This document shows positions 1-64,000 of a DNA stretch of 64,000 nucleotides, piece after piece. The position numbers and the translations under genes were made by a program. Numbering within the stretch: the first letter of the stretch is position 1; every line of letters begins with the position of its first letter. The notes under the pieces were generated by a model. It was not told the DNA's origin, did no database searches, and saw only the letters and a list, made by a program, of their open reading frames with translations. The DNA is from Lineus longissimus (Eukaryota; Nemertea; Pilidiophora; Heteronemertea; Lineidae): the NCBI RefSeq assembly GCF_910592395.1, contig NC_088311.1, positions 6,696,501-6,760,500 of the forward strand, read 5' to 3'.

Positions 1-111
1 GTAAAGACTTTGCAAATGGATGGCTCTGCCCCCTGGTGCCCTAATAGGAAGCATGCCTATAGGACCGTCAACTGATAACAACCTATGGCCATAACTCTTC
101 TTCTGCTTCAG

Positions 112-399
112 CTTTGCCAAAACCGCCCATAAATCTAGTTACTTCTGAAGTCACCCCAACTTCTGTCAAACTGACCTGGAGTTCCGGGAACACTGATCCT
201 GTGGAGAGTTTTATTATCGAATACAAGCGCAAGTATAAAGAGGGAGCCACTTATACTCAGGTGTCGAATATCCAAGACATGGAGTACGTTATTCGGCAGT
301 TGCAAGCGTACACTGTCTATGAGTTGCGGGTTGTTGCCGTCAATAACATCGGTCGTGGCATCGAAAGTAGCCCAACTGAAGTAACAACTGGAGAAATGC
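112..399 (+). CDS. LAR: LAR exon: FN3 domain 1
   Basis: The exon follows the acceptor ttctgcttcag and ends at the donor atgc|gttagt; both flanking introns are phase 1, as usual for FN3 modules. The protein starts [18 protein letters not shown] and continues with LTW, then Y-E-L-R-V and a VNNIGRG loop. This matches the first FN3 domain of LAR proteins, which starts KPPIDLVVTE in human LAR. The next exon restores the codon CCG (Pro), giving TGEMPPGSPP across the junction. Confidence 0.93.
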
Positions 400-3300
400 G
401 TTAGTACCCTGTAGAATTGTCTTGTGTTGTCCCCTACATGTAAATGCTAAATAATGTGTGCAGTTCGTTCACTGGCAAAGGCAAATGAAATAATATAGGA
501 ATGTCGAAAAAAAATTGAGGGGGTCCAAAATCATCAAAATTCATTCATGTCATACCATGTGTAATGTTGTATTCTGTCACCTATGTACCATTGTCATGTT
601 TTGTCTGGACGCAGTGTACCTTTAAGTGTATATATACTTCCTCAATGTCCTTAAGCAATCTGTGCAACATATACTGAAACTATATAAATCTGTCTGACTG
701 CCTGAGACTATATCGAGCTTTTCGAGTCCTTCTCTCTCGGTCTGTCTTACTTCAATAGATTACGTCGTCCTGTGCGATCGATCGAATCTCCTTCTTCTCT
801 CCTCCTACTTCTTCCTATTCTCTGTCCGACAATATCAAACTGCAGTATGTAAGCTTAAGTCCAATGTTGTGCATCATGTTTTTGCTTCATTCAGAATTTC
901 TCATTTGCTTTTGCCAATCCCATAGTAACACTTTTTCCGTGGGGTGTATAATTAAGTTTTGAGGATTAATGAGTTTTTGGTCTGCGAAATTAATGAATTT
1001 TTATTTGATAAGTGTTGAAAAATATGAGTCCTCCAGGATCAAGATATTCTCTTGTCTCTCTGTACAAGTAATGTTTCCATAACAAACTGATAATCGTAAC
1101 AATGAGCTGTAACAATATCTTCTTTTCTGACTTACCGAACTTAATTCGTAACACAGAATAACTTGATTAAGATATAACTTTTTCGTAATTTTTTTGTTTA
1201 ACATTTACGTAATTTTTTACATGACATGTGCATAATTTTTAATGTCTTTTCGTATGTGTGTACGTATATAATTAATGGTGTGGGTAAAAATTGTTGGTCT
1301 GGGTTATCTTTGATTTCTACATTGTAGACATTCATTTTTCGTTGCATTGTGTGGTGAATTTGTAAAGTATTGTGCTTCATCAGCTATAGCTTTATGGGGT
1401 CTGCAAAACGCACCGTTTTCGTCCAACAAAGACACCACACACCAACATAGACAATTACACAGCCGACACACACACATCAACATCTCCTCTTTTGCTACTA
1501 TCCCCACAGCGCCTAACCCGATTCTGATGTATCCCCAAAAGTTACAGCAGCAAGTCACAGTCACAATTTCCAATGCTCGCACCTGATAGTGATTCACTGT
1601 AGAGCACTTTCGCACTGAAACATTTAGGGCCATATTTTGGTGGTTCACTCAGAAATTATGTACAGTAGACACACGTAACTATTGCTCTTTGAGACTGCAA
1701 GGATGGAAAATGATTTGGTTTCTTAGTATGGATCATTACCATTGAAATTAAACCATTTTGAAGAGTGTTTTTTTCTCACTCAGTTTTAGGACAAATTTAA
1801 GATTGACAAAAGGTTTATGGACCACAGTAAATCTCGGGAAGAACCTCAAGCAATACACATCTTTGGTACTCGGGACACAAGCGAAGTTAACTTGCAACCC
1901 ATTACTCCTGCATTTTCGCTGATAAGTGGTGCAGGTGAAAGAAGGAATTGGTATTGCAGGTAGTGGAAATCATTTAAACAGCTGTGAGGGCTAATCGCAC
2001 TGTTTGGGCTTGGAAGAAGCTTGCCAGAATAGCATGAACATCTCATGGAAAAAAGATATTTTGACCACCATGGATAAAGGAAATATATTTCGTATTTCCC
2101 GCTATATACTGTGTACAGTCAACATATCAACAGCCAGAAAAGTCTGCCAATACTACCTTTAATAATTTGCTTGATAACTCATGGGCCTTTTAGTGGTAAA
2201 TGTCATGTGTCAGTTCAAGTAACAGCCTTTCCGTTTGACGCAGCATTTTACTAGAGAAGATGACTTTCATTGTAACAGACAAACGCTCTGAATTATTTTC
2301 ATGACAGTCTTGTTGGGTAGGATTTACGTTAATGAAATGGTCATGCAACAGGAAATGGACTTCTCTTTTTATGGCTGCAGTGTGTCACTTATTACAAATT
2401 GTATGGGAAGTTTCAAACCCCTGTGCCCGAGGGGTTATCCTGATATAAGTTTCTTATTAGCACAAACTGAAAGCACAATTTTCTGCAGTTGAGAAAACTG
2501 GATGGGTTTACAGCTAGGGCAATTTGTCATCATATTGCACAGCAAGCACAGATAGGTGACTGAAGGATTAATATCAGCTTAGCTTTGTTATCATGCACCA
2601 TTTAGCATTCCACCCATAGTGGTAGAGAGCATTATACACCTTAGATGCTTTCAAGAGGAAGAATTCAATAGATGATCACAAGAGATGACAGAAGACCAAG
2701 AGGAATGCGTTCCACTTGGCTACTGAGACCTATTGCTTTGCAACACAGTTGATGTACTGTATTTTTTATGTTGTTTAAAGAAACACCACTTCTCTCCCCA
2801 GCAATGAAAAGCACAAAATAAAGAGGAAAAGTAAAGTGCTGGACCACATCTTTATCATGAATGATCTGTTTACAACCACTTTGAAGGAATTTTCAATGTA
2901 ATTCTATAAATCTGTCAAACATTGGTTAACTGGAGTATTCGAATTTCGCATAAATGTTCCGATCATCATTGCGTTTAAGATATTTGAATCTCGCATAAAT
3001 TTTCCGATTATCGTGGTGTTTCACAAGATCATCCGAATAGTCCTACTAGAGATTTACGTTTAAACTTTGAATTCCGAGGAGATTTTCTGATTATCGAGAC
3101 ATTTAACGAGGTCATGATGAAAGTCCTTCTTTGAGATTTGAATTGAACCGCTGAAGTGGAAGGAGTCCATTTGTTGTTGTGGTAATGATTATTATTATCA
3201 GCAATCTAAAATGTTCACAAGTCAGCACAAATGAGCTTCTTGTAAGTGAGATATTGTCGCTTAGACCTGTCTTTCTAAGAACTCTTGGCTGTTGCAACAT

Positions 3301-6300
3301 ATATTTTAACTCTCTTACATAATACATGTGGTGTAAACTCAGTGTGGCTTGCTGTCCCCTTAAAGTTCTCATCAGAGTGTGTGTCGACTGTCCGTCTGTC
3401 CGTCGGTAAAATCGTCAGCAAATTACGCTTACATTTTTATTAAGTTGTGCAGCTGTATGGGGGTCACATGACCTACATGTCCGTCCACCATGTCGCGTTC
3501 ATTCTGTACTTGTCCTGTGATGTACATCAGGTCTTGTACGTTTTTCATAGGGGAAATAAACATTACATTTTGTGAAATATTGCCCCCTTTCTGAAAAGAA
3601 GATTTTAATTAGGATCCATTGATGGATTTCAAAAAATCATTCCTACCTTTCCGTAATTGTCATTATTTTTTAAAAAGCCTGGAACATTATTTCATTTGCT
3701 GAAACAGTCCTATTAAACGTATTATTACCCAATGGAATCATATTAATACTAACTTGATCAATAAAATAAATATCATATTCATGGGATGAATTTATATCTG
3801 AAAGACATTGATAATGTTTTCTTCTGTGAAGCGCAATTTTTTTCTTTGTGATTTTTAACCACTTTGAGTACAGTGGCTGATTATGGAATTATAAAACCGA
3901 TGTCGAGAAACAGAAACCTTTGGCAGACAGATGAAAGATCACAATAGAAAAAGAGACGATTTGTAGTGTGGATTTAATCTAAATTTCTCAGTCAGAGACC
4001 ACTGTTATATTGGGTTCAGTTGAAATGTTTGAGTAAGTCTATAGACTGATGACCTTTCCATGCTCAATTCATATTGAACTCCTTAATATGGAAAAGATGA
4101 GAAAACTGCAACAAAAAGAAATTTTCATCCATCAAATTTAAACCAGTTATAAAGACAAAAACTAATATTCTGGTCGATTTGTTGTTGTTATATTTTTCCA
4201 TAGTCAGCTATTGAGTTTCAATTCAATTTGGTGGTTGGTGAACAACTTCTTCTAATATTTGGCAAAGGCTTTTGGGAATTTACTTGCTGCAATTTAATTG
4301 AATAACGGCTTATAACATCAACTTCAGTCACTAAGTATTATTCAATACGAGAACAACCATCCCCGAGGTAAAAAATTGAGTAAATATTTATGTGTAACAG
4401 TGTTGACCTTAATTTGGTAACCAATTTCAATCTGTTGCAATATAAATTGAAAAAAACCTCATAATCTCAAAATTCAAAAGTCTTTCTGATAATAACACCG
4501 TGGGGTCCTTGGGGAAACAATGCTTCCTTTGCAAAATTAGATACCAGTCCTAAAGGTGAAGACAATATTTCCATTCTTTCAACTAAATGTCCGTTGGTTT
4601 GGGCATCCGTTTGTGGGCGTTAACCAAAAAGTGAAACAAAAAAAACCAGATTTGCTAAAAATATGTTTTGGTGTTTTGCGGGTTAAAGGGTCACCGTGTT
4701 GTGGTCGTGGTTTTTGCACTCAGCTCACTCAAGTTCATTCCACCCTAGTTGCCTGTACATTTTGCACTAGGAATGCACATGAATGTACAAGTCAAGCTCA
4801 AGGTGAAATGAAATGAGGTCTTTTTCACTCTGGTTGGCTAGGTCATTGGTACATTATATGCAGGCAACTGTAGATAGATGTACAGGTGTTTCAAGCCAAC
4901 TTGGAGGTGAAATAGAGAATAGTTTTAAGCGTGTTTTTGTATCTTTGGGATGGTTGTGCTCATTCGGTGAAGGGATAGCTTATAGCCTTTATGTATTGGC
5001 TTAATCTATGCAAAATGAGATGATCTAATTATAATTATAATCAAATTATAATTATAATCAAATTATAATTATCATATGTCATAATCGTAATGATTTCTTT
5101 CAGGTTATTTCTGTCAGTTTCAGGTTACTAAAAATATTTTGCCGATCTTTCAGCGCCGGGTAGCCCGCCCCAGAATGTACGTGCGCGGCCACTCAGCTCC
5201 AGTACTGTACTGGTGCAGTGGAATGAGCCCGATATACCCAATGGAGTAATCAGGGTAAGTCGTGTCCTGCAAGGTTGTATCCCACAAAACCCTCATTTTC
5301 CCCACGTCTTCTTTGCAAAATATGTAGGCAGCATTGAAAGAACCTTATGAATGGTACAGTAATAACTAACAAGGCCTGTTGTTGATAAAATTGTCAGGTC
5401 GTGGGGGCAGTTCTAAGATAAAGGCTTGTTTTTGATGAAATTGTCAGGTCGTGGGGCAGTTCTAAGATAAAGGCTTGTTGTTGATAAAATTGTCAGGTCG
5501 TGGGGGCAGTTCTAAGATAAAGGCTTGTTTTTGATGAAATTGTCAGGTCGTGGGGCAATTCTAAGATAAAGGCTTGTTGTTGATGAAATTGTCAGGTCGT
5601 GGGGGCAGTTCTAAGATAAAGGCTTGTTGTTGATGAAATTGTCAGGTCGTGGGGCAATTCTAAGATAAAGGCTTGTTGTTGATGAAATTGTCAGGTCGTG
5701 GGGCAATTCTAAGATAAAGGCTTGTTGTTGATGAAATTGTCAGGTCGTGGGGCAATTCTATGATAAAGGCTTGTTGTTGATGAAATTGTCAGGTCGTTGG
5801 GGCAGTTCTAAGATAAGGGCTTCTTGTCGATGAAATTGTTAGGTCGTGGGGGCAGTTCTAAGATAAAGGCTTGTTGTTGATAAAATTGTCAGGTCGTTGG
5901 GGCAGTTCTAAGATAAGGGCTTCTTGTTGATGAAATTGTCTGATTGTGGGGCAGTTCTAAGATAAAGGCTTGTTGTTGATGAAATTGTCAGGTCGTGGGG
6001 GCAGTTCTAAGATAAAGGCTTGTTGTTGATGAAATTGTCAGGTCGTGGGGCAATTCTAAGATAAAGGCTTCTTGTTAGTGAAATTGTCTGATTGTGGGCA
6101 GTTCTAAGATAATGGCTTTCTGTGGGTCCGCGGGGCAGCTCTAACATTAATGTTATTGTTTCAGGGCTACAAGGTGTTCTACACCCTCCAGCCAAACCTT
6201 CCCATCAGTACATGGACCGTGATCACTGTGGACAACAACAACCTACGCCTAGCGACCCTGAGCAACCTACAGATCAACAAAACCTACACCATCTGTGTGT

Positions 6301-9300
6301 TAGCATTCACCGGTGTTGGCGATGGACCTTTATCCGAGCCGATACAGGTCAAGACCCAGCAAGGAGGTAACATCTTTTTCTCCTTTTTAGTTAGCATGGC
6401 ATGAACTGAATGCAGATTAGATATAGACATAGCTGTAGTTGATTTCGAAAGGAATGCCTTAACTTTTGTATTACAGGAATGAGGTGTTTATATGTACATC
6501 CTCTGTTATATATCGCCCAGACACTAGGGACCATAATTTCATAATTAGTCTCGAGATAAAATAAAAACTTGTTAGAATTGATTCGACATAACAGTTTTGT
6601 AAAATAACACGTGCTTACGTTTAAACATTACCATCGTTTCTTGGTGGTTATATTATATATGATAATAAAAAAATATTCCACCATTTGCTTGGTAAATATT
6701 TCAAAGTTGATATCAGATAATCTGATTTAATTATAGTGTAGCAAAAATTAAAAAGCATATTTTTTTTCTTGTAACACAAGGCAAGCGACAGTTTAAAGTT
6801 GTTTCGCTCAAAAAATTAAGGGAAAAAATTGGAATTCACCTATGTTGTAGAAACTAACAACTATGTAACACCTACATGTTACATCTTATGACTTTTGTCT
6901 TTGTTGACGTTTTTTTAAATTTTTTTATTGCACACTGAATTGTCAAATATAATTCAAGTACATTGAATTATTTCTTATTTTTACCGAGCACTTCTCATGA
7001 ATTGATTAAAAAACCTGTTTTCCTGCACTATCCAAATAGCCCCTGATCGACCTTGCTCCCATATTCTTATCCTTCAGCAGGATGAAATATCATGTCTCAC
7101 ATATGAATAAATGGTTCCTTCAAATTTAATGGAAATTTGACTTAAATTGGGACTCATCAATTGGTTCTTTTTGACTGCCGATGTCTGTATACACAACAAA
7201 CTTTTATACGAATGAAAGTGCTTGGGCCTCATCAGCTTAGCTCCAAATCATGTAACCACTCACAATTTTATACATTTCATAGAAACCTATCCATTTAAAA
7301 TAAATAGAGCTCACAGAATTAAAATGTTATGCCTATCTATTTCTCCTGCTTCAGCATTGAACAGACTTATTGTCAGAACGTCTTCAGCATCAGTTTAAAG
7401 AATATGTTCTCCGAAAAATAAAACGATAACAAAGATGGAACATTTCGTGGCCTGATAAAAATCTTCTGATGGGATATTTAGTTTTTCTTTTTGTAACGTG
7501 TGCACACATTGACGAACATAATACAGCTATTGTACCAAATAACAACGGGGTATCACATCTCTGATGTAGCATTAATGACAAACAGTTATAGCATTCAAAT
7601 ATTTCTCGAACGGTTTTTCTCTCCATTTCACTGCGAGGAGAATAATACCTTCATACTTTCGCCCTTAGCTATTGTTCGTAATAGTTTGTACATCCCACAT
7701 GCCTCATAGTTACACATGTCATTGAACACTGCATTCATACATGTACATATATTCATGTACACATTAGCACATTCACACAGTACATTGCATATTTCAGTCA
7801 TGCCCGTTAAGTATTGCGCCCCGCCCTACTCCGAGGAAATGAGGGCCAACTTCTCTGTGGGGTCACCATGTTTTATGCAAGGTCTCTTTCGGTGGATCTT
7901 AGTCGAATGCAAAAATGGATGTTTCGTAATATTGAGAATAATTTAAACTTGGCCTTTATTTCCTGCCCCCCCCCTCCCCACCAACATGCCCCCTACCCTG
8001 TGATAAGTGGACTCTATGTCCAGTGAGGGAGGGTGTTGTCCCTATTTGCCGGTCTTCTATATGTTAAGGTGATTCATGTTACAGAGGACACACGCTATAT
8101 TACCTGGCCGGGTTACCAAGGTATGCCAACACAATCCTTCATGCTGGTTGTTTTAATTCATGTGGTCCCACATCATTTTTGATAACTTATATGCCCTATG
8201 TATGAAATTAAAGAGGTTTAGAGACAATTGGTTAAGGTATAAGCCTATGCTGGTTATGTCATTTTCATACGTGGTGGAATTATCAGTTATTTAGAAATGT
8301 GGTAGGACTAATTGATAACATCCAGTATATCCATATGTAATGCATGGTGTTAAATATGCTTTCCAAAGTATCAAGTTTCCCTTCGTTCTACCAAAAGTCT
8401 GTGACGTAAAAGTTGGTGTTTTTTTTCTCATAAAGATATAAATGGACCTTTTTGTCTGAAGTGTGTATCGTATCATGAACAATGCTATTGTCATCACTGA
8501 TAAATATTCTGGCTGGCCTCCCAGCTCAGGGTTTGTTCAGTGTAATGGCTTTTGTGAAGTATGATGAGAATTTTGAATTAGTTTATGCTGTCAACAATGT
8601 TCAGATAAAGTCAACGTGAGTTGCTTTTAACATCATTTCATTTAATGAATATCAAGTTATGTGGTCTTTTTCACTGGTTCACTGGTTGTTGGCCTGAGAT
8701 TTCTTTTCACTCGAGATGTATTTTACGTGTATTGTTCACGTGACATTGAGTTTAATGTGTAAGAAATCCTTGCATACGTGACAGACGGATGACCAAAGAG
8801 AGAAGTCACAATAAAAAAAGAGTGGTCGCCAATTTGAGATTTACCTTGACCTGTTTTTGATTCATTCCTTCTCCTTTCATGTGCACCTCCTCATTCCCTG
8901 ACCATTTCCCAACCTCACATCAAACCCCAGTTTATCCCACTCCATCCTCCACCACATCTACCTCCACAAAACATCCTACCCAAACAGTCCTCACTATCTT
9001 CAAATCAACTGCATGTTTCAAACAGTCATTTTAATCAAAGTCTTTTTCAATTTAATAAAATTCTTAAGGTACACGTCTTAAATGTTACTGGTACCTGGTT
9101 TATAGTTTCAGTACCCCTACCTAACTAACAAATCCCCCCTTTTATATGGTTAGACATTTAAAAGTCACTTGTTGGAATAAAAAGTGTTTCATGTTATGAC
9201 TTCCGATGTGTTTTTCTCAACATTGTCTTGCCTCCCATTTGTGGTCACTCATCCCCTCCCTCTTGCAAGTTCACAAGTCTTAACTTGTTTCTTACAATTT

Positions 9301-12300
9301 CACCTTGCAGATAAAACAAGAAGCAGTAGTGAGTGTCTGAATGTATTTTGTGTTGAATGCCAACTCAGAACTTTTGGTTTAAGGGGTCGATCATAGAATA
9401 GTGGTGAAAGGTGATTGAAGCCTGTTATGGTCAGATTATTTGTTCTTCTAGTCCAGCATGTTTCTCCAGGAATTCATAATAGATTGACGGCAGACATCTT
9501 TTAAGGGTTTGTTCTAATAACCTTAAGTCAGATAGTAAGGCATGCTCTGTATACTACTGATGTGGTTAGTTAGTAAACTTCTGTGTAGCAACGGTTTACA
9601 GCGAGTAGAGGTTGACCGTCTCTATCAGAAAATGATGAAATTATGGAATGTTTCATTGGTGAAGGTTGCATGTGAGAGTCTTGGGTTACAGGGTATTGCA
9701 CCTGATGAGCATGCCAGGACCTCTCTATTTCAAGTTTTAATAACATTCATGCATTGGTTTACATATATGAATTATAAATCATGCAAAAATTGGATGTTTA
9801 CTTTTCATAACCCAGATCTCACCTGGGCTTAAATTGCTTATTGATAACTATAGCATGGAAATTAATCATGTGCTTCAAATTTTTGCCGTGTCTCTGAATT
9901 ACTTCATGTTTTATTGACAAAAACATCCAAAGGAGACTTGAGAGATCCTTCTTGTTGGTTATATGGCAAGATGAAAGCAAAAATTCCTTTTTTGTGAGAA
10001 ACTGGAATATACAAGAAGCTTATACAAAAAAACGGAAGCAAAAAGAAGAAAAAGGAATTGCCTGGTGTTTAAAACTAAAGTAAGTGGAACATCTTACAAG
10101 TATTTGCAAGGACAGATGGGGGAAGAAAAAGAAAATTGAAGGAAAAGGAAATGAATGTACCTTGGAATAATTTGCATATGCGAGACAAAAACCAATAGTT
10201 TACCCTGGCAGGACTGTTGTCTGCTCGAACGGGTGGTTTGTCTGATTGCGTCTGCCCGATGTTGTCTGGACTGTCTGATGGCGTTTGTTATCTGCGGAAC
10301 TTATTCACTACAGTAACTGTGTTGTACCTGTGGCATGACAGTCCACCATTCTGTATTAACGTCTGCCACTGTGAGTTTCTGTGGGTGTTCGAACACAATC
10401 TTGTTGGTGGTGAAAAGAATTTCAGATAGGATTTGGTTATGTGTGAATTAAGACTTTGTCCTTGTTGAGGGATTCAGACATCAATATCGGACATAGTTTC
10501 CAACCCTGTGTTTGATGCCTTTCTTTTATTCTGTTGTTTTGTAGTGTCACAACGTAACTGAAAGGTTGAAGCATGAAGACAAGAGTCTCTCTAGTTTGCT
10601 GGAGGCATAGAGAAGAAATAGTCTGCTTTCTAGTCATAAAGCTGAGGTCAAGGTCAAAGTCAAGGTCACTAAATGATGTTGATTATCCTATGATGGACCC
10701 ATCTTCACTGGCAGTGTTCTATATCAAGTCATTCTTCCGTGATACAAGGAGGCATTTTCAAAGCATTGTCATAATCTATGGAGTCGAGATGCCATTGCCC
10801 CTGCTATCGCCAACTGGCTGTTGCTTATCAACAAGATTCTTATCATAAAACTGAAGACAGAGTTATGTGATAGTGAACACCATGGGACCTCTGCCTTTGT
10901 CAAATGCAGCTTGCTGTTCAGTTCATTTCTGATTCAGACTTGAATTAGTTTCCTTGTTGGTCCTACAGTCTTGAATTTATTTCCTCGTTGGTCCTACAGA
11001 CTCGAATTTGTTTCCTCGTTGGTCCTACAGAGTTGAATTTGTTTCCTCGTTGGTCCAACAGAGTTGAATTTGTTTCCTAGTTGGTCCTACAGAGTTGAAT
11101 TTGTTTCCTAGTTGGTCCTACAGACTCGAATTTGTTTCCTCGTTGGTCCTACAGAGTTGAATTTGTTTCCTAGTTGGTCCTACAGACTCGAATTTGTTTC
11201 CTCCTTGGTCCTACAGAGTTGAATTTGTTTCCTAGTTGGTCCTACAGACTCGAATTTGTTTCCTCGTTGGTCCTACAGAGTTGAATTTGTTTCCTAGTTG
11301 GTCCTACATACTTGAATTTGTTTCCTTGTTGGTCCTACAGAGTTGAATTTGTTTCCTCGTTGGTCCTACAGACTTCAATTTGTTTCCTCATTGGTCCTAC
11401 AGAGTTGAACTTGTTTCCTAGTTGGTCCTACAGACTTCAATCTGTTTCCTCATTGGTCCTACAGAGTTGAACTTGTTTCCTAGTTGGTCCTACAGACTTC
11501 AATTTGTTTCCTCATTGGTCCTACAGAGTTGAACTTGTTTCCTAGTTGGTCCTACAGACTTCAATCTGTTTCCTCATTGGTCCTGCAGGATTTCCTTGTT
11601 GGTCCAAACACCCTTTAATCAGTTTCCTTGTTGGTCCTACAGACTTGAATTCGTTTCCTCCTTCGTCCTACAAACCTGAAGTCGTTTCCTCGTTGGTTTT
11701 AGAATATTTTCTTCACTGGTTTTACAGACTTGCCAAGTAAGTATTTTCGAGATTGACAGACTAGGTTGGCAACTGCATTATTATTTGAGTGTTGTCGGCT
11801 TGAATATGTTATGGTATTCTGTGGATGGTGTTTCCTTGTCGTCATCTTGAAAATATCAAGTGAAGCTCTTTTACATTGGATGAGGATTGAACACCATGAA
11901 GACCAGAGAGTGGTTTGATATCTCTGCAGATAAACTTGGCATCGGTTTAAATTGCTTTATGACTTTTAACATGTTTAAAGAAACTCAACAGACTCAATCA
12001 ATCTTGTTAATGTAGAACATGAAGAACTGCAGTTGATGTTCTTGATCTGTCTTGTTTGAGATATGCAAAGTCGATAGATTTGATAGTACACCATTCCTTT
12101 TTAATTTGGTAAACTGTTCACATCTCGTTCGTCACATTATTCCAAATCCTGCACATGTCGCTATAACCTCGTGATATCATACCTTATTCTATATTCCCTC
12201 TCACCAGCCCCTGGCAAAAAAGGAGGAGGTAAAGATAGTTCCAATATCCTTACAATCCACCCTCACTATAGCTTGCTCCAGCACACTACCATTTAGATTC

Positions 12301-15300
12301 AAACATTATATATACAATTTTCAGATAAATCCCATGCCCAAGCACTCCTGGGCAAAATCCTACCATCCCAATATTTTTTACACCAGATCTGATATTTTCT
12401 CAACTCCCCAATTTTTGATTTGTCTACGATTATGAATTTGACTTCATCTTTTCCTGAACTGTGCTCCCATTTTAAACATGTTTCCCTCCTTTCAAATTTA
12501 TCCCACCCCAAATTTTCATATCAAAGTATAGAAAATACACTTTTTGGACGCATTATTTACCTTGCCCCTGTTTTAACATGCGTTCCATTTCCTTTACGAT
12601 TTTCAAATTTTTAATCTTGTACTGCCGTTTGGAGATGGTCCCTAGTATCGGGCATATTGCTGGAGAGGTTTATGCATCGTATTGTACATCATGCATACTT
12701 TTCTTCACTTTCTCATTCTCTGAGGCATGTTTAAGTGTTTTATCTTGCTCACTCTCTGCTTCCATCCATGTTTTAATGAAGAGATAACGTTCATGTACAG
12801 TTCTGGATGAAAGCAAATCTTGAAAGTGCTTGTGTTAGTGATGGAAAGATAAAAAAACTCAGAACGTTTGGCAGACATTCTGCTGAAATATTTTGGTTGA
12901 CATTCAACTGAATGAAAAGAGTAAGCTCTTTGCTCTTACCAATACTCTACCCGGGTTTAGCAAGAAAGGTCAGCAGTCCTAATGTTGCTGGTTGTAGAAT
13001 TGTCGAAAACAGACAGTGAAGAGTAATAATGACTGTTGTCTTAATTGCAAAACTGAATTCTAGGTTCAGGATCCGTTGGTTCCTGCACAGCATAAGGGTC
13101 GAGGGAATTTTAGAGTATCAGTTTGATTAATCTGATTGAAAGAGAAATAAACAGCTTGGCCTGATGGTATAATGAGATAAGATGCCATACAACTAGTATT
13201 CACTGATCAACATAATATTCTCCAACTAGTATTCACAGATCACAGGAGCTATTTGCAACAAATAGGTCCTGTGATCTGTGAATTTGTTTCTTGTTGCTTG
13301 TAGCAAAGCTTGGTGCATGCCATTTATGTTCTACACCCGCGCACATAAGACACGTTAACATCTTTTTAAACTGTTTTCTCAAACTGGCATTGTCTCACAA
13401 AAGTCGATGGACATTGTCAGTATTGCATGCAATATTTTTACTGTTTTTTATTGACATTGCATGAAACTTGAAGATGTCCTACTGTACATAATTTGTGTAA
13501 AGGATCCCTTTATAATGATTGTCATTGCATGGTATATTTTATTCATTTCTGTAGGGCTTTATAGGTTTCGTCAAAAAGCCCGCAGTTTACTTTTGTATAA
13601 TTTACAACATTTTAGTTGCTTTCAAGTGTGCATCTCTGGGCATTGGTTTGGTGAAGACTATAAAAAGTCAATCAAAAGGGTTTGAAAAAGGCATTGGCAG
13701 AAAGTGAGATGTCACCACTTGAAGTCGGCTTCTTGGGAGTTGAGTGAGGGATAGACAGGTCCTTTGAAGTCTACTGAGGTATACAAAAAAGGGCGAGACC
13801 GTGCTTGATAAGATTTCTTGATATTGAGAATGATATAACCAAACCATTACTCCTCCTATCTACCTCTGCATGACTTGATAAGCACTAGTTTTCATTTTGA
13901 ACCGAGAAAACCTTCTTTTAGCTTGCCATGTTGTCCATTTAACCCCACAGTTGCATGGTGATTATACTAACATGTTTTTTAATTTTGTCGGGTAACAGAT
14001 AAATTGAACTCGCATATTTTTGATCGTAAGTAAACGAAATGTATGCTATATCACATGACTGATCATGTGACCTGCTGATGTGCTGTCAATCTCCAGTTTT
14101 TACGGACGTCCAATTTTCTCGTGATTAATATTTTTGCATGCATGATTTATAAAGCTATCTTACTTCCTGACTCTTGTCCTTTCAATTTATACAGGGTGGC
14201 CCAATGTTGAAAAGCATATGTCTACCACCCTCAGACTTAAAGCACTAGTACTGGCATATGGAAGATCTTCTTGGGGGGAAAATGAAGATTTGTTCCAGTA
14301 GTTTTGCTTCAGAGTCAATTTTTCTGAATTGGGCCAACTGTAAAATTACACACGACTTCCCAAAAGACAAAGAAGCTCTGGAGCTAAAACTACTGGTCTA
14401 AATATCATTTTTCTCCTGAAAAAGATAATCCACTGGTACTGGTGGATTGGGCCTCTGGTTGATGGAAGTATGGTTGTCTGGTATTTTTGGGCCATCCTGT
14501 ATAGCGATGAGCAGTAGTTGAGCAGATTTATCTTGAGGCGATCTTTTCATGGCATTTATGTCAGAAAAAGCACTGTTACAGTACCAGTGTACCACACGTC
14601 AAAGGTGGAATACACTGCCTTTATTGCTGCAGAGCTTTGGCTATGGTTGCGGAGATTATTTTGTTTCATAGATGTGCCACAGCAGTATGTCCTCATCAGT
14701 TCTGAGCCATTGAAATAATGCCTTCATGATAAAATGGTAGACTCTCTCACTTCTTCTGATTCTAAGAGTAAATTCCTGGACCTGGAAATTCCGATGGAAT
14801 GCCCCTGTAGAATTCCTTTGAACTTCCAGTACAATACCTGTGTCATTCCCACAATTTCACCAGATTCTGTTACAATTTTATGAAATTCCAGTTGAGTCAT
14901 AGTAAAATTGCAGCTAAATTCAGTGGTATTCTAGTGATACTTGGAGGACCATCTGGGCTAGGAATTTACTCTGATGCGATCATTTGACATTGTCAAAATA
15001 TGGCCGATTCTTGCAGCTTCTCCGTCAGTCATTGTTGAGACTGTGGTGTGATTCTAAAAGAGGAGTACATCATAAGAATCGCGTCCATGGTCTCCTTTTG
15101 CTTTTAGCCACGTAGTTTAACGAACAGACTCTGGCCTGCTGTATTGTGAGTCGAGAAGACAGCCACAGGTGCTGTACCTTGAAGTGCATTTCCTGCCATA
15201 GTCTGCGTAGAGCTGCATGTGACTTCAGAAAGTGCTAGAAAGTACAGTGCTCTGCATTCGATTCACAATTACACTATGTCAAAGTCCTCATTCCATTTCA

Positions 15301-18300
15301 AACTTGTTGGACACTTTCTGCATAGGAACGACAAAAACTGTGCATGTGTTGAAGTGAATTTTTTTCAATCACAATTGATTGAAAAACGAAGAAAATGTTA
15401 TATCTTGTCAAAAAAATTGTTTTTTTGGTTGTGGAAACTGTCAGTTATTTGATCGTGAATGAAAGTGAATCCGCAAATTAAAATGCGGTCAAAAGCTGAT
15501 TGGTTCCCCACGAACACAGCTACATTGGAAATATAGTGCATTTATCCCAAATTGTTGGAAGACATAATATTTTCTATGAAATCCAAATTTACACGTTGTG
15601 GATGGAATTTCATCAATGATGTATTTTGAAGAAGACTTTGTTTGTAAATTGTTCAAATGGTTAATTCAAATGTAAAACATGATGTGAAATATTGACATGG
15701 ATAGCACCACAAATGTCTTGATACATTGTAGCATGCTATTTGTTGGATTTTGGTGAGATTCTGTGTGCTGTCAAAGCCTGAATTAGCAATCAATTCTGGC
15801 TGTTCATTTTAAAAGAAGATACTTACCAAAAATTTGGCAAGTTCTGCTGTGCTTACTTGCTTTGTCCAACAACTTCGTTGGTATAACAACTTAGATTGTA
15901 CATGTAGAACAGAACTTGATAGTCTAGGTACAAATCTAAGCAATGCTTCAATTTGAGAAAACATGAGTTGGAGACAGCACCATGAGATCAGAAAGAATTG
16001 TAAAGAAACATTGATGGTTATTGTAAGCAACAGAAGGACCGTGTAATATACTAAGTAACTTCTGAAAAACAAGATCTGTTTTTCTGCTGTAATTTTTTCC
16101 ACCTTACCTCCTATGTACATTTGTGGTCCATCTTACTATGCACAGTTTAGTTTGAAGATATTGGTTCAAAAAACACTCTTTATGCAAACCAGCCCGAAAA
16201 AAAAGCAGTTCAAGTAGAAATATTTAATAGTAGTGTTGTGCTATCAGAATTCAAATCACTGACTCCAATGTTGGACTGATGATAGCACCCTATATTGGAA
16301 TTGAAATTTCAGTTGTATGCAGACTGGTTTAAGGTGTTTTCGAACCAACTCTTCAGTTATCGGTCACAACATGTTAAGCTTTTTTTCAGGTGCCGATTTT
16401 AAAATTAATACGTAACTTGTAATTAACGGATTATTGACCGTATCATGGCATAAGGAATTTGTGCTTGTCAGCCATTTCTACCAGAGATGATGTCAATAGC
16501 TAAGAAGACTTAACGGAAACAGCATCACCAGGTTTTGAACAGTTCAAATTGGTACTCGCCTATTGCAAAGTCAGCATTATTCTCACCAGTAATTGCCAGT
16601 TTTTGATATTCACCAATCACTATAGTGGTATCGAGCAATGACTTGTGGGGATATCGCATTCTATAGTCATTTTTGGCAGTGCTTATTACCAAGTTAAACT
16701 GAGCAGAATTTGGATTCAAGTGACATATATTTTGAAGTAACATCATATAACAAGCAAGCAATTTGTGACAAGCAGCTTGATTTGTATCATTGCATTCACA
16801 TTCACTTTTGGAGATGCCATCAGCTAAATCTTGAAGATATTAATTTTTTGTTCACTTATGAACCAGTCTCGTTTTGGAATATCAAACGCGAAGATTATTT
16901 TCACAACACATGAAATAATCGAGCAATCCATACCCACAATATCGAATACTTCATTTATGCTTTAAACTTTTTCCCTAACAAAATTAATGTCAACTTGTGG
17001 TTGTAAGTCATGTTGAAATGTTGAAGTTAAATTGGCCAATGTGAGAGTAAGAAGTGGGATGGTCTTCATTGGTGGTGAAAATTCAGTTTGTGCTATCTGT
17101 GTTGGCCAAGCTCCTGAAATAATATGCCCTACCCGTTAAAAGAATAAACTCAACACAGTACTGGTTCCCAATGTAGCTGACCTTAGCAATTCCATTGCAT
17201 TAAGTTTACATGATTTCTTGAATGGTCATGCATTTGATGATAACAAGAAGGTGAACTTTAGGTGTCCTACAAACCAGTGATTTTAGTTGCTGCAACGTGA
17301 CGATTGTTGTTGGAAAGCATCAGCCGATTGGTTAAATTGCGGTCACTCGTCATGTTGCAAATGTTCCGTTGCAGGGACTCAAATCGCTCATTTGCGAGCT
17401 TTACACATTGTCAAGACCATGTTCATGTGAAACGTACAACTGGTCTGATGACAGCTTGCTAAAATATTGCCAACCTCTATCATTTGTAACCCGAAAGCTG
17501 CAATGAACTAAACTTGATAGATTTTAATTTGGATTAGTTCTCTTTTATGTTTTTTTTCTTCAAATATTTATTTCTATACTAACCAAAATGTCTCCATGAC
17601 TTACAACCTGATCCAGCTCTAACTCCACACTGTCACCAGTCTCCAGTTTCCCCCCGTTTATAACCCTACTGACATTCTTCATCATGCACTAAACCAGTTC
17701 CCCATTTTCTTTGCTTTTCCACATGCTAGTCGAAGCAGGTGAGATAGAAGTTGCGGCGTGCGCTCATGTCCTTTGTCCATTTTCTTGTTCCTGTTGGGCT
17801 GCCCTTAAAATAATATGCTGGTTTGCGGTAACACGACCCTTGTCTTGACCTCCAAACGATTTTAACACTACGTCTTCAATATGATGCAAGTATGAGGGGT
17901 ACAAATCACTAGGTAGCTTTATCATTTATAGAAAAGCTTTGAAGTGGAGAAAAGTTGTGAAGTTTCATTTTAAACTTTTTGTAAAAATATGAAACGTAGA
18001 TGGGTTTTTGTGAAAAAAAGTCTTTAACATGGCCATTAAGTGTTTCAGCAGGGTTGATAAACCTTTTTGATAGGGAAAAATAATTGATGATTAAAAGGGG
18101 CAGGGAGTGTTGAAACAGGGTTGTTAGGTTACCGGAAAACGAACAGAATATTTTGGGCGGCCGTGTCCGACGTCTCTGATTCAATTCATAACATGTTTCT
18201 TCCAGTCCAGTCTCGTGCCGTGCATTCCACGTCTTTGTCTGCCTTTGATATTACCGCACCACTAGCACCGAGAACTTGATAACACACAACTGAGAATGTT

Positions 18301-21300
18301 ACAACAGCAGGAACTATAACACGCAGGCCTGAATTAGGTCTACACACCAATTCACACACGCACACATCTATCAAATTTGGAATTGTTTAACTTCCAACAT
18401 GAAAATTCATGGAATTTGATTCGCTGAACTTAAATCATTTGACCAATATCATGTAATTTACTGGTCCAATTGCCATCACATGCCCAAAATCGTGTAATTC
18501 ATTGGTCAAATCACCATGATGCGCCAAAAGTCATGTATCATTAGTTCAATTGTCCTCATGTGACCCGAATCAAGTTATTTATTGGTCCTGTTGCCAATCA
18601 CGTTACCGAAAATTATGGCTTTAATTGGTCCAACTGCCCTATCGTGTGACCAAAATTATGGAATTTTGCTGGTCCAATTTACCAAAATCATAGAATTTTC
18701 TTATCTTATTGAACCATGTTGTGTTTTAGATGGTGATGCTGGCATGGGTAACTGTCAACTTTCTCTTTTTACCTTTACTAACGTTACATTTTCTGAATTA
18801 TTCCCATTTTACACAAATTTATACACAATTTCAAAACACACACGTTATACTGGCAATGAATCTAAAATGCTAAAGACCTATCTGTCAATAGGCTTGTCCC
18901 TTATAGGGGGCATTGCCACTTATACACATTCACATCCACACCATACTGCTTTTGTACTGTGTGACGAGTAACTTTGGCCAGTCACTTTACTGGCAATTTT
19001 CTACTTGTGTCATCATTTGACAAACACATTCTAAGCTATCACTAAAACATCAACATGTGAAGCATTAGTACGGGCTTGAGTGGGTACAGTATGTTACCAA
19101 AAGTGGTCATCCTCCATCCTTGGTTGGGTGAACGCATCCCACCCTGATGAAGTGAGTCGAGAAGTTAGCCCTGTCCACACAGCAGCAAAACTGTAGAATA
19201 TAAAATCTTGCTGAAACAGCCAACTAGCAGATAAAACAAACACACAGTAACTTATATGATATGTTTGGAGAGTCTGTTGTGATGGTTCGACATTACAAAG
19301 CTTGAATAAAAATACTTTTCCAAGTCAAGATCGGAAAAGTGATGACTTCTAGATCAACATGTGCGTGTGCTTTATATAACGTCTCGGCGTTTTTGACTTC
19401 CAGTGTCCAAGAGTTTAATAATTTTGCTCTTTTTTCTAGTAACATGTCTTCGTCCACGAGAGTTTTCATATTTCATTCGTGCGATTTTAATATTTTTGTA
19501 TAATTATTATGATTTATGTGTGTCATTTTGAGCCTCTTATGATTTCACACCGGTATTGAGTCCATTTGTATAAGTGTTCAAAGCTACATGTACATGTACA
19601 GGTTTTTGTGCTTTGCACTTTATTATGCCTTTTCGTGTACATTTTGTGTGTTTTCAAAAAGGGAGCCACCAATGAGGTGGCGCTAGGTATACTTAAAAGA
19701 ATTTTGTGAGCTTTAGAGGTTCCTTTAAGCTGATATGTTGTACCTTCGTACATAGTTCGTAGTGGAAAGATTCATATTTGAAAGCCATAGGTCTTTTGTA
19801 GCAAAAAAACTTTTGACAGCGCTCTTTAAAAGGTTGTGTTTGTTTCACCCTGTAGGCTAGCCTGCAAAACTGAGTCACCTTATCAAAAATTCTATCGGTA
19901 TTCGAATCGGTACGTGTATGTATAGTTTCACGTCAATTGGTGATATCACAAGATTATTGAATATGAGGTGTATTTTTGCAATGTGAATGAAATATTAATT
20001 TCTGTGAAATATCAGTGCTCATGTTAAGAAATCTACTCAATTGAATTCCTTCTAGACTATGCTGTCTGATATGTATTTTTTAACATTTATCTAATAGGAA
20101 CCCAGTTTAACATTGGATTCTGGCCTATTTGGATAAATTGGTACATTCATCCTAGTCCCTCCAAACACAAGGGTGACCCTTCTACTACTCCAACCTGAGA
20201 TGTCGATGTCCATATTCTCCTTTATTTCCTTCCAGTTCCCACCCAGTCGAAAAATCTCCAAGGTGTGGCGATATCGCCGAACAGCATCCAACTGTCATGG
20301 GAGAGACCGGAAGATTCGGGGGAGAGTATCATCAGTTACGAGCTATACTACAACGACTCCCACTTCCGTCAGAATGTCCGGATAACAATAACACCGCCAG
20401 TGGAGAACTTCTTGTTAGAGGATTTGACGCCGGATACATTGTATAATATCCGGGTCGCTGCAAAATCCGACCGAGGAGAAGGGGCCAGTACACCAATTGT
20501 CCAAGTGAAGACGGAGCCATATTGTAAGGGCCTAATCTTAACTTTGTTCTATACATTGTTCTTGCACAACACAAGTGAACTTCTATCTGTTTACTATCTT
20601 CTTTAAACTTCACTTTCAGATTTGTACATATTTTTTGACTCGACATGCTAAAAACTAGCCTTCTCAAACATCTCAATTAAAACACTTTATCATCATTAAA
20701 ATGTGATGCTGCTGTACACAGAAAGTTGATGATTCCTGAGAAGGGTCGATGATACCCGAACATCATGCAAAACAATTTGGGCATTAACATTGGAGAATTG
20801 TGCGCTCTTACAGAATGTTTCCAATATGGCTCTGGATATTGAAAGGAAAGGAGTGAAATGTTCCCGTGGTTCTATCTGTGAACACACGAGCAAAGGGTTC
20901 CGTAAACGTGCAATTTCTGTGCGCAGAGCATTTACAATTATGCATTGCTCTATTGAATGACAAAGTAATGTGCAGTGTTCATCCATGTATCTGTCTGTAG
21001 ATAAAGTGACGATTGGCCACACTTTGCCCCACAACCCGAATATTACGTCATTTCTGATAAATGTGATTTTGTTAATCTGTGTTCTGTTCAAAGAATATTT
21101 TACCTTCTCGATACTGAAAATCTATATCCTTGTGATGTTTTTGCGTCGATAAGTGTCTGGTGTCTTGTCACTAGGAGTCTATCTCTTTCAAATCTATTTG
21201 ATACCAACACGTATCGACTGTATAATGGTCCTTTTAACTGAGCTTTGTCCAAAAATCAATTCATTAGGGAGGGGGGACTTCGTAAAAGTTAAAAATCTTT

Positions 21301-24300
21301 GTATTCAACTTATCTAATTTCAGTCGGTAATTTCTGAAACTTGTTTCAGTCTAAAACACCATGGTTACCATGATCAATCAGAAGTGAATTTTATGGGTGG
21401 TAATTTATGACTAAAGATGCTAGACACGAATGTTCTGAAATTGCAAATCCAGCCAGATTTATTTCTTGGTATTTTTTTTAAAGAAAAAGTTGCGGCATGT
21501 TAAAACAAAGACGACATTTGCAACGTGTTTAGCTCCTGCATGGTTGTTGGACTACGTTAGCTGTGTATGTCAGTGTGGTTCTTGGAGTGCTACTTGTGTC
21601 GTTTATCAGTTACTCGTTGATTCACAGCAAGACATATGTTATATGCTAGTTATCATGGTCAGAACTAAGGTAATGTGTGACAATTATAGCCTTGGTGCAG
21701 TTATATCCTGCCCTCACCGAAAAGCAGTGTGATATCAGTCAGGATTCAGTCAGGTTGCAGTGTTACCTCACATTGTTATGGCAGTGTTGAAATCAGTGGA
21801 AAGCAGTCATAGGAAGTGTTTTTCAGTCACGTGTTACCAAAGCATACAGTTATACAGCAATCAAAAATAGAGGTTAGGGAGTCATAAGCAGTGGTAAGAC
21901 AGTCAAAATCAGTGGTAAAGGCAGTCAAAAGCACACAGTAAAAAGATGACAAATTCACGTCCTTGACCTACGTCATTGCAAACTTTGTCATAATGACAGT
22001 GGTCAGATGGGGTTACTATAGACAATTGAAACAACACATGGCACATAGCTACTGTCAGTGGTGATGTCAGGGATTGAAGCTAGATCAAATTGATGTCCAA
22101 ATAAAGTAACTGCACGCGGCCTGTAGAATAATGATCTAACAGACTGATTGATGTGTATTGAGCTCCTATGCAGATATCTTGCAGTGTATGCATACATTAC
22201 AACACCTATAGGGCCTACAGCCTTCTTGATTTGCTGAAAATACAACTTCAGTGTCTGTCTAGATTACCCTTTTTGCATTCATTGGCTCCTTATTTGTTCC
22301 AATTCAAACTGACTAAAACTCCCCTCTTCTCATATTGAAATTCGGGTAAATATCGAGAAATATGAAGAGCTACCATGATTTCTTGAATGTTTGACTATCA
22401 AATTCAAACTTGCTAGCTTCCTGTCTCAGGTTGCATTATGGGTGATATTTAACACTGAATTTGACTGCAATTACCACTGCTTTACACTGCCATCAAGTCT
22501 TAATCTCAACAGTCATAAAGCAGTGGTTTTCAGTCATGTTGAAAATGCCACGGGTTTCGATCAGAGTTGGAGAAGTGGAAATCAGTGGTCTTTCAGTCAT
22601 AGGCAGTGTTTTTGAAATACGTCGTTCATAATGATATGCAAGTGGCAGTGCTTTGCAGTGGTCTTTCAGTCAAAATCAGTGGTTTTAAAACATTAAGAAA
22701 AAATGATATGCCTAAGACAGTCATATGCAGTGGGGGTTTCAGTCAAAAGCAGTGTGATGCAGTCATTTTCAGTGCACTGCCTTTCGGTGAGGGTGTGCAT
22801 GTGTACTTCCAGTTGTAATCTATACTGTAGGGGCTGTGCCTTGGCTATAATTGTAACACTTTCCCTTACGAGATATCTTGAAGCACGTATGTCATCATCC
22901 CTGAATGTGTCTCTCTTATTCTTGCCGCCGCTCATAATCAAGCTTCATAATTTTTTTCATTTTGAACTTGGTATTTGTATTAGACGTTGTGAATATCGCA
23001 AGAACCTTTGGCTATTGTCTCATCCGCATATCCATGGATGTGACCTTGTTTATGTCGACCAAAACTTATAAGAATCGACTTCTAAAAATGTACATTGTTG
23101 GCAAGGAAAAGAGTGTAAATAGGTCTAGCGCCTGGAAATAAGATGTATAGGACCATAACAGTCTTGAGCGAGACTTTTCAAGCTGTCTTCCCCACCGTCT
23201 ATATGGTTACGCCAATCTTGTTTAAAGGCTGTCCTCATAGTGATATCCGGGGTTGACAGGCTGACAAAGTCAATTTTTCATCATTTTTTCATCCATTAAT
23301 TTTTGCAGTTTTTCGTAATCTTTTTTGAAATGAACTATCCATCGTCATATTGCATGTTTTGCTGTCATCGCTGTCTCTTTCGTTTTAATTCACCTTGTTT
23401 ATTTTTTCTCCTCGTGCCCTTAGTTCCAAGTGCCCCTCCACAGGATGTACACGCGTCTGCTCTTGACTCCACAAGCATACAGGTCACATGGAAACCACCG
23501 CCTGAAAAAGATCAAAACGGCGTGATAACCAGTTATACAATCTTGTATAGCGAGGCTAAAAGTGGCGGTGGTGTCAATGACGCCATGCGGGCGGTCACCG
23601 AGGCCTCAGACCGCACCTATATCATCCGTTATGGTCTGAGACGGTGGACTATGTATAAAATCTGGATGTTAGCTAGTACCCGAGTAGGGGATGGCCCCAC
23701 GTCTGATCCCATCATGATCCGCACCGATGAGTCCGGTATGTATCATTCTATAAACCAATTGAACCTTGGGGAACTAACTTTCACCTGTTTGAATGGATAG
23801 TTTCAGTTCGTGGTGCACAAGTTCATTGTATGTCTTGTGCATTCGTATACCAGTGGTATGCTGTCATGTTTTTATGCTTGATGTAAGGCATCCATTACTA
23901 TAACTACTACAGGGTGTCCCAAAAAGCAATTATATCTCACTGGATCATTTTCTATTACTTTTAAAAGCTTTTTTTTATTGTGAGAAATGTACTTTTCGAG
24001 CAAAGTGGCAGAGATGTGCCAGAAACACGTAATGAAAAAAAGGAATAATGTAACTGAACTGGCCTTATATGTAATATGAACTAATACAGTTTCACTCAAA
24101 GTAAATTTTGTTACCTTTGGGGGGGGGGGGGGTGTAGAAAAATCCTTCTACAAAACATTTCATATTCTCTGAAGTGGTGACCAATTAACAACCCAAATGC
24201 ACGGAAAACTATAAATAAAGACAAGGGATATTCTTGCTCAACTCAACCCGCAAGCTCTAAATTGCTTCACTCATTTCTGCCGAGATCAATTATCGGATTG

Positions 24301-27300
24301 CTTGAGAGTAGTCCATAAACCATGCCTAGTAATGGTTGCTTAGTAACAAGTCTTTGAGTGTCTGCTCGTCTGCTCAGTGAGTTTCGTCGTGCAGTCATCT
24401 GTCAACTTGCATTTGGCTTGCTGAGCTAGTGGTTCACATTGTCATGGTGGTGGTCTGTCTTGTACGGTGCCTATGATGAAGTGATGTAACAAACTAGTTA
24501 GACTCCTTCGTCGAGCATGCTTTATATTCACAATGCTGCTCACCTTCTGGTGGGCAAGGCCGTGTCATTTCAAGGTCAGAATACATAAGTCTCAAGGTCA
24601 GATCCCTAAATTCAAGTAATTATGTTGACAATCATGTCACGAGGTAATTGTGTTCAATTCATCTATAGCAGTGATGAATCTAAGCCAGAATATGCTCAAA
24701 GTTACATTTGGTCTTTGTTCTTTGGAATATGATGTGGAAATATAAGTTTGAACCCTTGATTTGAGCTGAGCTTTGAAGTTGGCACACCCCTTTTGCAGAG
24801 TTATCATGTTAGAGCCAGTGTGCTGGCCTGTTATAGTGGTATTGATTGATAATAATTCAAATTTTGGACAAAGTGCTTAACTGCTCAAAATACGAAGGGT
24901 CCCAACAGAGATTTGAATTACACTTGGGAGTATATCGGGATATAAGTTACAGTCGAGATATTAGTCAAAATATGTGATTTCATTGACAGTTACTAATGAG
25001 AAATTAAGATAGTGACGGCATGTTATATATGTACATGTATGACTGAAATGTTTGTTTCAACCACATGCTCGATGCTACGTGTAGCAATTCATAGCACTAT
25101 ATTGCTTAATTTCTAACTTCGGTCCTTCTGTTCTAACGCACCAAATGCATCGAAAGCGCACATATGTGGTCGTGAGTTTGTGGTTTTATGTGAAAGAAGT
25201 TCCCCGCTCACTGGTGATGGGTTTATTGTATTGTCATAGCACAAAAGTGTTCGATTGTAATCACTGTTTCTAGCAAAAATTATTTCGAAATTGAAGCAAG
25301 AATCACAATGCATAATCTGTGTGTATTTGATGATTCAGTTCATCTGCGTCTTGGAAAACCACATGTCATGACCCGTTCTGTGTGTTGGTACTATCTGTAT
25401 CGCTGCATAAAATGTAGAAGACAATGTCCTGTTAAAAAGCTTGCTCTTTCTATAGATGAGCATGTCAGATGGTAGATTGTTATGGGGAAACAAAATAGCT
25501 GACTTATGGGATCACCTTTGGTCTTTTTGACATCAGAGTGATCAACACGCGCTGCTAGAAGCACTCAGCTGAAAAGATGTCAACTGCCCACTTTGCCACA
25601 GACTTCTTTAAAAATTGGGAGTCCATGGTGTTCACCAGGCATGGTGTAATAGCTTAACTGATAGAAAGACTACCGTTTGCAAAGGTCTTGACATGAAGAT
25701 TTCCATGACATTGATGACCTCTGCTCTCTCTTGCCGATTGCTTTTTCCGATTATTTACATATTTTGTAATCAATATGACTGATGCTACAGTGTACAGTGG
25801 CAGACATGCATTCCGTATGTCATTCTGCCTCAAGAACGCTTCATTCACAAGATGTCTTAAAATGACACTTCTGTTTAATCATGTGACAACTTAAGAAAAA
25901 GTAAAATTCTGCTCTTAAAGCATATCATAAAAAGTTATATTTCAACATAATGGTTCTTCAAGCATAAAAATCATCTGAAACTATCCATTTTGCCCAGTTC
26001 TATCTAACTAGTTGAGGGTATAGAGCTTCTATCAACAAACAGCAGAGTTATCATGAATCATTTCCACAAATTTTTTCACCGGTGTAAAGTTTTCCAACAT
26101 CCCTGACCCTCAGTGAGCCTTTCAGTTGCTGCCTGTCGTGCAAAAGGTTGATAAGATAAGTTTGCTTTGTGTATACAATATACATGGACTGATCTATGTT
26201 CTGTGTTTACAATGGAGAAGTTACCTGAAGTAACAAAGCAGATGAGACAGAGTAAGATGAAGATTTTCCTTCTACAGTTGAACTTCTCTGTAAGGGACAA
26301 TTCTTTTCTGAATGGAAAGCTGTGTCTATAAAAGAAATTGAACAGAAAAGACCAAATTGGGATCAACATCAGTGTCCCCAATAGAGGGGGTGCCCTGCTG
26401 TAAATTGTGGTTCTGGTATGGGAGGTTCCAATGTACTTCGATACAAATTTCAAAAATGGGATATTCTTGTATGGAATAACACAGGCAGTGACTTTGAAAC
26501 TGGCTCCATTATACACGTGGTCTTCAACACCTAAGGTGTCGTAGCCCTTTCTTTCCCCTACACTAACTCCATTTGTATAAACAGTGGATGATGGCCAAGC
26601 ATGTGCCGACTACTAACACCACCTCCCTCTCCTTTGAAACATACTCAGACAGCACACAATCACATCCTACCATGACAAAGGATAATTAAATATCTCTTAA
26701 GAATTTCAGCTAAATCAATCTCATGTTGCATTGGAACAAAGAAACTCCGCTACAAGCATTTCAAAATTTCTTCAGTCATGATAAGGACTGGACATTTTTT
26801 CCATTCAGCAAACGTTTCTTTCTTCAACCAGGATCTTTCAATGACTCGTCGCAATCACTGTTGCATATATGATGCATTCTTCATAGCCATGCGCAGCACT
26901 CAGCAACAGTGCATACCATAGCGACCAGTGCAGCTCATAGCAACTACCCTAGTGACCATATGCAGTGCCTAGCAACCACCATAGCGACCATTGCGCAAGC
27001 ACCCACAGGTCATTACACTGCATCCTGAGGCCATATGCGAACATTTTATTCCATACGTTGTTGATTTTCTTGTGTAAATTAAGTTATTCTATGTATTTCT
27101 ATATTAGCTGATGTGGTGCATCTGGCGATAGCAACAGGTTGTAAGTCCATGGATGGTCTTATACATTGTCAAATATCCAACGCACACACTTGGATTATAG
27201 TGGTGTTCAACATTATGTTCAATCAGTTTTACATTACAGTCTGTTACAAATTTCGAATCAAAATATACCTTGTTCCACCTCTTATTGATGAAATTATTGA

Positions 27301-30300
27301 CATGTGCTTAACATTCCAGAAAGGAACAACGGTAAGTTTCATCACAGCCTCAAATATAAGTTACAATGACATATACATAGCTGCACATGGCGAGGCTGTT
27401 ATAATCGTCACATTTGGATCAGAATTAAGCAAAACAAAAATACTATCTTCTGGATGATGAATAACTCTAACTTTTGAAACAATGTCATATTCAGTGACTG
27501 CCTCTTGGTGCAAGAGATTTGAGAAATGGCCATTCTTCTCAATATTCTGGTTCTATTTTTGAACAGATTGTAATATAATCAGTGTCAATAAGTCTAGATG
27601 TTTCATCCTATCATCTATTGTCATCAATTTGATTTTTTTCGACCATTTTCTTGCATGCACACATGTTTGCTTGCACAGATTTATGTGTAGTTTCGTATGA
27701 ATTTCCCCTCTGTTTGCCTAACCCCACTACATTTACATACATTCCTTTAGACCGTCGCATGCACTGCCTGAAAAGGAAAAAATCTCATCTCATTGAAGTC
27801 TCCTTTTGTACATTACCTTCCAGTTAATATATTCAGTTTTCAATTTATAAATATTAGAATGTTTACACCCAATTTGACATGTTATTTGCATGCTACGGCA
27901 TTTGATAAATTTCCAGGTACCAATGATTGCATAAAAGAGTTTGATGTTGATCTGATGCATCCGATCCAGCTTGATAGATCTGTGTGAATTAAACACTTTT
28001 ACAAAAAAACCTGATGTATAGAATATCGGGGAACAATACTGTTGATATCATTTTAGGTCACATCTGAAATCAATGATACAGTAATTGGATGCCTTTGGGC
28101 GGTTAAATTGGTTGTTTTGTCAGAAGAAAAAAATGAGATTGCATCACCACATATCATCACAACAATACAAATACTAGGAGTATTGGAGTTATCCCGAGTC
28201 TGTGACCATTTTTAAAAACAAGACTTTATGTCAAAATGTTGTAATTGTCATACTTTTGGTGTTACATTTTGATCAGCCTCGAAATTCAACCTAATTTTCC
28301 CATTGGCTAAATATAAATGCTTCCTCGGGATATTTCAAAAACTCAAATTGTTTTAGTTTGGCGTTTCTAGTTAAATGTTGTTGATGGGTAAAATTGGTCG
28401 ACACACAAATTGGTCATCACTACACACTCGTCTGTGATTGTATATAATTCACGATATGATACGAAATGGGTTTTGGAAGAAACACCGAAGAAGTAAAGTG
28501 ATGAGCCTGAGAAAAGTATGAACCTTTCGGCTTGTTTGGGAGGCCCTGGTATGGCTGATATGACAAAATAAACTGTCAACGCAAGCCTCATTGAAGTAAC
28601 AATGTGCCTTCATGCTGGACATGATTTTGAAATCATTTTGCCTCTAAAAGGAAATGCATATGGTGCACTCTTTCCTGTGACGGCATGTGCTGTAATGGAT
28701 TTATGTTTGAACAGTGTGTGGCAAGTTGTTCTATCCTGGTCAAATTGTTCCGAACCAGCATGGTCAGGAGATAAAACTTTCTCTATGTTGTCTGTAAGCA
28801 CTTCAGTATCAAAGTTGAATTTTGTACAACAACTTAGTATAATGGCACTCAAGTTTCAGAATAAGTACATCACCTTAAAGATTACCAAGGGAGATATTAT
28901 ACTGCAAGGTGCAAGCAGTGCTTCCTAAATTCAGCTGAATCTTCATATATATTTATATTTAAAACTCATCACAACGATCTGTTCATAATAGCAGTAAGCA
29001 ATAATGCCTTTGCAACTGTATTCATTATTGAAAATATTCTAGAATACAAATGATAGTCATGAATTGAAATTCAGAATCTGTAGTTACAGTAGAATCGGAG
29101 GATGTTATGAATCCAATTAGGCCAAGTGTTTGTGATGATATCACGCCGGGAAATTTAGAGGGTTTTACCAGTGCTTTTCAGGGACAGTTTAAATGGTCAA
29201 AACATTTTGATTGAATCAAGAAATGTGTGCTGGTGATTGTCGAAAGGAATTTTTCAATTCTATGGAAATTTTCAGGGTATCGAATTTCATAGAGCGAGTA
29301 CATACATTTGTATCTTTGCGTGATATATACTGTGACAAGTTCATAAAGCTACTACATTGCACCTTATCAATATTTCAGTACCGGGAGAGCCACGGAAGGT
29401 CAAACTGAAAGTCGAGAATTCCACGGCGGTGAAAGTGTCATGGCGGCCACCACATTCCGAGGAACAAAACGGTATCATCCGCGGCTACCTGATCCATTAT
29501 GTGGCCATCAATGAAAATGATGAACCTACCAGTAATCCAAATATCTTCAATGTTGTCGGTGGTGACAAGGCTGAGATGACGATTATTAACCTCGAGCCGG
29601 ACACTTGGTACCAATTCCAGGTGAATGGTTACACAAGGAAGGGGGATGGCCAGAGGAGCCGCGGCAGGAAGGTCAAGACAAAGGGAGCAGGTGAGGTGCT
29701 GGATAATGTCACATCCAGTGTTGAGACACTGTGGACAATGTCACAACCTGGTAATGTCACAACCAGTTTAGAGACACTGTAGACAATGTCACAACCTATA
29801 AATGCCACAGCAAGTTTAGGGACACTTTAGACAATGTCACAGTCAGTTTAGAGACATTGCAGACAAGCTAACTGCCTTTACATTGCCTTGTTCTGAATTG
29901 AAATATATTGAATGGTTTTCATTGCAGTTTCTGGTCCACCACAAAGTCTGCGACTTGTTTTAGTCGCTGAAGATCCGCCTGTTATTCGAGCGACATGGGA
30001 GCGCCCTCTAATGACCCATGGAGTAGTTGACGGATTCCGGCTCCGATACGGCAAGAAAGGCGATGAACATCTCACTGAGAAACTTTTGGTCGGGAACACG
30101 TTCTCATACTCTACGTCGTTCCTCGATCGCGGTGTCACGTATGAGTTCCGTGTCGCAGCAAAGAATACAGTCGATTATGGTGAAGATGCCGTAGCGACGT
30201 TGAAGACACCTGATGGAATTCCAGGGGGCCCACCCAAAAATATCAGTATCTTCGGCATTAGTATCAATGCCATTCGGCTTCAGTGGGATCTACCAGCAAA

Positions 30301-33300
30301 GAATATGCGTAATGGTGACGTTGTGATGTACCAGGTGTCCTACTTTAAGGGTAGTGATCCCATCACCACATTTGATCTCAACACGACCGAGGCGTACATG
30401 ATTATTGACAACCTAGAGAAGAACACAGACTATGTTTTCCAAGTGAAAGCTTTCACAAGTATCGGAGCTGGACCTTGGAGTGACAAGATGCATTTCCGGA
30501 CTTATGGAGAACGTAAGTTAAACTACCAATCTAGTTTGAGAATATGCCAGACGTGGTCTCGGCAGGGGTGATCTTTGAGTTACTATCTCTTCACAGGTTA
30601 ATGTGCAGGACATTCATTTTATGTGTTTCTTCCTGTACATATTTCCTTTACCATGGACATCCAAATGATATAGAAGTCATACACACATGAAATAGATGTC
30701 CATCACATAGGGAGGATCTTGTAGGGGAGCACTGTCTGGCATTGACATTCTGCTGTCTTAGTCCTATTCGTTTAACAGGCCCACACAGGCTGTAGTGGGC
30801 TTTTAACTGGTACTTTTCTCTAGAGAGAAAAAGTAAACATGCTTTTCTGGTTCAAAACAGGTAATCTATTTACCTTACTGAAGTGCAGAATTAGTCAAAC
30901 TATCCGATCGTTGTTGTAATATATATTTACTTACAGCAGAAAAAACTACGTCTGTTCAGTACAGACGTTACCCAAAAAAAAAATATAGAAAGCCTGGTGA
31001 GTTGGTGCTTATGATTTATGCAGGTCATGCAGCGAGCACTGTTTGCAAGTTTGGATCAGAAAATAAAGTTCAAACAAGACAATTTTCCAATCTTGTATGT
31101 CTTGACTCATCAAGTTTAAGCATTCACGAATTATCTGCTCATTTCCATTTGGTGAAGAATAGTCTTTATCATTTCTTGGTAATGTGCACATCAGAATTGT
31201 ATGAATTTTAACTCTTTAAGATTCAAGACGATTTTTCTCGCCTTTAATGCCTAAAAATTGGCCAGTTAGAGTCTGTCAATCATCACATGGTCTACTTATA
31301 CCCTGAATCCAGAACTTTAGATGTTCTTGCATAAAGATATTTTCTGATCTAACTCCAATCAAACTTCTTCTTGATTTTGTTTTCTTGCAAACTTCGCCAG
31401 CACATGATGCATTGAAATACATGAAGCATTAAAGCCAGGTTTTTCCGGAATGTTTCACTTTTCTACAATGCCATGTTTATGTCGGAAACAGGACTACCAT
31501 GCATATCTTACTGTGGTATTAAGGTCTATGAATGTGTTATCTTCATCGATGAACTGAGCATGTAGGTAAAATTGAGAAAACTTTCAAAATGTATCAATGA
31601 ATAATTTCGTAACAGACATATTGTACTGCAGGTTATCTTCAGCTTGATCAGTCAAAGTGAATAATGAGACCTGGTGTCAGGGCTCAACCAGTGCTAAACT
31701 AAGCCTAGTTCTTATGGATATCAACGTGATACGGTCATTCAGACTCGAATTTGATGTATTATTGCATCACCTTTCTTATGATTGTTGGTCTTAATAGGCA
31801 TGATGTTATGATTTCAGCTTGACATTTTTCATCTTGAATGTGTATTTACTGGTGATGGGTGATTTTATCAATTTTATTGCTTGTCCAGAGATTTGTTTTC
31901 ATCTTGAGGAGAATGAGATGATATTAGAGCAAATTGAATAATGACATTGTAATGCTGATACACACAAATTGTAGGTTTTCCCGGATAGCCAGTATTTTAC
32001 AGAATCTAATGAGAGAATTTTCATCTTTCAAAATAATTTTCGGCTTTACCATCAAAACTCTAAGGTTTAAAGAGACCGAAAATAATCATATCCCCCAAAA
32101 AGATTTTTTGTGTTTTTGCAGATTTTTGCCCTGCATGCTTTAATCATCATTACCTTTGATTGCAGTACCCCCAGCTCCGAAGAATGTACGGATAAAACGA
32201 CTTAACCCAACTGCTCTCGAAGTCGCCTGGGATTCGCCTGATTTCCCTGTTGCTGGCTACAGGATATTCTATAACAAGTATGCAGTGCCAAACATGGCGG
32301 AGTGGCACCACATGGATATCGGTCCGTTCACTGTCGTTGAGATCACTGGTTTAGAAGAACATAGTGTTTATGCCGTCCGGGTGCAGGCAAGGGCTGTTGA
32401 CAACCGCTACGGAAATCTATCGGATCCTGCGATCTCCAATGATATACCAAAAGGTATGTATGAATATACAAACTGCCGATCAATGCAAAGTCGTGCTTAG
32501 ACAAGTGACATGAGATTTAAAATGGTGACTTTCTGTACCTGAGTACCTATGCCAGGGAAGAGTTGGCTAAATACATGTGCAAATGTGTAACCTGATGTGG
32601 ACTATCAATTCCTCTAAAAATATCGCTGAGATCCTATGTGATGAGAGAACCTCAAACCTGGAGAAAAAGAATGATGATGAATATGTATATCCTTGTCTGT
32701 TGTCAAAGGAAGATTTAATTGACTATGGCAGCTCGGTAGAGACGTTTCATCTTATCAACAATTAAAGTGTTTTGTACCATAACCGTATTAATTCTTACAT
32801 TTCAGCCAAGCAAGATCAAGTTGTACCATAACCTTATTAATTCTTACATTTCAGCCAAGCAAGATCAAGTTGTACCATAACCTTATTAATTCTTACATTT
32901 CAGCCAAGCAAGATCAAGTTGTACCATAACCTTATTAATTCTTACATTTCAGCCAAGCAAGATCAAGTTGTACCATAACCTTATTAATTCTTACATTTCA
33001 GCCAAGCAAGATCAAGTTGCAAACTTCAGAGATCAAGACAAGAGAGCTACAACCATTGTCCTTGTCTGGAATAAGCCCAAGAGAATCACGGGAGTCCTCT
33101 TCTACAGGGTGAGTCAGAATCAAATTTCATTGTTGACTGAAAAGAAATGAAAGGCAAAGAGAGTTGGAATTTAAGCTCATATTGGTTCGAAGTGTGTTTC
33201 TGGCTGTTCGCTATTGTGACTCTCGTTACTCAGTTTGCCTCTTTCGAGATGAGCGCCCCTGGTGGAGATCTGTCGTGGGCAAACAAAATGGCCAACTTGA

Positions 33301-36300
33301 TATAGGGTCAGTGTTGAATTCTCATTTTCTGTCTTCAGTTGGACTACCGTGGTGAGCTGAGCTATCGTGACCGCTTCGGTAACATTCAGAAGCAGGTCGA
33401 CAACCTCAAGACGCGTGACATCGCCAAGGACCAGACACACTTCGTCGTGGAGAAGCTGCAGCCGTCGATGACTTATACGTTCAACATGACCACGTACTAC
33501 GGCAATGACGTCAAGAGTGACCCCTACACAATTCACGTACAGACTTTACCCGATGGTGAGTGGGTTCAATCCTGAGGAATCATTGTCCTCCCTAGAATGA
33601 ACATCACAAATTTAAGGAATCCTAATGCATTGCAAAAGGTGCTTAGCTGTGATTTTAGAAATTAACATTATGGAGAAAAGAAATGATGAAAAACGCTATG
33701 TGGTGAAGTCCACTTGCTCTTCCTGTTGTATTTTAACTGGGTCTTTTAACGATTCCGAAAATTGATGTTTTGATGTGATCTAAGGTTGCCCGTCTTCAAT
33801 GATTTTTTGCTTCGTCCTCTTAGCACCGCCATCTATTGAGCAACCTAAGGTGAAGAGTGTACAGCAAGATGCTGGGACCATCACGCTGGCATTGCCTAAA
33901 GCATCGGGCAAACATGGACCAATAGGCTACTATTTCATTGTGGTCGTTCCTGACAAATTGGCGGAAAATATGCACCCGGATCAGGTTCCAATAGATGAGG
34001 TAGGAAATGAATTGATAGTAAATTTGTGTAATTTATAGTTTGATCTCATTTCTAGCATACTCCTATGAGCTATTTTGAGTACAAGACATCGTCAATACAC
34101 AGCGTCCTATGCCACTGTCGCGATTATTATAAACTGAAACTTCTGCACACGTTTTATTTTTACCAATGGAGAATGAAGAATTTTAGAATTAAAGACCTTC
34201 TAAATATCATCATCTCTTGAACTCATCTAAACTGACTTCAATCCAATCTCTTTCAGTCGTTGCTGCGACGTTTTGCACGTGACACAGTGGATAAGATATA
34301 CATTGCTGCCCGATTCGAGAGGGACCTGCCGTCATTCTTTGTTCTTGGTGATGGTCAGACGTATGGTGGATACGAAAACAAGCCATTGCCACCAGATGGA
34401 CTGTACCGCGTGTTCGTTCGTGCGTACACGGATTCGGTACGTATGTTTTCATTCTGCAGCATCACGTCCGAAGCGCATATCTATACTTGATGTTATGAAT
34501 ACATTTCTCATTGGAAAAAGGAAGACCAACTCTGGCTTAGAGTCGTTTGTTGCAAACAATGTCTATACTATGTGTTCGATTTGTTTCAGAAGCTGTACAC
34601 CTCAAGTCATTTCTCGGATAGTCTCGGCCTCAGTAAAGCACCGTCGACTGATGGCGTCCAGAACCAGAAGCCCAAGTCCAACCTGATGATCATCATCCTC
34701 GCCCCCATCTGTATTGGCATAGTCGTCATAGTCCTCATCATACTGGTCACGCTCTTCTTCTGCAAAAACAAGTAAGTGTATTTCTCAATTGACGTAATTC
34801 AGCGAGGTCCTGACCAAAACTTGTGGCAATTGAAGAGCATGTCACAATGATTCGACAGAAGCAAAGCTAGAGCGGCACAAAATTCGACAGAAGCAAAGCT
34901 AGAGCGGCACAAAATTTCAATTGCTAACATTAAAGACAATTAGAAGCAAGTTTGTGGGGTTATTAGTTATTATTTTTGGCGCGATGACGTCTTGGTGCAT
35001 GAAAAATAGTCACATATGTGTCATAACCAACAGAGTGTTCCTCTGATGAATATCTGACTCACGGTCTGTTTTACAGGAAGTCTTTTAGCAAGGAAACCCT
35101 TTTGTGACACTTTCTTCAGTTGCATCAAGTTTATGGTGTATTTGTTACAAGTATACCATGAGCTTCCACCCTTCAATCTTCACTCATTTTTGTGGAAAAG
35201 ATGCAGAATACCCCACTAACTATGACATACTAACTATTCCACTTAAAGGGACTCTGTCTTATTCACTTACAGTACACATGAGATACAGTTTTGCAATGAC
35301 TATATCAACTAATAGGTTGTTCTTTGGCCTTGTATCGTTGGCCTTGTATCATGTCTTGCTAAGATGTAACCACCTCTTCTGATAATCCCTTATTCTCTGC
35401 GCTGATCACAGCTGGTTAGACGTGAGACTAGAGTCCCTTTAAATTTGTTGGTTCCCCACTGATAATATCATTTCATATTCTCAGACCTCCCATCTTGCTT
35501 TCCCACCTCTTAAGTTCTGTTCCTCTGCCAAATCGAGCGACTTCAGTCAGAGTGTTTTACTACCAATGAATCCAGTGTCCTCAGTCAGAGAATTTTTCTA
35601 CGACTTTAAAATTCATGTGGTATGTGAACATTTTATGACGAAAGTCATTGATTCACGCGTTTTTTCCTTATCTAGGAAGATATCGTGGCGAGCACTACCT
35701 ACAATAGGACGCCCGAACTACACTTTAACCTGTTGGTATGCATTAATCAGTGTCGGTCGTGTGAGTCGAAGTTGTAAGGAGATATGTGAAATATATTGTA
35801 ATCTGTTGCGGTATAGCTTGATGGAACATTACACTCAATCATTCGGCATTTCATGAGATGTGATCAGGGTAAAGTGGTAGAACTAAAGTAGAAGTGGTTT
35901 ATCAGGATGTTGTCCACTTTACTTGGAATGTTTTCCCTGTGTCACTTCTCTATGAAATATGGTTTTGTTCTCGTCAACTTATTCTGAAACAGAGTGTTTT
36001 CTGTATTCTCACTTTGTACTGTATGCTATCGTTCACTGACGACCTCAAATGATGCAAAAATTATTCCAGGTATACATTTAGAATGGTCACATTATTCAAT
36101 GGTTTTATTTATGTCTCAAGTCCACAAGCATCTGAGATTTCAGATCTATTTGGCTCTCCTTAGATACTCCATCACGTAGACTTTATATAGAGTTTACTGT
36201 ATCAGTTTTCTTTTCTTAAACAAAATATGTTGTACTTTGACTTCTTTGCACCAGTATAGTCGAGTAGCGCCAGCCTACAGCATGAGTAAAAGCACAACTA

Positions 36301-39300
36301 TTTGAGACCATTGCAAAGAAAATTGTCATATTTGGTGAAAAGGACAGGGCTTTACCTGTCATACAAGTTACAATATGGATATATTCATAAGGAATTGAGC
36401 TCCATGTCTGGGTCTTGTGAATGCAGGACATGCGATGTAAGAATTTGGATCAGGTTTATTCACCACCCTGGGTCTCACTTTTGCAATACCAGGACTTGTT
36501 TTGATGAGGTTGTCATGTCAGCAATTTCACCCCCAATGTAGTGAAATAACTGGTGACCGACAATATTTCTGTTGCGATGGTCATTTCAGGAGAAGGTGCA
36601 GTAGTACCATAATCCTTCTCGACATGACCTAACATCAAAACAAAATATATAAGGCGAGCTTATATATTTTGCTAACACCAGTATTCTAATACATTAACAC
36701 ATTAACACATTAGCAAATACCTTCATGCAGTTTCTCTGTTTACAGGCTAGGATTAGTGCACAATGAAATTCTGTTTTCATGATCCTTTTGACAAAAAGTC
36801 GAGAAGGTGGAAACTGATTGCCTCTTAATGGAAATGATAGTACATTGAGGGTGGCATTTACATTTACGAAGTGTTCCGTTATTTTCTAACCTGTGTCTAC
36901 CTGCACTTGTTTCTACAGGAGAAGAAGGAAAGTCCGCAGGAAGGAACCCGGCCGAGGCCAGGCTGAGCCGACCAAGTTGTTTGTTGACCCACCAGCACAT
37001 CCAACTGATCCAGTTGAGATGAGGCGTCTCAACCACCAGACTCCAGGTAAGAAAACGTATCATATTGGTCTGAATCAAGTTTTTTGTCATAGTTGGTGAC
37101 AAAGTTTCTTGTTTGTTGGACTCGGGATCAAGGGGTTGGGTGTTTGAATCCCTGCCTTAACTACTCTGTTGCCTCCATATCAGAGTTGATCAGAGGTTAG
37201 TGAGATGTTTAGAGATGCGCCTTAGTACCCTGAGAAGACTTTAGGACGATGAAATCCTTCGAGAAATCATCAAGATTTGTCTCATTTATTTACTTTTGAT
37301 ATCATTTTCGACCACAAGTCTCAACTTCAGTGCTATGTTTCTCTTTCAGCTATGATGAACCATCCGCCCATACCATTCTTGGAGTTACAGGAACACGTCG
37401 AACGCCTTAAAGCAAACGATAATTTGAAATTCTCGCAAGAGTATGAGTCGATTGAGCCAGGACAGCAGTTCACTTGGGATAACTCCAACTTGGAGGTCAA
37501 TAAACCCAAGAACCGCTACGCGAACGTCATCGCGTATGACCACTCACGTGTCCTACTTCAGCCAATAGAGGGCATCCCTGGTAGTGATTATATCAACGCC
37601 AACTACATGGACGGCTACAGGAAGCAGAATGCTTACATTGCTACTCAGGGACCGTTGCCAGAAACGTTTGGAGATTTCTGGCGGATGATCTGGGAGCAGC
37701 GCACTGCTACTGTTGTCATGATGACAAAACTGGAAGAGAGGACAAGGGTAGGTGAAGTCTTGGTCTTGGTCTTCTTGAAAATTTTGTTTGGAGTTTGTTA
37801 TGTTGTTGCTGAAGGTACCAGCATCTCAGCCCTTTGTAGTGCTTTTTCCTGAGAGAGTTAACCAGAATAGACTGATGCCTTCAACAAGTGTGTGGGGGCT
37901 GGGTGAAGTGTCTTGTGGAGGAAATCCATTTGATTATCTTATTCATTCTGTTTGCAGATCAAATGTGACCAGTACTGGCCAAACCGAGGAACCGATACGT
38001 TCGGCTTCATCCATGTGACCATCATGGATGTAATGGAGCTTGCCACCTATACCATTAGAACTTTCCAAATCCAAAGGGTAAGGGTCAACATAGGTTTTGT
38101 ACGATTTCTTGAATTGTCAACTCTGTCATACGAATGTCCCACTCCAGCAATAAGGCTTTTTGTCCGAAGGCAATTACATGATGTGTCTAGAATATAATCA
38201 ACACTTGATATCTTTGCAGCATGGTTTCCCCGAGAAACGTGAAGTGCGCCAGTTCCAGTTCACCGCCTGGCCAGATCACGGTGTGCCCGACCACCCAACG
38301 CCATTGCTAATGTTCATGAGGCGGGTGAAAACCGTCAATCCTCCTGACGCAGGACCCTTGATAACACACTGCAGGTAAGGAATGATTATCCCAGACACAT
38401 TAAACCTTTATGAGGCTTTTTAAGGATACAACTAGAATCTATCATGTACTTCAGATCTGCTCACTTATGAGGCCAACTTTGTTACCGAAAATGGATTGAC
38501 TGTCTAGTGTACATGTCAAAAATTCCGAATGCTGAAGAAGAAGAATCTCTCCCGACCCAAAGGGTGACATCAGAAAGGGGTCATCCAGAGCTTTTTGCCC
38601 TAAGACCATGAAAATGTATGTAAATGCTGATTTTTTTATATTCTCAGTTGAACCTCTTTCTTGTTACAGCGCTGAACCTCTTTCTTGTTTTTATATTCTC
38701 AGTTGAACCTCTTTCTTGTTACAGTGCTGGAGTAGGACGAACTGGTGCTTTTATCGTGATCGATTCCATGTTGGAACGAATCAAACACGAGAAGACTGTT
38801 GACATCTACGGTCACGTGACCTGTCTGCGCGCTCAACGTAACTACATGGTCCAGACAGAGGACCAATACATTTTCATTCACGACGCACTCATCGAGGCGA
38901 TACAGGGTGGCAACACCGAAGTGCCCGCACGGAATCTATTTGCACATATACAGAAACTCACACAACCAGATCAAGGGGAAACGGTCACAGGAATGGAAGT
39001 TGAATTTAAGGTAAGTATGTGACAGGTTTTCCCTTTTCTTCTCCAGTTCATTTTTAGTTCTACAATGACGTTATCTATGATCTTACTAAACTATTCGCAG
39101 CATATGTTTCTGAGTTTGATAATTGCTGAGTATACTCTAAATATACTGTTGATGCCAAAACACAATCTCTTATTCGGTGTTTCAGAGGGAGGAGGATTCA
39201 AGAAAGGGATGAACAGAGTCAGATTTTTAGCTTCAAGATAATTTTGACATGCTCTCTATGGCATAGCATATCTCAATACTTCCACTGCTTGGTACGTTAA

Positions 39301-42300
39301 GGCTAACTATTTAGATAACATGGTTGTCACTTCTTCCCATTTCAGAAATTAGCCAGTATTAAAGCCAACCCATCAAGATTCGTGAGTGCCAGTCTTGCAG
39401 TCAATAAATTCAAAAATAGACTGGTCAATATATTACCATGTAAGTACATGTGTCATACTTTCTCACCCCTTATATGTCGGCAATTCAGCAGAAGGACCCA
39501 CTAGCCCAGCGTGTCTACCTCCTTAAACTGATACAATAAAGCACCACTTCAATGAGTATTGGCGCTTTGTCCAAAATGTAATTGCTTCTTCCTCTGCATT
39601 TGATATAAAGTTGATTGCTATTTCGTTGCATCTTCAGCCCTGTGATTGCCGCAGATTTGGCTATCTTCTCATTAGGTGGTCCTTGTTACTTCATAGCTTG
39701 TCAGCCAGTGCCTCTCCACCTAAACAGTTAGCCTCTCACTTGGCCTGGAAACTTGATATTCCTACAAGATATGGGATGCGGTTAGGTCAGCATGTGATGG
39801 TGAATTTCAAGGTGGTACAGATAAATGTTTTAGACTATCAATTGTTATCAGATTTGTCCTATGTAAATAGATTTTATCACATTTTTCCTCCTTTTCAGAT
39901 GAATCCACAAGAGTATGTCTTCAACCTATACGGGGCGTCGATGGTTCTGATTATATCAATGCTAGTTTTATTGATGTAAGTTTATCAAGTTGACAAAACT
40001 GACATTAATTTGCTTGCTTCCAAGTTGTTTGGTCAAGGATATGTCACTGTATGACCTCTTAGTATGTTCTTCCAACAACTGAAATCTAAAAAAAAGCTGC
40101 CCTTGGAAGCTAACTAATGACATGGAGATGTTTAAAATGAAACCCAATTTCCTCCTTCAGGGCTACCGATACAGAACTGCCTATATTGCCACCCAAGGGC
40201 CTCTTGCTGAAACCACTGAGGACTTCTGGCGAATGCTGTGGGAACACAATTCGACGATAGTAGTCATGTTGACAAAACTGCGAGAAATGGGTCGCGAGAA
40301 GTGCCATCAGTACTGGCCAAGTGAGAGATCTGCACGGTATCAGTACTTCGTGGTGGACCCGATGGCTGAATATAATATGCCGCAATACATCCTGAGAGAG
40401 TTCAAGGTCACAGATGCAAGGGTAAGTTAGACGCGTAGTTTTTCGTGCTTTCAGAGTGGCTCCTGGCTGGTGCCACTCGTGGATGCTGCATGCTCTCTAT
40501 GGAGCTATGAGTTCATGGTGATGTCTTAGGGTGCTTTTGTACAACAGTGCAAAGCAGAGAGGTAAATGTATAGTCTGCCTGGTGTATCATGCTAGGAGCT
40601 GCTCAAGCGGTGAATCACTTTCAACCACACCAAAGGAATGGATTATGGATTCGGCAGCAAGTTCTTGGTCAAGTCTGACTCATTTCTCGCAACAATACGT
40701 ACTTAGGTTTTCCTGAACACAAACCATTATTGACATGCTCATGGCTCGTCTATAACAATTTTCAGGATGGCCAGTCCCGGACAGTTCGACAGTTCCAGTT
40801 CACTGATTGGCCAGAACAAGGAGTGCCAAAATCGGGCGAGGGCTTCATCGACTTCATTGGTCAAGTGCACAAAACGAAGGAACAGTTCGGTCAGGACGGA
40901 CCAATTACAGTGCATTGCAGGTAATGACTTTAAACTGAACTTGTGCTTGGCGGACCACCCAACTACTTATCACATGTGCATATGAGAAGAGTTCAAGAAG
41001 CCTTTGAGAGCACTATAGCATTATTTTGAGAACTAAATGTAGTCATGGCTGATTTTGTTTGGCTCTAAGGAAATGTACCATCATGGGAGTTTCCTTTGTA
41101 TTTCAGTGCTGGTGTGGGTAGGACGGGCGTCTTCATCTCTCTAAGTATAGTCTTGGAGAGAATGCGGTACGAGGGAGTCGTGGATATGTTCCAAACTGTC
41201 AAAATGCTGAGAACACAGAGACCAGCCATGGTTCAAACAGAGGTACGTATTGTGGGCTCAGAGGCTGATTAGCAAATTACAATAAAATTACAATAAAAAG
41301 CTGATGAATACAACAAGTTGACTGTATACAATTTGCAATCAGTGTCAGTGGGGCATGTGAGAAAACATCTTGGCTAAAGATTTCTGATGTGCAGTCCCAT
41401 TGACTATGAAAGCTAAAATGTTCCTGGGGGGCGGGGGACTTTGGTCAGTTCAGAGTTGGAGATAAAAGAACTATCATGACTATAGTGAAAGAGGGGAAAG
41501 ATTATTCATGATGACAGGAGACAAATAAAGGTTGGGTTGTTCTTCCTGATACTAAATAACCACTTTGTTGCCCAGGGGAGAATATTCCGATGATAACGAC
41601 TCCTATGGTCTTCACAGGGTGTTTGGGTGGCATGGAGCAGATGAATGAGTTTGAAGATAAAGATTCCAGGGGTTATTTAGTATATTCCTTTGAGGACTTT
41701 GCATGACCGCCGCAGTTGGCAGAAGTTGGGACAACATTTTCAGATTTTGTATCCGGTTATGCATGCACATGAATATGTATAGTCGGTTACTGCTTGGTTA
41801 CCTTGGTTACTTATCAATGTGCATGCATAACCAATGCGGAAATTTTGATCTGACCTATGCATGCATACGTGGTGTTGATTCAGTATCCTCAAAGTATTTC
41901 ATGACGAGTATAGTGTGTGACAGACAGCCATTAGCATTGTGTCATATTGACATGAGTGATTTGTTTCAACGTTGTCTTCACATTTTGGTGATTTTTTGTC
42001 TTCATTTGAACTTTACAGACCAAAGTTGGTTTTCATTCTGAGAAACACGCAAAGTTAGCAAAGTCACAGCTTATAGAAACATCTGCTTGTCTTGGACAAA
42101 CAAGAAGCTGTTATCTCAGCTATATGTTTAAATGTCCTGGGATAGAATGTCCGGGGAGAAAGGATTCTGTTATGCCCCTTACTCAAAGTTCTTAATCTAC
42201 GGTACTGCTCTTGGGCTGGGGACCAGCTGCTTGATTTTTTCCGTTGAAGAAATTTTGCTAAAGTGCTGTAGACTCGAGCAGTAACTTAACCCTTATAAAT

Positions 42301-43974
42301 TCCAAATTCGGTCTGTGAATGTTTTCCGTGCTAACGTCTTTATTTCACCTTTCAGTTTTATCATCCGATTTTCCAGTGTTGTAGTTTTCCGCAGCCAATG
42401 TTGTACATAATCACTAGCTTCTGTTTCCTTTAGGTATTTTCCTCTTCATGTGCGCACCATGGTGTTATCCTACGTTGTACTGCGGTAAAAAACCCTTCCC
42501 CATTTTACCATTGTAAATACCCACCCCATCGTACATCTGAACTTCACCTTTTCTCAGGCAGTTTTGAAGAATTTGTTGAATAAGCTGGGAACTTTGATAA
42601 AATTTTAGGGGAGGGGGAGGTGTCATATTTGACAGTAAAATTGGAAAATTGTGAATAAGTTGAGGAAAGGTGGGAAATTTGGGAAATGTCAAGGAAAAGT
42701 GAGAAAAAAGTTGGAAATTTTGCTCTATTTAAAGATTATTTTCATTATTAATTACTAACCAACACTTCAGTCTTGTTCAAAATGTTCTCTATTATTTTTC
42801 GTTATTTCAAATTTTCTTGGTGAAATTCACAATAAAAGATTTTGAAATTCTACTCAAGTTTTCATTTCAAGACATATTTCGCTTTAAATTCTACATCTGC
42901 TCAGTAACTAATACATGTACAGTATGGAAAATATTGTGAAAATTTTGAAGCAATTGTTGAAAACTTCAAATCGTGTTGTGTCCTTGTTCCTGCTTTAGTA
43001 ATGTCCATGCTCCATCCAGCTTCCCTTGGTCATCTTATTTTGACACACGTCATAGGCATCGCCAGCCAAAGGGTCAGGTCCAACCCTACCAATGCTTCGG
43101 TGAAAGAAATCCACACCAAATGTCAATGCTTAATATCCCACCCAAGTCATCTCATAAACAATGGGTGATATGAATAAAGGCTAGCAAATGCTTTTACTTC
43201 AATTTTGTACAGAAAGGCCAAGTGTAAATGTACATAGAGTTTTAGATAAAAGCATTTACTACTCTTTATTCATATCACCCATTGTCACGTAGCCCACGAA
43301 AATGCACTTTTGTGGAAAATTTGAATGTGGGGCTGAAGACCGTTCAGGGCTGATATTGATTGCAGTAGTCAGAACATCTGATTTTCAATAGCCCATCCTT
43401 ATGGTTTGGGTAAATGAGAGGATAGAATAATGGATTGTCTTTGAAGCACAAATTAAAATATGAAAAAATGGGAGAATTTCAGAAAAAGTTTGGTCCTGGT
43501 GACGCCTATGCACAATGTCATTTCTTTGTTGATTTCAGCGCACTCTGCACTCAGTATACAATGGATGTCTGACACACCTCGGCAGCTGTCGCCATGGTGA
43601 TCTGTACCTAACTGCCATGCTCTTTGCTTCCCTTTCAGGCCGAGTATGGATTTTGTTACGTGTCAACGCTAGAATACCTCGGTTCGTTTGACCACTACTA
43701 CACATCGTGAGGCGACGTTTTAGGTCACGTGCCGTGACGAGACTTTTAGGTCACGTCTGTTTGAGTGACGTGCTGTCACGCATTCGGAGGTGACGTTATG
43801 GTGTGACCAGCATGGGGTGATTTTGCGGTGTCACATAGAGGTGGCTCATTGAGTCGCATGTTTGGGCGACGTTAGGGTGTCACTTTAGCCTCTCTTTCAT
43901 TACAGGACCAGTACCAGTTCTGTTACCGGGCTGCATTGGAATATCTCGGATCTTTCGATCACTATGCAAATTGA
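112..43974 (+). CDS. LAR: LAR-type receptor protein tyrosine phosphatase, multi-exon, 5' end outside the window
   Basis: This is a type I membrane receptor with a cell-adhesion-like ectodomain and two cytoplasmic phosphatase domains. Family members act at synapses, in axon guidance and at cell-matrix contacts, dephosphorylating tyrosines. I join exons 112-399, 5154-5254, 6165-6366, 20236-20523, 23424-23735, 29379-29690, 29928-30512, 32166-32453, 33002-33108, 33339-33555, 33824-33999, 34257-34436, 34590-34771, 36919-37046, 37350-37747, 37958-38077, 38220-38374, 38725-39010, 39346-39439, 39899-39975, 40161-40421, 40766-40920, 41107-41242 and 43906-43974. Every junction is GT-AG and the phases agree, giving about 1,704 residues plus a stop. 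Domain order is nine FN3, membrane-proximal segment, transmembrane helix, PTP D1, PTP D2. The Ig domains expected upstream are not in the window. The nine FN3 domains match Drosophila Lar better than the usual eight of the longest human forms. The alternative last exon 43639-43710 gives a second C-terminus. Confidence 0.95.
400..5153 (+). other. LAR intron, 4.75 kb
   Basis: No coding exon is recognised in this intron. Its ORFs are short and unlike known proteins. Near the 3' end (about 5028-5075) a 17-bp AT-rich unit (aattataattataatca) repeats about three times. A pyrimidine-rich stretch lies at about 720-830. Confidence 0.7.
5028..5075. repeat. AT-rich 17-bp tandem repeat
   Basis: The unit aattataattataatca occurs in about three tandem copies. 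It lies about 80 bp upstream of the acceptor of the first FN3-2 exon. Confidence 0.8.
5154..5254 (+). CDS. LAR: LAR exon: FN3 domain 2, first half
   Basis: The exon lies between acceptor gatctttcag and donor atcagg|gtaagt. It begins in phase 1 ([20 protein letters not shown]) and ends in phase 0 after [12 protein letters not shown]. The PNGVI turn is typical of LAR FN3-2. The phase-0 intron splits the domain in two. Confidence 0.93.
5255..6164 (+). other. LAR intron filled mostly by a minisatellite
   Basis: A 910-bp phase-0 intron inside FN3 domain 2. About 750 bp of it is the 49-50-bp tandem repeat listed separately. No other feature is seen. Confidence 0.85.
5371..6120. repeat. Intronic minisatellite, 49-50-bp unit, about 15 copies
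   Basis: The unit contains cttgttgttgatgaaattg, then tcaggtcgtggggcagttc, then taagataaagg. Unit starts fall at about 5424, 5474, 5524, 5573, 5623, 5672 and so on, so the spacing is 49 or 50 bp. Copies differ by a G-run of 4 or 5 and by single substitutions (cagtt/caatt, gatg/gata). The last two or three copies are more degenerate. Confidence 0.95.
6165..6366 (+). CDS. LAR: LAR exon: FN3 domain 2, second half
   Basis: The acceptor ttattgtttcag precedes [20 protein letters not shown]. The domain ends ...[19 protein letters not shown] and VKTQQG, with the donor in phase 1. The Y-x-V-F-Y strand and the G-V-G-D-G-P-L-S loop are standard FN3 features. Confidence 0.94.
10942..11740. repeat. Intronic minisatellite, 31-bp unit, about 25 copies
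   Basis: The unit is roughly gaatttgtttcctcgttgg followed by tcctacagagtt. Consecutive copies at 11066 and 11097 show the 31-bp period. Variants alternate between cagagttgaa and cagactcgaa. Each unit carries a polypyrimidine-like stretch followed by tcctacag, which resembles a 3' splice site. The array becomes degenerate after about 11590. Confidence 0.95.
13231..13283. repeat. 53-bp near-perfect palindrome
   Basis: The left arm ATTCACAGATCACAGGA pairs perfectly with the right arm TCCTGTGATCTGTGAAT. Inside it, TATTTG pairs with CAAATA around a 3-nt loop, leaving only two unpaired positions per arm. A direct repeat of aactagtattcac sits just upstream (about 13190 and 13225). Confidence 0.9.
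14192..14499. mobile_element. Short non-autonomous DNA transposon (MITE), Tc1/mariner-like
   Basis: The element starts CAGGGTGGCCCAATG and ends with the reverse complement CAGGATGGCCCAAAAAT, so the terminal inverted repeats match at 12 of the first 13 positions. It is flanked on both sides by TA, the target duplication of Tc1/mariner elements. It is about 308 bp with no transposase ORF. The superfamily is inferred only from the TA flanks. Confidence 0.7.
18400..18710. repeat. Degenerate 40-44-bp tandem repeat
   Basis: About seven diverged copies carry ATTGGTCCAATTGCC and GTGACCAAAATCATG-like blocks. The GGTC core recurs near 18462, 18504, 18543, 18584, 18627 and 18671. The array is much more decayed than the other minisatellites in the window. 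Confidence 0.75.
20236..20523 (+). CDS. LAR: LAR exon: FN3 domain 3
   Basis: The exon lies between acceptor tttccttccag and donor tatt|gtaagg, phase 1 on both sides. The protein runs [20 protein letters not shown], then [19 protein letters not shown], and ends in [20 protein letters not shown]. This is the S-x-x-x-YEL-x-Y and RVAAKS pattern of LAR FN3-3. Confidence 0.94.
20524..23423 (+). other. LAR intron, 2.9 kb, with a CAGTCA/CAGTG motif cluster
   Basis: No coding exon is recognised here. Positions 21720-22790 are unusually rich in CAGTCA and CAGTG words, described as a separate feature. Confidence 0.7.
21720..22790. repeat. Cluster of short CAGTCA / GCAGTG motifs
   Basis: Words such as cagtcaaaatcagtggt, cagtcataggcagtg, cagtcatatgcagtggg and cagtcaaaagcagtg recur more than twenty times with irregular spacing. 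It is not a clean tandem repeat; it may be a very old minisatellite or a cluster of short protein- or RNA-binding words. Confidence 0.6.
23424..23735 (+). CDS. LAR: LAR exon: FN3 domain 4
   Basis: The acceptor cgtgcccttag precedes an exon that is phase 1 on both sides. The protein starts [20 protein letters not shown], then [19 protein letters not shown], and ends [25 protein letters not shown] and the QNG(V/I)I turn are signatures of LAR FN3-4. Confidence 0.95.
23736..29378 (+). other. LAR intron, 5.6 kb
   Basis: No coding exon is recognised here. A lone transposon-end-like sequence (cagggtgtcccaaaaag) lies at about 23911, with no partner found. A 14-nt G run is at about 24119-24132, degenerate catagcgacca repeats lie at about 26880-27000, and a short dispersed repeat at 26349-26392 also occurs near 47773. 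The ORFs at 27113-27457 and 28602-28928 resemble nothing known to me. Confidence 0.65.
26349..26392 (+). repeat. Dispersed repeat fragment (copy 1)
   Basis: The stretch accaaattgggatcaac...agtgtccccaatagagggg aligns with 47773-47820 (aaccaacttgggaccaa...agtgtcgttaatagagagg) with a handful of differences. Two unlinked copies imply a dispersed element of unknown class. Confidence 0.55.
29379..29690 (+). CDS. LAR: LAR exon: FN3 domain 5
   Basis: The acceptor caatatttcag precedes an exon with donor gggagcag|gtgagg; both sides are phase 1. The protein begins [20 protein letters not shown], then [19 protein letters not shown], and ends [30 protein letters not shown] and the Y-T-x-K-G-D-G loop match LAR FN3-5, which is absent from some isoforms in vertebrates. 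Confidence 0.95.
29700..29870. repeat. 48-bp imperfect repeat just inside the intron after FN3-5
   Basis: Three to four copies of a unit with gtttagagacactgtagac and aatgtcacaacc begin about ten bases after the 5' splice site. The spacing is 48, 48 and about 32 bp. The 236-bp intron is almost entirely this repeat. Confidence 0.75.
29928..30512 (+). CDS. LAR: LAR exon: FN3 domains 6 and 7 on one exon
   Basis: A 585-nt exon, phase 1 on both sides, encodes two FN3 domains without an intron between them. FN3-6 runs from [20 protein letters not shown] to [18 protein letters not shown]3-7 runs from [19 protein letters not shown], with the motif [17 protein letters not shown], to [17 protein letters not shown]. 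The fused exon probably reflects loss of an ancestral intron. Confidence 0.95.
30513..32165 (+). other. LAR intron with a candidate cassette exon
   Basis: The intron between FN3-7 and FN3-8 is 1.65 kb. Apart from the candidate 57-nt cassette exon at 30940-30996, nothing is recognised. Confidence 0.7.
30940..30996 (+). CDS. LAR: Candidate LAR cassette exon encoding a basic linker
   Basis: A 57-nt open segment lies between ttacttacagcag and the strong donor cctg|gtgagt. It is phase 1 on both sides, matching the flanking FN3-7 and FN3-8 exons, so inclusion keeps the frame. It would insert [19 protein letters not shown], a strongly basic linker, between the two domains. The acceptor is a tandem cagcag (NAGNAG); the upstream AG would add one codon. 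Alternative exons are known in LAR-family ectodomains, but I do not recognise this one. The call rests on splice signals, symmetry and openness only. Confidence 0.5.
32166..32453 (+). CDS. LAR: LAR exon: FN3 domain 8
   Basis: The acceptor tttgattgcag precedes [20 protein letters not shown] (the first codon is shared), then [19 protein letters not shown], and the exon ends in [14 protein letters not shown] with a phase-1 donor (aaag|gtatgt). This domain has no clear counterpart in the longest human LAR and fits the ninth-FN3 arrangement of Drosophila Lar. Confidence 0.92.
32454..33001 (+). other. LAR intron ending in a five-fold duplicated 3' splice site
   Basis: The final 230 bp or so of this 548-bp intron is the 49-bp tandem repeat described separately. 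The rest has no recognised feature. Confidence 0.85.
32772..33016 (+). repeat. LAR: Five tandem copies of a 3' splice site plus exon start (49-bp unit)
   Basis: The unit is ttgtaccataaccttatta, then attcttacatttcag (pyrimidine tract plus AG), then ccaagcaagatcaag, which is the first 15 nt of the FN3-9 exon. Acceptor AGs end at 32805, 32854, 32903, 32952 and 33001, exactly 49 bp apart, and the copies are almost identical (one G/T difference in copy 1). Only the last acceptor leads into an open frame; from any earlier one the frame reaches TAA within the next copy (accataa). The unit therefore straddles the intron-exon junction. Confidence 0.97.
33002..33108 (+). CDS. LAR: LAR exon: FN3 domain 9, first half
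   Basis: The exon starts after the last of five tandem acceptors and ends in phase 0 at the donor acagg|gtgag. The protein is [20 protein letters not shown], then [16 protein letters not shown]. It corresponds to human LAR FN3-8 (AKNFRV...SVLLSWEVP). Confidence 0.92.
33339..33555 (+). CDS. LAR: LAR exon: FN3 domain 9, second half
   Basis: The acceptor ttctgtcttcag precedes [20 protein letters not shown]; the exon ends [20 protein letters not shown] and a phase-1 donor. The L-x-P-x-x-x-Y-x-F pattern is the standard FN3 strand F. Confidence 0.92.
33824..33999 (+). CDS. LAR: LAR exon: membrane-proximal ectodomain, part 1
   Basis: The acceptor cgtcctcttag precedes [20 protein letters not shown], then [19 protein letters not shown]. 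The YYFIVVVP segment aligns with the WFYIVVVP of human LAR, in the membrane-proximal region that follows the last FN3. The donor is phase 0 (gatgag|gtagga). Confidence 0.92.
34257..34436 (+). CDS. LAR: LAR exon: membrane-proximal ectodomain, part 2
   Basis: The protein begins [20 protein letters not shown] and includes [20 protein letters not shown], matching human FTLGDKKNYRGFYNRPLSP. Vertebrate LAR is cleaved by a furin-type protease at a run of arginines just before this point; here only RRFAR is present, a minimal R-x-x-R at best. Both introns are phase 0. Confidence 0.93.
34590..34771 (+). CDS. LAR: LAR exon: stalk and transmembrane helix
   Basis: The exon runs from [16 protein letters not shown] through a polar linker into a hydrophobic stretch of about 25 residues ([20 protein letters not shown] and onward) that stops at CKNK. 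This is the single membrane-spanning helix with a basic stop-transfer sequence. The donor aacaa|gtaagt is in phase 2. Confidence 0.94.
34849..34914. repeat. Two-copy tandem duplication, about 32 bp
   Basis: The unit attcgacagaagcaaagc followed by tagagcggcacaaa is present twice in tandem with almost no divergence. It does not include a splice junction. Confidence 0.9.
35077..35103 (+). CDS. LAR: Candidate 27-nt LAR juxtamembrane microexon
   Basis: After the acceptor ggtctgttttacag there is a 27-nt segment that is phase 2 on both sides, matching the flanking exons. It would insert KSFSKETLL after CKNK in the cytoplasmic juxtamembrane region, where alternative small exons are known in LAR-family genes. 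The donor (tttt|gtgaca) is weak, so this is tentative. If that donor is not used, the frame reaches TGA at once. Confidence 0.3.
36919..37046 (+). CDS. LAR: LAR exon: cytoplasmic juxtamembrane region
   Basis: The protein is (K)[21 protein letters not shown] and then [26 protein letters not shown]-x-QTPG is nearly identical to vertebrate LAR-family proteins, which anchors the identification. The exon enters in phase 2 and leaves in phase 1. Confidence 0.95.
37350..37747 (+). CDS. LAR: LAR exon: PTP domain D1, N-terminal part
   Basis: The protein reads [96 protein letters not shown] and [15 protein letters not shown]. The KNRY tyrosine that stacks on phosphotyrosine is present, as are DYINA and ATQGP. 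The donor is phase 0 (aagg|gtaggt). Confidence 0.97.
37958..38077 (+). CDS. LAR: LAR exon: PTP D1, KCDQYWP segment
   Basis: The exon encodes [20 protein letters not shown] through [10 protein letters not shown], with phase-0 borders. It aligns directly with vertebrate KCDQYWPARGTETCG. Confidence 0.96.
38220..38374 (+). CDS. LAR: LAR exon: PTP D1, WPD loop and catalytic cysteine
   Basis: It encodes [17 protein letters not shown], carrying the general-acid aspartate (GAT at 38274-38276), and ends in PLITHC with the nucleophilic cysteine (TGC at 38370-38372). The donor follows two bases of the serine codon (phase 2), so the active-site signature is split by the intron. Confidence 0.97.
38375..38724 (+). 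other. LAR intron ending in a duplicated 3' splice site
   Basis: A 350-bp intron within the D1 active-site signature. Its last 85 bases contain a two-copy, 55-bp-period duplication of the acceptor region, listed separately. Confidence 0.85.
38641..38730 (+). repeat. LAR: Two tandem copies of the D1 active-site exon acceptor
   Basis: The sequence ttctcagttgaacctctttc followed by ttgttacag and (c/t)gctg occurs at 38641 and again at 38696, a 55-bp period. The AGs end at 38669 and 38724. The second leads to the open exon; the first would add a short tail and reach TGA 12 codons later. The unit includes the first bases of the exon, so the duplication straddles the intron-exon boundary. Confidence 0.9.
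38725..39010 (+). CDS. LAR: LAR exon: PTP D1, C-terminal part
   Basis: It completes [12 protein letters not shown], including the catalytic arginine of C-x5-R, and continues [54 protein letters not shown]. The Q-loop QTEDQY is intact, so D1 should be catalytically active. Phase-0 donor. Confidence 0.97.
39011..39345 (+). other. LAR intron between D1 and D2
   Basis: Nothing beyond normal splice signals is seen in this 335-bp intron. Confidence 0.8.
39346..39439 (+). CDS. LAR: LAR exon: PTP D2, start
   Basis: It encodes [20 protein letters not shown] and [11 protein letters not shown]. The position equivalent to the KNRY tyrosine is leucine (KNRL), as in vertebrate LAR D2, where this change is known to contribute to inactivity. 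The donor is in phase 1. Confidence 0.94.
39440..39898 (+). other. LAR intron within D2
   Basis: No feature is recognised in this 459-bp intron. It is open in one frame for a while, but that reading does not fit the D2 frame. Confidence 0.75.
39899..39975 (+). CDS. LAR: LAR exon: PTP D2, SDYINASF segment
   Basis: With the preceding T it encodes [20 protein letters not shown] and NASFID. The borders are phase 1 and phase 0. It matches vertebrate [15 protein letters not shown]. Confidence 0.94.
40161..40421 (+). CDS. LAR: LAR exon: PTP D2, central part
   Basis: It encodes [80 protein letters not shown] and FKVTDAR, almost identical to vertebrate LAR D2. Both borders are phase 0. Confidence 0.97.
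40422..40765 (+). other. LAR intron within D2
   Basis: No feature is recognised in this 344-bp intron. Confidence 0.8.
40766..40920 (+). CDS. LAR: LAR exon: PTP D2, WPE loop and active-site cysteine
   Basis: It encodes [20 protein letters not shown] through [10 protein letters not shown]. The general-acid position is glutamate (WPE, GAA at 40814-40816) rather than aspartate. Together with KNRL this marks D2 as the regulatory, essentially inactive domain typical of LAR. The cysteine (40916-40918) is kept. Phase-2 donor. Confidence 0.97.
41107..41242 (+). CDS. LAR: LAR exon: PTP D2, [10 protein letters not shown] and Q-loop start
   Basis: It completes [20 protein letters not shown] and [20 protein letters not shown], ending PAMVQTE with a phase-0 donor (gag|gtacgt). 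The codons after this point come from one of two alternative last exons. Confidence 0.97.
41243..43638 (+). other. LAR intron before the alternative last exons
   Basis: A 2.4-kb intron. It holds an imperfect inverted repeat (43158-43285) a few hundred bases upstream of the alternative exons. No other exon is recognised. Confidence 0.7.
43158..43285. repeat. Inverted repeat with about 42-bp arms
   Basis: The left arm (43158-43199) starts ACAATGGGTGATATGAATAA. The right arm (43244-43285) is its reverse complement with a few mismatches, ending ttattcatatcacccattgt. About 44 nt separate them. It could be a foldback or MITE remnant, and as RNA it would form a long stem in this intron. Confidence 0.85.
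43639..43710 (+). CDS. LAR: LAR alternative last coding exon A
   Basis: The strong acceptor tgcttccctttcag precedes an open 72-nt exon in phase 0 ending in [23 protein letters not shown], then YTS. It is clearly homologous to exon B (43906-43974), sharing [13 protein letters not shown] and the same phase. Using A changes the conserved QTE|DQY to QTE|AEY, losing the second glutamine of the PTP Q-loop. This is a tandem last-exon duplication with two mutually exclusive ends. Whether A is used cannot be seen from DNA alone. Confidence 0.8.
   Translation, partial: AEYGFCYVSTLEYLGSFDHYYTS
43906..43974 (+). CDS. LAR: LAR last coding exon B (conserved form)
   Basis: The acceptor tctctttcattacag precedes [20 protein letters not shown] and AN, then TGA. 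This matches the vertebrate LAR C-terminus ([20 protein letters not shown]) and keeps the Q-loop QTEDQY. It is therefore the ancestral end of the protein. Because A lies 5' of B, B is reached only when A is skipped. Confidence 0.96.
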
Positions 43975-45913
43975 AACAACATCTATTGCCTTGGGTCAAC
44001 TATGCAGCCTGTGGGAGGCCGCAGATGCTGACCAATCTGATTGTAAGATATTCCCCAGTATTATTGGATGCTGAATGAACAATAATCAGTACGAACATTG
44101 GATAAAATCGGATGAGTCTGGGAGGTATTCAGCATGACACTGCCGATATTTGGACGATATGAAGTAGCGAGGGATACCCGCAGGGGCCTCAAACAGATAA
44201 GCGTAGATGATGCTTAATCACGAATAAACAAAATGCGGAAGGAACGAATCCACAGACTATGGGACAAAAATAAGTGATACATAAGGACGTGGTCCACCGA
44301 AAAACTTGATGAAACGACCGTGTATCGCAATTGGGTGCTTAATGTCTGCAAAAGACATGAACAATCTTTTAACAAGTTTCTCCAGATTAAAATAATGATA
44401 GACAACTATCCTTCCAAGATAAAGTTTAAACGATTTGTGTGTGCATACTCAGTAGACAACTGTCTTTATCATTATCACCCAGCTTGTATTTATGGACTTA
44501 GATGGTATATGGATATTATCAGTAGTTTGTTAAAGGCAGTATTCATCCCTCTTGACCTGCAGATTTGCTTTGAGTTGCGCTGTCAATGGTCAACCTCATT
44601 GGATACTCATATACCCCACTCGGTTGATCTCTGTGCATCGTGCAGTGCTTGCATAATCAAGCACCATCTAATTCATCTGAAACCTGAGAGAACCAGCTGA
44701 ATAGATGTAATACTATCCTAAGGCTTGCGATCATAAGGATGTTTGTGGTGATAGGCCAGTTGAATACTGCCGCTCATAAACTGCTGTTATCATGTAATCC
44801 CTTATCTGGCCGAAATATAGGTCCTCTCCATGGACTTTGTGTATCTTAGATGCCTCTAACGATGAACATAGATGTTGACGTGTACTGTGTGCTAGCCAAC
44901 TCTGCTAGTTGTATCCAGAAATATTTTTCTATGGGTGTTTGTAAAACTGGAACTTCTACAATAGAATATCAAAGTTCACTTCGTTGTATGTAAAATGTTA
45001 ACAAAACTAAGCCACTTGTGCATGGCAATCCTGTTTTATTTAAATAGGACGACTGGTAAATGGTACGAATGTGTTGACGTAGCAGATTAATATAAGTCGA
45101 TACGCTGTTGATAGACTCAATCGCCGTCAGAAATGGGACATGCAATACTCGGACAGCTTTCATGTGAAGCTGCATGTTTATACTCTAGTTTGGGGAAAAT
45201 GCCATGTGTACCAACGGACAAATGATACTTGCAGATTGCTGAGAAACGTATTGACGTTTGTCCGTGCATGCATCAGGCGTCTGACCTACATGATAGAATG
45301 TGCTTGCAATATACGACTTGGGGGTCATTCGCCAAACTACTGTGTGAACTCGGCTTTAAGCTGTTTGATGTTATAAGTACAACGCTTCCAGCACCTGTAT
45401 TGTAGTTATTGTACATTCTCTCTTGACCTTTTAGGATTGATTTTATGGCAGGCCCCATAGACTGTAAATTAGGATTGAATGTAAATGAGACGTCAGAGGG
45501 GAAGTAGTTGTAATCTAGTCGATATCCTAACAGATTGGTTATGATGAGCACAACTGGAAATTGTCTTCAAATGCATTGTAACTCTTACTCAGCTGATGGT
45601 ATTCCCAAGATTTTTCCTCCTCAAATACTCTTGGGCGGAAGAAGTGCAAAAAATGTATTGAGTTTAATTGATTACTTGTATCATATTTGAAGGTTTTTTT
45701 CTCCATAATTTGTATCTTTCTTGTAAATAGATTGTTCAGGTTAGAAAATCTTTAGGCCAGGCATTGCATGACGATGCATGTTTAGATGTTTCATTGGGCC
45801 AAAAATTGTTTGGAGCAAACTATTCATATAATAGTTAGCGAGCTAATTTGCTATGAAATTTTTGTAACTGCTCTATGTGTAACTATATCAAATCTATAAA
45901 TGCTGCTCTGATA

Positions 45914-45997
45914 CTGTGGTTGCTTGATTAAATGAGCCGTTGACCCTACACCTATCTCATCGACCATCATATGGCTCATTTAATTAAACAGTCACAG
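45914..45997. repeat. Imperfect inverted repeat (25-bp arms)
   Basis: The left arm CTGTGGTTGCTTGATTAAAT, continuing GAGCC, pairs with the right arm ending aattaaacagtcacag, with four or five mismatches and a 34-nt loop. The ATTAAATGAGCC core is perfect. It could be a foldback or a structured element of the 3' UTR. Confidence 0.75.
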
Positions 45998-47689
45998 TCT
46001 GGCTTAGATGAGGAACGCTGTCTCTGTCTGCATTGCTTAGGCCTGCTTTGGAAATTATATGGGCATGTCAGATTTATCATAAAAGTGTTTACAGTGATGA
46101 GCAATGCTAATTTCCTCTTATTGTCATTCTAATATTGGTGTTGACTCACACTGGTTGTATGTAATAGTTTTAGCTTCTGGAGGTAACACCAGTGTCAAGA
46201 CAACACCAACTTTAGCAACCAACATTGGGGAGACAGAGTTAGGCTAAGTTTCTCTGTGTGGACCTTAGTTTAAAGGAGGACACTGACCGGAATGGATTGC
46301 AGCAAACTAAATAACAAGGCGTTCTGAAATTCTTTTTGGGTACATGATGGATAGTTCACTCATTCGGTACTCTAATTTTCACATTCTCTCGATATTACTG
46401 TACCCTCAAGATGTCTGATAGATACTGGTAGCACTGTGGTGGGGTAAGGGAAGGGGGGGGGGGTTCTTTTCATGATCCCTAAAGACACTCATGTAAAATT
46501 TTCACTGCAAATGAAATAATAGTCACATTAGCGTCAATGTCAGACTTCTAAAGCCTTTAATGCTTTAACACAAAGAAACTTTACACTTTTTCAAACAGTT
46601 AATCACCTGGACTCTTCTGTGTCTTCCAATTACAATACAGAAAATAGCTGGCAACTGTTCCAAATAAATTTGATATGAACAATTGATCAAATCAGTGCAA
46701 AAGTGAATAGAGCATAGTTCAACCAGTCACTATAGGCATACATTAAATGTATATCTTGATATTTCTTGGAGCAGATTGTAGCCTTTTTTACCAGTCAATT
46801 ATAAATGTGTACTGAATGATGAGGGCTGAAATATGTGGTGTATTTGTATTTGCAATCCATCGTACTTATGAGAGATTTAGGGAGTCAGGACAAAACTAGA
46901 TGTGTAGTAAAATCACTTTAGACATAGGCAGTTACCCATGTCTAATATGTAAATGCATTCATCAATATAACACAGTTTCACTTATGCTGCTGTTAATTCG
47001 TGCCTACTTATCTAATTGATATTACTTCTCACGGTATCCCACATCGCCTATCGCCAGGTGACGTTCGTGTTGCAATGAAAATGTGGCGTTGAGAATGCGT
47101 CATGATGCAGTGAGAAGTAAAGATAGTGAACTAAGAAAGATGCTCTAAATTGCATAAATACGCCGGACAGGACACCAGTTTCGATTTGGTCTCGTTAGTT
47201 TCTCACCACCACTGTTGCATTTTGAATGTATCATGTTAGGTTAGCTGTGTTACATTAAGGTATAATCGTGTGAACGGCCATCCTGCAAATAATATCGATA
47301 TGCTGCTTTCATGCAGCCAACTTCAGGATGAAAAACACCCATCTCAATGATCGTTTTTAAACTTGCATGTAAATGTATCTTTTAACCCAAGTTCTATCTA
47401 GAAAACCAATCATAGGAAATTAGGCATATAATTCTTTAGGTTCCTTGTTAAATACTCTATTGTCATCTTTGTAAGCAACATTGGCCAAGTTATAATACCT
47501 TGTCTTACAATGGTGGTCATTGAGTAAGCATACATGTAGCTTTCCTTAGAAATGCCGGTAGTAAGTACTGAAGCATCAATGAGGTGTCTGTTGTCTGGTA
47601 AGTCTAGACCTTTCTGAGAAGTGCACGCATCATTGGCCGCTCAATGACGACTGAATTCTCTATATGGCAAAAGTTATATAATAGAACCT

Positions 47690-47840
47690 TGCTATTAAGG
47701 ACACCCTCAGGACTGTTAAGTGCTGTCCTCAATAGGGAGGTGTCCTGATAAGAGAGGTCAAAATGAATGAAGAGAACCAACTTGGGACCAAAACAAGTGT
47801 CGTTAATAGAGAGGTGTATGCTAGGGGAGAATTCACTGTA
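47690..47840 (+). repeat. Dispersed repeat (copy 2, longer)
   Basis: It contains repeated internal words such as ctattaaggacacc, ctcaatagggaggtgtcc and gttaatagagaggtgt. The 47773-47820 part matches 26349-26392 in the LAR intron. The class is unknown. Confidence 0.5.
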
Positions 47841-48299
47841 TGTCATGAGTAGATCCCAACAAAAAAGCACCTCAAGGCACCTTAAGGATGTAACAGTACA
47901 GAGAATGTCATGATGTCCTTTTTTCACTGTCTCCTTCATGATACATCTTTGCTGGGTCATTTTATGTTTTTGTAATGCAACGTTTTATATTGAGATTTTA
48001 TTTAGCATGAAGCATGTATAGTGGAATTTTTACGACTCGTATGTATGGCAATCAAATGTTATATCTAGCTATCTATATCTTATCATTGTATACTACTAGG
48101 TATATTATTGAAGTATCTGTAAATTGCCCAAAATAACTGTTTAGAGTTGTCTTAAAATCATAATATTTGCTAATTGAAGCTGCCTGCATCCCAATGACAC
48201 CAAGCATTAGAATCAAGAATATGTTGTTTGCAGGAATGTACTGAAAATGTATCTGTCGGTTTTACCTGTAATAAAAATTGCCCATGACACTTTTTGAAG

Positions 48300-49960
48300 T
48301 TTGGCCTATACTATTTGACCATTTCTTGACCTCTTGTCTCTGTGAGTGTCATCCTGAAGGGTATTGATAGATAACAATAATACTGCTTTAAGACATCTCA
48401 GAAGATAAATTTTGTATCCTCCATATCGATCCAATGTTATCTCAACAGGCATTTCTTTGTAATAAGTACTGAGGTGCAAGATTGAAAACTATCACGATTG
48501 GAAAATTGTGATGAAAGATGGTTTAATGGCTGGTGTTAAGAAGAATTGTGAAGATAAGATTGACAGTTATTCAAATGAAATGAACAATTGATTGTTTACG
48601 ACAAAGGTTGGCGGCCACCTGACATGATTCAATTTACCCTAACAAAAGCTGGATGTAAGCTTAGTAGCCAACTATTTACCCCAGCAACTTCAAGCCACTT
48701 TCAGAAGCTTTATTCCTGCTGTCAGTCAAAATCGTGTGTAATGTGGCTTACCAGTTACTGGTCCAATTTGACAAAGATTTTTACGCGAGATGTGGCGTTG
48801 ACGTATTTATTTATGGGGGAGGGGGGTACGCTTAGTATGACTGAGACTGTACAGACCATGTATATTATTAATATTAATGTATCCAAACTGCACTGTAGTG
48901 GCCATTATTACTTGGTTAATTTAAAAAAATAATGTGTGAAATTTTTCGTTTTGTTTTATTTTATATGAACGCGAGGCTGCACCAAGTAAGTGCAGGCTGC
49001 AGGTCATATCATACATATTTGCTATGATCTTTCGGTGCATTTGCTGCTGTTAGCTCTTAACACTATTCTGAGGCTGTCAAACACTTCACATGAGCTACAA
49101 AAATGAGAAATGAGAAAACTTATGGTAACTCTACAAAACAATACATCTGAAAGAAAACAATTTCCAGTCAGTAGTTCTGGTATTTCTTATTCATAGGTCT
49201 CCAAAATTGTGCCAGCTTCTTCAAAATTGCACCAGTTTCTTTTATTTGCAGCCATGTAACTCCTTCAAGCCCATTATAATGTCATGAGAGCATAATCTGC
49301 AGAACTTGCACATTGCAATTATGGCTTACTTAAAAACATTAGCCAAGAAAAGTAACATTTCTCTTGTCTTATAAACCTTCATGTCTTTAATTTGGAATTA
49401 TCACAATTTGTCAGATTGTCAAATTTGACTGAATAATTTCTGCGTTTGATTAAATTTCACTGGATGTAGATGTTGTGAGAGGGAAAAAATAGAAATTTCT
49501 CAAATCTGAAATTCAATGTCATTTTCCTTCTTTAAAGAGGCAGGCACAACCTGCATCAAGACAAGCAAGAAGTTACTTTTCAAGGTTGGCTGTGAATAAA
49601 GCTCGTTTTAATTTTGGACACACGTAAACTGATGAGTGACGTAGCTGACTTGATAAAACGCATTCATTTCTTATGGCAACTCGAGTAGCCCCCTTGATGA
49701 AACCTGTATACCTCAGGCAGTTCATGGACATGACAGATACCTTGTGGCCATGATGACCCGTCCCTGGAAGACCTTGCATCTCACTGTGCCCATCAAGGCA
49801 GGTCCAGGTACACTTCTTAAACAACTCAAGTATATGTAGCCTACTTAAAGATGCTGATGTACATGTAGCTCATACAGATGGGGACAACCTTGACTATCTA
49901 GTATTGGACAAATCATGTCGAAGACTATCAGAGCCACATTCCCTAGCAGTGGCTCTAGTA
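48300..49960. other. Intergenic stretch with nothing recognised
   Basis: This AT-rich sequence lies between the LAR 3' region and the minisatellite block. The short ORFs (for example 48588-48932) resemble nothing known. No RNA gene or transposon end is seen. Confidence 0.6.
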
Positions 49961-52290
49961 GGGTGGAATCAGTTGTGACTTGCATCTAGGATGTTCCTCT
50001 GATGACAAATGAACTTTGTCAAGTGGTGTGACTTGTACCTTAGGTGCTCCTCTGGGGACGCATCATGAACATTGTCATATAAGTGTCCCTGACAGGGTGG
50101 ATTCGGTTGTGACTTGTACCTCGTATGTTCCTCTGATTACACATCATGAACTGTGTCATAACAGTGTCCCCAGCAGGATGGAATCGGTTGTGACTTGTAC
50201 CTCGGATGTTCCTCTGATTACACATCATGAACTGTGTCATAACAGTGTCCCCAGCAGGATGGATTCGGTTGTGACTTGTACCTCGGATGTTCCTCTGATT
50301 ACACATCATGAACTGTGTCATAACAGTGTCCCCAGCAGGGTGGAATCGGTTGTGACTTGTACCTTGGATGTTCCTCTGATTACACATCATGAACTGTGTC
50401 ATAGCAGTGTCCCCAGCAGGATGGAATCGGTTGTGACTTGTACCTTGGATGTTCCTCTGATTACACATCATGAACTGTGTCATAGCAGTGTCCCCAGCAG
50501 GATGGAATCGGTTGTGACTTGTACCTTGGATGTTCCTCTGATTACACATCATGAACTGTGTCATAGCAGTGTCCCCAGCAGGATGGAATCAGTTGTGACT
50601 TGTACCTCGGATGTTCCTCTGATTACACATCATGAACTGTGTCATAGCAGTGTCCCCAGCAGGATGGAATCGGTTGTGACTTGTACCTCGGATGTTCCTC
50701 TGATTACACATCATGAACTGTGTCATAGCAGTGTCCCCAGCAGGATGGAATCGGTTGTGACTTGTACCTTTTAGGTGCTCCTCTGGGGACGCATCATGAA
50801 CATTGTCATATAAGTGTCCCCAGCAGGGTGGAATCGGTTGTGACTTGTACCTCGGATGTTCCTCTGATTACACATCATGAACTGTGTCATAGCAGGATGG
50901 AATCGGTTGTGACTTGTACCTTATATAGATGTTCCTCTGATTACACATCATGAACATTGTCATAGCAGTGTCCCCAACAGGATGGAATCGGTTGTGACTT
51001 GTACCTCGGATGTTCCTCTGATTACACATCATGAACTGTGTCATAGCAGTGTCCCCAACAGGATGGAATCGGTTGTGACTTGTACCTCGGATGTTCCTCT
51101 GATTACACATCATGAACATTGTCATAACAGTGTCCCCAGCAGGGTGGAATCGGTTGTGACTTGTACCTCGGATGTTCCTCTGATTACACATCATGAACTG
51201 TGTCATAGCAGTGTCCCCAGCAGGATGGAATCGGTTGTGACTTGTACCTCGGATGTTCCTCTGTTTACACATCATGAACTGTGTCATAGCAGTGTCCCCA
51301 GCAGGATGGAATCGGTTGTGACTTGTACCTCGGATGTTCCTCTGTTTACACATCATGAACTGTGTCATAGCAGTGTCCCCAGCAGGGTGGAATCGGTTGT
51401 GACTTGTACCTCGGATGTTCCTCTGATTACACATCATGAACTGTGTCATAGCAGGATGGAATCGGTTGTGACTTGTACCTTATATAGATGTTCCTCTGAT
51501 TACACATCATGAACATTGTCATAGCAGTGTCCCCAACAGGATGGAATCGGTTGTGACTTGTACCTCGGATGTTCCTCTGATTACACATCATGAACTGTGT
51601 CATAGCAGTGTCCCCAACAGGATGGAATCGGTTGTGACTTGTACCTCGGATGTTCCTCTGATTACACATCATTAACTGTGTCATAGCAGTGTCCCCAGCA
51701 GGATGGAATCGGTTGTGACTTGTACCTTGGATGTTCCTCTGATTACACATCATGAACTGTGTCACAGCAGTGTCCCCAGCAGGATGGAATCGGTTGTGAC
51801 TTGTACCTCGGATGTTCCTCTGATTACACATCATGAACTGTGTCATAACAGTGTCCCCAGCAGGATGGAATCGGTTGTGACTTGTACCTCGGATGTTCCT
51901 CTGATTACACATCATGAACTGTGTCATAGCAGTGTCCCCAGCAGGATGGAATCGGTTGTGACTTTTACCTCGGATGTTCCTCTGATTACACATCATGAAC
52001 TGTGTCATAGCAGTGTCCCCAGCAGGATGGAATCGGTTGTGACTTGTACCTCGGATGTTCCTCTGTTTACACATCATGAACATTGTCATAACAGTGTCCC
52101 CAGCAGGGTGGAATCGGTTGTGACTTGTACCTTATATAGATGTTCCTCTGATGACATATATAGAACTGTGTCATAGCAGTGTCCCTTGCATAGTGGAATC
52201 GGTTGTGACTTTTAGCTTGAATATTGCTATGGAGACTAGTTATGAACTGTCATATCGGTGTCAGTAGCAGATGGAATCGGTTGTGACTTG
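49960..52290. repeat. Large 81-bp minisatellite, about 28 units, with higher-order structure
   Basis: The unit reads roughly gtgacttgtacctcggatg, ttcctctgattacacatcat, gaactgtgtcatagcagtgt, ccccagcaggatggaatcgg, tt. Because 81 is a multiple of three, several frames are open on both strands (for example 50016-50774 + and 51427-52089 -). Variant units recur in order: a ttatatag insertion at 50921, 51480 and 52132, and a shortened unit lacking the agtgtcccc part just before the first two. This suggests that blocks of about 560-650 bp were duplicated. Confidence 0.97.
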
Positions 52291-52435
52291 TGCTTTACAT
52301 GTTCCTCTGGGATGAACAATGTGATAGCTATGTCGCTATTAAGTGCATCGAACCTGGGTATCCCTGAAGACATGTATCTTGTATGTGGACGCATCTGCGA
52401 GTCGCAATCGACCAACTCGTATACGGGAGAAAGAC

Positions 52436-52597
52436 CAGGCGTAGCTTTTCGGTTTTGGGGACAAAAGGCTCTAGGGGGGGGGGGCACTTTATCAATTTTT
52501 GGTTCGGCCAAAATCAAAGTCCTAAACACATTATTGGTGTTAACTTTTGGGAGGGGGAGGGCATCTGCTCCCATGGCCTCCGCTAGCTACGCCCCTG
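52436..52597. mobile_element. Short MITE with CAGG(GG)CGTAGCT ends and a 5-bp target duplication
   Basis: The left end reads CAGGCGTAGCT. The right end, reverse-complemented, reads CAGGGGCGTAGCTAGC, so the left end seems to have lost two G's. Both sides are flanked by AAGAC, a perfect 5-bp direct repeat. Inside are a G run and a G-rich segment but no ORF of note. The superfamily is not assigned. Confidence 0.65.
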
Positions 52598-52599
52598 AA

Positions 52600-53040
52600 G
52601 ACAATGCCATACACTGCTTTCCGTGGCTCATGCCGTACATTAGCGAATTACGCGAGAAAAGCAATCTTCTGCGCCACCACTATCATACCAGACATAAACT
52701 AGTCGCCGAGAGAAAAACAATTGACGCCATATATCCGCATGCACCGCGGTACAGTGGTCACGAAACTACGCCTAAACAAATGTAGCACTGTATTCCTACG
52801 GGAGAAAAAACACTGCAGTTTTCGGCTCTTTTTGTGCCCTCAAATCATGAAATATGAGAACATTATTATGGTTATTGTATTCATACTAGGGAAATACCAT
52901 CTACCCATAAACACGTGGTTCGCTGTCCTTTTAGAACTCTCTGCTGTCAGAAACACCCGTTTCGATTAAATGAGTTTTTTTTTAAATTATCAAATGTACG
53001 TGGGCAAGGTAGTTACTCATTCTTTATATACATGTATGCT
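52600..53040. other. Spacer with nothing recognised
   Basis: No gene or repeat is recognised between the MITE and the transposase fragment. Confidence 0.6.
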
Positions 53041-53114
53041 TCAACTTAAGAAATTTAAAATAAATTGATCAAATTTATACGCGGTCAAGGTCTTATCGGC
53101 AGTGAATGTCAATC

Positions 53115-53490
53115 CTAAAGTTACGGTATCATGAGAACTTCCAGGCCAGTTGGCAACGATGTTTATGAATTGGTATCGTGAGTCAATCACAACCAGGGTA
53201 TTGATTGAATAATAATTTTTTCGGTTGATAAACCGCCATTCATGTTCTGTTGGTCCTAGAATCCACGCATGAGTTCCATCGACTACGCCCACAACACCGG
53301 GGAAATTAGATATGTCATGAAATTCGGCAACAATGTTGGGAATTTCTGGCCGATTTGGGAATGTCACAATTCTTGAAAGCAGAGGCAGGAGAGCATGGGT
53401 TACTTGCCTTGGGTTACTTGAGAAATAACCCTGCACATCGTGGGTTGCGAGACATTCACAGTTTTTCATGACACTGTCCCACCAGACATT
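53115..53490 (-). pseudogene. PIF/Harbinger-type transposase fragment (HARBI1-like, DDE_Tnp_4)
   Basis: On the minus strand the translation contains FPNRPEIPNIVAEFHDISNF, PGVVGVVDGTHAWILGP, INRKNYYSINTLVVIDSRY and NIVANWPGSSHDT. These are hallmarks of the Harbinger/HARBI1 nuclease fold: the first aspartate in VDGTH, the NRK-x-YYSIN strand and the second aspartate in WPGSSHD. The third acidic residue and everything after it are missing; the sequence after SHDT (gtaact, a possible donor) does not continue the family. Upstream, the frame runs into repeat sequence. It looks like a broken exon of an old element or domesticated gene, not an intact transposase. Confidence 0.8.
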
Positions 53491-53499
53491 TGGAGACGT

Positions 53500-53745
53500 C
53501 TCGACAACCGTCATGGAGACACTGCAATAAGTCATAACCAGACATATTACACATAGTGACACAGTCACAACCAGACAGTTAGAGACATTGCGACAACCAG
53601 TCATAGAAAGACTACAACAAGTCACAACCACACATGACGACACTGTCAATACGAGACAAAGGGACACTGCCAGACAACAAGCAGACATGGATACACTGTG
53701 CCGCCTAGACATGGAGACACTGTAACAAGTCAAACCTCGGAGATG
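53500..53745. repeat. Degenerate GACACTGTCACAACC-type repeat
   Basis: Words such as ggagacactg, cagtcacaaccagaca, gagacattgcgacaacc and acatggagacactg recur at roughly 25-50-bp spacing. They resemble the small repeat after LAR FN3-5 (29700-29870) and the arrays that follow. Confidence 0.6.
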
Positions 53746-53830
53746 ACATTCGCATTCAGAGGTGGCAGAAGATGTATTTTGGTTGGTTAAGATGATCAGT
53801 TGGGTCAAAATACGTGGAGACATTCTTGGA
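53745..53830. repeat. Isolated copy of the 150-bp satellite unit
   Basis: This stretch (gacattcgcattcagaggtg, gcagaagatg, ttggttggttaagatgatca, acgtggagacatt) matches the first satellite unit at about 55386 over some 80 bp. It lies about 1.6 kb from the array, beside the transposase fragment. Confidence 0.85.
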
Positions 53831-55065
53831 GACCTAATCGGACATGGCTACTCCATCTTCATTGTACGATGCGATAGGTGGGACAGTCACAACCAGAACG
53901 AGCCAAGGCTCGGTTTGTGGCTGGCTCAACTCTCCGACATAAGACAGCCAAAAAATTATACTTACATGAAATTATTCCTCTCTACAAGTTTGCTGTCCCC
54001 TGAAGATACCATTCGTCGAGATTGAGATGATTTTGATAAAGGATTACCGTGATAGAATCGGATTGAATTGGCACCAGAAATCATTTTGCCTGTTTGACCT
54101 GTTGCTGGCCGCACGAAAAGGGCCTAGGATGTGACGAGTAGGACATGTAACAATCCCACATGGCCCAGCGTATGTAGGCCCCGATGAAAGGGCGGGATAA
54201 TTCAAAGGCAAATGCTCCCTTCTGGTTCTCGAGTCCCTCCATTTCCCGCAGCAAACCGACGCGGCCGGAGATAGTGAAGATAGCGAGCGTTTGACGAAAA
54301 ACCGGCCTAACATTCACATCCATCATTTTGAGCAGTGGTTTAGGAGAGCGAATTGTTCCTGGCAGCTCCTCAATTTTGCCCACACGATGCGAGAGATGAG
54401 ACAGTCACAGCCATGCGGACCGAATTGACAACGACAGCTTCACCGTGTTGCGGACACGATGAGAGTGATGAGACCGTTACGAACAGACCAAAACGGACAT
54501 GGCTGCTCCATCGTATCAATGGACCTATGAGAGCGATGTGGCATCCACAACCCGACCTAATCGGACATGGCTGCTTCATCTTGATTATACGATGTGATAT
54601 GTGGGACAGTCACAACCAGAACGAGCCAAGCCTCGGTTTGTGGCTGTCTCAAGTCTCACCACGTCGGGACGAATATGAGACAGGTTGGTCCAATTCGGTC
54701 TGCTTGTGACTATCGTTCCTTTTCTCACAGTGTTGGCACGGCGGTGGGGATGCATGGCGTGATTTAGTCTGATTGTGACTGTCCTAACTCTCCAACCAAG
54801 GAAATGCGAGGTTCCGAACCGACCTGCTTGTGTTCGTCGCACCTCGTTCATCGTGTCGGGAAGACCGTGGAGCAACAAGGTCCATTCATGTTCATTCTGA
54901 TTGTGACTGTCTCATCTCTCACCGTATTGACAGGACAGTGGAGCTGCCAGGTATATGATCTTGTCTGTTCCTGGGAGTCCAGTCCGCTGAACTACCTGGG
55001 TCAAATCCATCTGGCTGTGTCTGTCGTATCTCTCGTAACCGTGATGGCAAGACAGTAGAGCTGGT
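53830..55065. repeat. Degenerate, partly palindromic GACAGTCACAACCAG repeats
   Basis: A segment of about 110 bp at about 53833-53940 recurs at about 54560-54660 (gacctaatcggacatggct, gggacagtcacaaccagaac, gagccaagcctcggtttgtg). Within each copy, acaaccagaacgagcc is partly self-complementary to ggctcggtttgtggctg, so a hairpin can form. The motif occurs in both orientations (gacagtcacaacc and gattgtgactgtc), so the array has mixed strands. No convincing gene is seen. Confidence 0.65.
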
Positions 55066-55383
55066 TGTGGCCAATCAGGCCGTACTTGGTATGGAGATCA
55101 TCACGAAGGTTTGAATGTCTTAAGAATGTGTTGGTTTCTTTCTCTTCAGATCGCCACACCACTGACCATCTGTGACAGGCCTTGTCCATTACTAAAATGA
55201 TGTGATAGGACAAATACAGAGGCAATCGCGTTCGGAGGCGACAGAAGACGTCCCAAGATAGCCGGAGGTGTAGGAATAGAGAGTTGATGGAGGACGTAGA
55301 TCTGTTTGCGTTAAGAGGTGACAGAAGACGTTTTGAGCTGGGTTAAGAAGCCTGAGATGTTGGGAGGTGACTTAGGACAGGAG
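55065..55383. other. Transition into the 150-bp satellite
   Basis: Fragments related to the satellite (gcattcggaggcgacagaag, gacgttttgagctggg) are present but not in register. No gene is recognised. Confidence 0.55.
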
Positions 55384-56585
55384 AAGACATTCGCATTCAG
55401 AGGTGGCAGAAGATGTTTTTTGGTTGGTTAAGATGATCAGTTGGGACAAAATACGTGGAGACATTCGCATTCAGAGGCGACAGATGATGACCAGAGACGT
55501 TCTGAGATGTTGGGAAGTGACTAAGGACAGGAGAAGACATTCGCATTGAGAGGTGGCAGAAGATGTTTTTTGGTTGGTTAAAATGATCAGTTGGGACAAA
55601 ATACGTGGAGACATTCGCATTCAGAGGCGACAGATGATGACCAGAGACATTCTGAGATGTTGGGAGGTGACTAAGGACAGGAGAAGACATTCGCATTGAG
55701 AGGTGGCAGAAGATGTTTTTTGGTTGGTTAAAATAATCAGTTGGGACAAAATACGTGGAGACATTCGCATTCAGAGGCGACAGATGATGACCAGAGACAT
55801 TCTGAGATGTTGGGAGGTGACTAAGGACAGGAGAAGACATTCGCATTGAGAGGTGGCAGAAGATGTTTTTTGGTTGGTTAAAATGATCAGTTGGGACAAA
55901 ATACGTGGAGACATTCGCATTCAGAGGCGACAGATGATGACCAGAGACATTCTGAGATGTTGGGAGGTGACTAAGGACAGGAGAAGACATTCGCATTGAG
56001 AGGTGGCAGAAGATGTTTTTTGGTTGGTTAAAATAATCAGTTGGGACAAAATACGTGGAGACATTCGCATTCAGAGGCGACAGATGATGACCAGAGACAT
56101 TCTGAGATGTTGGGAGGTGACTAAGGACAGGAGAAGACATTCGCATTGAGAGGTGGCAGAAGATGTTTTTTGGTTGGTTAAAATAATCAGTTGGGACAAA
56201 ATACGTGGAGACATTCGCATTCAGAGGCGACAGATGATGACTAGAGACATTCTGAGATGTTGGGAGGTGACTAAGGACAGGAGAAGACATTCGCATTGAG
56301 AGGTGGCAGAAGATGTTTTTTGGTTGGTTAAAATAATCAGTTGGGACAAAATACGTGGAGACATTCGCATTCAGAGGCGACAGATGATGACTAGAGACAT
56401 TCTGAGATGTTGGGAGGTGACTAAGGACAGGAGAAGACATTCGCATTGAGAGGTGCCAGAAGATGTTTTTTGGTTGGTTAAAATAATCAGTTGGGACAAA
56501 ATACGTGGAGACATTCGCATTCAGAGGCGACAGATGATGACTAGAGACATTCTGAGATGTTGGGAGATGACTAAGGACAGGAGCG
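55384..56585. repeat. 150-bp satellite, eight units
   Basis: The block tctgagatgttgggaggtga starts at 55501, 55651, 55801, 55951, 56101, 56251, 56401 and 56551, exactly 150 bp apart, with very few differences. Each unit is itself two diverged halves of about 75 bp, both starting gacattcgcatt(g/c)agagg. As 150 is a multiple of three, the minus strand is open for 483 codons in 50-residue repeats; I regard that as a by-product. Confidence 0.97.
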
Positions 56586-57465
56586 GTGACATAAGACAGT
56601 AATTGAATTTGAGGGTGACAGAGGACGTTTTTGGGTGGCCTACAATGAACAAATTGGACGGAAGACATGGAGACATTTGCATTCAGAGGCGACAAAAGAT
56701 GATCAGAGACGTCCTGCCAACTTGGCAAAAGGGATGAGACAGTCACAACCAGACAAATATGGACTTTGCTGGCCCACAGTCCAGTCAACATGTTAAAAGT
56801 GATAAAATAGTCACAATCAGACTGATTTGAGGACAGCTCCACTGTCACAGCGCAAGAGTTGAGACAATCACAACCAGATGGAAAAGGACATTGCTGCAGC
56901 CGTCATGCCAACATCATCAGTGACGAGACAGTCATAACCAAGCTTTTTGACCGGGACAGCTTCACGGTCTTGCCAACAGAGTGTGAGAGATGAGACAGTC
57001 ACAATCAGGCTTGGTTTATCCACTGTACTGCTGACACAGTAAGAGAGATGAGAGAGTAAAATTAAATATGGCTGCTCGATCGTCTCTTCTACATTGGCAA
57101 GAGAAATTAGATTGAACCTCCTCCTCCTCTAAAAGGACTTAGAAAACAGAAAGCTAAAGCTAAAGCATCACAGGTTATTGTCGATGTTCAATTTTAATCC
57201 AAAAGTAGCACTTCTTTGAGCTTACAAGTCTTTCAATAACATGGAGTTGGCAGTGTTTAACTTTATCTTAGACACCCCCAAATTAGAGGGATCAAAATCT
57301 TTGGTAAGTGTTTTTAACCTAAATGCACAGACTTACCATCAGAAGGGCAACATTTAAAACTGTGGCAGAAAAGTCCATGCATCATTGAAAGAGGCTGGGT
57401 CACAATAAGAGCCAAAAAGATACAGGGTGTGGCAAAATTCACGTTATTCAAAGCCCCCCAATGAA
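56585..57465. other. Repeat tail and 3' flank of the kelch gene
   Basis: To about 57080 there are more gatgagacagtcacaaccag-type words. From 57080 to 57465 no feature is recognised; it should contain the 3' UTR of the minus-strand kelch gene, but I see no clear AATAAA on that strand. Confidence 0.5.
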
Positions 57466-57923
57466 TCAGGATGCCCTTAACCAAAAAGGCAATGCCAGGC
57501 ATGCATGATTTGCTATGGCAGCCTCAAATTTAGCCACAGTCTTGGTCACTGTCTGAAAACATTCCACACAGGCCGACTCGTCCATGTCAGAACCACCCAC
57601 GATATAGAACACCCCATCAACAAAACAGCCCGATCCACAAGCTTCCTTGAACGTTGCTATCTCTTCCACTATCTGTCCAGTACGTGTGTCAAATTCGAGC
57701 AATTTCCCCGAGAATTCGGCGACCATTATCAGTTTGTGGCCAAAACTATGCAGTGAATGTATTTTGCTACTGTATGGTAGTGGTGGATTGATCAGACTCC
57801 ATGAATCCGTCGCCTTGGTGTAGATTTGAATGATCGACTTTATGACGTATATTCGTTCGTTATCGCAGGCACAGGTGGCAGAAAATTCTGGACGTGGTAA
57901 TGGAGGTAGACTGGACCACTCTC
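57466..57923 (-). CDS. Kelch gene exon 5 (last)
   Basis: The acceptor catttttcag precedes GEWSSLPPLPRPEFSATCAC, followed by YTKATDSWSLINPPLPYSSK, FDTRTGQIVEEIATFKEACG and VDGVFYIVGGSDMDESACVE. It ends LPFWLRAS and TGA. It holds the last kelch blades; one blade lacks the usual GG pair (IYVIKSIIQIY), as happens in terminal blades. Confidence 0.92.
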
Positions 57924-60801
57924 CTGAAAAATGACAACTTGATAAGATGAGGCAAAAGACAAAATGATGACGAACTAGGTCGCAACACTGCAGACAGCCA
58001 GTGGGACAGTTTTGATAAAAACCCGGGGGGAATTTCTCAATATTATCACTGTCAATATTACTGAGGACCACAGATCTCTATTCATCCAAAATAGGTCTTA
58101 TGAGGACAAAGTCAAAACCATGCAGCAGGCCAAAAAAGGATACACAGTCTTAATACATGGTCTTATGAGGACAAATTCACAACCATGCAGTGAACCTCTA
58201 AAGGGGAAGTTCTTACCAGTGTTAACATTGTAGACATCAGTCGTATCCAGGATGTATCTGTAGCTCCCAAAACCTCCCATCAGATACATGTTCTCCCCAT
58301 CCGTGCATACGCAATGGTGGCGTCTTGGCCCAGGCAGCTGATTTAAAGTAAATCTTATGGAAATTAGCCAATGCTAAAGGACTCTCTATGGCTGATTGAC
58401 GGGAAGGATGAGCTCTTTCTATCTACTACCAGTATTAGAATTGTGAATTATTGACGGCTATCCCCAATGGCCAACAGAAGACTACCATTTCTCCTGATAA
58501 AACAGCTTGATCAACATGAAATATCAGGGTTAGTATCAAAGTAACTGTCTTTGTGAAAAGATAAACTTTATTTCCAGGACTCCGATGGCCAGTGAAAACA
58601 CAAGCTTTTGGCAGTTGAGATCAATCTCTAGCATTCCCATTGGTGGCTATTTTTACCATTTTGTTTCTTTTAGGAGCGGTGGTGCAAAAGTCCAAACATA
58701 CCTCTGTTGGGACATCCCAGACATCTTCAAACGGATTGTATCTCCAGACATCACGGCACCATTGGTTTCTCCCTCGGTTCTTCTCACCACCAGTTATGTA
58801 TAGATCTTTGCCTGGAGGAAAAGAGTGTTAAACATTCACTTTTTTTTCCTGCCATGTCTTTTTTGTGGGCTGTGAAAGTAACAGACCCGCCTGCCAGTCT
58901 TTCAATAATAGCAAGATATACAAGTAAGCTGCTACAGCCCTGTCTCCCCTTTTGGAACGGAATACTGGTCAGACTTTCCAGACTTACCGACAATACCCCA
59001 TGTGACAGGCTACTCTTCCCTCTTGGGACTGAATACTGGTCACTGAGGATTTACAGACTTGACTACAACAAAGCGCTAGTACCCCATGCTGCAGGCCAGT
59101 CTCCCCTCTAGGAACAGAATATTGGTCAGGCATTTCAGACTTACCTACAACAAAGCATTTGTACCCCATGCTGCAGGCCAGTCTCCCCTCTAGGAACAGA
59201 GTATTGGTCAGGCATTTTAGACTTACCTACAACAAAGCAATAGTACCCCATACTGCAGGCCAGTCTCCCCTCTAGGAACAGATATTGGTCAGGCATTTCA
59301 GACTTACCTACAACAAAGCAATAGTACCCCATACTGCAGGCCAGTCTCCCCTCTAGGAACAGATATTGGTCAGGCATTTTAGACTTACCTACAACAAAGC
59401 AATAGTACCCCATACTGCAGGCCAGTCTCCCCTCTAGGAACAGATATTGGTCAGGCATTTCAGACTTACCTACAACAAAGCACTAGTACCCCATGCTGCA
59501 GGCCAGTCTCCCCTCTAACAGAACATTGGTCAGGCGTTTTAGACTTACCTACAACACAACATTTGTACCCCATGCTACAGGCGGGTCTCCCCTCTTGGAA
59601 TGGAATATTGGTCAGGGTTTTCAGATTTTGCGTCTCAGGGTCCAAGTAACTGATCTTTGTGTTGGGAAGTTTACTATCATGGAACAAGAGGTCACCTCCA
59701 ACAACTAGGAGAACTCTTGGGAAGGATGGTCTGCGGAACTGAAAGAAATGAACTACATTATTACAAGGGACTGCGAACTGGTTCAGAACTGTCTATAAAT
59801 TATCTAATGCCGACAATTTTGTGAAACTTAGAATCCTTCAGACCTCCCTTTGAACATCGAAAACAACACTAATCACATCATAATTCTGGGACTTCCCTTA
59901 TTTCCTTCAGACAAAATGATGCAAACATTCTAAGTAAATGAGTAAGGAACGAGCTTACATCATCTGGTAATTCACTTGGATAATCAACAAATGCTACATT
60001 AGTCTTACAGTCAATGCAGTCTGTTTGCTCAAAGGTCAACTGCATCGTCACACTTACACAATAGGAAGACATTTCATCCAAACTCTTAAGCCTCTCTCTT
60101 ATTTCCTTCAAACTAAGTTTCGACAGCTCCTCTGCATTCTGAACAACATCGTTGATGCAACTGACATCATCACCATGGCAGAAAATTGCAAGGAGAGATG
60201 TGAGATCTTCCGCGGAGCATCTAGAATTTGGACCAGTAGCCCAAGCCCATTTCAAAATGGCATACACAGCATCTGCTTTGAGTTCTAGATTCAACGCGCC
60301 ACTGCCAAGGTACAATGATAGTTCAGCAAATGTTTGCATAGAATACTCCTCACTTTCGACCACTTCAAGGAGGTTCCACATAGCAATTCTCTTTGCTTTG
60401 TTGTGAACTAGTTGTAAGGATTGCTGTTCCGCAAATTTCATAACACTAAGGCAATTCGATGGATCGGTCATCTCCAGAAGATATTCACAACATTTTTCAC
60501 AAAGATGTTTTAATTGCAGCATTGTTGCTGCAGACGTTACTGACAATATATTTTGTTTGTTAAGACCTGGCTGCTTTTCTTCGATGAAGTCTCTGATCAC
60601 TTCCATATCTGACACAGATATGTAATTTAGTTCAACTTGCCGCGTAATACATTCTTTCATACATGACGTGTAGAACATGGCATCGAAGTAGTCACTCTTG
60701 TCTGCAAGCTGTTTTCCACTGAAGACGAATCTTTCTCCGTCAACAGTGATAGTGACCTCATCATTGTTTGTTGTCTCGGTACCTTCCCGACATTCATCCA
60801 T
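57466..60801 (-). CDS. BTB-BACK-kelch (KLHL-type) protein, complete, five coding exons
   Basis: Proteins of this type are usually substrate adaptors of Cullin-3 ubiquitin ligases: BTB binds Cullin-3 and the kelch propeller binds the substrate. Minus-strand coding exons are 60801-59959, 59738-59549, 58811-58702, 58337-58217 and 57923-57466. All junctions are GT-AG and in phase, giving about 573 residues, a normal KLHL length. The BTB domain (about residues 12-110) contains VDGERFVFSGKQLADKSDYF; BACK follows to about residue 235; kelch motifs begin near residue 285 (VLLVVGGDL, LYITGGEKN, MYLMGGFGSY, FYIVGGSDMD). I cannot name the orthologue; I considered KLHL42-like proteins but did not settle on one. 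The start ATG lies 11 nt after a consensus acceptor (ttccttttcag), so a 5' UTR exon exists upstream. Confidence 0.9.
58217..58337 (-). CDS. Kelch gene exon 4
   Basis: The exon encodes LPGPRRHHCVCTDGENMYLM, then GGFGSYRYILDTTDVYNVNT, another kelch blade. It is phase 0 at the start and phase 1 at the end (acactg|gtaaga). Confidence 0.92.
58338..58701 (-). other. Kelch gene intron 3
   Basis: Nothing beyond the splice sites is recognised in this 364-bp intron. Confidence 0.75.
58702..58811 (-). CDS. Kelch gene exon 3
   Basis: The acceptor cttttcctccag precedes (G)KDLYITGGEKNRGRNQW and RDVWRYNPFEDVWDVPTE, a textbook kelch blade with the paired glycines and a spaced W/Y. It enters in phase 1 and leaves in phase 0 (cagag|gtatgt). 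Confidence 0.92.
58915..59625 (-). repeat. Tandem array of a 79-82-bp unit carrying an exon end and 5' splice site
   Basis: On the minus strand each unit reads gtaagtctgaaatgcctga, ccaatatctgttcctagagg, ggagactggcctgcagtatg, gggtactattgctttgttg, tag, and then the next gtaagt. The donor positions (acttacc on the plus strand) are at 59543, 59464, 59383, 59302, 59221, 59139 and 58982; a mutated one (acttgac) lies near 59057. The unit is homologous to the last 60 or so bases of kelch exon 2 plus its intron start, so the exon-intron junction has been amplified about eight times. Each copy also holds an acceptor-like ctgttcctag. Reading through from exon 2 past the first donor soon gives a stop. 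Confidence 0.95.
59549..59738 (-). CDS. Kelch gene exon 2: first kelch blade
   Basis: The acceptor atttctttcag precedes FRRPSFPRVLLVVGGDLLFH, then TKISYLDPETQNLKTLTNIP and FQEGRPACSMGYKCCVV, and a donor gttgtag|gtaagt in phase 1. The 3' end of this exon and its donor are the source of the repeat array in the following intron. Confidence 0.9.
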
Positions 60802-60812
60802 CTTATCTTTAC
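59959..60812 (-). CDS. Kelch gene exon 1: 5' UTR end, BTB and BACK
   Basis: The exon enters at an acceptor (AG at 60814-60813) and starts translation at 60801 (aagATGGATGAATG). It encodes MDECREGTETTNNDEVTITV, the BTB fold and most of BACK in one 843-nt open stretch, ending PSELPDD with a phase-0 donor (gatgat|gtaagc). Confidence 0.92.
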
Positions 60813-60814
60813 CT

Positions 60815-62039
60815 GAAAAGGAATTTTACAGTAAGATGGTACAAGCATAGACCCAGTACAATTATAGCTCACACAACTGTGTTAGTAGTAACGTGTACAC
60901 AAACAGAAAATGTGAACAAAAGGCATCGTAAACCTCTCATTTCCCGCCAAAATTTAATGGTCATCCAATCACCTAGAAAAGGCCTGGACACAATAGATTC
61001 ATCACCTAGTATCAAGAATAAAAAAGACTAATTAAGTGAAACAACATTCTTGTCTCAATGAAAATATTCTGAGATGGCCCCCAACAGCGCATTGTTTTAT
61101 CAGGGTCAGCATGCGCATTGGCCCTGTAAGACAACAACCACTAAATAGTGTATAGTGATGCTACCAGTGGTCAGGAATACCTTCTTGTTTTCCTTCCTTG
61201 GCCTCCAAGAGGGCTTTGTTCCATCGTGTTCCTCTGTAATAATGTTTCCCTACCTCGCCCAACTTTACTTTTGTCATCAGTGGCGGCCTCTCCTCTTGGC
61301 ATCTCAAAAGAGTTGAGAAGAACATGAGAACCATCAATGTCTTATGCAATCTTAGAGTGGAGAGTTCAAGTCACAGCATAGCCAGTCGTAAGTTACAATC
61401 CAGCAAAATCTTTGAAAATTTCTATTTTTGAGATGCCCCCTCCAAATCCTGAGTTTCACGAGTTCACATTTATTTCGCATTTGCTCTATGCATGAGGAGA
61501 CATAACATAAAATCACTGATCCATTACTTTGAACAATCACGAATGATGAATTCAAATGAGTTTTTAGTTGTTTTATCATCAGCAGTATGAAGAAAACAGG
61601 CTTTTTATTGTCGAAAAATGAAAAAAAAATTCGATACATTCGTGAACAGCTGAATGTAGTACCTTTTTGAGTTCAGATTTTTCTCGTCAGGTGCCGTCGC
61701 GGCTTTGGAATGTTGAGACTCGATTTCATAATCATATTGCAACCCAATTTTGCTGTCTAAGCACAAAAAAGGCTGAATTTGCAAGATGTGGTAAGTTAGA
61801 AGATGCTAACGTTCAGGATACGTATTTTTCAGCTATAAAGGCTCGATTTCGCCACAGAGCTGTCACTTTTGGGCCGGTCACTTGCCTGAGGACAGTTGCT
61901 AGTGAGTTACATTTACTAAGGCAATACATTGTTGCCAACTCTTGTGGAAGTTAAGTGGGGCCAGCTAATAAAGAGGATCTCCTTCGTTTGTGGTGCTTTC
62001 CAAGTCGTCTAGGTGTGAACCATCATCTTTGACACCACC
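60815..62039. other. Divergent intergenic region between the kelch gene and RO60
   Basis: The two genes point away from each other, so this 1.2 kb should contain both promoters. On the minus strand 61170-61360 is open, with a possible donor (gggcgag|gtaggg near 61250); it could be an untranslated first exon of the kelch gene. The plus-strand ORF at 61667-61954 resembles nothing known. No TATA box or other clear element is called. Confidence 0.5.
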
Positions 62040-62122
62040 ATGTTGAGAAACTTCAAAGACGGTGTTATGTCCTTCCTGGGCGCGTCGAGCGAGGCTGATG
62101 GGACAAAATCTGGGAGTGACAG
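62040..62122 (+). CDS. RO60: RO60 exon 1: possible N-terminal extension
   Basis: An ATG in good context (caccaccATGT) opens MLRNFKDGVMSFLGASSEAD and GTKSGSD, with a phase-2 donor (gacag|gtaaat). It joins in frame to the next exon (SDSAMEPV). Vertebrate Ro60 starts at the equivalent of the downstream methionine (62465), so this exon either adds about 31 residues or is 5' UTR with an in-frame ATG. Confidence 0.6.
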
Positions 62123-62454
62123 GTAAATAATCGATTCTCTAACAACGGTTAATGGTCATACCCCCTTTTCTAAAACAACTGGGTTTAGAATGAAATGCAC
62201 ATGATGCGCCAGTGAGGCCTCATTTTGAATTCAGCGGTGAGTTCATGTTTAAGGAAATAATACGTCACTGCTGGTATTGGTTGTCTCACCAAAACCGCTA
62301 ATTAAAAGCAATTGGCCCCATCATTTTCCTAGTTGAGGGCAATTTGCGTTCTTTCAAGATAATTTGTCTTTTTGTTTGTTTCCCCATGTTTCTCATTTTT
62401 TAGGATCTGATCGAATTTATGCATTTTCCTAATCTCTTGATTGTCTTTCTTCAG
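62123..62454 (+). other. RO60 intron 1
   Basis: A 332-bp intron with a normal donor and the acceptor attgtctttcttcag. Nothing else is recognised. Confidence 0.8.
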
Positions 62455-64000
62455 TGACTCAGCCATGGAGCCTGTACCCCAGTCCGAGCCCACGGAAGCA
62501 TCCCAGGTTCCTAACAGTGCTGGCGGCTTCTCTTGGCAGGTTAGCGATTTGGACCAGCTCCGTCGATTTCTTGTCCTTGGATGCGAGGGTGGGACGTACT
62601 ATGCCTGTGAAAAGGACCTGAAGGATATGAACGTTGCTGTGATCGACAAAATGATAAAAGAAAATCGTGGCATTGAAGTTGTAGGGTTGGTCAAACAGTA
62701 CAGTGTTGAGGGTAGGACCGCTAAGCAGGACTCTATATTGCTTGCCCTTGCTATATGTACGCGCCAAGATGACAAGGCGACGAAGTCTGCCGCATATGCT
62801 GCCTTGCCCGAGATCTGTCGCATCCCGACACATCTGTTTCAGTTCATAGAGTATGCAGAGAAAAAGAGTAAAGATGGTACAGGATGGGGGCGTGCACATC
62901 GCAAAGCAATCTGCAAATGGTACAACAGCTTTAAAAAGAATCCCAAACGTCTTGCTATGCATGTCACTAAGTATCGTAACAGGAATGGTTGGACGCACAG
63001 AGACGTATTCCGTCTTTCCCACCCAAAACCAGAATCTGATGCAATAGGCTCTATCGTCAAATACGTCATCAAGGGCCTAGAAACTGCCAAAAAGGACTAT
63101 TCTAGTGATACCAGTGCTGAGGATACCATTGCTGTACTAGAATTCCTCAGTGCTGTTGAGAAGGCCAAAGATTCAAATTCTGAAGATGAGGTAGTTGAAC
63201 TGATCAAAAAGTTTGGACTTGTACGAGAACATGTTCCCACAGCATTGTTGAATTCTGTCAGTGTGTGGGGTGCCTTATTGAAGGACATGCCCATGACAGC
63301 TTTGATTAGAAACCTCAATAAAATGACTGCTGTCGGTTTAGTCGGTATTGGCAGGGAGGAGACTAAATTGGTAACAGACAAGCTTCTCAACCAGGATCTG
63401 TTGAAGAAGGCCAGAATTCATCCTCTCAATGTGTTGGTTGCAATGAATACATACAAAAGGGGGAGTGGGGAGAAGGGCAAACTAACATGGTTACCTGATC
63501 AAAGTATTGTAAGCTCATTAGAAGAAGCTTTCTATCTGTCCTTCAAGTTTGTCGAGCCAACAAACAAGCGCCATCTACTGGCTGTTGATGTGAGTGGGTC
63601 GATGAGTTGTGCAATCTCGGGAACTGTCGGCATTTCATGTGCCACTGCCTCCGCATGTCTTTCGATGGTCACTGCTCGCACCGAGTCCAACTTTGAGGTT
63701 GTTGCCTTCTCTCATAAGCTGACAAGCGTCAACATAACACAACGCATGACCCTGAACCAGGTGACAAAAACATTTAATAGAATACGGATGGGGGGAACAG
63801 ACTGTGCCCTTCCGATGACTTGGGCTGCACAAAATAAGAAGAAGTTCGATGTGTTTGTAGTCTACACTGATAGTGAGACTTGGTTTGGGAATATCCACCC
63901 AGCAGAGGCTCTGCGCCAGTACCGCATCAAGAGTGGGATTTGGGATGCAAAGTTGATTGTTTGTGGCATGGCGGCTAATCAATTCACAATCGCTGATCCT
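62455..64000 (+). CDS. RO60: Ro60 / TROVE domain protein, 3' end beyond the window
   Basis: Ro60 is a ring-shaped RNA-binding protein that holds Y RNAs on its outer surface and the ends of misfolded small RNAs in its central hole; it acts in RNA quality control. One long exon is open to the window end. From the conserved start at 62465 (gccATGG) it gives MEPVPQSEPTEASQVPNS, then FSWQVSDLDQLRRFLVLGCE (human WQVTDMNRLHRFL). The TROVE HEAT-repeat region includes VTKYRNRNGWTHRDVFRLSH (ending about residue 186), a conserved stretch around the Y-RNA-binding site. The von Willebrand A-like domain follows, with the metal site DVSGSMS (Asp near residue 375), GGTDC and YTDSET. The window ends at VCGMAANQFTIADP, residue 512, about 26 short of the human length of 538. 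Confidence 0.97.

Follow-up and report, generated by a model that had tools for sequence, protein, structure and literature searches.

Three tandem-repeat arrays in two genes of Lineus longissimus were found to have units that straddle a splice junction, and three more arrays with boundary-spanning units were found elsewhere in the genome. We think it quite likely that the arrays are 'mirage' minisatellites, tandem duplications that span a junction and that arise because local duplication is frequent and some of the duplicated stretches include a splice junction. The DNA analysed, referred to as the window, was a stretch of 64,000 nucleotides from contig NC_088311.1. A sequence-only reading had described the three arrays in it (two at acceptors and one at a donor, on opposite strands) and had held that the copy bordering the exon is the functional one. 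All three arrays were confirmed in the sequence, and the exon-bordering copy was supported as the functional one by an NCBI protein at both arrays of the first gene, and by the reading frame and a kelch motif for the third array. The same reading had expected such arrays elsewhere in the genome, as was indeed found (loci L031, L037, and L042). The features are listed in Table 1.

Table 1. Host genes, exons, and junction-straddling arrays in the window, followed by the arrays found at other loci
Feature	Coordinates	Strand	Description
LAR-type receptor tyrosine phosphatase gene	5154..43974	+	23 exons modelled, 1608 codons open
Array 1, acceptor	32772-33019	+	49 bp, 5.1 copies, 99% match (Tandem Repeats Finder)
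Real LAR exon at array 1	33002..33108	+	Open reading frame; acceptor is the final copy of array 1
Array 2, acceptor	38633..38729	+	Two copies 55 bp apart
Real LAR exon at array 2, with phosphatase active-site motif	38725..39010	+	From homologues, reading frame, and NCBI protein
BTB-BACK-kelch gene, part hosting array 3	58702..60822	-	First coding exon extends to ~60822
Array 3, donor	58994..59625	-	~81 bp, 7.7 copies, 90% (Tandem Repeats Finder)
Real BTB-kelch exon	59549..59738	-	Donor supplied by the first copy of array 3
L031, donor mirage			102-bp unit, about 3.4 copies
L037, acceptor mirage			Nine 32-bp units, each TTTCAG then CTC
L042, older donor mirage			About 66-69 bp, four copies, reduced identity, last one partial

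Arrays 1 and 2 are hosted by the LAR gene, which continues further upstream of 5154. Its exons were placed by means of homologous proteins, and the open frame given in Table 1 was obtained by joining them via the exon-bordering acceptors. A protein search at a strict E-value returned a sole match, the NCBI entry 'tyrosine-protein phosphatase Lar-like isoform X3 [Lineus longissimus]' (one sequence from a cluster of 8), with 97% identity and 100% coverage to the LAR gene. The NCBI protein joins exons at the exon-bordering acceptor in both arrays (2/2), and the small extra exons present in it suggest that the annotation has transcript support. It may be noted that the gene has alternative last exons (43638-43706 and 43906-43974), either of which completes the phosphatase domain. 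Isoform X3 ends like the former, while the LAR homologues are closer to the latter (about 79-91%) than to the former (50-57%).

Array 3 is hosted by an unrelated gene on the opposite strand. The encoded protein was recognized by its Pfam scores as a BTB-BACK-kelch protein (BTB, 40.3 bits; BACK, 32.5 bits; Kelch_1, 72.9 bits), and more exons of this gene were read by eye down to ~57466.

The earlier reading had also taken the arrays to support a cephalochordate origin for the window, which proved to be wrong. In a quick tree, the LAR gene grouped with lophotrochozoan sequences (SH-aLRT 99) and away from those of vertebrates, and the NCBI protein is that of Lineus longissimus. No match named as Branchiostoma was present among the matches listed (at least 120 each) in two protein searches. 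The host species is the nemertean Lineus longissimus. A search for mitochondrial COX1 in the same genome gave no match. A Ro60 (TROVE) gene was also seen at about 62472-64000 on the plus strand. It matched an 83% identical protein on a JGI metagenome contig, presumably from another nemertean, and support in the Ro60 tree was insufficient for a taxonomic placement of the window.

Array 1 consists of five 49-bp units plus the 3 bp TTG, a word common to both breakpoints. Each unit is made up of 34 nt of the intron end, with its terminal AG, and 15 nt of the exon. The last unit contains the real acceptor (the first base of the exon being 33002), and the four upstream units place spare acceptors before 32806, 32855, 32904, and 32953. 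A single base, in the first unit, is the total difference of the four upstream units from the last. The NCBI protein (P0241) spans the junction into the real exon at the exon-bordering acceptor, and each of the four upstream acceptors would lead to a stop if used (4/4). When scored with a matrix trained without them, all five acceptors were equal at 8.1 bits, below all 15 training acceptors (9.0-15.5 bits). Since the five are equal in predicted strength, local signals cannot account for the site choice. The choice would then have to come from the body of the real exon or from its donor.

Array 2 had earlier been described as two 55-bp units; the sequence instead shows an imperfect duplication in which a shorter repeat, TGAACCTCTTTCTTGTT (read by eye), is nested. 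Its copies (38633-38674 and 38688-38729) are 98% alike. The acceptors precede 38670 and 38725, the second being the real one, and use of the first would cause a frameshift and a stop. Array 2 was absent from the Tandem Repeats Finder list at score 50 and was detected by two other programs. It looks like the outcome of two successive template switches.

The unit of array 3 comprises the 3' end of the exon, the donor GTAG/GTAAGT, and the first bases of the intron. The real donor lies after 59549. Intact spare GTAG/GTAAGT donors occur after 59470, 59389, 59308, 59227, and 59145, with one further, weaker donor after 58988, and the outer copies are more diverged than the inner ones. The real donor was assigned from the reading frame and the kelch motif only: the joint between 59549-59738 and 58702-58811 falls at residue 345 and is crossed by a Kelch_2 match (residues 337-382), and a PF24681 match (residues 291-448) likewise runs over it. 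All five intact downstream donors would produce stops if used (5/5). Splice signals are present in the spare copies of every array of the window, with five acceptors in array 1, both acceptors in array 2, and six intact donors, counting the real one, in array 3.

That such arrays are assembly errors or collapsed haplotypes is extremely improbable. The accessible text of PMC8593623 describes an assembly from PacBio HiFi reads at 79-fold coverage, from DNA sheared to 12-20 kb, with one haplotype deposited. Arrays 1-3 span 97-632 bp, far below the HiFi read length, and similar arrays occur in separate loci. Nothing was found in favour of assembly error, although the exact copy numbers may still be wrong.

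Splice junctions were surveyed in 19 random 10-kb stretches, in four stretches beside genes or the window, and in 16 (of 20 selected) stretches around exon-dense Pfam PF00102 (phosphatase) hits, picked without knowledge of arrays. Exons were defined by homology and by an exon finder, which had the window as its training sequence and recovers most LAR exons there; in the random stretches it found 19 exons, versus 3 in the reversed sequence. In-silico predictions account for 48 of the 193 scored junctions, and 3/19 are expected to be false in the random part. For the phosphatase loci, 59/67 homology-supported exons were modelled, some of the models being doubtful, and 8/67 were left without a model; the junctions and the expected number of straddling arrays are consequently undercounted there.

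A 40-mer centred on each of 194 junctions was compared by alignment with the 400 bp flanking it on each side. One junction, at the end of stretch L019 with <40 bp of context, was dropped, and 193 were scored. A forward local copy scoring at least 22 was obtained for 6/193 junctions, and none on the reverse strand (0/193); at a score of at least 14, eight of the 193 junctions were positive in the forward direction and none in the reverse. The mirage junctions came from the window (3/46) and from the phosphatase loci (3/100), whereas the 40-mer test gave 0/37 in the random stretches and 0/10 in the neighbouring ones. The rate outside the window was 3/147 junctions, and it may be noted that 100/193 junctions belong to one gene family, the phosphatases. 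Weak forward scores of 14.5 at L035 and 14.5 at L023 were left out of the count.

The three mirages outside the window differ in structure. The L031 units each contain a nested duplicate of the end of the exon with the donor region, and three GTAAGT donors are present at this locus, the real one included. The units of L037 have an exonic portion of three bases only, and the word AGCTC stands at both ends. Of its nine acceptors, the spare ones scored 11.1-13.1 versus 12.4 for the real one.

Having found L042, we looked at further loci chosen because of it (L044-L051, excluded from all rates), and three of these eight (L044, L048, and L049) carried an array of the L042 type. In L044, a neighbour of L042, the array is nearly the same, and the first 300 intron bases are 97% identical. 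L048 and L049, which are 96% identical mutually, have a longer and more decayed array at the same intron. In L041, the exon is 88-90% identical to the others, and a 19-bp relict of a second copy remains after the donor; its forward score in the survey was 13.0. In L045-L047, the phosphatase exon is a different one and lacks the L042 array, and in L050 and L051 no match to the target exon was seen. The simplest reading of this series is one old array, kept through gene duplications and mostly lost in L041. Clusters of receptor phosphatase genes (PF00102) were seen on genome contig C4 at 16.88-17.09 Mb and 24.1-25.0 Mb, some of the copies being recent.

The genome is rich in minisatellites. Ordinary ones in the window include 50027-52309 (81 bp x28), 55352-56583 (150 bp x8), and 10935-11697 (31 bp x25). 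Two others, in two phosphatase genes, adjoin donors without containing them (29699-29866 in the window and 1563-2058 in L033), and a 67-bp satellite in L032 (1210-2316) fills almost an entire intron and stops about 26 bp short of the acceptor; none of these was counted. The L032 unit looked vaguely tRNA-like in reverse by eye, and ARAGORN reported no tRNA gene. Two candidates were set aside. One, an array in a LAR intron (5371-6118, 49 bp x15), was considered as a decayed mirage; it ends ~45 bp before the acceptor and is not claimed as one. The kinase hits C1:7149128 and 7149350 (L030) turned out to be two diverged whole exons. These exons (within C1:7148900-7149800) are about 220 bp apart and MAP2K-like by eye, an arrangement as in mutually exclusive exons.

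Relative to noncoding DNA, array-unit length amounted to 1.2% in the window and 2.27% in the phosphatase loci; the random and neighbouring stretches, with 42 arrays in 217 kb, were intermediate at 1.57%. These figures include the mirages and exclude L017 (an 18-bp satellite). Such densities predict about 3 to 3.6 mirages per 193 junctions, and 6 were observed. The number of mirages is what random tandem duplication could produce in a genome rich in minisatellites.

The finding of three arrays within 27 kb had earlier been taken to suggest a genome-wide mechanism, perhaps replication slippage or a recombination-prone structure at splice junctions. This part of the reading was examined by placing the unit of each array randomly inside its own locus. 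For this test, the kelch gene entered with a single array and a short stretch of sequence, a unit of 69 bp was assigned manually to L042 (126 in the detector output), and the 10935 array was given a unit of 62 bp in place of 31 bp. In the window, 3/8 arrays straddled a junction against 0.63 expected (P = 0.016), and the pooled figure was 6/18 against 2.64 (P = 0.029). In the phosphatase loci, sampled blind to arrays, it was 3/10 against 2.01 (P = 0.32). As the window had been picked for its arrays, the phosphatase-locus figure is the less biased one. The additional loci uphold a wider occurrence in the genome, but the array-blind sample does not uphold a mechanism specific to junctions.

If junctions were hot spots for the birth of arrays, for example through co-transcriptional structures or through sequence composition at the sites, an excess like that of the window and of the pooled set would be seen, and arrays might also begin close to a site, as they do 9 bp past the donor at 29690 and about 12 bp past a donor in L033. 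We regard such hot spots as unlikely. The excess in the window comes from a region selected because of its arrays, the expectation for the phosphatase loci is if anything too low on account of unmodelled exons, and none of the 47 scored junctions in the random and neighbouring stretches was a mirage. A moderate enrichment at junctions is possible from the pooled and window P values.

We return to junction-spanning duplication as the likely origin of the arrays. The birth of an array would probably involve slippage, or a switch of template, at two short words that match and are separated by a few dozen bases. The words at the breakpoints, TTG in array 1 and AGCTC in L037, fit slippage or microhomology-driven template switching; they were read by eye and in a few arrays only. 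The exon-bordering copy would still join an unchanged exon, which would leave the protein intact and turn the spare copies into intronic sequence. A duplication lying wholly inside an exon would change the protein, whereas one that spans the junction would spare it if the outer copy is spliced. Afterwards the array would grow, mutate, nest, and shrink as any minisatellite does. The spare sites are presumably near-neutral, with RNA splicing avoiding them.

The spare sites could instead be selected decoys that tune splicing, or the mRNA level, by way of stop-bearing transcripts destined for decay. A stop would result at every intact spare site of the window (four in array 1, one in array 2, and five in array 3), and some spare sites match or exceed the real one in strength (L037, and L048 with L049, where they reach 12.3 versus 10.3 for the real site). 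We give this reading a slim chance, since young copies are equal by descent and selection is unnecessary to explain their strength. Moreover, in the old arrays of L042 and L044 few copies retain a good donor, and L041 retains just 19 bp of its array.

It is very unlikely that the spare exon parts serve as alternative exon ends that add protein variety. The evidence for it comes from L048 and L049, in which 63 nt separate the first donor from the nearest spare one; the added stretch is in frame and open, and the spare site has a predicted strength of 9.0 versus 10.3 for the first donor. This 63-nt copy is a possible nascent exon extension. Within the window, all intact spare sites break the frame or give a stop, and the observed LAR isoform (one sequence, from a cluster of 8) uses the exon-bordering copies only.

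The likeness to the mirage minisatellites of amphioxus, proposed in the sequence-only reading, was well founded: the accessible text of PMC3087553 and PMC3902484 describes arrays of the same kind in Adh3, the globins BflGb6 and BflGb9, PGBD5, and troponin C. According to those portions, the amphioxus units span the boundary at donors or acceptors, many spare AG/GT copies are present, units measure 10-160 bp, and outer copies are more diverged than inner ones, as here in array 3. The phylum differs (cephalochordate versus nemertean). Length instability and somatic variation were reported for amphioxus Adh3, in the text available, while one haplotype was examined here. For Lineus, unlike for the amphioxus mirages, the present data include a paralogue series and a per-junction rate.

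Two other systems bear comparison, each as described in the accessible part of its report. In a potato RdRp gene, a tandem duplication across the intron-exon boundary, like those seen here, gave a new intron (PMC4974935), whereas the spare copies in the Lineus LAR gene are part of an old intron; no new intron was found in the duplicated stretches of arrays 1 and 2, where the annotated protein joins neighbouring exons directly. In human segmental duplications, internal tandem repeats occur at exon-intron boundaries (PMC2812944), with minisatellite-sized units found through paralogues as here. The human repeats are reported to have led to novel introns and alternative transcripts, whereas the annotated Lineus protein is unchanged at the two checkable sites. 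Searches for Nemertea in an open-access library listed no report of mirages in a nemertean, most subscription journals being outside that scope. What is new here is the nemertean case, the rate estimate (6/193; 3/147 outside the window), and the paralogue series.

In the accessible text of PMC3087553 and PMC3902484, mirages are treated as a cephalochordate feature. Their presence in a ribbon worm, at a rate explicable by random duplication, suggests that any genome with many local tandem duplications will carry them. They also offer natural experiments on splice-site choice, array 1 having five acceptors in near-identical surroundings and L037 nine of like strength. Where local signals cannot guide the spliceosome, as in these two arrays, the context of the real exon would have to do so. 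A wider idea, which we hold to be rather doubtful, is that mirages sit at a few per cent of the junctions of any animal genome rich in minisatellites, are born preferentially there, and supply ready splice sites for exon extensions and new introns. If this is true, the two phosphatase paralogues whose 63-nt copy is in frame and has a good donor may illustrate such recruitment.
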